Assembly (NCBI GenBank): GCA_032358165.1 | Contig: JAALGY010000037.1 | Coordinates: 645,001 to 709,000 of the forward strand | Source of the DNA: Diplosphaera chodatii | Lineage: Eukaryota > Chlorophyta > Trebouxiophyceae > Prasiolales > Stichococcaceae | Length of the DNA: 64,000 nucleotides | Direction: 5' to 3' | Shown: positions 1 through 64,000 of the stretch, one piece after another | Numbering within the stretch: the stretch's first letter is position 1 | Layout of the letters: every line of letters starts with the position of its first letter | Made by a program: the position numbers and the translations under genes | Notes under the pieces: model-generated | Database searches by the model: none | What the model was told of the DNA's origin: nothing | The model's input: only the letters and a program-made list of their open reading frames with translations

Positions 1-157
1 CAGCTCGAGAGGACTAGACCTGTGTTGTCGGGTGACAGCCTACATAGCTGCAAGTGCAAGTCTTACTGCTTGAGGCTTGGCTTCAAAGCCTTTCGGAAGC
101 CCCGGCTGCCTGCCGCGGGTGGTGGGCTGTCCTGCCGCCTTCCGCCCAGCGGACAGC

Positions 158-10108
<9,951 letters not shown>

Positions 10109-10682
10109 TGTGCATGTTGTCGTTGCTGATGCACGAGAGACTGGTCTAGCGTCACGATATGATCAGGAACCGCAGATGCATACGAAACAACGAAGATTTC
10201 AATCGAAGCAGCATTGCTAATTCTTATGGAGTGTGTGAGTTGAGACCTCGATTATATCATGTGTGTACCCTGCAACAAACAAGTTTGACAACAGGTCGAT
10301 GCCTTGCAGGCTGGATGTTGGCTACTCATGTTAATCATTGCAAGAAGTGCAAGCATTACAGAGATGTGTGGTGTGGAAGCAAAACAGCACAGTTCTTGAT
10401 TGCAAAGGAAAGGAAACCATGCCAAGTGTGCTAGACTAACTGTGTCTCGAGCAGAACTGAAACATCGTGCTGACTGCATACAGCAGGCTTCGCCTCCACA
10501 GTCAGCAGCATGACCACAGCATTGTCTGCTGATAAGCATAGGGTAGACCGGAGAATTGGGATGGTACGCAGCATGAAGCTGGATGAATGTCGCGCGGAGC
10601 ATCGATCATGCACTCTGCTGTGTTGCATGCTGCAGTGTTGACTGGCTGGACCTGTGAGCTGTCCGTGGCTCAGCAGCAGCAG
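10109..10682. other. Convergent intergenic region between ABCC and CKS1
   Basis: About 570 bases of lower GC holding the 3' ends of two tail-to-tail genes. No conserved coding segment, tRNA or clear poly(A) signal close to either stop was recognised. Confidence 0.5.
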
Positions 10683-11707
10683 TCACACCCTGCCACCATT
10701 CATGTACTGGGCATTCTCGGCATAGTCGAGGTGTGGCTGCTGCTGCTGTAGATGCTGCTGCTGCTGCAGTTGCACCTGTTGCTGCATCTGCAGCTGGTAC
10801 TGCTGCTGCTGCTGCACACCCGCTGCTTGCTGCTGCTGCAAGCGCAACGCAAGCAGTTGCTGCTGCCGTTGCATCTCCTGTGCCTGTAGGTGAGCAGGTC
10901 TGCGCCTTCACTGGACTGTGCACACATACACGCAAGGGCACAAAACAGGAAACATATTGGTTTAAGAGCTATTAAGCACTTGCTGCAGTATGTGTGTTTG
11001 TAGATCAGCAACCTGTGCCTGCTGGTGTGCCAATGCTGCGGACTCCGGCGTCAGCTGCCGTCTGAACAGCAGGATGTGCGGCTCTGGCTTGTGTATGTGG
11101 TAGTGGATCCAGCCTGCAGTCAACAGCAGGATCTGCGGTTCAGGCAGCAGCAGCCTAACAGGCTCAAGACAGTCTGGGGCATGTGCCTGCTGGGCATCTG
11201 TAAACCATCCTGCAGGCAACTGCAGTCTGTACGCTGATGCTTGCTGCTCAGTTGCGCATCCGCAGTGTCTGTTCACTCACCCCGGGACTGCTGCACGCCG
11301 AGGCCGCGCCACTCCGGCTCCGAAAGCAGCCGGTTGGGTGGCATGTGTGCTGCAATCTGCTGCGGCAGCACCACGTGCCGGTACTCGTAGCAGCTGTTCA
11401 CAGCGTCATATTCGGCATCAGTGCTGCATGCTGCAGTGTTTCACTACATACCGATGCAGTGATCCAGGAGCAACGTGCTGGCTTGCGTCACTGATGCAGC
11501 GTCGCTTTGCGCATGCATGAAACATCACGCATGCACATTCATTGCGGAGTGTTTTGGATCACTCACTCGTCGTAGTACTTGTCACTGCGCAGCACGAACA
11601 CAACAAAGTTTCAGCCATGATCAGCGACAACAGAACACAGTAGCGGCATCAGAACAGCGCTTGCAGCTGCACATACATCAGCACCTGTACTGTATCTCCC
11701 TCGCCAT
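10683..11707 (-). CDS. CKS1: Cyclin-dependent kinase regulatory subunit CKS1 with Gln-rich C-terminal tail
   Basis: CKS proteins bind CDK-cyclin and phosphorylated substrates to promote multisite phosphorylation. Five exons splice cleanly in frame: 11707-11685 (MAREIQY), 11584-11567 (an 18-nt microexon, DKYYD), 11393-11281, 11113-11013 and 10883-10683, giving 151 residues. The family hallmarks are complete: [17 protein letters not shown] at the N-terminus, [17 protein letters not shown] and [19 protein letters not shown], containing the anion-pocket residues and the HxPEPHxLLFRR strand typical of CKS1. The normal domain ends near residue 80. It is followed by about 70 residues dominated by Gln (QQQQ runs) ending MNGGRV. 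Plant CKS proteins also carry short Gln-rich ends, but this one nearly doubles the protein. All junctions use GT-AG. Head-to-head with the NEDD8 gene. Confidence 0.94.
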
Positions 11708-12097
11708 GCAGTTGCACACTCAACACAATGGCAGCGATCGTCGTCGTGCCCAGCGCGTCTTGAACACTACCAACGAAGCCAGTGCTGCTCTGGCAGATGT
11801 TACCGCCGCGCGATTTCAGATAATTCAACAACGAACAAACTCGCAAAGGTTCAGTGCATGCTATATGTGATCAGCCGCGCTTGTGGCGAAACGCTACTGC
11901 TCGGCTCGCTGTTCGTTTCCACTACTGGGCTGCTGTACCAGCTAATCAGACTAGCCCCACAGCGTGAGCTTGTTGCCAATGGGGCGTTGAGGCCTCAGCA
12001 ACCACATCAGGCGAAGTTGCAGCTATAGCGACCCATTGCACAGCTTCACATCTATATCCCCTACAATTTCCTTCGACTGTCGCGGCGTCGTGGCAAC
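11708..12097. promoter_or_regulatory. Shared upstream region of CKS1 and NEDD8/RUB1
   Basis: A 390-base head-to-head intergenic region, probably a bidirectional promoter. This is inferred from orientation; no TATA box or other motif is convincing. Confidence 0.4.
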
Positions 12098-12547
12098 TTG
12101 AACTTTGCTGCATCCGGACGTGCAAGGAAAGCTAGGTTGCTCAAGGCACACAGCACTGTGACCGCTGTCAATTTGCAGCACTGGTACTTGCTGGGCACCG
12201 ACACGGCTCTGGCGCGCGCCTTGGCAGTCGCTGCCGCTGACATGGCGCCTATCAGCTGGCTGGGCGGGCAGCGCGTGCAGATCGCCTCGCGCTTGAGGGG
12301 CGGCATGATGATCAAGGTGAAGACGCTGACGGGCAAGGAGATCGAGATCGACATTGAGCCCAGCGACACCATCGAGCGGATCAAGGAGCGGGTGGAGGAG
12401 AAGGAGGGCATCCCGCCCATCCAGCAGAGGCTGATCTTCGCCGGCAAGCAGATGAACGATGATAAGCTGGCGAAGGACTACAACATTGAGGGCGGCTCAG
12501 TGCTCCACCTGGTGCTGGCGCTGCGAGGGGGAAGCTTCTCATCATGA
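12098..12547 (+). CDS. RUB1: NEDD8/RUB1 ubiquitin-like modifier precursor with a non-ubiquitin leader ending RLRGG
   Basis: NEDD8 (RUB1) is conjugated to cullins to activate SCF-type ubiquitin ligases. Residues 70-145 of this single-exon frame are a full 76-residue NEDD8: it begins [19 protein letters not shown], contains [20 protein letters not shown] and ends HLVLALRGG. Ala at position 72 (LALRGG) marks NEDD8 rather than ubiquitin (LRLRGG). Four residues (SFSS) follow the Gly-Gly and must be removed by a NEDD8 protease. The 69 residues before Met70 are not ubiquitin but end in RLRGG, as ubiquitin does in plant ubiquitin-RUB fusions. Starts are possible at 12098, 12242 (a 21-residue leader) or 12305 (mature start). 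The frame is open throughout, so the leader may be translated, or may be 5' UTR. TGTAA lies about 100 bases after the stop. Confidence 0.95.
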
Positions 12548-12645
12548 TGACGGGCGTGTAGCTGTGTAGTGCATTTGCTCGTCGTATGACTGACATGTGC
12601 GGCTAGCTGGTGCCGGTGTACTCTTTACTTTGATGTATCCTAGTG

Positions 12646-12650
12646 TGTAA
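12646..12650 (+). terminator. Candidate TGTAA poly(A) signal of the NEDD8 gene
   Basis: TGTAA about 100 bases after the stop. TGTAA is the common polyadenylation signal of chlorophyte nuclear genes; its use here is inferred. Confidence 0.5.
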
Positions 12651-12752
12651 CGGGGTCGTCATAGCAGCAAGCCAACTACATCACACAATTGTAGCCCAAC
12701 ATGCCACAAATGCTGCCGAATGCCCTTGCGAATTTGGCATGCTACCAACCTG

Positions 12753-15700
12753 TCAACCCTGTGGAGTCCTGGCAACCAACTGCTGTATCTGGCGCTCATG
12801 CTGCTTCAAGATGACCGATGGCACATGTATGCGCTTCATCAGGTTGATGCGCCTGCACAGAGACTGGGCAATGGCCTTGATGGTTGGCTTTGAAGTAGTG
12901 TCTGACACGGTCTCTGTGTCAGAATCATACAAGTAGCTGCCAGCAGATAAATGGAAGCTGCGCTTCAGTGTACTCATGTCATGCACACCCACATGAGCAT
13001 GGTCTTCAGGTGCTCGACATTGCGCAGGATGCACCAGGCCAGCTTCTTCTGCAAGCAAGACAACAGTGTCCTTTGGTTCAGGAGCACTTCGGCTCAGTGA
13101 CTGGTTAGTGCATAATTGGCCACCCGCTGAGTGGCATGCCCCGTACTGATCTCACCGACTTGGTCTTGCAGCGCACACGGGATCCCTCGGTCAACACCAT
13201 ACGGGACCACCACAGATCGTCAATGGCCGTCTCGTTGCCTGTTGCCGCCACCATGTATGCGTCCTGCACCGTCTTGCTATACTGTGACTGCCTGATGCCT
13301 ACCTGAATCACAAGAGCAGCAACATCTTCATGCAGATATCCATGCAAGGAGTGCTTACCTGATCGAGGTCGATCACGAAGCAGTCTTTGACCTGCACAGG
13401 AGGCCTGACAGTAGAGGCCTATCTTGCTGCATTGACTACGCAACAAGCAAGCAGGCAACTGCGCATCTCGAATATCATTGCCTTGTAGCATCGACAGATA
13501 CCTTGGCACGATCACCACGCCTCGCTGCAGCAAGGTATCCGGCATCAGGGCACGAGACCGCTGCCTTGTCTGCAATGTCGGAGCGGTAGGAGTACGCATA
13601 GTGCAATACCAGTGCGTCCTCACTGACGTCCGTCTGCCATTGCCCATGTGGATTGGAGCCTGTTTTCCACCTGCCGGCAGCAAGTGCGATTTTGCAGTTT
13701 CAAACTGTGACTCAGGTTTAGCACGCATGCACGCTTTGTGGGATGTCACTGTGACTGGCGTCGTTGCATTGTGCGGTGAGCTCCAGCTGACCTGGGAGAC
13801 GGTGTTCCTCGCCAGTATTGCGGCCCAAGTTGCCGAACACCTGGCACGACTCGAACTGCGCTTTTGCCCTGCAGTACGCAAGATAGGGTAGTCTCGTGTG
13901 TATTGATACACTGACTGTCAACCATGGACGAGTATGCATGCACATGCATAATGGCGTGGCAGGATGGGCTCACATTGGCGTACAAGCTGAGGAAGCTGCG
14001 GTGGCCACCGAGCCGGAAGTTAAACCGGTGTCTGTATGTCTCGGGAAGCGCATGGTGCTGCGCAGCAGCGCTTGTTGTCAATCAAGGCTCCGCACTGACA
14101 TGCTTGAGGCTTTGCATATCCATTCAAACCCCCAGAAACTGCCAACATCGCTTGCATGACAGCAGGAGCACATGTGTCGAACACTACCTGGTGGGTCCGG
14201 AAGAGCGTCACTTGCTCAAACCGGTTGGTCAGGTCTCCCGCCTCAGCCTGTCCCTCGACATTCAAGAAGCGCAGCGACGACACATGGTCCGGCTGCCTCC
14301 TCAGCACTGTGGGATGGGCATTACGTTCAGCAGGACGCAAAGAGCGAGCGCTGGTCACATGCCTGATGAGATGGTGGTAGCAAAACACTGTCGGCATCTG
14401 GCTCACATGTGGCCAAGCTGATCGCGCTACTCGTGCTGAGCAGGACCTCGTCAGGATCGATGTGCAAAAGCCAGTCTTGCTGCTGCTGCCTTGCCAGCCG
14501 CAGGCCGCGCTCCATACCAAAGCCTGTTGTTTGAGGTCACTTCAGCAAACCAGAGGACCACAATGTGACATCCGGAAAGTACAGGGAACTGGTTCGTGCA
14601 TGTACCTACCTTGCTTGACCATGAGCCTGAAGTTGCCAGGTTTGTTGCCCCACTGCCAGTGCTGCTGCTCCCAAGCCGCAAACTCCTGCTGATCCGCCTC
14701 TGATGCAAATGGCGGCGCCATGAACTGCAACGTCACATGGCGGATGCGCGACAGTGTTGACACCGCTGTGCTGTCAGTGCCGTCATACAATATCTGCAAG
14801 GGCACAGGGAGCCGAGTTGTATATGAGGAGCCTGCAATTGGGCTGCGACCTCTAGCATAGGCACAGCAGCATGCTGAGGCGCAGTGCTGCCAGATGGGCG
14901 GGCGATAGCCACCACACGCTGCAGCCAGCTGTGCAACCAGCTGACGAGGCTCACATAGAAGCTGCTGACGCCGAGCTCGGTCATGATCTGCATCCAGGGC
15001 AGGAGGTCCCGCCGCACGCCCGTCATGCCGCCGCCCCAGGTCGTCACCACCGCCAGCCGCGTCACGTTCGCGGCCTGTACCTGCTCATCCGCAGCACACG
15101 AGCCGCTACATACCATGTCGAGCCACCAGCTGTCAGATGATGTGCTCAGGTTCACACGCAGGGAGATTGCCATCAAGCCTGCGCTGAAGCGTCAAGCGTA
15201 CTTCATCGGCCAGCTGATTGAGGAACGCGATCCGTGATGGTACAGACGCCAGGTCTGTCAGGTTATCAGACGGCAGGATGCCCAGTTCGGCGGCGGTGGT
15301 CCGGTGCTGCGCCGCACGCACCACATCCTCCCGTGTCTCTGGGTGCTGCCACAGTGCTGCCTCATACCTGGTGAGCTCCTGCGGAGGTGCTGCTCAGCAT
15401 ATCGGTGCCTGACACAACCTGAGAGCATTGATACATCGGCCCACCAGTCAGCAGATCAGGTTTTTAGCATGTAGTCAACGAACATTCTGCTTACCCCTAA
15501 GACATCCCACACGTCCGGGACATTGGGCGGTGCGTCCAGCCTGGGAGTGTGCGGTACTGCCTTCGTAGTCCTGGGTCGTCTCTGCTGTTGGTGACGGGGC
15601 AATGCTCTGGTGGTCAGTGCTAACTGTCCCTGCACATCTGCATACTCCTCAGCATGCGCCTGCTGCACCTGTGCCTGCCATAGCAGGATGCTTCACTGCG

Positions 15701-15943
15701 TGCACACATGCTGCCTGGTGGACCTAAATGGTTATGCGGTGCATCCGAGTTCATGGCCGCAACCATGATGTGCAGAGCCATGGCAGTACAGACCTGGATG
15801 ATGGGCGCTGTCGACGAATCGAAATGGTGTTGTGATTGCAACAGCGTTCGTGCCAAGAGGCCTGCAGCCAACACAAGTGCCACCCAGCACGCCAGGAAGC
15901 AGGATGCTTTGCGCGGAGCGAACCTCCGCATGGTGCGCGTCAC
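12753..15943 (-). CDS. GT92-like (DUF23) glycosyltransferase, type II membrane protein
   Basis: Probable Golgi glycosyltransferase. The start at 15943 (or 15931) gives a short basic end then a signal anchor, CFLACWVALVLAAGLLA. Exons read in order down the minus strand: a stem region (about 15660-15490); an exon at 15360-15170; LAVVTTWGGGMTGVRRDLLP and MTELGVSSFY (about 15080-14950); LYDGTDSTAVSTLSRIRHV (14800); NKPGNFRLMVKQ; MERGLRLARQQQQDWLLHID followed by PDE, the DxD-like metal/sugar site (about 14490); SSLRFLNVEGQAEAGDLTNR then FEQVTLFR; YRHRFNFRLGGHRSF and YANGKSAVRV (about 14030-13870); ALVLHYAYSYRSDIADKA (13610); CFVIDLD; AYMVAATGNETAIDDLWW (13260); then KKLAWCILRNVEHLKTM and a last exon ending at 12753. 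The order matches plant DUF23/GT92 proteins. Acceptor sugar unknown. Some small exon boundaries are uncertain. Confidence 0.85.
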
Positions 15944-16374
15944 TACACTGCCGCTGTGATTATATCAGCTCGAAAAATTCTATGACCTATCATCACTGCT
16001 CAACGCTGGCAAGCCGTATCGAATCATATAGGCCCGCAATTGATGTGCTTGCTGCGACAGTCGTTAGCATGCAGGCGCATTGATATGTTTGAGGTACAGC
16101 TGCCTTGGCAGAGGTTGCAACAACACCCTGAGGCATCGCATGCAGCACAGTGCGCGATGTGTCATGTCACTGCTATGTGTCCCACTCTCCCAGCCGACAG
16201 GCGAGGGTGCCGGTTTGGTTCGAACTGACCTCGAGCAGCAACCACGAGCGTACCGCCATATAAACGGGGCTACTGCTTCCTATTGCCACTACACTGCTTC
16301 TTCAGTGACAAACTGCTTCGCCATGGTGCTCCACACTCCCGCAGCAGACAGCGTCGGTGCAGACATCGCCCAGC
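15944..16374. promoter_or_regulatory. Shared upstream region of the GT92-like and eIF4B genes
   Basis: A 431-base head-to-head intergenic region, probably holding two promoters. A TATAAA lies on the eIF4B side (see separate entry). Nothing else was recognised. Confidence 0.4.
16259..16264 (+). promoter_or_regulatory. Possible TATA box for eIF4B
   Basis: TATAAA in the context CCATATAAACGG, 111 bases upstream of the chosen eIF4B ATG, at a reasonable distance for a core promoter with a short 5' UTR. Confidence 0.4.
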
Positions 16375-19300
16375 ATGCCGCCCAAGAGCGCCTGGGCCAC
16401 CCAGGTGGACGATGAGGAGGCTGAAGGGAAGCAGAGCCTTGCGCCCCTGCCGGCGGCCTTCGCGGCGGAGCCCGAGGCTGCCTTCCCTTCCCTGGGCGAT
16501 GCCGCCCGGGTGGTGGAGTCCAAGGCCGACCGCAAGAAGAAGCAGCAGAAGATGTCGCTAGCGGACTTCAACAGGTGCGGCCCGGCCCCCCAAAATCCCT
16601 CGACTCCCGCTCGACACGACAGCCGCCTCGGGTCCTATGCGGCGCATTCATGGCGATGCTGCGCGGCGCACGAGCATCAGAGTGTGACAGAACGCAGCGG
16701 TACAATAGCACGGAGCTCGTGTTGCCAGGGTCACGATGATGCCAATCGGGTGGCTAGGTGGTGTCGGATGCCAGGAGGCGGATGGTTGCCAGCATGCAGA
16801 TCCGGTCGTTTGTTGCACTTGGTCGATGGCAACATTAGGGTCGTTGCAGACGCGGGCAGCGAAGTTGCTGTTGAATGTCACTGCATCGCGGGCAGCCGGG
16901 ACTGGGGCTGTCGCCGCAGCTGGCTCTGCCGATCACGCACACGGCAACAGCCAACGGCTCAGCCACAGGAGAGCCTCTCGTTGGAATGACGCCAAGTATT
17001 CGCCGGTCCTGGCGTGCAGCATGGGGAAGGGCGGCGGCGGCGGCGGCGGCGGCAGCAGCGGCAAGTACCAGGTGGGCGCGGCGCGCAGCCGGGCGGTGCA
17101 GAAGGAGCAGGACGACATCCTGTCGCGCCTGCCGCGGGGCCCCCGCGCGGACCGCGAGCCGGACGAGGGCCCCGGCCTGGGCGGCGGCTTCCAGGGCTAC
17201 GGCGGCGACCGCGGTGAGCACACCAGCCGCTGCACCGCCTGCCCGGCCGCCCGGCTCAGATGCGTCGCGCACGCCTGGTGCGCTGCTGCTGTCGGCGTCA
17301 ACCTGTACGGAACCGTCTCCTGCTGCTGAGCATCTCGCGCCCCGCACAGGAGGCGGCAAGTTTGGCGACAGGGACGGCGACAGGGACGGGGGCCGCGACG
17401 GCCGCAGCGAGCGGCGCGGGATGTGGGGCGACCGCGACCGCTCCGAGGCCGGCAGCCAGGTGTCGGACGACGGGCCCTCCCGCGCCGACGCGACAGACGA
17501 CTGGTGAGCCCGCCAGCTCCGCGCCGACGAATTGGTGCAGTTCGGAGGCGTCGCACTCCCACTTGAGCTGCTCCAACTGCAGTTGGGCAAAGACGCTCCC
17601 CGTGTATAGCGGTGCTGACTGCATCAACCCCCTGGCAGGGGCGCCTCCCGGAAGTTCACGCCGACGTCAGACGCTGACCGCCGGGGTGGTGGGGGCGGCT
17701 TTGGCGACCGCCGCAGCGGCGGCGGCTTTGGCGACAGAGACAGCGAGCGCCGGGGCGGCTTTGGCGACCGGGACAGGGACAGGGACAGGTGTGGCGGTGT
17801 CAGTGTACGGTCACTGCTCTGCACGGGATTGCAAGGTGGTACTGGACAGGCTGGAAGGAGCTCCTTTGCTGATTTCAATTGTCAACCGTTCGCCGAACCC
17901 TTGATAAACCTACCCGCCTGCAGGGACGAGGTCGACGACGGCCCGTCTCGGGCAGACACCAGCGACGACTGGGGCAAGAACCGCGCCCCGCTGCCGCCCG
18001 CAGAGCCCTCCCGCGGCAGCGCCTTTGGGGAGCGCCGCTCCGGCGGCGGCTTTGCCGACCGCGACAGCTTCAGCAGCAGGTCCGACGGCTTCTCTGACCT
18101 CAGCTTGTACTCTTGAACTCTGGGATGGTAGTTGCCCCTGCTGATGGACATCTGTGCCGGGAGCAGCCGGCCTGATCAAAGCACCTGCTTGGCTCGTGCA
18201 TCTGGTGGACACACCAATAGCTTCTGACGGCTGTCGCTCGTCGTTTGCAGGCGCGAGGGTGACCTGTTCTCAGGCAGTGCACGCGCTGACGAGGCGGGCA
18301 CCTGGGGCCGCAGCAGCGCCGGCGGCGGCGGCGGCGGCGGCGGCGACAGCTGGGGCGCCCCCCGCCGGTCGGACCCCGACGCGGGGCCGCCCTCGGGCGA
18401 CCGCCCGCGCCTGAAGCTGGCGCCCCGCACCAAGCCGGTCCCCGTCATCAAGGTGGGCCGGTCTCTCTGCATCACGCTGCCGGCGGGCAACTGCGAGCGC
18501 ACATTGCTGCTGGCGCGACTGTGCCACATGCAATGCAGGCCACGACTTGCAGGCCGGTTGATAGCATCACACCTGGACCAGGCTCGGCAGTGCAGCGTCA
18601 GTCCGCAGCGGGGGGCCACGCCGACCCGTGTGTCCGCAGGTGGACGCGCCGCCGCCGGAGGAGCAGCCCAAGGCCGCGGAGGAGCCCGGCGCGGAGCAGG
18701 CGCCCAGGCCGCGCGCCCCGCGGTCCAACCCCTTCGGCGCCGCGCGCCCGCGGGAGGAGGTGCTGGCCGACAAGGCGACCAGCGCCGCCGGCTCCAGCTC
18801 CGCCTCCGTCACCGGCTCGGTCACGTGCGCACCATTCCTGACGTGCGTTGCGGCGTCTGGCCGAGGAACCCGGCTTGAGGCCTTCGACAGACTCGAGCAG
18901 TCGGCAGCTTGCTCAGCTGTGCAGCGGTGCTGACACAAGGCATGACGCCAGCCTTGTGGGTCCGCGGTGGGTCTGCAGCTGCGTACTCCCATGTCTCATT
19001 GGTGCGGTGGCGGCGACTGAATCACTGGCTCGCTGAAGCCGCAAACGCGTTGTTTCAGGGACGAGAAGCCGCAGGCGGCCAGCGGCGAGGCGGGCGGCGC
19101 GGAGGCGGCGCCCCCAGCGGCCGAGCCGCCCGCCGAGCAGCCGCTCACGCCGCAGCCCACGCCGGTGGAGCCCGTGCCAGACATGGCGGGCACCGACAAG
19201 CCGGTCGAGCAGACGCTGCAGGTGCGCTGCTCTGTTCTGTGACTGGGTTGGGTCGGCAGACTGCTGGGTGTGTGTATGTCTCTCCTGCGCAGGCCCTCGA

Positions 19301-19405
19301 GTCAGCCGCTATGTTGTTACAAGACGTCATTGACAACAATACGTTTGGACCATGCAGGAGGCAGAGGAGCAGCTGTCCAAGCTGTCAACAGCGGAGGCCA
19401 ACTAG
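16375..19405 (+). CDS. EIF4B: Translation initiation factor eIF4B, plant type
   Basis: eIF4B stimulates the eIF4A helicase during cap-dependent initiation. The start at 16375 (MPPKSAWATQVDDEEAEG) is followed by EAAFPSLGDAARVVESKADR and KKKQQKMSLADFNR, the plant eIF4B opening (FPSL, then K-rich, then xLxEF). The middle is Gly/Arg/Asp-rich: KFGDRDGDRDGGRDGRSERR, repeats of RRSGGGFGDRDS, and two near-identical acidic blocks, DDGPSRADATDDW (about 17467) and DDGPSRADTSDDWG (about 17937). Then come RPRLKLAPRTKPVP and APRSNPFGAARPREEVLADK (about 18710), the conserved NPFGxARPRE motif of eIF4B. The last exon reads EAEEQLSKLSTAEAN and stops at 19405. At least nine exons; some boundaries inside the Gly-rich part are approximate. 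No RRM is seen, as in plant eIF4B. Confidence 0.87.
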
Positions 19406-19985
19406 TCTAGCAATCCAGAGGTCAACACGGTGCACCATGCTAGATTGATCGGACTGGGAACACGAGGAACGCTGGTCAGTCAGCTATCACGGTTTGCGAG
19501 GCAAAATGGTGTACCGTATGGCCGAGCTCTTCACTCACTTTGTCAATTCTTGCACCGAAGTACTGCGGTGGTCGCGGCAGCAGGTGTGCAGCTGGTGGTG
19601 GTGATGGTGCTCTGCCTTTATTCTTCTTTTTGTTGGCATGATGAGCAGATGTCGCTGCAGAGTCACTGGAGGTGCTTTGCCAATCCGACGTCAGGCAATG
19701 CGCGGCTTATGCAACTGTACATCATCACATGCGCAGCAGGACCTTGCACTTTTGTTGCGTGCACAACCCCCAAGTGACATGCGCAAACTCCTCAGAACCC
19801 TCGCAAAACTGGTGCATAACTACCGGCTGCCTGCAACAGCCGCTGAAGTCTATATACGCTGATGCAACACATGAACAACAATTCGTGTGCCTACACTGTA
19901 CTTCGTCAACAATATCGACACCGCATGCCCAGGAACCAACTAAATAACCCTGGTTCCAAGCGACCAGTCACGCCGGGACGCCAGC
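19406..19985. other. Convergent intergenic region between eIF4B and UGP3
   Basis: About 580 bases between two gene ends. No coding exon, RNA gene or repeat was recognised, and no close TGTAA on either strand. Confidence 0.5.
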
Positions 19986-22900
19986 TCACAGCTGGCTGGA
20001 CTGCCAGGAGGAATCACACTCTGGGGCCACCGCCCCACTGCCTGCAGTTGTTTTGCTGCTGCAGTCCTTCTCCCCAGCCTTGAACCTGCTGGTGGGAAAC
20101 TGGGTGTGCTTGCCAGTGTCCTGCGCCTCGACAGCATCCGGCATCGCCCAGCAGGACATGTCGCCGGAGGTGTCATGGTCGCTCCTCCTGCTGGCAGCGC
20201 TCTCCCGCAGCGCGAGCCTGATGCTGCCGTCCGCCGCCATGTCGTGCGACCAGCCCCAGCTGGGCCGCCCGCCAGCCAGCGGCTCCAGCGACACCTGCAG
20301 CGATGAGCCCAGCGTTCGCCTGGGTGACCCCCACAGACGGCGCATGTACTAATGACATGGTGTGCGCATGTGTCGTCATGACACTTGCTTGAAGAGGGTG
20401 AAGCTGGCGATGCTTCTGAAGTGCTGTGGGGTCAGATGGGCGCTAATCAGACAAGACTGCCCAACCAGCAGTGCTCACCCATGGTATGCCGCCCTGGCCT
20501 GCCACCACACGCATGCGCTGCCCTGCCGGCACATCGAACTCGCAGTCCCCCGTGAGCGCCACGTCCGACGCCTCGAACTCGGCGTTGCCGTGCAGGGTGA
20601 TGCGTGCAGACTCCCTCCTGGACACCTGGAAGTTGCAGAGCACACGAGTGGGCACACAGCTGCCAATCGCTGTGCAATTGCCGCCACACACTGGGGTCCC
20701 ACAGAAGAGGGATGCCAGCAGGAGCAGTGGCCACTACAAGGAAGACATAGTCACCATGTGGCGCCAGTAGATGTTGTCGCCGCTGTCCCAGTCGATGCCA
20801 GCATTGCGAACGGTCACATTGGCGAGCCGTATGCGGCCGCAGCGGCTGCTGAACACGAGCCGCTGGTCGGCGGTGGGGCTGTCTGTGGGGCTGCTGCCCG
20901 CGGGCCCACCCTGGGGCAGCGAGGTGGTGAACTCTGCGGTGGTAGCGCTGGGCCGGTAGGTGTCATCGAAGAAGAGGCCCTCCAGCGAATCGTGGCTGCA
21001 GGCAGCACCACGATGCATGTTTAGGAAGCCTGCACAGTACCTCTTGCAGGACCGTTAGCCGGGAAGCCACATACTCATACAATCCCTTTCCCCACTGGCG
21101 ATACGCCAATCGTCAGATGCACTGGACAGGCAACATCGAGTGCGCACCTGGTCTGGCTGTAAGCTGGCTGCAGCGGCGGCGGCGGCGGCGGCGGCGGGGC
21201 GGCCACCGATGCTGGCAGGCATGCAGGCGACTGCATGTGCCCCAGCAGCGCCGTCGCCCTGACCAGCAGGCTGCCGTCCAGCCGCAGGTTGGTCACCGCC
21301 GCCGCGGCCACCTCCAGCACCAGCTCCGAGCGCGGCGCCACCTCGCCGCCCCGGATCTGCGCTCAACGAAGTTTCGCCTTTGGGAGAAAGGCACATTAGG
21401 AGGAAAGGCGCATTGGCAGCAGCCGTCAGCGGAGACACTTTCCAGCCGTTGCTGGAGGCACGCCGCAGCTCGAGCACAGGCTGGGCGGCGGACCTTCTGG
21501 CCGATGACGTCCCACAGGGGCCCCAGCGCCGGGTGGTACAGGAAGATGAACCCTGGGCCGCGCTCCAGGTAGTCCTGCACCTCTCCCACCTGCGATGCAC
21601 AGCTTTGGCCTGATCACCACAGGCCCCCATGCTCTTTCAGAGCATAGCAGAACAGGGAATGGCTGTGGAACCTGCTGTGCATGGGCTTGGAGCTGCCGTG
21701 CTGGATGCAGCAGCAGCAGCAGCCACCACGCCCAGCTAATGATGCAATCAGCACAAAGGTGTCTCATGCGAACACAGAAGCTGTGCGCACCTCAGGGACG
21801 CTGGAGAAGCCGCAGTAGTTCAGCAGCAGGTCGCGAGCATTGGCCATGAGGTCCCTGAAGGAGCCGTCGGGCGTCTGGGCGAGCGCGCTGCTGCCGGGCC
21901 GCCGCCGCCGCTTGGCGCTGCTGGTGACCTGCAGCAAAAAAAGGTTGCTTCTGATGGGTTTGCCAGTGGAACACCCCTTGCAGAGCCAGTGAGGGCATCT
22001 GATGCATCTTGACGAAGTTCCCTCGAATGGCCCGCAGCCACCAGGCTGGTCACCTTGCGCCGTGCGTTGAAGACGGCAAACGTGTGCAGGTCACCATGCC
22101 GCCCTGGTGGCAGGCGTCCGGGGAACTGCTGCGCCAGCGAGTCTGCAAGGTTCTGCAAGGCAGAGAACAACATCAACCATATATCAGCGTATGTGACGCT
22201 GACTTCACATTGTATGCAGGTGCTGGTGACGTGAAACTACGTGAGCGCAGCATCCTGCCAGATCTGCTGGTGCGGCAAGGCAGCCTCTAAGGCGTGGGCA
22301 GCACCTGCATGGTGCACTCCAGGCGGCCCGCGGGGATTGAGGTGGGCGGTCCGCCGGCAGGGTCTGGCTCCTCCACACACTTGGAGCCGTTGAAGATGAG
22401 CCCCGGCAGCGCTGCGCCGCCGTCGCCCTCCGCACCCGCCCGCACCGCCGCCTCCGCCGCCTGCACCAAGGCCACATCGCACTGTTTGGCGCAACAGCAT
22501 CGTGCGCGGCTGCGCATACTTCTTCTGTTCACTTTGTGGCGTGTGGCGCCTTCCATGGTACTCCAGTTGTGCTGCTGGGATGCATTGGGGGCAAGGGGAG
22601 GCACCTTCAGGCCCAGGTACAGCACGTTGGTGTTGGCGGGGAACACGGACAGCTGGCTGCCCTCGCTCTGCGCCTCGTCCCGGATGCCCAGCCGCTTGAA
22701 CTCGGTGTACTCGATGTTCGTGATGCCGTACGCATACCCCAAGCCACCACCTGCAGGCCACGCTTCCAAATTCAGCACCTGGCTCCACGTCTTGCCATCT
22801 GACCAGCACACTATGTTGAGAGCGATGGCACGGTGTCGGTCTGCCGGTAATACGCTTGTATTTGAGGTCCAAGTACAGCCTGCTGCAGGCTGCACATTCA

Positions 22901-25504
22901 CTTGGCGCGCTCACATCGCACGACCACTCTCAGAAATGTCGAGTATCTCCGGCTGCTCACCTTGCTGCTGGGGCAGGGGAGCGCGCCGCTCTGCAAGCAC
23001 GTTCATGCCCTCGGCGGCGCCCACAGCCCGCGGGCAGCTGGCGAAGCCGAACAGCTTGCCGCCCATGTAGCCGATGCCCGAGAGGGCCAGCAGGGTGCTG
23101 TCCGTGCCGGCCAGCGGGTTGCTGCAGGGGGCGCAAATGATAACCTGAGCACGCCTCTGTTGCAAGCCACAGGGAGGCTTGGGCCCCTCGCTGGGAGTGC
23201 GGTGCAGCACACACTGCCGAACTTCGTGTGCTGGGTGTGGCACCGCACTCACGGGCAGCCACGAGTGGGTAGCCTCAGCCAGCCAGAAGGGCTGCGGCAC
23301 CTGATCTGCCGCACGAGGGCGGCCTCGCGTCGGTGCGCGGCCAGCCAGTCGAATATGCCCTCGTCCAGCATGAGCTTCCAGATGGCGCCGTGGCCGCCCG
23401 GCTTCATCATGGGCGCCAGGGGGCCCGCCAGCGGCCAGCGCCCGTCCGCCGCGCCCACCACCGGCACCATCGGCTGCCGGAACAGCCTGCGGTGGCGCAT
23501 TCGCTCGAGCCTCAGAAACCTGGGTCTGCCGGCCTCCCGGCAGGCTGACAGATAGTCAGTCCGTTTCAGCCCACTGCAGCCTGCACCGATGCTTCACACG
23601 CCATCTGAACAGTCACACGAGGCCAAGATGCAACCAGCAGGCTCCAGGCTACCTGAAGGTGCCCGCGCCACGGCCAAACCAGCCGAGCGACTCCAGCAGC
23701 GCGGCCAGGCGCCGGTGGTTGCCCTTCGCGTCGCTGGTCATGAGCGCCACGGGCGTGGTGAGCTGGCGCCCCGTCAGCTGCCAGTGCAGGTGCTCCCGCG
23801 CCTGCAGCCGATCGGTCTCGTGTTGACCCTTCCGGCAACCAAGTGCCGAGCATCTGTACTACACTTGTTGCATCATCATAGCCACCGCACTGCTGACTCA
23901 CCTGGAGGTCGCGGAGCAAGCCCTCCAGGAGCGTGCGCCCGCAGTACGGCAGCATTGCCGTCGGCACGCTCTCCCCCGTCTCCTCATCGATGAGGCCCAA
24001 GCGGTCGCCAGCACCTTGTGGACAATGGATGTCACAATTGTATTCTGATACACATGTGCTGGGTGCATCGCACCTTGCATGCACCAGTGTGAACATGCAT
24101 GCATCAGCAACGTGGGATGCACACCTCCGATGGGGTAGATCTCTGCCATGTAGGGCAGCGCCTGGAGGCCCTGCGCTGCCGCGCGACGCGCCGCCTGCGG
24201 GTTGCACTCCAGGTCCACGCCACAGGGCATGTGGAACTGCTCGCTGCCAGAACCCACCGCCGCGCCATTGCTGAAGCTGCTGCTGGCGGCAGCGCTGCCA
24301 TTGATGCCACTCCTGGCACCGCTGCTGCCGCCGACGTCGTCGTGGCCGTGACCGTTGCCGTTCAGGGTGCTGGTGGTGCCGACATCGCGACGCTGGGCGC
24401 CGGCGCCGCTCGCACGCCTGTCTGCCGGCACCGTGCCGCTTTGTGTGGCGGCATTGGCAGTTTGCAGCGCTGCCGCCTCTGCGATGAAGCGCAGGCACCG
24501 CAGCTGATACCAGGGCAGGCCGCCCAGGCTGCCGAAGAATTCGTCCACACGCAAGAGCGCCTCTGCGAGGCGCAGCAGCGCCGGCTGCAGGCCCTCACCT
24601 GGGAGCGTTCCAAGGCGTCAGTTGTGAGTGATGCGTGCCCCCAACTGCTGACATGTGTGCTGCGAGTGTCGGCACACAACTGTCCTGTTCATGCTGCGCA
24701 GTCCCCAACCTGTTGGCAGCGTCGACAGTACGTGCTCCTGGCCGATGGCGGGCAGGCACAGGATCATGCATGCATGCTGTGGCGGCAGCTGCTCTGCCTC
24801 CCGCAGTACCAATGCTGCCGCCCTGCAAGAGTGGTACTGACATCAGCAAACACCACTCCAGTGCACGCCATCCACCAGCCGATGCATGCGCATAACAGTC
24901 ACCGTCCAAGAAACGCAACTCTGCCGTCAAGCATGCTTCGATGCACACCTGCTGCTGTCGCTGAAGCTTTGCACTCGCTCATGTTGGCGAAGCAGGTCCA
25001 GCTGCAACGACCACAATCGTAGCACGTGAACACAGCCGCTGCGAGTGACATTGGTGCAGGAGTGACAGCGCCCCGCATGGAGATGCTGTGTTGCAGGATT
25101 CAGCGTGCAGTGCCGCGGAGTGAACTGCACACCTTGCTGTCTGTGTCAGGCGCTGCCCTGAGGGTTTGCACGAAGCCCTCGAGGCTCGCGATCCAGGTGA
25201 TCAGTTGGGCGTGTGTCGGGTGTGTCGCTGTCTGCAGCGGCTCAGCCGTCTCCAAGCTGGGAGCTGCAGTGGCTGAGGAGCACCTGACCTGGCCATATCT
25301 GAATATTCGACACCGCTCCGCTGCCATCATCCGCTGTCGGCCTCCGGTAGGTGATGCATGTCGCCTGGCATGAGCAGGCGGTGCTGGCGTCTGGTGCTGC
25401 CGAGCTGGGATCCAGGTGCTGGAGCTCAGCGATGTGTGAGCCATGCTGGACATCAATATGCACTTGTCAGCCTCTAGAGCCGAAGACGAGCAGCAGCAGA
25501 GCAC
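19986..25504 (-). CDS. UGP3: Chloroplast UDP-glucose pyrophosphorylase UGP3 (sulfolipid pathway)
   Basis: UGP3 makes UDP-glucose from glucose-1-phosphate and UTP in plastids, feeding sulfolipid (SQDG) synthesis. The start at 25504 gives a Ser/Ala/Arg-rich N-terminus plausible as a transit peptide. Order on the minus strand: ITWIASLEGFVQTLRAAPD; AIGQEHVLSTLP (24740); LRVDEFFGSLGGLPWYQLRC (24550); a Ser/Gly/Asn-rich insert; FHMPCGVDLECNPQAARRAA (24235); LGLIDEETGESVPTAMLPYC (24000); PVALMTSDAKGNHRRLAALL (23750); MMKPGGHGAIWKLMLDEGIF (23400), the nucleotide-binding segment; GTDSTLLALSGIGYMGGKLF (23110); GYAYGITNIEYTEFKRLGI (22735); a C-terminal beta-helix with GPGFIFLYHPALGPLWDVIG (21560), IRLANVTVRNAGIDWDSGDN (20820) and RITLHGNAEFEASDVALTGD (20600); then a last exon with PLAGGRPSWGWSHD and a hydrophilic tail. 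About 14 exons. Head-to-head with the WD40 gene. Confidence 0.9.
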
Positions 25505-26075
25505 GCTGTGGTATGGCAGATTGCCGCTGTGGTGGCGCTACGAGGCAAGCTGCACCATTTGCCCACTGCACCTCCTGCAGGCCAGGCATCGGATATTGCA
25601 TGCAGGCACCCAACTTGCTACACGCGATCACGCTGTCAAGGTGGTGTGCACCAGATGCAACACCGAGTGTAGCAGACTTGCACGACGCACTGAGCGATCA
25701 CGGCGGTCTGATCGAGGCCCCTCGCCCGTGGTTTTGTGTGCAGGTCACGTGTTTTGCTGAGCTACAGCCTACAGGGCAGGTGGCCCTCAGCTCTTGATCA
25801 CAGCATGTTGCAACGCATGGTGCAGTGCTGACGGCAGAGCTCAAACATATGCTTTACTGCAGCGCATGTCAGGAGAGAGTTGGCATATAGACGTGCGAAG
25901 CCCGCCAAGCCCGCCGGCACGGCGTCACACAGCAGACAGCGCACGCGACATCCATGCGCGGCCACATTTGAGAGTGCAAGTCCACTACCATTGAGACCAA
26001 CTCCAGCTAGTGGGACACCCGAGCAGTCGTCAGCATCTGTATCGCTGTGTTGGCCTCTGCGGCTTGTATCAAACC
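25505..26075. promoter_or_regulatory. Shared upstream region of UGP3 and the WD40 gene
   Basis: A 571-base head-to-head region presumed to contain both promoters; no motif stands out. Confidence 0.35.
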
Positions 26076-28443
26076 ATGCAGACATCTGTGCCGCCGGACC
26101 CAGTCAGCAATCCGGATGAGCTTGCGCTTCTTGTAGTCCAGCAGTACCTGCGGGACATGGGCTTCATGACAGGTGCATCCAAACAATCGCTATGCGTTTA
26201 AAATATTATATGCACTGCTTTCCACACCTTATTCCCACTATGTCCTTCGGACGTCAGGCATGCAGGTGTCAATTGAAATGGTTTTGCCTTGCTGCAGCAC
26301 TTCAGAGCATCGAGCACCAGACGCACCGCAAGTTTCTGGACTCGAAGCTGCCTCGAGGTAGCATGCTCCTAGAGGTGAGCGCATGTATCTGACGACGCAG
26401 CGGATGGTGGCTTACCCTCTTGACTCCGTACCCACTTTTGCCGATCCCCCATCCCTGCTGCTCTGTGCAGATGGTGTATAGGCATATGGAGGCAGAGGCA
26501 GGGGGTGATGATGAGGTGGAGGCGGATGGCCGCGCTCGCATGGCCGAGGAGGCGTTGCTCAGTGCATCGGTGCGTCCCTAGCGCCTCGGCATCTGGAACG
26601 CTGACGCATCCTGGTCCCAGGGTATCACAGCAGGACATGCCTGCGGCTGCAACCACCTGAGACGTGATGTCATGTAACATTGCACTCCCGACGATGACGT
26701 GTCACGAACAATGTCATGACAGGAGGTGGCGCTGCCGCACCAGATGCTGAGTGCGATGGAGGGCGTCATCCACACCGCCGCTGTGACCAGCCTGGCAGTT
26801 AGCGCCGACGGGGCAGCAGTGTACAGCGGCACAGGTACTGTACAGCCTTGCTGGCAGGTGCACGAGTGGCTGGAACAGCTGCATCCGGCGCCATGCTAGA
26901 TGGCTTACCATTTGGTTCATGCATGTTTGCAGGCAGTGGCTCTGTGCGGCGCCTGACTCCCGCCGGCGAGGCGGTCTGGGAGGCGTCGCTGGGCCACGGC
27001 GGGGTCCTGTGCATCAAGGTCTTGTCAGCTGCAGATTCCAGGCGAGGCCGTTGACGGTACCGCACACACTGCAGTGCCATACAGTTATGATGTGACATTG
27101 ATGCCACCGTCAGCATGGCGGGGCTGCCAACCTGTGGTCATCAATGCCAGTGCAGGCAGGAGCGGCTGGTTGCCACCACGATGGACGGCAGCGTGGCGCT
27201 TCTGGACGCCGAAACAGGCTCGCAGCTGGCGGCGCTGCAGCCCCACCGCAAGTACGTCGTCAAGGCGGCGTGCCTGCAGGCTGCAGGCAACATCCGCATC
27301 GTGACAGGGTCCTGGGTGCGCATCTGTGCACCCCGAAGCACTGCGTCAGCCGTGTGTGAGTAGTAGCTCAAGATGTCTGCAGAGTGGCTCTCGGCGATGC
27401 GGTACATCATGTCCTGCGGATTAGCGCAGGACGGGACGCTGGCGGTGCACCAGCTGAGCAGCGACGGCGGCAGCATGGAGACGCTGACCGTCACATCCTA
27501 CGACCACGGCATAGCAGACCTTGCGGTCCTGCCCGACGGTCGTACGGTCGTAGTGGTGGTCAAAGACACGCCCTTCCTGCACCTGTACGATGCTCAAGAG
27601 CTGCAGGTGAGCCTGCATACCGGATTGTGCAGCTCGTGCATGCCCCACTGTTTCGCCTGCAATGTTGGCATGGACGTGACAATGCTGACGCGCAGGCGAC
27701 TGGGAAGGTCAACATGAATGACAAGGTGACTCGCATCCCCAGCGTGTTTGGCTCACTAGCCACTGACTGGCCATGAGCTGCTTGCAACTGCCTCACACAC
27801 AACAACACGGGCACATGAGCTGTGGTGAGTTGTGGTGACGGCCCATACAGGATTGGGACGACACACACAGCTTCTCGGCAACGACTGTGGCGGTGTCACC
27901 ATGCACTAGCTTCCTGCTGGTCAGCACAGACGGCCCCCGTATGATGGTGCTTCGCATTCGAGGTGTGGGCACACATACACCACTTTTGTGTGCAGCCGTG
28001 CAGGTGCCGTCTCGATGATCTGGCCAGCAGCAATAAGTGAGTGCACCACCGGGCTATGTCACTGCGGTGCAGACTGGTCCAAAGCCAGGATCCTGTACGG
28101 GTTGCAGACAGCCACAGCCTTCCACCAGTACTGCGCCATCTGGTGGACCAGCGCACACGTCCTCGCCGCCGCGGCTGGCGGCGCGGTATTCGTGTTCAGC
28201 ACCTCCTCTGGCAAGGTATTGTGTGGCAATGTATGCAGAGCAGGCCGCAACAACAGCAGAGCCTGTCGCACGAAGGATGCCCCAGAGTAGCATGCCTCAG
28301 TACGTGCTTGAGCTGCGCAGGTGGTGAGCAAGCTGTCCGCGCATCCCGGTTCCAATGTTCGCGCAATGGTGGCGGATGAAGCACACGGCAGGCTGTACAC
28401 CGGCAGCTTCGACAAGTCAGTCAAGGTGTTCGGCTCTGCGTAG
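26076..28443 (+). CDS. LisH-like, WD40 beta-propeller protein of unknown role
   Basis: The start at 26076 (MQTSVPPDPVSNPDELALLV) leads into VVQQYLRDMGF, which resembles the LisH dimerisation helix. Then come ALQSIEHQTHRKFLDSKL and LLEMVYRHMEAEAGG, helical segments. From about 26720 the exons read like WD40 blades: GVIHTAAVTSLAVSADGAAV, RLVATTMDGSVALLDAETGS, DHGIADLAVLPDGRTVVVVV, TTVAVSPCTSFLLVSTDGPR and finally HGRLYTGSFDKSVKVFGSA, stopping at 28441. About six to seven degenerate repeats are visible; classical WD dipeptides are rare. WD40 proteins are usually scaffolds; no specific orthologue is recognised. TGTAA follows about 75 bases after the stop. About ten exons, boundaries approximate. 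Confidence 0.78.
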
Positions 28444-28518
28444 GCTGGAGCGTTGCGCTTGTGAATTAGCCGGGGAGCTGATGATCCATTGACAGATGCA
28501 TGCTGCTCTGTATGAGGT

Positions 28519-28523
28519 TGTAA
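28519..28523 (+). terminator. Candidate TGTAA poly(A) signal of the WD40 gene
   Basis: TGTAA about 75 bases past the stop, in the short gap to the convergent NOT4 gene. Use inferred. Confidence 0.45.
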
Positions 28524-28665
28524 GTGTAGGCGTAGCCCTTACCGCCTTGTTCCCTGTCTCAAACAATATGTTGCCAAGGATGTCATGGCATTGTCTGACG
28601 GCGCAGCACCAAACGCAGCGTGTGCAGCAGAGTGCACGGCACCCAACCCCGAAACACAGGGCGGC

Positions 28666-31600
28666 TCAGTCGCCACCCCCACTGGCCTTGGCCCTGGCCC
28701 GGCCGCCCCGCTGCTTCTTGCCGCCCCGCGAGGTGCGCGGGCTGGCCGACACGGCCGCGCTGCCGTTGCCCGCCTTGCCCTGCTCCCGCACAGGGCTGCC
28801 GGGCACCGCCGCGCCGGCGGCCTTCGGCTCCGCCGGCGCCTGCTGCTGCGGCTGCGGCTGCTGCGGCGGGTGCTGCGGGTGCTGCGCCCCGCCGGGTGCC
28901 CCGGCGGCGGCGCCCGCCGGGAAGCTGAAGCCCGGCGGCGGGCCCCGCGGCGGCCCGATGGCGCCCAGGGCGGCGCCCCCGAACCCCGGCGGCGGCCCGT
29001 TGCTGCTGCGCGTCATGCGCGCCGCCATGATGGCCGGGTCGTTGAGGGTGGCGCCGGCGCCGCCGTTGTGGGTCGGCGGCGCTGCGCCGTGGCCCCCGCC
29101 GGCCAGCGTCGCGGCCTGCAGCTGCCGCAGCAGCGCGGCCCCCGGCTGCAGGCTGCCTCCGGGCGCGGCGACAAAGCCGTGGCCAGCGCTCGGGTCCATA
29201 CTGTGCGCCGAGTTGTAGGCCCCAGCGCCCGGGGCCTGCTGCTGGTGCTGCTGCTGCCAGAAGGGGTCGCCCAAGCCGCCGTGCGTGCCGCCGGCCATGC
29301 CCTTCAGCGCCGCGAGCAGGCTGCCGTCCACCTGGGAGTGCTGCTGCTGCAGCTGCTGCGCGGCGTCGGCCGCTGCAGCCGCCTCGGCCTCCGCCCTGGC
29401 GAATGAGAAGCGCGACTGGCGGCGGCCGCCGGTGCTGACGCCCTCCGGCGCCACCGGGAAGCTGGGCAGGCCGCCGGTGAACAGGCCCGCGCCCTGCTGC
29501 CACGGCTGCTGCTGCTGCTGCACCGCTGGCTGCTGCGTCAGCCCGGCGACGGGGCTGCCGCCAAAGCCCGGCGGCGGCTGCACGGGTGGGCTGCTCAGCG
29601 GCGGGCTGGTGCGGGCTGCTGCCGCCAGCGGCACCTCGAAACCGGGCGGCGGCGCCTTGCGGGCAGAGGGCCTGCCGGCGGCGGCGGGCGGCGTGGCCGC
29701 GGCTGCGGCGACGGACGCTGGCTGCTGCTGGTCATGGGGCGGAAACAGGTCGGGCTGCGAAGCGGGCGCTGCGGACCCGTTTGCCGGTTCTGGAGCTTCC
29801 TGACCAGGGTGCGCCTCGTGCTGCGATGTGCTGCTGGCCGCTGCCACCAGCTCATCGTCTGCGGTCGCCGTTGGACCGGCGTCGGACGCCTTGGCGGCGG
29901 CGGCGGCGGCCGCGAGCCGCGCCTCGCTGCGCTTGCTGGGCAGCGGCAGCGTGAGCTGCTGGCTGGCGGCCTCGGGCGCCTTGCCGCCGGCTGCCGTGGC
30001 GGCGGCCGACGCCCCGGGCGGCGGCGGCGGCGGCACCAGCGTCTTGCCGGCGGCCCAGGTGCGCTGGCCGACGGTCGCAGCGGCCGCCAGCTTCTTGGCG
30101 GAGGGCGAGCGCGCCATGCCGGCCGGGCCCTGCCCAAGGGGCGCCGACTGCGTGCGCGCCAGCTGCGCGGCCATCGTCTCGCCGCCGCCGGGCTTGCCGC
30201 CCGCCGCCGCTGCCGACCCTGCAGCAGCGGCGGGCGCGGCGGCGTCGCCGGCGGCCGGCGCCGCCGGGTCGCTCGCGGCGCCGGGGCCGCCGCTCAGGGT
30301 GGGCCACTCCTGGTCTGCCGGCGCCCTCCGCGGCGGCGGCGGCGGGGGCTGCGTGGCGGGGGCGGCCGGCAGGGGTGGCGGCGCGCCGGCCGACACCTTC
30401 GCCCAGGACGTGCTGCCCGCGGTCTGCAGGGCGCTGGCGGCAGCGGGGTCGCCGCCGCTCGCGGCGGGCGCGGGCCGCACGATCGGCAGCGTCACCGAGC
30501 GCTGCAGCCCCGCGGCGCCCTGCCCGGGGGCCGGCGGCGCGATGGGGTGCCCCACGCTGGAGGAGGCGACAGCGGAGTGCACGCCCGCGGCGCCGGCGGC
30601 CGCCCGCGGCTTGTTGGCCGGCGGGTGCGTGAGCGACACGAACTGCATCGCGGCGTCGCCGGACAGCATCTGCTCCTTCGTGAAGCTGTCGGCGTCCTCC
30701 GCTGCAGACGACGCCAGCAAGTCTTTTCATATTTGTCGACACCATGATGGGTGTTTCCAGTGCGGGCAAGAGCATGCAGCTTGACGACAAGAATCCTCCA
30801 ATGACTTCCCAACCATTCCATGCCACGAGCAGCACTCACCCACGGCGTGCAGGTACAGGCAGTCCGTGTTGTTGCAGGGCACGCCCTTCAAGAAGGCATT
30901 GCAGTACTTCGTGGTGCCAAAGCAGGCACGCACCATCCGGCCTGCAGAAGGTGCACAACAGTCGCACATGAGCCCTCCTTGGCAATATACCCTGATGCAA
31001 CTCGAACTCCATGCAGGCATGCAACCGCTTGTCAACATATCCATGTATGCGGGAACACTAGTGGCTCGTCCCGCAGCGCACCCCGCCACGTCGCGCCGTC
31101 AATGGTCTCGATGCACTGCTGCGCCTCCTGCGGCCGCCGGAAGGTGACGTATGCGCTGCCGCTGGGCCCATTCTTGGCGCCGCTGACGCTGGGCGGCATG
31201 CTGCGGTTCACCGACACCTGCAAAGCAGTGCACACACAGACCAGTGAGCTGCCATGACATCACTGCACAGGGCAAACATCTGCCGACACTCCCTGTGAAT
31301 CTTGTATGAATGGAAGTCTCCATGTTGCGGCGCGGCCTACACCACCACACAAGGCTGCAGAAGGCTGCCCTGCATTGCTCACCTTGACCGGTTTGCCGAA
31401 CTGGCCGAAGAACTCGGAGCCGCGCAGCACGTCCTCGTAGCAGATGTCCATGGCCAGCCCGACCACGTACACCAGGTTGCGCTGCACCACCCGCACGCTC
31501 TGCAGGCCGCAGGTTTGAGGGCATTTGGCGCCTCGCAGTCTCACAGCCGGCTGTTCGTTCACCCAGACCTGGCTGCGGTATGCAGCACTTGGAAGCAGGT

Positions 31601-32240
31601 GCCATGCCTTGGGATTTAGCTACATCCTGGACAGTCTTAGACGCTGTACGGCATGCGATGAAAGGCGTCCTCACGTTCAGCTCTGGTTTCCGTGGGACCC
31701 CGCTGCTGCTGCTGCTGCCGCCGCCACCGCCGCCGCCAGTGGCGCCGCCGCCCTTCCGATCCCCTTTCCGGCGCTGCTTCTTTGTGGACTCCTCCAGCCT
31801 GCAGGACGACTCACACCGATGCCGTCGGCCGGGGGGCATAAGACAATGCCAGCTGGACAGAGTGTGGCATCACACTTGGAAAGGAGCGGGAATGCGGCAC
31901 GCAGTGGCTGGGAAGCACAGGCCGATACGCTGGACAGTGCGGCGGGACCGCTCCATACCTGCAAATGAAAGCTCATGGAGGAGCTGGTGCAGCAAATTAC
32001 GGCAGCATGCGCAGTAAGCACTCACTCTTGTTCTGAGAGCTTCTGCATCGTGATGCTGTTTGTGTCGTATATACTGCGGCAATTGGGGCAGCGGGCTGGC
32101 AGATGCTCCTTCGCCGCGTCCTCCATGATGCGGTGGAAGCACCACAGGCATATGGAGTAGCCGCATGCGCACAGATTGGTCGCCCTGTCTGTGGCATCCA
32201 GGTCCTCCAGACACAGCGGACACGGCTCGTCTTCGGACAT
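28666..32240 (-). CDS. CNOT4: NOT4/CNOT4-type E3 ubiquitin ligase (RING, RRM, CCCH) with long disordered tail
   Basis: CNOT4 is the RING ubiquitin ligase associated with the CCR4-NOT mRNA decay complex. The start at 32240 gives MSEDEPCPLCLEDLD and a C4C4 RING with Cys 7, 10, 24, 26, 31, 34, 51 and 54; eight cysteines and no zinc-binding His is the NOT4 hallmark. Next a basic Gly/Ser stretch (about 31780), then the RRM: VQRNLVYVVGLAMDICYEDV (31480), SEFFGQFGKPVKV and GPSGSAYVTFRRPQEAQQCI (31160). A CCCH zinc finger follows: TTKYCNAFLKGVPCNNTDCL then YLH (30910). The final exon (about 30710-28666) encodes over 650 residues beginning DADSFTKEQMLSGDAAMQFV, a segment also found in plant CNOT4, then Ala/Pro/Gln/Gly-rich sequence with four PPPGF motifs. 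Much longer than animal CNOT4 tails. At least six exons. Confidence 0.93.
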
Positions 32241-32692
32241 GGCGGTCGACTAACATGCAGGGCCGCTTCACAAGGCACTGCGTCACAGCAATGCCCCACC
32301 ACTATCTGCGCAAGTGAGGAGTCTGGCCACCGCCAACGTGACGCCATGGAGACATCGCTGAGGTTTACGCCACTACGTGTGAACTGTACGTTTCACACCC
32401 ACACCATGGACAACGCCATGTTGACTCGAGGAACTCTGCCAAATCGTAAAGAATCAGCGTGAATGTTGGTCACCAGATGTACGAACGCTCAAACAATATT
32501 CGCTCAACACGATGTGTGGCCTGGATAGCGCTTGTACCTAGGACTGCCGCTGCTGTTACCGCTGCTGACTGGCTGCATCGCCGGCTCACATTGCAGACTG
32601 CCAAGCGGCACCACCAGTCAGTGCTGCGCTTCAGATGTGCGGCCTGCCTTCCGGCCATCATCGACGCGGGTGCCACGCATGTGGGCAGCAGA
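32241..32692. other. Intergenic region upstream of NOT4 and downstream of the phosphatase
   Basis: About 450 bases: the 3' end of the phosphatase gene and presumably the NOT4 promoter (minus strand). This is the only same-strand neighbour pair in the window. No coding exon recognised. Confidence 0.45.
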
Positions 32693-34201
32693 CTACTCGT
32701 CCTTGCTGCTGCCCGCCCGCCAGGCGGACCAGTCCACCAGTGCCTGATACTGCCGCGCGTTGAGCTTTGCTCTGCACAGGCACGAGCCCAAACGGTTAAT
32801 CAGGTGCCGGGGTTGCGTGTCTGTGGCTGGAAGATGCAGGATCTGCGTTGCTGCAGGACATCTGCTCCTGGTGCTGCGACGCTTGCTGGGGTCACGTCAA
32901 CTGAGCAGAAGGGGTGACAGCTCCAGGGCGATTCAATTCTCCGCACTTTGGCCGCGCTCGTCGCACGATGCTGTGGGCCTCGGTGAAGGTGGAGGCGGTG
33001 CCCTCCGCCACCATGGCCGCACACAACATCACATTGGACCGGCCATGCCCTGGGCCATGCACACTTTGCATGAGGAGCTTGTGATGCAGCCACTGGTGCA
33101 GTCTGCTGTCGCTATTGTGCAGACAGTGACCTCAGAGGCACAAAGCCGCTGCACAGCTGTGCGCCCAGTGCTGCAGCTCACCATGTGCGCAGTGCACATA
33201 CACTGGTCTGCCTGCCCGCTTCTGCTGCAGCGCCCACTGCACGCCCGCCTCAATCTGGGGCACTGATGGCGCTGCAACACAGCCAACGTGACGTCAGCGC
33301 CTCCCAGTCGATGTGTATGAAGTGCTCAGAGCCCACCAGCATCGCAACTTGTCTGTACTGCGTTGTGACACCGCCCATGCAGCTCACCTTGCGTATCCCA
33401 GCACCTGGCTACATTGTTGTATGGCAGTGACCTGCAGTGCAGCAATGGTCCTGTCAGCTACGACCCTTCGTGCAGTATTGGGGAGCGCCAACTGATTGGC
33501 ATGCCCACATGGCAGCAGCGGACCTGTACTTTGGGCGCAGCGGCAGCTCGCAGGTCAGGTCTAGGATGGCGCCGGCATCAGCCGGCAGCGGCTGGCGCGC
33601 CCCCACCCAGCTCCCCAAGTACCTGCGGCGGGCATGCTTGTGCTGGACTAGTCTGTTGAGTACATGTCATGCAGGTGAGCAAAACGTCGGGCAGGCTGAG
33701 CATCGGGTTTGCGGGGTGCACCAGCCCTGCGCTTATCAGCAATGGCCTGCGCGCACCAGCCGTCTGCCACCTTGTTCCATGCTGGCTCTGTGGTGAGCCG
33801 GCGCTGCAGCGCAAGCTTTGTGCGGAGTGCCAGATGGTACGGCCACCACAGGGCCAACCCCCATGGCGCGATCCTACCGTCCGCCAGCTGCAGCAGGCCA
33901 AGTGCATTACTTGGTGACAATATGATTCAACGTCGGGTGGAGTCTAATTGCAGTTGCGTCCTCATCTCGCATATGCTGTGCTCATGAATCAATACCGCAT
34001 GCTGCTCACCTTGCCGAGCATGCCGGTAGTGTACGGCGCACATTGCGGCGATGCTGCGATGGCAACGGCGAACCCGGCGAACGCTGCATGCGCACAAATA
34101 TAGGAGATGATCCGGTGATGCCTAGTGTAGCTGTACACTGCCAATGTCGCTGGCAGGACCGAGATCGTGGCTACAATGCTCGAGAGTGTCAGGTACCCCA
34201 T
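32693..34201 (-). CDS. Membrane-anchored dual-specificity protein phosphatase
   Basis: Start at 34201 (MGYLTLSSIVATISVLPATL) with two hydrophobic segments, then LADGRIAPWGLALWWPYHLA (about 33870). The catalytic part follows in short exons: YLGSWVGARQPLPADAGAIL then DLTCELPLRP (33620-33550), RCWDTQ (33400), IEAGVQWALQQKRAGRPVYV with HCAHG (33250-33190), then HGRSNVMLCAAMVAEGTAST and FTEAHSIVRRARPKCGELN (33060-32930), and last AKLNARQYQALVDWSAWRAG stopping at 32693. The joined active-site loop HCAHGHGRS matches HCxxGxxRS, so Cys and Arg are present and the enzyme is probably active. The intron falls inside the P-loop. Related plant and bacterial membrane DSP-like proteins exist; the substrate (protein or phosphoinositide/lipid phosphate) is not known. 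Confidence 0.86.
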
Positions 34202-34625
34202 GTCTTAGTTTCTGCTTGCCGCTCAATGTGCTGGCACTACATCGGAGGGCCTGAAAACCTCTCGATTGTCACAGAACGCTAGTGCAGGTGGCCACAAGTG
34301 GGCTAGAAGCGAAGTGGTTAGAGCCTGGGTTCTCGTGAGTGGCCACTGTCTCCACCCCTGCTGCATCGGCCTGCGTTGTCGCACACTGTGATGTTACCAA
34401 CTTACCATCGGATCTTCGCACTTGCATGACAGCCTGGCCGATCTGCAGCTCAAAGTGTGCCTCGCAGTGCATAGGCCTTGTACTGCAGCATTACTGCGGC
34501 ATCGCCAGTGCTAGTTTCACATCCGCTCACACCGTCTGACAGCATCTGCACGACAGGGCAGGCAGGCCGCAGGGAACCCCGCTGCTGGCATCGGTTAGAT
34601 CACATCCGCCGGGCGCTGCTGAGGC
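34202..34625. promoter_or_regulatory. Shared upstream region of the phosphatase and CUE-like genes
   Basis: A 424-base head-to-head intergenic region. A short tRNA A-box lookalike lies near 34310, but no B box follows. No other signal. Confidence 0.35.
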
Positions 34626-36079
34626 ATGGATCAGAGCGAGCTGGCGGACTTGCTGGCAGACCGGTTTCCGATCCTGTCACGGGACATAGTGTGGAGCGTG
34701 CTGCGGGAGAATGACTTCAGGCTGGCGCCATCGGAGCAGGCTCTGGAGGCCATGACGGCGCGCCAGGGCAGCCAGGGCGCCAGCAGCTCTCAGGTATGGT
34801 GCTTCTAATCCACGACCTGCTGCACCACCTTGGGGTCACTCCTGCGGTTTCCAGGCTGCCGACAGCTGCAGCGTGTTCAGGATCGATCGCTGAAGGTCCT
34901 GTGGCGGCTGCCTGCACAATCATATGCTGCAGCTGAGTGAGACACAGAATACTGCTTGAGCGCCGAGCATGCATCATCCTGGCTGCAGGCCTCCAGACAC
35001 CAGCCGGACGAGCGGGAGGCGCAGATCCGCAGGGACGCGCTGCTTGCGCGATCCATGCAGGTGCTGCGCATGCAGGCTGCGTGGCGTGACGGTGAACTAG
35101 TGCTCGAAAACCGCCGTGGCCACATCTGCAGGATTTCATCAGTGTGATATACTGCTGTCCTGCAGTCGCACTCCCTGTCAGACCAGCCGCCCAGGACCAT
35201 GGGCAGCAACGCAGCAGACGACTCCTGGACGGAGACGATCAATGCGGTCAGCACCACCCTGGAGGAGAACATGCGGACCGCCGTGGACTACGCCAGGTGA
35301 GAGCATTAGTCAGCTGCAGTCGAGTCACGGATTCCAAGTGGTCGTCTGCTGACCGCTAGTTGCCATGCACGGCAGGGCGAGCCGCCCCATATTTTGTGCA
35401 GTGCGACAAGCCTCAGCCTGTATCACATTGTTGCTGCAGTGCTTTCAGCGGGTGGGCATCAAACCTGATCGCCAACCTGGACCCCACGACCCTCCTGTTC
35501 GAGGATGACGAAGACTATGATTACCCGGGCCGGTGAGTCAATGTGTTCAGAGCAGCATCACAGCGTGTATATGATACCGTTGATTGGGCCCCAGCGCTGT
35601 GCATGCGGTATGCACAGTGGAACCTGCACCCCGCATGCGGGCGATGCGCGTCATGTTCGAATCTTCTGCATCGCCATGCAGGCCGCCGCCCGACAAAACG
35701 AAGGACAAGGAGGGCGTGTCGCTGAACCGCACGCCGCTGAACCAGCGCAGCCGGGGGCAGGCGCCGCCGCCGCCGCCGCCGCCCGAGCACAGCGAGGAGG
35801 AGGAGGAAGAGGAGGGCGAGGAGGTGGGTGTGCTGAACCGCCACCAACCACGTGCTCCACATGATGAAACCCCAGCTGCGCACAGCGAGCTGCTCGTACT
35901 AGCTGATGCAGATACCACACCTTCTGAACCGCCAGATGTTGTTGGCGCTGTGGCCGGGCTGCTGGCGAGCTGCTGAATGTGCTTCGCTGCTGCTGCAGGA
36001 TGTGAGCAGTCCTGCTGCCAACATTGCCTCCTGGCTGGGGGGCGACGACGATGTGTCGTATGCCAAGAAGGATAAATGA
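34626..36079 (+). CDS. CUE-domain-like protein of unknown role
   Basis: Start at 34626: MDQSELADLLADRFPILSRD then IVWSVLRENDFRLAPSEQAL resembles a CUE (ubiquitin-binding, three-helix) domain. Next exons: RHQPDEREAQIRRDALLARS (34999); SLSDQPPRTMGSNAADDSWT (35176) with ETINAVSTTLEENMRTAVDY, possibly amphipathic; AFSGWASNLIANLDPTTLLF (35442); an acidic DEDYDYPG; a Pro run followed by an acidic Glu run (35760-35822); and SSPAANIASWLGGDDDVSYA ending KKDK at 36076. Conserved-looking but not matched to a named protein. About six exons. The CUE assignment rests on the helix pattern only. Confidence 0.65.
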
Positions 36080-36632
36080 TTGCAACATGACACACCAGCC
36101 ATGCAGCCAAACTTGAGCCAACAAGTCCTCTGCGGCAGAAGGGGTCAAACAACGCGAATCGGTCGGTATCGCAACTGGGCTCAGGTGGCATACAGCGTGT
36201 ATGTTGCACTGCATACAGCAAGCTTTCACGCCAGTTGGACAACATCAGATGCAGACCATAGCTAGCCACATAGAAATTGTTGACGGACCTTGCAAGCCAG
36301 TCATTGACACCTGGCCGCTGTTGAGCATGAGCCGACATTTTGGTCTGGAGCTGAAGGCTTTGCAAAACGCTCGAATCAGGAACGCTTGTGTTCGTTGCAT
36401 CATGCCAAGGACCTCATAACACACCGACTCTGACGATGGCCCTTATATGATACCACAATGCCGGAAACAGCACACACCGTATATATCCAGCAGCTGCACT
36501 TTCTGAGGAGGTCAACACAGAAGCCTAGTGCTGGGTGGTCGCTCAACAGGGACGTGGCCTTGATCTAAGGCCCGCCCACCAGGGGCAGGTGTCTCCGCAC
36601 CCCTGCCCCACCCACGGTGGGCTGTTAGACGT
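36080..36632. other. Convergent intergenic region between the CUE-like and Cwc21/SRRM2 genes
   Basis: About 550 bases between two 3' ends; lower GC, nothing recognised. Confidence 0.5.
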
Positions 36633-39366
36633 TCAGCGGCGGGTGCGGGGGCCACGGCTGTCTCCAGAGGAGCTGCTGTCCGAGCCGCTGGACCCAGACG
36701 ACGAGGTGGAGCCGCTCCCAGACGAGGACGATGATCCAGAGGTGCCACTGCTGCTGCTGCTGGGGCTGTCCGCCCGCCGCTTCGCCGGCAGCTGGACCGT
36801 CACCACGTCGGACGGCTCCTCACGGCGACCCCTGGATCAACCACAGGGGCATCCTCAGTGGACGACCTGAAGTGCTTCCGAGCTGTCCTTGGCAAGTGCA
36901 CAGTGTCTTCTCCCCACACGGATGGCTGTACACCGCCATGTGAGGTACAAGCACTCGGCGTCAGTCGTTGCACCCACCTTCGGTCGTCGGACCGGGGCGG
37001 GACGGGGCTGGGCGGCCGGCGGCGGGGCGGCGAGCGGCGCCGCGGGGAGGCGCTCCGCCTGTCTCCGCGCCCGCCGTCCCGCCGGCCGTCGCGGCGGCGG
37101 GGGCTGTCGCCGCGGCCCCGGTCGCCGCCGCGGCTGCCGCCGGCGTGCCTGTCGTGCCTGCCGCCGTCGCGGCTGGGGTACCTGTCCTGGCGCTCGCCCC
37201 GGCGGCTGCGGTCGGCGTCCCTGCCGCCGCGCAGGCTCGCCCGGGCCTCCTCGCGGCCCAGCGCGGCGCGGGGCGTGATGCTGCGGGGGCTGCCGCTGCG
37301 CCGGCTGCGGCCGTTGGCGGCCGCGCCGTTGCGGCGCTCCGGCGTCGGCGAGCGCCGCGGCCTGCGGGGCGGCGGGCTGCGCTGGGGCGCCGGCGCTGCC
37401 GCCTGGCTGCGAGGAGCTGCCTTGTCGCCTTCAGAGGGCCCCGAGGAGGACGAGGGACTGGACGACGAATCATCCGAGTCGGAGCTCGACGAGTCTGACG
37501 CAGCAGGTGGTCTCGAGGGGGCCTCCTTCTCAGTCCGGCGGCGGCCCCGTGGCGCTTCTGCAGCGGCAGCTGCCGGCGTGTCTGCCGGCGCCGCCTTGGC
37601 CTCCGGCGCTGCCCGCGGGCTGTCGGGCGAGGCGGAGCGCGGGGCCCAGCGCTCCGGGGTGGGCGACTGGCCCGCCTTCCTGGGGGGCGGCTCGCGGTCG
37701 CTGCTGGCCGAGCGGTGGCGGCGCTTGCGGGCCCGCTCGTTGTCGGGCGACGCCGAGCGCTGCCGGCGGGCGGACCTGCCCGCGGCAGGGCTGCCGTCGC
37801 GATACTTCTGCCGTGCGCTGCGCTCAGCCTGCATTGAACAACATCATCTGTCAGCGACTGGACCTTCCTGCTACCTAACGCCTGGCAAGCGGCGGACATG
37901 CAGGTTGCCGTCGGGCGTTGCCAGCTGAGGTCCACCGACCTCCTTGACGGTCACATACTGAGCAATCTGGTTGTCCTGGCGGCTAGAGCACCAAAAACTC
38001 ATCAGGCAAAGATGGCTGACCCGGGCTGACACAACGGCTTCCTGAGCAGCCCAGCGTGCCTTGACCGTTGTGATGACGGCACATGGAGCATGTAGGCAAG
38101 GCGATAAAGTGCAGTGCTGCTGCCAGCAGCAGCGGCAGAAAGAGGAAGCTGCAGGGGCGGGGGCACCTCCTCCCGGTCGGCGGCGGCGCGCTTGACGTCC
38201 TGCAGGCGGGCGCGGCGGGCGGCCAGCTCCGCCTGGCGCTGCGCCTCCGCCTCCTCCTGCCGCTTCGCCCGCTCCGCCGCCTCCGCCTCCCGCGCCCTGT
38301 CCCGCTCCTGCGGATGGGGGAAGAACACTCTCAGAGGACTTGCTGCCAATCAGGTCTCTCCTGTCAAAACATCTGCTGGCACGGATGGGTAGGCGAAATC
38401 ACCAGCCTCAAACCCACAAGCACAATCTCTCCGAGCCACAACATTATTGGTCTGTAGACCCACACACAGACGACCCCCTGCCAGACAATGAAGCATAAGA
38501 CTCGCAGTCAGAGCCGGCTGCAAAGGGCGACGTACCTCGCGCTCGGCCTCCCGGCGCTCGCGCTCGGCCTGGCGGGCGGCCTTCTCGCCCTCCCGCCGCG
38601 CCGCCATGGCCTCCGGGTCGAAGGCCTCGCCCTCCTTCACCTCCGACAGCCCCATTGCGCTGCGCAGCTTGGCCATCTGCTGCAGCTTGCGCTGCGCCAC
38701 CTCGTGCGTCTCCTCCGACAGCCTGCACCAGGCGATAATCATGTTGTTAGATTGGACGCCCCAAGGCCGGCATCAGCGCAAGCCAACCTGGCCCTGCCAG
38801 CATGCTGGTATGCAACAGCACGCTTTCATCGCATACAAGCATACGCCTCACTTTTCCGGCTGCACAGCGGGCGCTGACGCTGCCGCCGAGGCCGCCGCCT
38901 GCAGCCTGGCCTTTAGCTCCGCCACCTGCTTCTCGACTGAGGCCGGGTCCACCCTGCCAAGGAGCAAAGTCACATGCATCAGGGCCCTTTCCTAACGGGC
39001 AGTTGCAAGCTGCTTTGACAAGTCCCAGCCTCTGTGATAAGCGCAGCAGCGTGCAAGCACACGGGCGGAGGGCGCATGCGGGCCCCGATGCGCAGATCCA
39101 CTACTCCAGCAGAACATGCAGGCGCACCCCTGCTCCTCCAGGTCATCCTGCAGCTCCAGCAGCTTCAGCTCGATCTCCCGCTTCTTGGCGTGCTCCAGGA
39201 TGTCCCGGTTCGGCTGCCGGTTGGCGTTGCCGACTGGTGCTGCCAGGTCGGCGGGGCGGGAGGCGGCAGCGGACTGCGGCCCGCCCCGCAGGTTGAACTT
39301 GTTGGTCTGCACATAGCCGCTGGTGCCGCTGCCGCGCGGCGTCAGCAGGCCGATGCCGTTGTACAT
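36633..39366 (-). CDS. CWC21: Cwc21/SRRM2-type splicing factor with RS-rich tail
   Basis: Cwc21/SRRM2 is a spliceosome component that contacts Prp8 and Snu114 near the catalytic core. The start at 39366 gives MYNGIGLLTPRGSGTSGYVQ then TNKFNLRGG, the diagnostic N-terminal motif of the family. The cwf21 region follows: NRDILEHAKKREIELKLLEL (39190), VDPASVEKQVAELKARLQAA (38950), LSEETHEVAQRKLQQMAKLR (38720), then highly charged helices ERDRAREAEAAERAKRQEEA (38310). From about 37830 to 36980 the product is RS/RD-rich: SARRQRSASPDNERARKRR, RSPPPRRPRRSPTPERR, RRRSPPRRRPPSPVPP. The last exon reads PSDVVTVQLPAKRRADSPSS and a Ser/Gly run ending GPRTRR at 36633. The cwf21 motif is strong; the tail is longer than in yeast Cwc21 and shorter than human SRRM2. 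Head-to-head with the PKS gene. Confidence 0.88.
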
Positions 39367-40601
39367 GGCTGCTGCGCTGGGCCAGCTGCAGGGCTAGGTG
39401 GGTGCCTGTTTGCCTGCTGCTGATGCACGGGTTGCAGGGCGCCCAGGGGCCAGGGCACCGCGACCCTGACAAGGGACAACCCGCTCGCGTGACACCTGTT
39501 GCTCTCAACAACGTCCGCAACAGCACCCAGACTGAAACAGCAGTGTTGCAAGCTGCACAAACGTTGGCAGTCAAGAGCTTAGACGCTGGGTTGCCGCCAC
39601 AGCCCGCCGATCGCCGCCGCAATCTGTCTCTGAGATCACTGCATTGTGTCGAACGACAACATTGTTCAACTTGTAGATGGATGGGGGCCTCCTCCTTGCG
39701 CTCGTGAGAAACTGTGAAAGTCCGCAGTCGGTGAAGACTGCAGGAGTATAGTAGGGTTTGGCACCAGTGGCAGTCTAGGATGCGCAAAACAGGTGTTCAG
39801 CACTTCGGCCGCGAGCTCCTTGCTGCTCGGGGCAGCTGGACGTCAGGCTCGACAGGTAGATAAGGCTCCGAGCGGGTTGCCCGGCGCACTGGATGCCCGG
39901 GCCAGCGGGCGGTGACCGGGCCGGGCTGCGCACCTATCCTCGACACAAAGGCACGGCCCTGTGTAGCTTAGCAGCTGTTGATCCAGATTGAACTCATCAT
40001 CTGTGTCAATGCTTGAACTTGTACCGTGTCGGAAGCCTACCAAGGCGCGATGGTTGATCGATTCACGCCGTCCAGCTTGCCAGCGTCCACATAGCATGCA
40101 CCCCGAGAAATCGGCAGGCGAACATTCCAACATGCATAGCACATCCTAATGCATCGTTGCAACATGTGGGCCGCCAGCCGACGTGTTCCTACTGCTAGTT
40201 AATGATGCGTATGCCCAGCTCGAAGTCTAAAGGCCGCCCGCTATGCATGTCTGCTCGGCCGGGTCGCCACAGCATACTTGCAAGAAGGCAGATTGGGATG
40301 CTACTTTAGGACGGCATGTAGCGCACGCAGTCGCACTGCGCCATTAGCTGGGCATCTCGGAGCGTAGGCCACCAGACCGTCCCGAACTTGCTGACAATGT
40401 GTCGCAAATCCTCCAGGTGTGCTAGACATCGCCGAGGCACCTGGCGTCATCAAATCAATCAAAGCCGGCAACAGCCCATCGTCAGGCATGCAAACGCCTG
40501 GTGTCGGCAGCCTTACAGTGATCGTGCCGCAGCCGCAGCACGGCCGCGGCAGCTGACCTGACCAGCATCGCAGCTGATTTTACAGCTGGTTGTAAGGCAT
40601 A
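39367..40601. promoter_or_regulatory. Long upstream region between the Cwc21 and PKS genes
   Basis: At 1235 bases, the longest intergenic stretch in the window. It should hold both promoters. Small open frames on the minus strand (39843-40142, 40301-40489) show no similarity or splice logic. A TTACA/TGTAA inverted repeat lies at 40580-40595, just before the PKS ATG. Otherwise nothing recognised. Confidence 0.4.
40580..40595. repeat. Short inverted repeat TTACA-6 nt-TGTAA before the PKS start
   Basis: Perfect 5-bp arms separated by GCTGGT, ending six bases before the ATG at 40602. It may be chance or a protein-binding site. Confidence 0.3.
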
Positions 40602-43600
40602 ATGGCTGGCTATGGGTTGGATGACAGCGATTTTGACGAGTTTCTGGAGACCAGCAGCGAGGATGAATCTGATGCGGTGTTGCTGGAGGCACCCCTCACG
40701 GCAACCCCAACCGGGCCAGCGGTCCACATCCTCCTCACCAGCTCAGCGCAGCAGCTGCCGCCGGCCACCGCCTGCGGAGACGCCTGTGTGCCAGTGCCGC
40801 CATCAAGGTGTGCGCTGGATCAGTCACGTGCCAGGCCACCCTGGAGCATGAGCGCAGACAGTCATTGGTTGCAGCAATCACTGCAGCACCGTGCTCGAAG
40901 GAGCGGAGTCACAAGGCAGCATGACCAACCCTGCACTTTTCGACTTTGTGCCAACAGCATTATTGTCTGCATCCAGGTGGGATGTGGATGTTGGCTGGGA
41001 TGAGACGCTGCAGCCCAACAAGCGCTTCGGCAGCTTTGTGCAGAATGCGGAGCTGTTTGACGCTACATTCTTTGGCGTGGCTGTGCCAGAAGCGGCGGCG
41101 ATGGACGCACAACAGCGTTTGCTCCTGGAAGCCTCACACACAGCAATGCAGGGCTGCTTGCCTCGCGACCTGCAAGGTGCAGCAAAACCTTGCTGTATGT
41201 CTATGATCAACAATCAGCCTGCATGCAGAAACATTTCGGCCCCGCTGCAGTGCTCAAACAGCCACTATGATGAATTGCAGGAGACCACGAAAAGAATGTC
41301 AGCGTGGCGGTGGGCATCTCATACACAGAGTACTACCTCAACTATGCACAATTCGGCATGACGGCCTTCTCTGCAACATCTGGAACCCTGAGGCAAGCTG
41401 TGCTACGCAACAGAAGGCTGTCGCTGATTCCTCTTGCAGTACTGCAATTAGCTTTGATGCTTGACAACAGACATCTATACTTGACACCTGTTCACCTCGA
41501 GCTGTCCACTGGGGCATGTGCACAACAGCTGCCCATGCATACAAGTGGCATGCCTGCTGTTACAGTTGCTGGTTTGGCCACTACAGCAAGCAACTTGGTC
41601 TCGTCTTGCGTGTCATGTTTGTTGAACTTGTTCATGTTGACGGTACATATGCAACAAACAGCGGCTGCCAAGATCAGTGGAGAGCCTGATGACAGTGTGG
41701 ATGTGCTGCAGCGTGGTGTGTGGGCGCATCAGCTTCACGCTGGGGCTGAAGGGCCCCTCAGTCTCCATCGACACTGCGTGCTCGTCGTCGCTGGTCGGCG
41801 CTCACGTCTCCGCCACCAGCTTCCTGTCAACTTCGTGCCCGAGGTGCTCACTCATTGCGTCTCCAATGTCATGGCACGAGGCAGGCATGCAGCGGGAGCC
41901 TGTCGCAGGAACCCCATCCCAGCGACATGATGCACTGCTTCGAAGTCACAGAGGGCTTTGCGTCCATCTGCAGGGCGCTGGTGGCCGGTGTGAACCTGAC
42001 GATGCGTGCCGAGACAACCGCGGTGCTGGCAAAGGCCGGCATGCTGACGCAGGACGGGCGCTGCAAGACGCTGGACTCGTCAGCAGATGGCTACGCCCGT
42101 GGCGAGGCCTGCGTGGTGAGTTGACAAGACCGATGCACATATGAACGTTCAGCGGGACCTTTATTTCCATGTCTGCTGTATGCTTGATCATCGAGCATCG
42201 TGATGACGTGAAAACAGAGCAGGTATCATCCAAAGGCGTATGCAGGTTGGTGACCATAACCCAAGGACCTTTGTGCAGGTGCACCTCCTGGAGGCTGTGG
42301 AGGAACAGGCTCTGGATGGCCTGCTGTCCCAGGGCGATGCCACAGCAGGGAACGCTGTGGTCATCCACGGCACGGCCGTCAACCAGGACGGGCGGTCCAG
42401 CAGCCTGACGGCGCCCAATGGCCCCTCCCAGCAGCAGGTAAAGCGGCCGGACATACACTGCATATCGTTGGCCAGGACTTGCACAAGTGCACATCACCAC
42501 ATGCAGGGCTAAACCAGGAGCAGCGTCTTCGAGGATGCACAGTGAAGCTTCATATTGTGCCCTGCCAGGTGATCCGCGCGGCTCTACAGGCTGGGCGGGT
42601 GGACCCCAGCACGGTCAGCGCGCTGGAGATGCACGGCACCGGCACCTCGCTGGGCGACCCCATCGAAGTGGGCGCCGCATTCGCGGTGCTGCAGCCGCCC
42701 ACTGAACCTGCCTTCGCAGCAGGTGTGTTGCTCATTCTGGCATGCAGTGTGCGTCTACACTGTGCAGATGAACTTTTCTGGTGAAGCACAATGCTTCTCG
42801 GGACCCCATGAAAGCTGGGCCATGTATAGGCACCGCATTGTGTGCAATCGCTTGCACGGACAGCATGGGGCATGCATCTGCTGGTCGGTTTTCAGGTGTC
42901 AGCACACGAGATGTATGCACACACGATGGCATGTGCATCCACTCGTTGCAGAGACTTGCAAACTGTGCAGTGGAGCACTTTTGTCATGCTATAAACTTCA
43001 GGATATGTCTGGCACGAATGCAAACAACACGAAACCAAGGTGTTGCAACTGCAGCTGTTGTGCTGCATATGGTCGCAACAATGGCACGCTGCCGGCACCG
43101 AATGTCTTGCAATATGCCTGTGATATGGACCAGTCGATGCTGATGGGGTTGCTTCTGTGTCCACGTCGCACAGCCATGCCACTGGAGCTGCCGGCAGCCA
43201 AATCATCGGTGGCGCACACCGAACCAGCAGCCGGGGCGGTTGGTCTCGCAAGTGCTGTCGCCCGGCTGCGGCAGACGGCAACGTCAGCGTTCCTGCACCT
43301 TCGGGGCCTCAACCCCTATGTGCAAAGCATTGCTGCCGGCACCAAGGGCCGCCGTGGGTGGCTGGCGCGGCGGCAGCTGGCGGCCATGCCCGTGCTGGAC
43401 GAGTCCAGGTAATGTCTTGCAAAAGTAACATTACTTGGATCTGTTGCTGTCATCATGTGTAGCCATGCATGCAGATTGCCTGCTACTCTGAAGTATGCTC
43501 TATTAGGATTACCCTGCAGCAGCCGTGAAATCGGTGCGTCATATGTTCCACCCAAATGATATGCAGTTTCAGCAATATCGATTTGCATCAACAGGGACAG

Positions 43601-46600
43601 TGAACCCATCTCAGCACCCATCTCAGCATCAGGCTACTAATCATGTTGTGGCTTTTGACCCGCAGGGCGGGTGTCAGCTCTTTTGCGTACCAGGGCACCA
43701 ACTCGCATGTGGTTGCCGGCATACCCGAGGCCCCCGCTGTCCCGCAGCAGAAGGCCTTGGCATGGCAGCGCGCCCGCTTCTGGTACCAGGTATGCCCTCA
43801 CCAAATCCTACATCCTCGTGCTGCATTTCAGCCAGGTCAGACGAGTGCACCCCAACTGTATCTTGCGAATGCTAGCGATCAAGATGCACGTGGCCTGCGC
43901 TCATCAGTTGGCATGCAAGCTACCTAATTTGGTGTATCATGAACGACATGTCGCTGTCGTTGCTCAGGTGACCTGCCACCCGCTGCTCGGCAGCTGCCGG
44001 CTCAGCGGCAACGGCGCGGTCGAGGTGCAGGTCCTGTTGCCACGCCCAGCAATGGCGTACCTGCGCGACCATCGCATTCAGGTAACTTTGAAATTCACTG
44101 TTGGACCTGCACATATGACTGAAGTGATGGAGACATGTGCATTGCGATTGTGCACCCTGATCCAAGTCACCTTGACGCTCCCGGTCTTTGGGCTGAAATG
44201 AGTTTATGAAACCATGCCGCAGGGCCGACCAATTGCACCGGCCACCTGCATGCTCGAGATGGCCAGCGCAGCCGGCAAGCTGCTTGGCTCTGTGGAAGGC
44301 ACAGCCGGCGCATCAGCAGCCGTCACAAACGCGGCGCTGTCCTCACCGCTGCTGCTGCGCCAGGCAGCAGGCAGCGGTGCACCCGTCACCTGCAGCCTGG
44401 ACCTCCGCAGCGGCGGCGCGCAGCTGCACTCGTCAGCGGCGACTGCAGTGCGAACAACCGTGCACCTGACGGCACAGGTGGCCCGCACTGTCACCACAGC
44501 AGTGGCTGCTCAGACGTATCCCAACTCTGGCCAGCACCCTGACGCCAACGCAGCCGCCAGCAGCCCGGCACGCACCCTGGCAGTGCTGCTGGTCGCTCTG
44601 CGCATTGCTGCCGGGACAGCGTCCGGCCCCCTGGCAGTGGCAGCTGGCATTGACACCAGGTGCCACACAGACAGCAGCTACGACACCCACCCTGCAGTGG
44701 GTGACGCGGCCATACATGCTGGGGCCGCAGCCCGCGCCGCTGGCGACACAACCTTCCTGGTGTCGGCGGCGGTCGGCGCGTACTGCACCCCGCAGGCGCT
44801 GCCGGCAGGCGGCGCCTACACAGCAGTGCACCTGTCGCTGCCGGCTGCAGACGGCTCGGTGATCAGCAGCCACAGGCTGCACAGCAGCGGCAGCGCAGGC
44901 AGCATGCCGAGCATCGGTGCAGTGCATGCGCAGCCAATCGCACGCAGTGCAGCGCCAGCACCAGCTGCAGAGGCAGCACAGCCGTCGCAGGCAGCTGCAG
45001 CATCCTCATCAGCCTCCTCAGCAGCAGCTATTCATGTTCCAGAGTTTGATGACACTTATGTGGACGCGCCACCACAGCCACGGGTGCTGCCAGACACAAT
45101 GCCACCGTTGCAGGACGACTTCCTAGCTCAGGTATGGAAATCAGTGGTTAACATCACTTGGCATCTGGTATTTTGATTTGGATTGTCGCAGACGCTTCCC
45201 CTTGAGCGCCTCCATGGCCACCTATTCACCCTGCCCTCCTTGCTGCTGCAGGTAGCGTCCGCACCGCTGCGGAACGACTTACCCGCCAATTTTGACGCAG
45301 CAGTGGACGAGTTCGAGGGTTGGTGCCGACACCTACTGCTTGCAGCCTTTCAGAAACTGGGGTTCTTTACAGCAGCAGGCGCTTCGGAAACCAAGGCCAG
45401 CATCATGCAGAAGGTCGTGCTTCTGTTGCATGTCCTGCCCCAGTCGACCCTGATCATTTCCAGATGCAGATGTCGGCCAGTACAACCAGTCTCACAGCAC
45501 ATGTTTTGTACCCTGCAGGTGGCAGAGACGCATGACCGCCTGGCATCCGAACTGCTGGCAGTGCTTGCAGCTGCGGGGTATACAACCGTGCACCCCAGCG
45601 GCAGGCACATCGCCACTCATGCCGTGGACAGCCCTGCAACAGCGGCAGCGGTCCGGCAGCTGGATCAGAAAGCAGAGCGGCTGGCTTCAGTTGTGGTGCC
45701 CCAGCTGAAGTCAAACATTCTTTTGATTCACGAATGCATGAAGGCGCTGCCACAGATATTGACAGGTCTGTTGTTCATGCCATCCAGTTCGTGAGCTGCA
45801 AGTGCAGATGACAAGCTGCAAGTCATATGACAGCGCTCTGCAAGATTGACTGTCTTGATGACCCTGCAAACTGACACCCCGAGATCCGCCCAACCGCAGG
45901 GGAGGTGAAGGTGCCCGATGTCATGTTTCAATGGCTCGCCGCATCTTGTGGAGCCCATCTACAAGGATCCCAACTTGTCGGCGCCGTTCAACGAGCAGCT
46001 CGCAGGTTTGCATGTGTATGCCGCCATACGAACTGTTTGGTGCTGAAAGCTGCTGACATCCAGCTCCACCATCCGCATGGTAGGCGTGCGGCATAGCAGC
46101 ACACATAACTGCTGCGTCATTTCCACAGGTGTTGTGCTGGAGTACTGCCGCCGGCGGCTACCTAGTCTGGCACCCAATGACAGCATCCGCATCCTGGAGA
46201 TCGGCTCCGGCTCTGGCGGCACCTCTGCTGTGGTTATGGATGCTCTGACAGCAGCGGCGGCTTCAGCAGCTGCATCTGAGGACAGCGCTGCTGGCAGCAG
46301 CACAGCTGGCGGCAATGGTGGCGGCAATGGGACAGCAGCAGGCGGCAACAGGGACGGCAGCAGTGCCTCAGGCTTGCAGGGTCTCCTGCAGCGCCTGGAG
46401 TTTGTGTACACCGACATCTCGCCGCAGCTCGTGGCCTATGGCCGGAAGACATATGGACCGCACCACCCATACGCCAAGTTCCGGGTGCTGGATGTAGAGC
46501 GGGACGTCGAAGCGCAGGTACAGCACATATTACAATGCTGTCAGGTCGGCATGGTGCATGTCTACATGTTGTGTTCGATCGTGTGCACAAGGGCCTTGCA

Positions 46601-49600
46601 TAGCAGAGGTCCCTCACGCCGGACTGTCTCTGCAGGGCTGCCAGGCAGGCACAACTGACATTGTGTTTGCAACCAATGTGCTGCACGCAACCCGCAACAT
46701 GGGCAACACACTGACGCACAGCAAGGTGCGCTGAGTAGCAGCATTGTCAACGACTAGATGTTCGCACTATTCAGTGCTCACGTGGCCATTGTGATGCATT
46801 GACCCCTACAGCAACACCTCGTGAATTCAGGTGCTGCTGCGGAAGGGCGGCCTGCTGATCGCCAACGAGCTGACCGCCAAGACGAACTTCCTGACGCTCA
46901 CCTTTGGCCTGACGGACGGCTGGTGGCTGTTCGAGGATGCAAAGTGGCGCATACCTGGCGCGCCGCTGCTCAGCAGGTCTGCCTGATTGACGGGGTTGAC
47001 TGTGTATGGTCACGTATGGCCAGACCTGGCCAGATGGCCTGCAATGGTGCAGCATGAGGAACTTGCGATTGCCCAGTCATCTAGATCGTGAGCATGTCCA
47101 GCTGCATGCACATGTGTTGGATCTGTATCACCAGTATGCGCGAGTGGATTCGCATGACAGCTCCAGGCACCATCACCTCGCTAAGCAGGTGGTGCCTGCG
47201 TCTGCGTCAGATCACCAGCGCAGTCTTTGAATTACCCATACTACATAGGTTGGCAACACTCTCAGCATCCCGACTTGCAAGGGCGTGTGCAGTCTCTGTC
47301 AGTTACTCAGTTTCAGCTCATCCAGTGCTCTGCCTGCGGCGCAGGGATGGCTGGGTGGAACTCATGACAGCGCAGGGTTTCGACAGGGCACAACCCGCCG
47401 GCGACATCAGAGCCCGGCCCCGGCTGCTGTCACGGCAGACCGTGGTGGTGGGCATCAGCGACGGCGTCATCCTGCCGCCAGCGGCGGAGCGGGTGCCACG
47501 AGTGCAGCTGCAGGCGTCGCTGCCCCCTCCCACCGATGAGCTGCTCACCAGCGTCAGGTGGATCTTCCATGTTACGCAACCGTGCTACCTAGACGTTATC
47601 CTTACCCTGACCTGAGCATGGCAGCGGAAGTGGCTGCTAGCAAAGCTGTAGAAGTGCAGTACACATAGTATATGGTCTTCTGTATCCGACTCTGAAATGT
47701 CCACCCACCTCACAGGTCCCTGGCGCTGCGCAACGACCTGCTGCCAGGCTTTGATGCGGCAGTGGCTGTGTTCGAGGCCTGGATGCCACTGCTGCTGCTG
47801 CGGGCTGCCCAGACGCTGGGCTTCTTCACGTCGCACGGCGCCACCGCCACATCAGCACAGCTGGGAGCCAAGATTGTACCGGCGTATCGCCGCTTCACTG
47901 CGGAGATGCTGGCGATGCTGCAGCGCGCAGGTGTGTACCTGATCAAATACTTCGAACAACAGGTGTTGTGATTTGGCAACTTCGATGTGGAGGCGTTGCC
48001 TCGTTACCTCGGCGGTGTTCAGTGTCATGGGAACCATGCACGATGCAGGGTTTGTGGAGGCCGACGGGGCAGGCAGCGTAACTGCAACCGCCGCCGTGGC
48101 GTCCGATGACACGAAGCAGCGGCTGGCAGCGCTGCAGCAGACCAAGGAGGAGCTGGAGGCCGGCCCCGCAGCGGACATCGGCTCCAGCATCACGCTGGTG
48201 TGGGCGTGCATGGAGGCCCTCCCCCACATCCTGACAGGTGCCGCCAGCCAGCATTCCCTGCAGTCCATGAAGCCCTGGATATGTTCAGAACTGCATGTCG
48301 GGCGGGCTGTTCGCAGCTCATGTAATGTTGTTTTTGACATCATGCAAGCCCGTTCACCGCCTGTCAAGCCAGTGCATTGGCAGCTTCACGCTATGTGCGC
48401 GTGCGCAGGTGCGGTGGACATTGCGGAGGTGATGCTCCCGGGCGGCTCGCCGCACCTGGTGGAGCCCGTCTACAAGAACCCCAAGCTGTCGGCGCCTTTC
48501 AACGAGCAGCTGGCGGCGGCGGTGGTCGCCCGCGTCCGCCACCTGCTGCCCAGCCTGGGCGCCGACCAACAGGTCAGAGTTAGCACGGACTTGGCAGATA
48601 GCGGTAGATAGCGCCCATCTACAACACTGAGGCACAGGGCATACCTGTGTCTTTTAACATCATACGCTCACGGAATTCGATCCATGTTATATGCTCTGAT
48701 ATGTGACAGGTTCGTATTGTCGAGATCGGCTCTGGGTCTGGCGGCACATCAGCGCCAGTGATGGCGGCGCTGAAGGCAGCCGACGGCGGCGCTCTCCAGC
48801 AGCACGTGGACTTCCTGTACACCGATATCAGCGCACAGCTTGTGGGCTATGGCCGGCGGACCTATGGCGCAACGTACCCATTCGCCCGCTTTAAGGTACG
48901 ACAGCCACTCACACACACAACCTTACTGGTTGCTATGTAAGATGGAGCACGGAGCAATGATGTGTAGTTTCGTCGGGCTGAGGTTGCGACCGATGACGCC
49001 GATGTATATTTCGCTGAGCTCCCCCAAGTGATTCTGATGTGCCAGACCGCTTGATGCACAGTCTCGCACTCTCCCGGAACTGGGCATGTCTTGTAGTCCT
49101 AGGCTGTGGTCGATCACCTTGGTGTCGTGGAAGCAGTTGCTGGACGTGGAGAAGGAGGCAGCGGTGGTGGCGGAGGGCGTCGGCACCTTCGACATCATAT
49201 TCGCCACCAACGTGCTGCACGCCACCCGCAACATGTCCAACACGCTGCTCAACTGCAAGGTAGGCAGCTCAGGCTTCTGCAATCTGGTGCTTCAATAGTT
49301 CGCATGACTGTTTGAGTGCAAGGTCACATCATTTGACTTCCCAAGACTTCATGCACAGGCTGTACTCTGATGTGCGCCTGGCACATTGCAACCTACTCCC
49401 AGTGCCAATATGCAGTCACGAGTCGCTTTGGCAACTTGAAGTTGATGTGCTTGTAGTTGGCTGATTTGCGCAGGCGCTACTGCGGCGGGGCGGCATCCTC
49501 ATCGCCAACGAGCTCACCACGAAGACCGACTTCCTGACACTCACCTTCGGCCTGACGGACGGCTGGTGGCTGTACAATGACCCCCAGTGGCGCATGCCAG

Positions 49601-52600
49601 GTACCTGGCCTGCGTTGACATTCACTTTGCAGAAGTAAAGCAACTCGAACCATGGGCGATGATGTCGATACATGTTTGTCGGTCAGATGAACTCGTGTTG
49701 AATGACTATGATTCCTGAGCCCTCCAGTACGGCCAACGCAAGTAGGGCACTATTGTATGGCCTGCACCTGCTGAGCGGATGAATGTATGCACTGGCTACA
49801 AAAGAGCAGAGCCCCTGCATGTCCTGTCCCGCAGGCTCGCCGCTCATCAGCCGCACCAGCTGGCAGGCGCTGCTGGCAGCGCAGGGCTTCCGGCAGGTCC
49901 TGGTGGCCGGCTGTGACGCCCCCGCGCCGCCGCTGCTGGCGCGCCAGTCGGTTGTGCTCGGCGTCAGCGACGGCGTCATCCGCAAGCCCGACTTTGCGGC
50001 CGTTGCAGCGGCCAAGGCCCGCAGGCCTCTGGCAGCAGCTGTGCCAGCCGCAGACACGGCGCCTATGGCTGCTGGCGGCCCCGATACTGCAGTCATCCTG
50101 CAGGTGAGCAGTGCTCTGTGGATGTCGATTTAGTTAGAGATACGTTCACCTTTCGAGCTGTCACAATGCACCGAATGCAGCATTCAAGAGCAGTATTGTA
50201 CCTGCATGCAGGAGCTGCAGCGGGTGGTCGACGAGCTGCTGGGCCACGAGGTGCCCTCCGACCAGCCGCTGATGGAGGCCGGCCTCGACTCCATTGGTGA
50301 TCGAGCGTCACGCTAATCCTAGAGACACTGGATATAGGGTGGCATCACACTGTTGCAAGGGCTTCAACCCCCAGCATGACCGTTGCAATGATTGACCGAG
50401 CGCTCACATACGATCATAGCAAGCAAGAACCTGCCCAATGGTGTTGCAGATGAGGTTCCAAGCTGAACATTGGTGTTGTGCAGGTGCAGTGGAGCTGCGC
50501 AACGCTGTATCCGCCAAGTTTGGCACAGAGCTGCCAGCGACCGCCACCTTCGACCACCCCACCGTCGCAGCCCTGGCCACATTTGTGGCAGCTCGCCTGG
50601 CGCCGGGGCATGTGACAGGAAGTGGGACTGCTGCTGCTCCTGCGCTGGTACAACAGCAGACTGATGTTGCAGCGGTGCAGCGTAAGCTGCAGGCGGCGGT
50701 GGACGAGCTGCTGGGCTTCGAGGTGCCGCCGGACCAGCCGCTGATGGAGGCGGGCCTCGACTCGATTGGTAAGGCTGCTGCAATTCATGAGCTGATCATG
50801 ACATTGCGCATCGAAAGAAGCAAGCAGTAAGGGCCCGAGTGCATTCTACAGAGGATCGATGATGTCTTGGTGCACAGTCTCAGCTATGCACCTGACAGCA
50901 TCGAAGCATCGGGTACATGGCGCACATCCTCTCATCGAGCCTGACCTGGCAAAAAGAGCGAGTTCAGTCACGAGCATCGATATGCTTACTTACCTCGGGC
51001 TACAGGCATGCCCAACTATATTCACCTTGAATTGCAGGTGCTGTTGAGCTGCGCAACAGCGTGTCAGCGGCCTTCCAGCTGGAGCTGCCGGCAACTGCCG
51101 CATTCGACCATCCCACCATCGCCGCCCTGGCTGCCTTCATTGCTGCCAAAACAGCGCCGCCGGCGGTTGACATCATGACTACTGGGCATGTGGTGGAGGT
51201 GCACAGCGCTGCGCCGTCGGCGTCTGCCATCCTGGCCCGGCTGCAGGTGAATCAAAGGATGACAGAAGTCTCGCGGATTGCTCATTGCAGCAGGCATGCA
51301 GTTTTGACATATGGCAAGTGCTTGTGGTGTGGTGGTCAGGCAGCTGCCAACTGTTGGTTGGGGATGTGCACTACTGGCAGGTGGCTTTCCGAGTACAGAA
51401 CTTGACCACTCTCTCCTTGCATATGCAGGACATCGTCAACGAGCTGGTTGGCTTCGAGATTCTCTCAGATCAGCCGCTGATGGAGGCTGGCCTCGACTCC
51501 ATTGGTGAACGTGCTGAGGCTGATCATATCATGTAATATGTAACACACTGAAGCAGACTTCCTGTATTCATAGTGTTACATGGCATCTCACGTTGTAGCA
51601 TCGCCTGGCATGCTGCCGACAGGTGCGGTGGAGCTGCGCAACAGCGTCAACGCAGCCTTTGGTGTGGAGCTGCCGGCCACTGCCACCTTCGACCACCCCA
51701 CCACAGCCGCGCTGGCTGCCTTTATTGCCAGCAAAATGGTTCCCGCAGTTCAGGTAGCCTGCACAGCCACAGAACTCGGCTAGTGACGTACTGGTCTCAA
51801 ATTGCATAGATGTGGCATGCTGCTTGTGCAATGCAGCGCCTGCCGCTGGCCAGCGCGGCGGCTGTGGCAGCTGGGCTTAGCTCACAGACTGATGGGCGGC
51901 CGACCACAGATGTCGTCAGCACATCCAGCACGCTGGCAACAGCGGTCGACCAGAGCGCAGGCAAGCCTCTCTTTTCATGCTTCCTGCGGCTCTTGAGTCC
52001 AGCGGGCCGGCGCAAGTGGTAGTTGCCAGGTCATCCTGCAAAAGTTTTTGTCGTTCGTGACTTTGCAGGGTTTGCAGAGTGCATGTATGGCGAGCTGGAC
52101 CTCATCACCAATGCCCCCCTGCAGCGCTGGGACCCTGAGCTGCCCCAGGCGCCTGCAGAAGCAGGTGCTCAGGCAGCATTGAGCCAGCCATCTCTCGACT
52201 CATGAGGACACTGCTGCTCAACTGCCACTGTCAATACCAGTGCAAATTGCGGGCAGTTGGGATGCAAGTAGCCAGAAAGAAATTGTGAGATATGACTCTG
52301 GTGCAGCGGCAACCAACATGCTACGCCTGGCGGCGTTTGCCGACGATGTGGCGGGCTTCGACGCCGCCACCTTCCGGCTGGCACGCGCCGAGGCGGTGGC
52401 GTTGGACCCGCAGTCGCGCTGCCTGCTGCAGCAGGTCGCTGATGCCCGCCAGGTGCGCCTCAATGTCTGGGTTGGCATTTTCGTCTTGCCTGATGCAGGT
52501 GCTGACAAACTCGAGTATGCTGTCACGAGAATGCTGCCAATTACATCCCAAGTGACACATCCACATTGGTATGTCAGCCACATAACCCTGCTGATGTAGG

Positions 52601-55600
52601 ATGCCCTGGCGGCGGGCGTGGAGGTGCCGGCGGCGGCGACGGGCGTGTACGTGGGCTGCGTGTGGCAGGAGTACCAGCTGCTGCTGGAGCAGCTGGCGGT
52701 GCCGCCCAGCGTCAGCGTCCTCACCGGCAGCGGCATGAACTTCCTGATCGGCCGCGTCTCCTACACCTTCGGCTTCCAGGGTGTGCAGCTGCACCTGCTC
52801 ATTCAGTACAAGCTGAGCTTGCGTAAACACAATCGAAGCGGAGCCTACATGTTGTCAGCAGCATCCTGCACACCTTTGAGTATCACTGCACTAAAGCAAA
52901 AAGAACTCAATCAGAGATCATCGTCACGTCTGCAGGGCCCTGCATCGGCATGGACACAGCCTGCTCCAGCTCCCTGGTGGCGACGCACCTGGCAGCTGCA
53001 GGGCTGGCCAATGGCGAGGCCAAGACATCGGTCGCCGCCGGCGTCAACCTGATGCTGGTGCCCGACACATCCATCCACATGGCGGCGCTGGGCGCTCTAT
53101 CGCCGACTGGCAGGTGGTGGCTGCCTCGAAGCTACTGCACAACCACACGGATGTGCACAGCAATGATGTGTGTGATCCTGACAAGACGGCAGCCGTTACA
53201 ACCTTGTGGCAGCAGCGCCCGCCATGTTCGTATACGTACTCTAGCAATACATGCATGCCACATAGTGGAATGATGCTTGCATGCATACATCAGGTCCAAG
53301 ACATTCGATGCTGAAGCGGATGGGTACGGCCGTGGCGACGGCTGCGTGGTCTTCGTGCTGCGGCCCTCCGGCTCCTCGGCGTCTGCAGCGCCACCGCTTG
53401 CTGTGCTGCAAGGTGGGTGGGCGCCATGGTGCTCAGCACTGATCAGTGCCCACATCATGCCAGTGTGCCTGCATGATGTCTTTGGACAGGCAGCACCATG
53501 TGGCGCGATGCACTGGTGCAGGGTCGGCATACAACCAGGCGGGGCGTTCCAGCGGCCTCACCGCGCCCAACGGCCCTGCACAGACTACGCTCGTCAAGAC
53601 GGCCTTGCAGGTAGCGCTTGCACGACTTCTGTGCACGACACCCGAATGCTGCTGATGCGTCTAGGTAGTTGCAGCACATCGAGGCCCTCCTTTGCTGTGG
53701 CACACCCTGCAGAGCGCTCATGGTCCGATTGCAGGTGGCGCAGCTGGCGCCACAGGACGTGGGCTTTGTCAGCGTGCACGGCACGGGCACGCCGCTGGGG
53801 GACCCCATCGAGGTGGGCGCCCTGGGGCAGGGCCTGGCGGTGCCACGGGGCGAGGCCACGCGCGTCACCCTAGGTGCGTTCCTCAGGGACTGCCAGCCGC
53901 TAAGGGCCCCAGACAGCATGGGCAATGATGCCTGTAAAGGTCGATCCACGTCTGACAATACGCTATCGACTGACGACAATCGACTTCTGAGCCCTTCATC
54001 AAGGGGAGCACGATGCGTTGGCTGTTAAAGTACCAAATTCCACGAGCATCTCTGGTGCTGGGTGCAGGCTCAGTCAAGGCATGCTATGGACATACAGAGG
54101 GTGCTGCTGGTATTCACGGCACGCTGCTGGCTCTGGCTGTCGTGCAGACGCAGGTGGGGTGCTTTGCGGCCTGCTGCAAGGCGGCATGATCCCAGACTCT
54201 GCTCTGATGCACAATCTTTGTCAGTGCTTAGTGCTGTGTTGCAAGTTCACGCCCCGTCATTGCCACATGTTTGCCATGTAGGCAGCGCCTGCCATCATGC
54301 ATGCCCGGTCGCTGAACCCTTATGTCTCAGCAGCGGTGGCAGACTGGGTTACATCATGCAACCTGACACCCATGATCCCCCGGGTAAGCCAACCTGCTTG
54401 CCTGTCTATGCCATAGCAAATAGTACCCTGATCACATCATCTATACGTAGGTCAACCTTGGTTGGGTGAACATCAGCTTCCTGCTGTCAGCCAACTGACG
54501 GGTGATGCAGTTGCAGAAGACTATATTGACATATATAATAGCCTGTCAATGCAGAGCAGGACCTCAGCTGCACGTCCTCCTGATGCAGGAGCAGAGCGTC
54601 GTGGCTCACGGTGCCACAGGCCGAGCCGCCGGCGCCTCCTCCTTCGGCATGAGCGGCGTCAATGCGCACGGCATCTTCACAGGCACCTTCCGATGCCTCC
54701 TTATCATCTTATGCCGAACACTGTGATGGATGCCATATAAGTGCCTGTCAAGCTCAAACAACAGAACAGCATTCGGCAGAGCCTCAGTGCGCATCGTCCT
54801 CGCATCGCAGCTCCGCCGACGGTGCGGGATGCCCCACCTACACCAGGGAGGCCGCCGCTGCTGTGGCACCAGGCGCGGCAGTGGCCGCTGCCGCTGCGCA
54901 GCTTCCTGCTGGGTTCGTGTCTGCCACGCAAGCGTGGCGATACGCTGCACAGGTGTGCAGGCTTGCCTGCGCAAGGCCTTGCACAAGCCATGCACCATGG
55001 CAATGTAGTGACTCTTATGTTTGCAAGGTGCCATATTGCTTACGTGGCACACTCCGACTGCAGAGCAAGCATATGTAACGTTGTCCATAGGTTCGAGACA
55101 CCGCTGCGCATCCCGGCGCTGGGCTACCTCAAGGACCACATCGTTGCCGGGCGCGCCATCCTCCCTGGGGCGGCAATGTTCGAGACGGCGCTCGCGGCGG
55201 CCAGGAGCCTGCAGCCGGACGAGTTGCTGGAAGCAGGGAGCGGCGGCGGCGGCTCCGATGCTGGCTTTGCACTGATGGGCATTGCCATCGTGGCGCCGGT
55301 GCTGCTCTCCGCTGGCGGCGCCGGCGGCGCCCCAACACTGCAGTGCACAGTCGACAGCACAGCTGGCAGCGTCCAGCTTGTGCAGCATCCGGGTGAGCTG
55401 CAGTCATGACAGCGGCTTTGCAGCTTTTCCGGTATGGTGTTGGGTCGGTACCTGTGAGATCTCCAATGCCCACTGTCTATAGATGGAACCTGGGATGCTG
55501 CTTGCACGGGCCCGTCATGACTGCAGAGTATTAGTACTAGGCTCCCGTGCATGCCCTCGCAGGGTCCTCCATACGCAGTGAAACGTGGGTTCACTTGTCA

Positions 55601-58600
55601 CACAAGATCACAAGCTCTGTGATCACAATATATAGCATGCAGTCGAACCACCATGCGTTCTGCCAGCTGCACCTGTAACCAGAAGGTGGTCAAGCCGGCG
55701 GCCGTAGGTGTGCTGCCACATCAATGTGGAGGCATCATCAGGCGTGCAGATGTAGGATGTAGACGGTCTCATCCTTGGCAACACCTTGTAGTGTGGTGCC
55801 ACATGTTGCATGCATCATCACCCAGTTTTGTGTCCCTGCGCTCAGGCCGACAGGCGTGTATGCGCGGAACGCTCGCCGCTGTCGTCGTGGCGGGCGAGAC
55901 TGTCGTGGTGGATGGACTGCAGCCTTCACAGCCACGCTTTGCAAGCCTGGGGCGGCTGTTGCAGTCTGGGGTGTCTGCACCACACATGCATCTCACAGGT
56001 GGGCTTGTCTAGCTGTCCCAATCATTGGCGATGTCCATAGCATTCAGCCCTGTATGCGCGAATCAGCTGACAGCCACTGGAAGCAACCTGCCGTCAGTGG
56101 CCGCTTTGCTTTTGCGCGCATGCAGCCACCCAGACCGATGACACTGGTTTTCACATCAACCATGCCTTTTACCCCTCTGCTATCGCTGCCACTTGCTGTG
56201 CTCATTGACTTCGTGATGGCTGCTACCCCTGCAGGCGCAATTGACTTTGTGGTGCCCAAGGGCTCGGGGTACATCGCCCACCCCGCAGTGACGGACAACT
56301 GCATCCAGCTGGGCCCTGTGTCAGGGCTGCCAGTCCCAGGCGAGGCAGCAGAGCCCCAAGTCACAAGGTATGCACGCACACTGCGTTGCCAGCACGAAGC
56401 GCATGCCATGACATCGCGTCCTGAGACGCGTACACCGGAACACTGGGCAGCCATCGTGCAGTGGTGTGTATGCATGTACATGGCAGCTGTATGCTGGCAT
56501 TCCAACAATCATCTCCTACAGGGTGGTTGGCGGCATGGGTGCGCTGGTGGCATCACCCACAGCCCGCGCCGGCGGCTGGGCGGTGGGCGTGCGGGCGCCG
56601 ACGGCGCCGGACGGCGGCATCACCACCGGCCACGCGCTGCTGGGGGGATGCGGCGGCTCGTGTATGCAGCTGTCAGGCCTCCAGGTGGATATCATGCTGA
56701 GCATCGGCGCTGACTGGTCAGGGGCATTGATATTGTCAGAATTGGCGTTCAGTTGGTCTCCTTCTGATGTACAGGCCAAGGTGGTGTCAGGCGCTGCGCT
56801 GCAGCAGCCTGTGGCTGCCGCCACAGATGCAGCAGCAGCAGAGGCAGCGGACAGGCGGCGAGTCATGTACGAGGTGCAGTGGCAGACGACCTCTGCAGCA
56901 GCAACTGCTGCTGGGACTGCCAGTCGCGGGGCATCCCTGCACAAGGACTGTGCTGTGCTGGCGCTGCACGATCGCGCTGGCGACTTGGTCGGCCAGGTGC
57001 GAAACACATTGAACTTTTCGAAGAGTTCTCGGGGCAAACTGCTCACGAAAGAAACGACTGCCGCCGCCAGCGTCTACATCAGGAACGCCTGACGCTGCAC
57101 ATGCTGCGGCGCCAGGCGTTCCTTGCTGAAGGCCTCTGCTGCGGCAGTCCGCCACTGGTGCAACTCGAGCAGCAGCGTTGTGCATGCACTATGAACCGCC
57201 CTGCTGAGGCTGTGCACAGCTGCAGGACGTTATCTGGGCGCCCAGCACGCCAGGGACAGCCGCACGGCTGGCGGCGGCGCAGGTCGCGGCGCTGCAGCAG
57301 CGGCTGGCGACGCCGCCTGCCAGCTTCCAGCTGCTGGGGGCCGGCGACTCCATCGCAGCCCAGCCAATGCCAGCGCCCATCCGCAGCCGCGGCCGGCAAC
57401 CTGCCGCTGTGCGCTCACTGGCGGCCATGCTGCGGGTGGCGTCGGTCGAGGCACCGGCGGTGCATTTCAGCGCTGTGGAGGTCACGGCTGTGGCTTCGGC
57501 CTCGGATGGCAGGCTCGCAGCCATCACAGCAGCTGTCGCGCCTGCGGCTGGCGACGCGCACGGGCAGAGCCTGTCGGCCGGCGCCTGGCTGGGGCCGCGG
57601 CTGGTTGAGCGGCAGCAGGAGGCAGCAGGCGGCAGCATGGCAGGCATTCACGGCGAGGCCAGCTTCACAGCCCCGGCTGGCCGCATCCTAGTCACAGGTG
57701 AGATTGCATACATGCTGTAAGCGGCCTGCTCATGCACAAGCGTATCAACTAAACGAGGGATACATGGCAGCAGGAGTGCATAACAGGCATGGTCGCCAAT
57801 GCGTGTCTGTGTGGCTGGTGGCAACATCGAATGGCCTATCAACAGCAGGATGTTCCATTGTGGTGTCGTCCATATCCACACAGACACCATTCAGCGACTG
57901 CATTGCAGTGCCACTTGTGCTGTCACACATAAACATATGCCAGCACGGGCAAAGAGAGAGCAGCAACCAAGGCGTCTGGCTTGCGCGCTTTGACCATCCA
58001 ACACATCGGAGCATGACCCATCAACAGGCGGCACCGGCGCGGTGGGGTCGCTGGTGGCGCTGTGGCTGGCGGGCCACGAGGCAAAGCGCATCGTGCTGCT
58101 GGGCCGCTCCGGGCGCTTCCCCGCCGACTCGCCGCTGGCTGCCTACAGGTGTGAGTTTTGCGTGAAGGGTTTGAACAACCCATAACTAGTAGTGGTTCAG
58201 GCAGACCATGTGCATGTCGTTGCCAGCTGCAGCATAGTGCAACGCAGTGCGTTGGCATGGCAGTCCGGGGCATAACACTGGTCGTCATAAAATGCTGCAA
58301 GCCATGGGGTCTACTTTGGGCATGGGACGCACAGCTTCAGCCAGTTTGAAACGCTTGCGGCACGGTGTCCTTTGCCAGGGGGGGCGCCTGCATCACCACT
58401 ACCCGCGCTGATGTGGCGACATGCGAGGAGGCGTGCTTCGCGACGCTCACGTCCGCCTCGCGCGCATCGCCGCTGACCGCCATCATGCACGCTGGCGCTG
58501 TGCTGGACTCCGCTGTCATCTCCAACATCAGCCTGGCCGGCCTGCGCACCGAGTTCGGGTGTGAAAACTGCACTGACCTGTTGACTGCAAAGCAGCAGCA

Positions 58601-61600
58601 AAGCAGTGGAGTACACCCACATGTTTGCGAAGCTGGATTCGTGGCAGCCACACTACTCTCCGATGCATCCGAAGGCATTGCTGGGCTCAAGTGCAGAGTT
58701 CATGCTGCTCCGCAGCGGCAAGGTTGCGGGCGCGGAGGCGCTGGTGCAGCGCACCGGGGCGGCGCCGCTGGTGGCGCTGAACCTGTTCTCCAGCCTGGCG
58801 GCCTTCTCAGGCTCTGGCGGCCAGGGGGCGTACGCCGCCGCCAACGGCTTCCTGGACTCGCACGCCGTGGCGCTGCAGGTGCGCCATTCAGCCGAATGGT
58901 GCAACACCCAATAGTGTGGGAGGACTGAGCTGGGTCTTGAGGGCATCGAGTGTTCCACCTGTATGCAGCTGCACATCCAGTTATTGCAGTGCGGGGATGA
59001 CGGTCGATTGTCAATGGCCCAACCCATGTGCATCGGGCCATTGCAGTAGCGCCCTTCTCGCACTGCAAGCTCCTCGCTGGCTCGTTGCATAGCAACGCTG
59101 CACAGTGAGTGAGGAACTGCAGCATATATGTTGTGAGCAGGTGCCTCAGCCATCATGTTGCGGTGTCTGCGCGTGAGCCCTGGTGTCGACTGTGCGCAGG
59201 CGGCGGGCGGGCCGGCGACGGCGGTGCAGTGGGGCGCGTGGGGCGGGGCGGGCGGCATGGCGGCGCGCACCCCCGGCTTCGTGGGCCGCATGGAGCGCCA
59301 GGGCTTAGGGCTGCTGGCGCCGGAGGCCGGGCTGGCGGTGCTGGCGTCGGTGCTGGGCGGCGCGGCGGGGCCGGGCGCCGGGCAGCTGCCCCAGGCCGTC
59401 ACCGTCGGTGAGTCGATGATGGGCATCTCTGTTCTGCGCGTGTTGGACTGCAGAGCCATGCTGGATCAATGTGACACCGCGTAAGCTTGCCTGACCGTGG
59501 TGTGTATGGATCATGCCATACGTAAGCAGGTGGGCAGTACCACAGATTCAAGTTTACGTAAAATCAAATAGCTTTGTAACAGACAGAACTCATCGAGCGT
59601 GCATGTCTCGTTGCTTCACAGGCAACGTCTTCCTGTGGGACCGCCTGGCCAGGGCAGCGCCCAATCTGCCGGCGGCCTTCCTGGGCGACTTCCTGCGTCC
59701 AGCGTCTGCTGTCGCGGGCGCCGCCCCCGCTGTGCCGGCACCGGCCACAGCGCTCGCCGACCGGACAACAAGCAGGCGGCGCGGTCGCCGCAGCCGCTAC
59801 AGGACTGGCCCTGCTGCGGAGAGGTGACACCTGCATCTGCCAAGCAAGCAGATTCGGGACTGAGACCATCTGAAAACTATCGTGGAAACCTTGCCCAGCT
59901 TCCAGAGTGTCGCATACCCTTGTCGATCCAGCAAATTGGACAGCCGTCTCCCCTCCTTCCAGGTCCGTGGGCCATGCGGAGCACCTGGCAGCAGTCACGG
60001 CAGGCGTCACTGCAGCGGCGCGGGATGTGCTGGGCGCCGGTGTTGCACCCGACCAGCCACTCATGGAGGCCGGCCTGGACTCACTCGGTGCGCAGGCTGC
60101 ACCCTGGTGTATATGAACCATGCCAGTGCCAAATCAGACCACTGCAGGATGCAGCTTCCGAAATGAAATTGCGGCGCTGTGGCACATGTGTATGCTCTAT
60201 GGCCTGACAGCTGAGCATGTGGATGCATGTGAGCAACCTTTGCATTTGTTGCTGCATGTCTTCCTCCCAGGTGCTGTGGAGCTGCGCAATGCGCTGACCA
60301 GCCGCTTTGGCGTGGAGCTGCCGGCGACCGCCACCTTCGACTACCCGAGCATAGCGGCGCTGGCGGGCTACATTGCGCTGCACACGGGGAGCCCTGCCGC
60401 TGGCGCTGCAATAGCAGGCCTCGCTGAGCAGGATGCAGAGGGCGTGACAACAGCCGCGGACCTGGAGTCTGTAAGGTGGGCTCATGGTCAGCAGCACATA
60501 CTGCAGGACTGTCCACTGCTGTCAGGTGAAGGTGGCAGGTCAGCCAGCAGTGCTGAAATCGTGTATTGCATACTGCAGGTCCACTGTCGAGGCTGCTGTG
60601 CGGGATGTCCTGGGTGCTGCTGCAATCGATGCCGACCAGCCACTGATGGAGGCCGGCCTCGACTCCCTGGGTACGCCGCCTGCAGTTCTGTAGCCGTTGA
60701 TGTTCATAGGTCACCATACGACGACGCATGTTGCAGCGGGCCTTGAGGGAAGACCTATTTCTATGATGCAGGTGCTGTGGAGCTGCGCAATGCGCTGAAC
60801 ATGGCCTTCGCTATCGAGCTGCCTGCAACCGCAATCATGGACTACCCAACAGTCGAGGTGCTGACAGGGCACGTGGCAAGCGTAGTGGCGCCATCGCCTC
60901 TCGGGATGACAGGTGCTTTGTCCGCACCATGCAGCTGTCACCTTTGCAGGGCATCAGGAAACAACAAAAACCCAGGCCAGCATTTGCTGAAGGGTCGTCA
61001 TGGCATCATAGCAAATGTGAGCAGTGTCCACACCACTATACTGCGCCTACCTCAAGGCTTGAGGTGGTGCCGCCACTGCTGCCAGGCACGACAGCATTCT
61101 GCAGCCTGGACGGCAGCGCCTGCAGCGATGCTGGGAGCGCGACCACCGCGGTCGTCGGCGTGTCATGCGCCTACCCCGGCCGGGCGGACCCATGCAGCGG
61201 ATCTACATCTGCACATCTTCCAGCTGCTGGCGGCGCGGGTGGATTCTGGGCCAGCGCCTTCTGTGGCGACGACATCCCGACACAGGTGAGGCCTGACACC
61301 CTTTAAAAAACCTTACAAGAGTGCCAAGTGTGCTGTCATTTCTCGGCAGACATCGAACAACATGTGGATATCAACACTATCAACACCGATGCAATGCATG
61401 GGGTCAAACAATGTAGATGGTAAAGTAGTCTGCAGCCTACGGTAGCATGAAGGTCGCATCCTGTGGTTGCCCTAATGCCCATTACGAGGCCAAAGCTTGT
61501 TCCAGGCAAACGATTGGGTGATCAGCAGGCAGGACATCATCTGCAGGCATCATAATGGCTGTTAGGGTCACCTCAGCCCAACACACCTCTCCTTACCCAC

Positions 61601-64000
61601 GTGTGCTTCATCCACCACGCACCAGGCTTCAGCTGACGTTGCACACAGACCCTGCCTGTGTTGCTGCCCCAGATGGCCCGCCCTCACGGTTCATAGCACT
61701 GTGGGTACGTGCATCAGCGCAGCAAGACTTAAACGGCAGAGTGCAACGTCGAATCGAACGCCTTTGCGTAGTTGATGGAGTGTCCCTGGGCTGGGGGGCT
61801 GGTCAACCTCTTGCAGTCAGGCTGGCTCACAGTAGACCTACATTGTCTGCGCAACTGCTTGCACAAAGTACTTGCTGTGCAAGGAGCACCCACACCCTGC
61901 GTCTGTGGCACTGGATGTGCGGCATGGGTCGTCCGGTCCCCATCTGTTTGGTTGAGGCTGCCTGGTCATGCTACTGTGGCAATCATGACCATAGCAGGAT
62001 GGCAGGAGGAACACTAACAGGTCACGACTTGGACTGATGGACGGCAGTGGTGCTGGCGACAGGTGCCGGCGGAGCGCTGGGACATCGAGGCGGCCTACTC
62101 ACCGGACGTGGTCACCAACAAGATGTACGTTCGCCACGCCGGCTTCCTGCGCGCTGTGGACGCCTTTGACGCCGACGCCTTTAGGTGTGATCAAATGGGA
62201 CTTGGCAGGTTACAGTCAGCAGAGCATGCCAGCTGTTTAGTGGGCTCTGCTTACAGCCTGAGGACCATCGGGCTGAATCGCCATTTATATGTAAAGTCAC
62301 AAGCACATTACATAGTCTGAGTGCAGCACCTTGACACTCTATGCTGCACCGTCTGCCATAATTGTGCCTACGGTGTCAGTGACGGCGCCTAGCGGCTGCA
62401 CCCAGGGTTAGTAGCTACAATCATCTGTGCTGCCTGCTGAGCTCAGAGTGGCAGTGGATCTACATTGCCAACCATGCACCTGTTGCCAGGCAGGATGTCT
62501 ATTTGACTGCCCAAGTCTGTGCGCTTCATCAATGCATTTCTGCATGCAGGAGTGTTGGCACCCAAATCTGACCTTGCTGAGACTACTCATTGCAGGTTGT
62601 CGGGCAACGAGGCTGCAGTGATGGACCCGCAAGGCCGTGTGCTGCTAGAAACGACAGCAGGAGCGCTGGCCGACACAGTGGCGGGTGCTACAGGGCCGGC
62701 GCCAGCTGCAACTGGCGTGTATGTGGGCGTCATGCACATGGAGTACATCCAATACATGACAGGTGTGTAGTGATTTTGGATATCCTTGCTCACCCATAAG
62801 CCGCACAGAGCAACAAGTTACTTGATGCTCATCCATTAGGTACACCATTGCAATCTTCCACATCATGTGTAAACGAGCTTGCAGCTGTATGTCTGGGCGG
62901 GACACCCTCCCTGTTTTCAACAAAGTTTTACAGCCTATCTACCTACACGTCACTTTTCCTGACTGTTCTGCCGCCCTCTGTGCATTGTGTGCACAGGTGT
63001 CGGATTGAACAGCCAGTGCCCTGTAGGTGACAATGCATGCATCGCGGCGCAGTAGTCCAGCACTGGACATCACTGGGTCTGCAGTTGTCGATAGGTGGTC
63101 AGTCGACGCACCTGTCAGTCGATGACCATGACGATTGCCATCTCATGCATTGCAATCTATGTGCGCAGGGCTGGGGGTCAAAGTGGGGCCCGCGGTGTCG
63201 ACCGGCAACGGCATGGACTTCCTGGTCGGCCGCCTATCCTACACCTTCGGCCTCACAGGTGCCTGGCACTGGATACCCGAACCAGCGTGGTTTCTGAACA
63301 TCAATCTGAGCTCTGCTTTTGCTCGCTTGCATCGGCTGCTGAGCAGCAGCAGATGCTGTGTTAGTGAAGCCGAGCTCAGGTTGACACATGTCAAAAAGTC
63401 ACCCTTCAATCGTTGGCAGCAACCCCAACCTCGTGTGCCTCATCACTTGACGTGCAGGCCCGTGCCTGGCCACACACACCGCCTGCTCCAGCTCGCTGGT
63501 GGCGACGCACCTGGCCGCTACGGGGCTGGCGGCGGGGGAGGCGGGCGCGGCCGTGGCGGCGGGCGTGTTCCTCATCCTGCTGGGCGGCACCATGGCCGGC
63601 ATCTGCCAGCTGCAGGTGTTGAGAAAGGGCTATCAAGAGGGGCACAGTGTATGTAGCTTGTGCTGGTTGGGTAGCCGGTCCTTGTCATTCAACCGTTTGC
63701 TGTAGCATTCACCAAGTATCCGAAGATCCACATATGTGCTGGATCTCTAATTGTGATGTCATAGGCCTTTTCGCCGGTGGGGCGCTGCCGCACATTTGAC
63801 GCTGCCGCCGATGGCTATGGCCGCGGCGAGGGCTGCGTGGCGGTCGTGCTGAAGCCCGGTGCAGATAGCCTCGAGACCGACAGCAGCAAAGTTGGTGGCA
63901 TCTGCAATGGCAGCATCGCTGTGCTGCGGGGTTCGGCCGTCAACCAGGACGGGCGCTCCAGCAGCCTGACTGCGCCCAACGGGCCCTCCCAGAGCGCCCT
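40602..64000 (+). CDS. Giant multimodular type I polyketide synthase, AT-less, truncated by the window edge
   Basis: Assembly-line enzyme that builds a polyketide by condensation, reduction, dehydration and C-methylation on ACP-tethered intermediates. Visible order: KS1-DH1-cMT1-cMT2-ACP1-ACP2-ACP3-KS2-DH2-KR-ACP4-ACP5-KS3. No AT motif (GHSxGE) is seen in the KS-to-DH linkers or elsewhere, so malonyl loading must be in trans; AT displacement in trans has been reported for green-algal PKSs. The start at 40602 ([20 protein letters not shown]) gives a short acidic N-terminus and no loading domain; exon 1 ends at 40807 and splices in phase to 40875 or 40887. Dozens of short introns, one GC-AG (41393-41711). 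An apparent frameshift lies near 45929 in cMT1. Product unknown; no ER or thioesterase is reached before 64000. Confidence 0.95.
40875..43720 (+). other. PKS ketosynthase domain KS1
   Basis: Decarboxylative condensation domain. Motifs: [13 protein letters not shown] (N-terminal boundary), [36 protein letters not shown], then [11 protein letters not shown] with the catalytic Cys codon at 41779-41781. Further on are the second-motif [17 protein letters not shown] (His 42632-42634), [17 protein letters not shown] with the third-site Lys and His (about 43200), and [13 protein letters not shown] at the end. All catalytic residues are present. The usual VGMxCRFPG opening is missing, so the domain is N-terminally short or an exon is unrecognised. 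Confidence 0.92.
41393..41711 (+). other. GC-AG intron inside KS1
   Basis: The donor is AG|GCAAG at 41393, matching the strict GC-donor consensus; the acceptor is CTGCAG ending at 41711. Joining gives SATSGTLS then [11 protein letters not shown] in frame across a conserved KS segment. No GT donor near the junction keeps the conserved residues. Confidence 0.75.
43968..45131 (+). other. PKS dehydratase domain DH1
   Basis: Double-hotdog dehydratase. After the [11 protein letters not shown] opening, LRDHRIQGRPIAP spans an intron (44082-44222) and satisfies HxxxGxxxxP. The second half has [16 protein letters not shown] in place of HPAxLDxxxQ: the Asp is present, but Gln is replaced by His. An Ala/Ser-rich linker follows. 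No KR accompanies it in this module. Confidence 0.82.
45252..47557 (+). other. PKS C-methyltransferase domain cMT1
   Basis: SAM-dependent carbon methyltransferase. It opens [18 protein letters not shown] and has SAM motif [14 protein letters not shown] (about 46190). Then come [56 protein letters not shown] and [20 protein letters not shown]. All landmarks of PKS cMT domains are there. The exon at 45900-46005 changes frame between VPDVMF and [14 protein letters not shown], so the domain may be broken or the sequence may hold an error. Confidence 0.87.
47717..50102 (+). other. PKS C-methyltransferase domain cMT2
   Basis: A second, closely similar methyltransferase directly after cMT1: [40 protein letters not shown], motif [16 protein letters not shown] (48711), [58 protein letters not shown] and [20 protein letters not shown]. 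It appears intact. Two introns (after xLTG, and before xLLRxGG) fall at the same codons as in cMT1, which supports tandem duplication. Confidence 0.9.
50212..50660 (+). other. PKS acyl carrier protein ACP1
   Basis: [20 protein letters not shown] then LDSIG, joined across the intron 50297-50483 to [20 protein letters not shown] and a [11 protein letters not shown] end. Phosphopantetheine serine codon 50290-50292. First of three tandem ACPs. Confidence 0.93.
50670..51246 (+). other. PKS acyl carrier protein ACP2
   Basis: [32 protein letters not shown], then the intron 50769-51037, then [20 protein letters not shown] and [12 protein letters not shown]. Serine codon 50762-50764. Its first half shares an exon with the end of ACP1. 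Confidence 0.93.
51429..51753 (+). other. PKS acyl carrier protein ACP3
   Basis: [20 protein letters not shown] then GLDSIG, the intron 51505-51622, then [20 protein letters not shown] and [13 protein letters not shown]. Serine codon 51498-51500. Confidence 0.93.
52069..54680 (+). other. PKS ketosynthase domain KS2
   Basis: Motifs: [60 protein letters not shown], then [18 protein letters not shown] with Cys codon 52962-52964. [16 protein letters not shown] carries His 53777-53779, then [17 protein letters not shown], and [14 protein letters not shown] closes the domain. All catalytic residues are present. The opening VGMxxRFPG segment was not found between ACP3 and this exon. Confidence 0.92.
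55091..56690 (+). other. PKS dehydratase domain DH2
   Basis: [20 protein letters not shown] then [18 protein letters not shown] gives HxxxGxxxxP (His codon 55137-55139). The second half has [15 protein letters not shown] with the conserved DxxxQ. It starts only about 400 bases after the end of KS2, leaving no room for an AT. Confidence 0.87.
57225..59700 (+). other. PKS ketoreductase domain KR
   Basis: A structural half ([30 protein letters not shown]) is followed by a NADPH site [20 protein letters not shown] built across an intron. Next are [14 protein letters not shown] (58480) and the active site [20 protein letters not shown] then ANGFLD, with Tyr codon 58831-58833 and Asn 58843-58845. 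[17 protein letters not shown] and [20 protein letters not shown] complete it. Catalytic Ser, Tyr and Asn are all present. Confidence 0.9.
59960..60440 (+). other. PKS acyl carrier protein ACP4
   Basis: [20 protein letters not shown] then LDSLG, the intron 60088-60270, then [20 protein letters not shown] and [13 protein letters not shown]. Serine codon 60081-60083. Confidence 0.92.
60583..60912 (+). other. PKS acyl carrier protein ACP5
   Basis: [31 protein letters not shown], an intron beginning at 60671, then [20 protein letters not shown] and [13 protein letters not shown]. Serine codon 60664-60666. Confidence 0.92.
61055..64000 (+). other. PKS ketosynthase domain KS3, cut by the window edge
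   Basis: The only KS here with the usual opening: [17 protein letters not shown], then [14 protein letters not shown], a 777-base intron (61286-62062), [58 protein letters not shown] and [16 protein letters not shown]. The active site reads THTACSSSL with Cys codon 63484-63486; His replaces the usual Asp three residues before Cys. Then [20 protein letters not shown] and [20 protein letters not shown] at the edge. The second and third catalytic residues lie beyond the window. Confidence 0.92.

Follow-up and report, generated by a model that had tools for sequence, protein, structure and literature searches.

A locus in the nuclear genome of the green alga Diplosphaera chodatii (85.6 Mb, 55 contigs) raises the question of how a multimodular PKS that carries no acyltransferase (AT) is loaded, and of what such an enzyme adds to the algal synthases already described. 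The window, a stretch of 64,000 nucleotides at positions 645,001–709,000 of contig C31, holds the 5′ part of the gene. The title of an earlier note on this stretch implied that the missing AT was new; AT-lessness is, however, already published and typical of chlorophyte megasynthases, an AT being absent from nearly all of some 30 non-iterative algal PKSs according to the available portion of Shelest et al. 2015 (PMC4661987). The AT-less algal PKS is thus a known kind, and the additions made here are a pair of cMT domains in module 1 (M1) and a doubled release unit with cysteine thioesterases (Cys-TE).

Gene model and module organization

Three loci were taken in, C31:681,001–811,000, C35:3,295,001–3,385,000 and C9:1,015,001–1,065,000, with C21 left out and with C9 coverage spanning only M6 (from its DH) to M10. 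A splice-aware ab initio gene finder, self-trained on the C31, C35 and C9 stretches, settled at CAG/GTG donors and TGCAG/G acceptors, and the model proteins were scanned with profiles built in this analysis and with Pfam. The PKS gene lies on the forward strand, starting at position 40602, occupying 40602–64000 in the window and running on past it to approximately C31:784,287 (139,287 on the window scale), giving a 98.7 kb model with 237 predicted exons (mean length 175 bases), about 15,000 amino acids and ten modules. KS matches extend along C31 from 685,972 to 769,682, and below E 1e-3 the gene strands carry 67 (C31), 45 (C35) and 26 (C9) KS matches, against none on the other strand. The KS motifs [DH]TACSS and HGTGT each occur ten times on the gene strand of 40602–139287 and never on the opposite strand, which excludes chance. 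With ten KS domains in one predicted protein, the gene has the several-module organization by which the chlorophyte trans-AT class is recognized.

The start at ATG 40602, as the earlier note had placed it, agrees with Myrmecia bisecta P0121, whose N-terminal motif GLEDSDWDEFLE ... CGDACRLVPPNRWEVD is shared with the window gene; the gene finder's own choice, 40921, was dropped because P0121 has the matching N-terminus. The first exon (40602–40807), delimited by eye against P0121 and followed by a splice near 40807/40977 likewise read by eye, encodes an N-terminal extension that leads directly into KS1, and no loading or adenylation domain is seen ahead of KS1 in this exon and extension. The model misses or misplaces exons at the gene start, in the M4 DH, at the M10 junction and in the cMT1 lid.

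M1 (40602–51753) is modelled as KS-DH-cMT-cMT-ACPx3, all on the forward strand. KS1 (40966–43714; Pfam E 2.1e-46) precedes a DH (43968–44858) that is found by profile, scores 23.7 bits in Pfam, below the gathering score of 27, and reads HRIQGRPIAP if spliced at 44082 (splice by eye). It is followed by cMT1 with its N-terminal lid (45252–47557), whose lid exons the model partly misses, by cMT2 (47716–50103) and by ACPs 1a (50227–50602), 1b (50699–51153) and 1c (51435–51738). M2 (about 51837–60912), on the same strand, is KS-DH-KR-ACPx2, comprising KS2 (51906–54682), a DH (54858–56627; Pfam PKS_DH_N 2.2e-10), a KR (57277–59680; Pfam 4.4e-34) and ACPs 2a (60021–60380) and 2b (60598–60887). KS3 (61229–64000, forward strand), with HTACSS at 63475, reaches the window edge and continues beyond it; KS2, KS3 and the ACPs were located with the profiles built here. 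Beyond the window, the model gives M3 as KS-DH-ER-KR-ACPx2 (ER, Pfam ADH_N 2.4e-9), M4, M7 and M9 as KS-DH-KR-ACP, M5 as KS-DH-KR-ACPx3, M6 and M8 as KS-DH-KR-ACPx2, and M10 as KS-DH-KR-ACP-TE-ACP-TE followed by a hydrophobic helix, with 19 ACP profile matches over the whole model.

HMM calls on the spliced model, a check proposed by the earlier note, recover KS, DH, cMT, KR and ACP domains with profiles and Pfam together. Its two complete modules and partial third therefore stand, while its domain content needs amending: M1 lacks a KR and carries a pair of cMTs, and its ACPs, like those of M2, stand in tandem. The HxxxGxxxxP motif is present in the DHs of M2, M5, M6, M8 and M9 and, with the hand-read splice, of M1; it is lost in M7, and in M10 its H and G are kept with the P replaced, both changes occurring in both homeologs. 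The model gives no clear reading of the DH motifs of M3 and M4. KR motifs in the model are absent from M4, the nucleotide motif is absent from M7, and the Ser/Tyr motif is absent from M10. Genes neighbouring the PKS in the window resemble housekeeping genes by eye, so that no gene cluster is apparent around it.

Extender loading and the KS-to-DH junction

An AT profile trained on four bacterial cis-ATs together with E. coli FabD and the C29 MCAT was searched against all six-frame ORFs of at least 15 amino acids from the three PKS loci, with two discrete AT loci, both of intron-split genes, as controls. No AT is found in the C31, C35 and C9 PKS loci, where the best match reaches only E 0.7. The C29 control, which belongs to the training set, is recovered in five ORFs (1.7e-22 to 3.8e-6), and the held-out C13 AT, of about five exons by eye, in four (three between 2.4e-10 and 2.6e-8, the fourth at 0.052). 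An AT hidden in unrecognised exons or in later modules beyond the window, set beforehand as the finding that would overturn the claim, was looked for through M10 without being detected. Additionally, no GHSxG occurs at the expected AT site in the forward frames of 40000–128000; the pattern GHS.[GA] appears there twice, once at 88437, in a stretch cut short by a stop, and once within KS7 at 101547. A whole-genome search with Pfam PF00698 also returned no match, but it carries little weight because it missed the discrete ATs too; it was dropped as proof of absence when a FabD protein search later found the discrete AT exons. The earlier description of the gene as a green-algal nuclear PKS with several modules and no AT is accordingly supported across all modules, with the controls detected.

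The KS-to-DH junctions are correspondingly short. At the end of KS1 (43666–43789, forward strand), GTNSH is followed after 18 residues by WQRARFW, which resembles a post-AT linker. Along C31, a W-x-R-x-R-F-W-like motif follows the KS end (GTNAH type) by 10–22 residues in eight of ten modules (18, 10, 22, 21, 20, 19, 20 and 22 residues). KS8 has a further internal NAH-like match, 72 residues ahead of the motif, which is left out of this count. The motif lies 18–22 residues on in 4/5 KSs of C9 and 20–24 residues on in 5/6 KSs of C35; across the three loci, 17 of the 21 measured KSs have it 10–24 residues on, followed by the DH. The unmatched junctions fall outside this pattern, with KS7 reading LPWAYARMY by eye. 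The gaps noted earlier as too short and devoid of GHSxGE are thus confirmed. We take the motif to be a remnant of the post-AT linker.

Database proteins place these distances in context, a strict form of the post-AT motif matching 9 of the 58 sites listed. In the bacterial proteins P0058, P0072, P0081 and P0088, labelled AT-less from their Pfam lists, the KS-to-motif distance is 216–219 residues, compared with 426–514 in the AT-bearing P0040, P0074 and P0098; P0067 has 418 residues with no AT listed. P0092 (98 residues) was set aside as a linker case, its sequence not being linker-like. Among the relatives of the algal gene, the motif lies 19–22 residues on in P0001, P0007 and P0018 and, doubtfully, 37 on in P0003, while in P0011, P0022, P0023, P0024 and P0026 the DH motif lies 63–67 residues after the KS. 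The KS-AT linker thus seems to be missing along with the AT in the algal PKS. The comparison with bacterial trans-AT systems drawn in the earlier note is not supported for this build, in which the linker is seemingly gone and the KSs form a 100/100 clade separate from the few AT-less bacterial KSs sampled.

Discrete malonyl transacylases and a PPTase, which the earlier note expected elsewhere in the genome, are both present. The FabD search identifies two discrete AT gene pairs, C29/C30 and C13/C22, with one further match at E 0.51, and PPTase exons mark one gene pair on C47 and C15. C29, which carries GLSLGEYTA, is an MCAT, presumably of the plastid (FAS) type, and shares 45% identity with the C13 protein over the part that was read. 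A genome search with the C13 AT gives 16 matches, of which 14 fall in these two pairs and two stand at E about 0.2. Loading of the extender by the plastid's ordinary malonyl-CoA:ACP transacylase (C29/C30) instead of the second AT is a substantial possibility that we nevertheless place below even: C29 is an MCAT and the searches yielded no more than two AT gene pairs, whereas the second AT, at 45% identity, is retained in both subgenomes. Within the best 120 of 5,844 relatives, the C13 AT resembles metagenomic proteins (about 59–66%) and those of Trebouxia (63%), Tetradesmus (65%) and Ostreococcus (52%), so that it does not appear clearly PKS-specific. An initial idea that it is confined to PKS-bearing algae was dropped, since these same 120 include several green algae and many metagenomes.

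Continuity, origin and constraint of the gene

Whether the modules belong to one polypeptide depends on the gene model, in which two or more adjacent genes, acting as separate subunits, might have been joined by the gene finder. Training rounds 2 and 3 placed a gene end at 51783, after M1, followed by a new start at 52083; in a subsequent run an upstream gene was merged, and HemD-type exons were joined to the C35 PKS, which makes gene ends unreliable. In the available text, separate chains are mentioned as a possibility for Chlorella variabilis (Shelest et al.; PMC4661987), and split megasynthase forms are noted in some species (O'Neill; PMC7073580). The final model is nevertheless continuous, with no gene break across the locus, P0001 holds KS1-DH-ACP-ACP-KS2 in one predicted protein, and the megasynthase is often a single protein in the portion of O'Neill available (PMC7073580). 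Joined genes are thus a doubtful account, and a single polypeptide, if that is what the model describes, would have a mass of about 1.5 MDa.

The KS tree comprises 35 rows, few of them bacterial, with Shelest's own sequences left out. In it, all C31 and C35 KSs join seven relatives, Elliptochloris, Apatococcus and Myrmecia rows among them, in a 23-row clade (100/100) that excludes the few bacterial KSs labelled AT-less from their Pfam lists. KS1 of C31 clusters with Myrmecia and P0001, KS2 with Apatococcus, and KS6 with Elliptochloris, showing that parts of the line are conserved among trebouxiophytes. Additionally, KS5 groups with KS8, beside a second Elliptochloris KS, which suggests module duplication. 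Acquisition of a bacterial trans-AT PKS by horizontal transfer, for which cMT2 being nearest a bacterial PKS cMT (DisA, E 6.3e-62) and the tandem ACPs common in bacterial lines might speak, is very unlikely given the intron-rich gene, the algal KS clade separate from the AT-less bacterial KSs sampled, a KS-AT linker missing unlike in the four AT-less bacterial proteins, and the failure to find an AT nearby. A GNAT loading domain suspected in the C35 PKS was dropped, having no Pfam support.

A colinear copy on C9 carries the cMT pair and the doubled TE like C31; a literature search on two subgenomes in Trebouxiophyceae gave nothing relevant among the matches listed. Over M6–M10, the two copies share 88.6% of residues across 6,979 aligned codons, with dN 0.066, dS 0.34 and a dN/dS of 0.195, or 0.174 over 6,776 well-aligned codons. 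Regional values are 0.071 for ACP-TE1 and 0.09–0.18 for four KSs, rising to 0.269 in the C-tail and 0.253 in the M7 DH, with the highest, 0.396, in the M10 DH. M6–M10 are under purifying selection between C31 and C9. A decaying, non-functional gene is highly improbable on this evidence: the DH motif is gone in M7 and degenerate in M10, and KR motifs are unseen in M4 and partly absent from the M7 and M10 models, but dN/dS stays at 0.17–0.20 over 6,776–6,979 codons, [DH]TACSS and HGTGT are each present 10/10, and the M7 and M10 DH changes are common to both copies. A cis-AT hidden in unrecognised exons is scarcely credible, for although exons are short (mean 175 bases), the Pfam AT search overlooked the discrete ATs and the AT profile missed one short C13 exon and scored another at 0.052, eight ORFs of the two discrete ATs fall below E 1e-5 against a best of 0.7 in the PKS loci, and the measured junctions leave 10–24 residues ahead of the linker motif.

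Methylation, release and relation to known synthases

Both M1 cMTs pass Pfam (Methyltransf_12, 4.4e-11 and 2.1e-13) and are 51% identical to each other. The nearest solved structures to cMT2 are DisA (6cca; E 6.3e-62), then AprA MT2 and CurJ. Each cMT retains a SAM motif and an NVLHAT/NEL region, whose residues we take to be catalytic. A genome search with cMT2 (E up to 0.01) yields 16 matches, all in C31 and C9 with two copies each. The Myrmecia cMT is closer to cMT2 (60% identical) than to cMT1 (51%), so the duplication probably predates the split from Myrmecia. No profile match to a KR is found in M1. Nine metagenomic relatives (P0001, P0003, P0006–P0010, P0012 and P0014) read DH-ACP-ACP-KS and a tenth, P0022, reads DH-ACP-KS, all with no cMT or KR match; being fragments, four of them (P0008, P0009, P0010 and P0012) near-identical, the ten count as fewer independent cases. 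By KS, they fall in one group with C31 KS2 and Apatococcus P0004 (100/100). From these relatives, the KR-less M1 looks ancestral and the cMT pair inserted. DH1 appears intact despite the lack of a KR in M1, and the second cMT could be idle.

Both M10 TEs match Pfam Thioesterase (1.3e-49 over two stretches). TE1 is nearest the solved 3qmw and RifR, which we take to be type II thioesterases, and aligns FGTCLGA opposite FGHSMGA. In place of the GxSxG nucleophile motif of that family, all four TE copies of C31 and C9 carry GTCLG, and all four retain the Cys, Asp and His motifs. The exon in which TE2 ends stays in frame across a stretch rich in Pro, Ala and Gln as far as RRIENWAKLQVGLALLSVPALLLGVW, identical in C9. 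This C-terminal hydrophobic helix ranks second in hydropathy in the whole protein; from hydropathy, we would guess a membrane anchor.

Together, these features are, with good probability, those of a non-iterative chlorophyte trans-AT type I PKS with loading by a discrete AT, methylation in M1 and release by Cys-TEs. Malonyl would reach all ACPs through a discrete AT of MCAT type, either C13/C22 or the plastid-type C29/C30, and KS1, being N-terminal, would receive its starter from another protein. M1, lacking a KR, would keep a β-ketone whose α carbon is the most likely target of the two cMTs, so that a mono- or gem-dimethylated β-keto unit would result. In later modules the growing chain would stay largely unsaturated, with full reduction confined to M3, and M7 and M10, where the DH motifs are degenerate, would likely leave a hydroxyl or keto group. 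Release would then be by one or both cysteine thioesterases, perhaps at a membrane. A bolder version, in which the whole AT region including the linker was lost and the post-AT motif alone kept, M1 forms a gem-dimethyl quaternary carbon through its two dedicated neighbouring cMTs in the absence of a KR, and membrane-anchored ACP-Cys-TE repeats release the chain by condensation, is rather unlikely as a whole; if true, the product would be a dimer, a lactone or a surface polyester rather than that of plain hydrolysis.

Among known synthases, CsuPKS1 of Coccomyxa subellipsoidea is, in the available portion of its description, likewise multimodular, AT-less, very large and equipped with an MT, whereas most non-iterative algal PKSs have none; Table 1 there lists one Coccomyxa PKS with 10 KS (Shelest et al. 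2015; PMC4661987), which we infer to be CsuPKS1. Absence of an MT is a common rather than a defining trait of chlorophyte trans-AT PKSs, and the present gene departs from it with two cMTs. In the part of O'Neill 2020 available, AT-less megasynthases of 10–11 modules have an N-terminal A domain, and disruption in Chlamydomonas ties the megasynthase to zygote development (PMC7073580). The Chlamydomonas reinhardtii PKS1 type resembles the present protein in being AT-less, in its 10–11 modules and in a TE named in a figure legend, but it has an N-terminal adenylation domain and its last two modules lack reduction (PMC7073580, in the same part), whereas here the protein begins with KS1, as in Myrmecia, and KRs occur in M9–M10. 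Myrmecia P0121 shares the N-terminal motif, a KS1 65% identical and a cMT 60% identical to cMT2, but is annotated at 627 aa with one cMT. The ten metagenomic relatives share DH-ACP(-ACP)-KS with no KR match and, unlike M1, have no cMT match between DH and ACP.

Bacterial trans-AT PKSs likewise have AT-less modules, an AT in trans (presumed here), tandem ACPs and an in-line cMT, but the four AT-less proteins measured have 216–219 residues from KS to post-AT motif, against 10–24 here. Rather than acting in a loading module with a GNAT, as the AprA cMTs do in the portion of the source available (PMC3075265), the two cMTs here are adjacent within a KS module. In the literature searched, with the CsuPKS1 domain order outside the comparison, neither an M1-type KS-DH-cMT-cMT-ACPx3 lacking KR nor a doubled ACP-TE end with Cys for the TE Ser and a hydrophobic helix behind it was found, and the phrase 'tandem methyltransferase' is absent among the literature matches listed.

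The KS-to-DH junction offers sequence evidence on AT loss, with the catalytic domain and linker seemingly gone and the post-AT motif kept in most modules, and it raises the question of how a discrete AT locates the ACPs without the linker retained in the AT-less bacterial proteins measured. Hardly any product of a green-algal megasynthase is known so far, and the architecture described here leads to specific predictions: one carbon of M1 may receive as many as two methyls from SAM, loading has two candidate enzymes, and release would use a cysteine.

C-terminal helix and divergent neighbour of the C31 PKS

The C31 PKS, the AT-less ten-module gene of contig C31, terminates in a hydrophobic helix (C31:781,630-782,276) encoded in one exon with the end of the second thioesterase, TE2; the helix sequence RRIENWAKLQVGLALLSVPALLLGVW is identical in the C9 copy. 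Within the window, the PKS is arranged divergently with a predicted gene on the minus strand (window 36633-39366), a neighbour that resembles a splicing factor.

Exons flanking the C35 PKS

The C35 PKS, the second PKS, with six KS domains, has an ACP ahead of its first KS. Upstream of this PKS, at C35:3384722-3382345 (stretch L029), are exons for uroporphyrinogen-III synthase (HEM4, 1.3e-22), which the gene finder, rightly or wrongly, merges with the PKS. Additionally, Nup98-type autopeptidase S59 exons (Pfam 1.6e-22) are positioned 3' of its last ACP on the same strand, at C35:3303183-3302217 (within stretch L021), with counterpart exons at C21:201357-202420, past the KS exons of that contig. 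In C35 the gene finder puts PKS and autopeptidase exons into one model; a PKS-autopeptidase fusion is an unproven candidate reading. Further, weaker Nup98-like matches occur on C53 and C13.

Paired nuclear loci

Among the loci checked, nuclear genes occur as pairs, comprising four pairs of KS loci, two of AT genes, one of PPTase genes and three of the RPB2 family, distributed over window 2000-12000 and genome-wide (contigs C9/C31, C21/C35, C15/C47, C10/C37, C29/C30, C13/C22 and C26/C27), whereas plastid-type rpoB is single-copy, on C55. For the pair measured, C31 and C9 share long blocks of ~75-82% identity that are colinear through the flanks, with a dS of ~0.33. The assembly apparently contains two subgenomes that have diverged from each other, of hybrid origin or from an old duplication.
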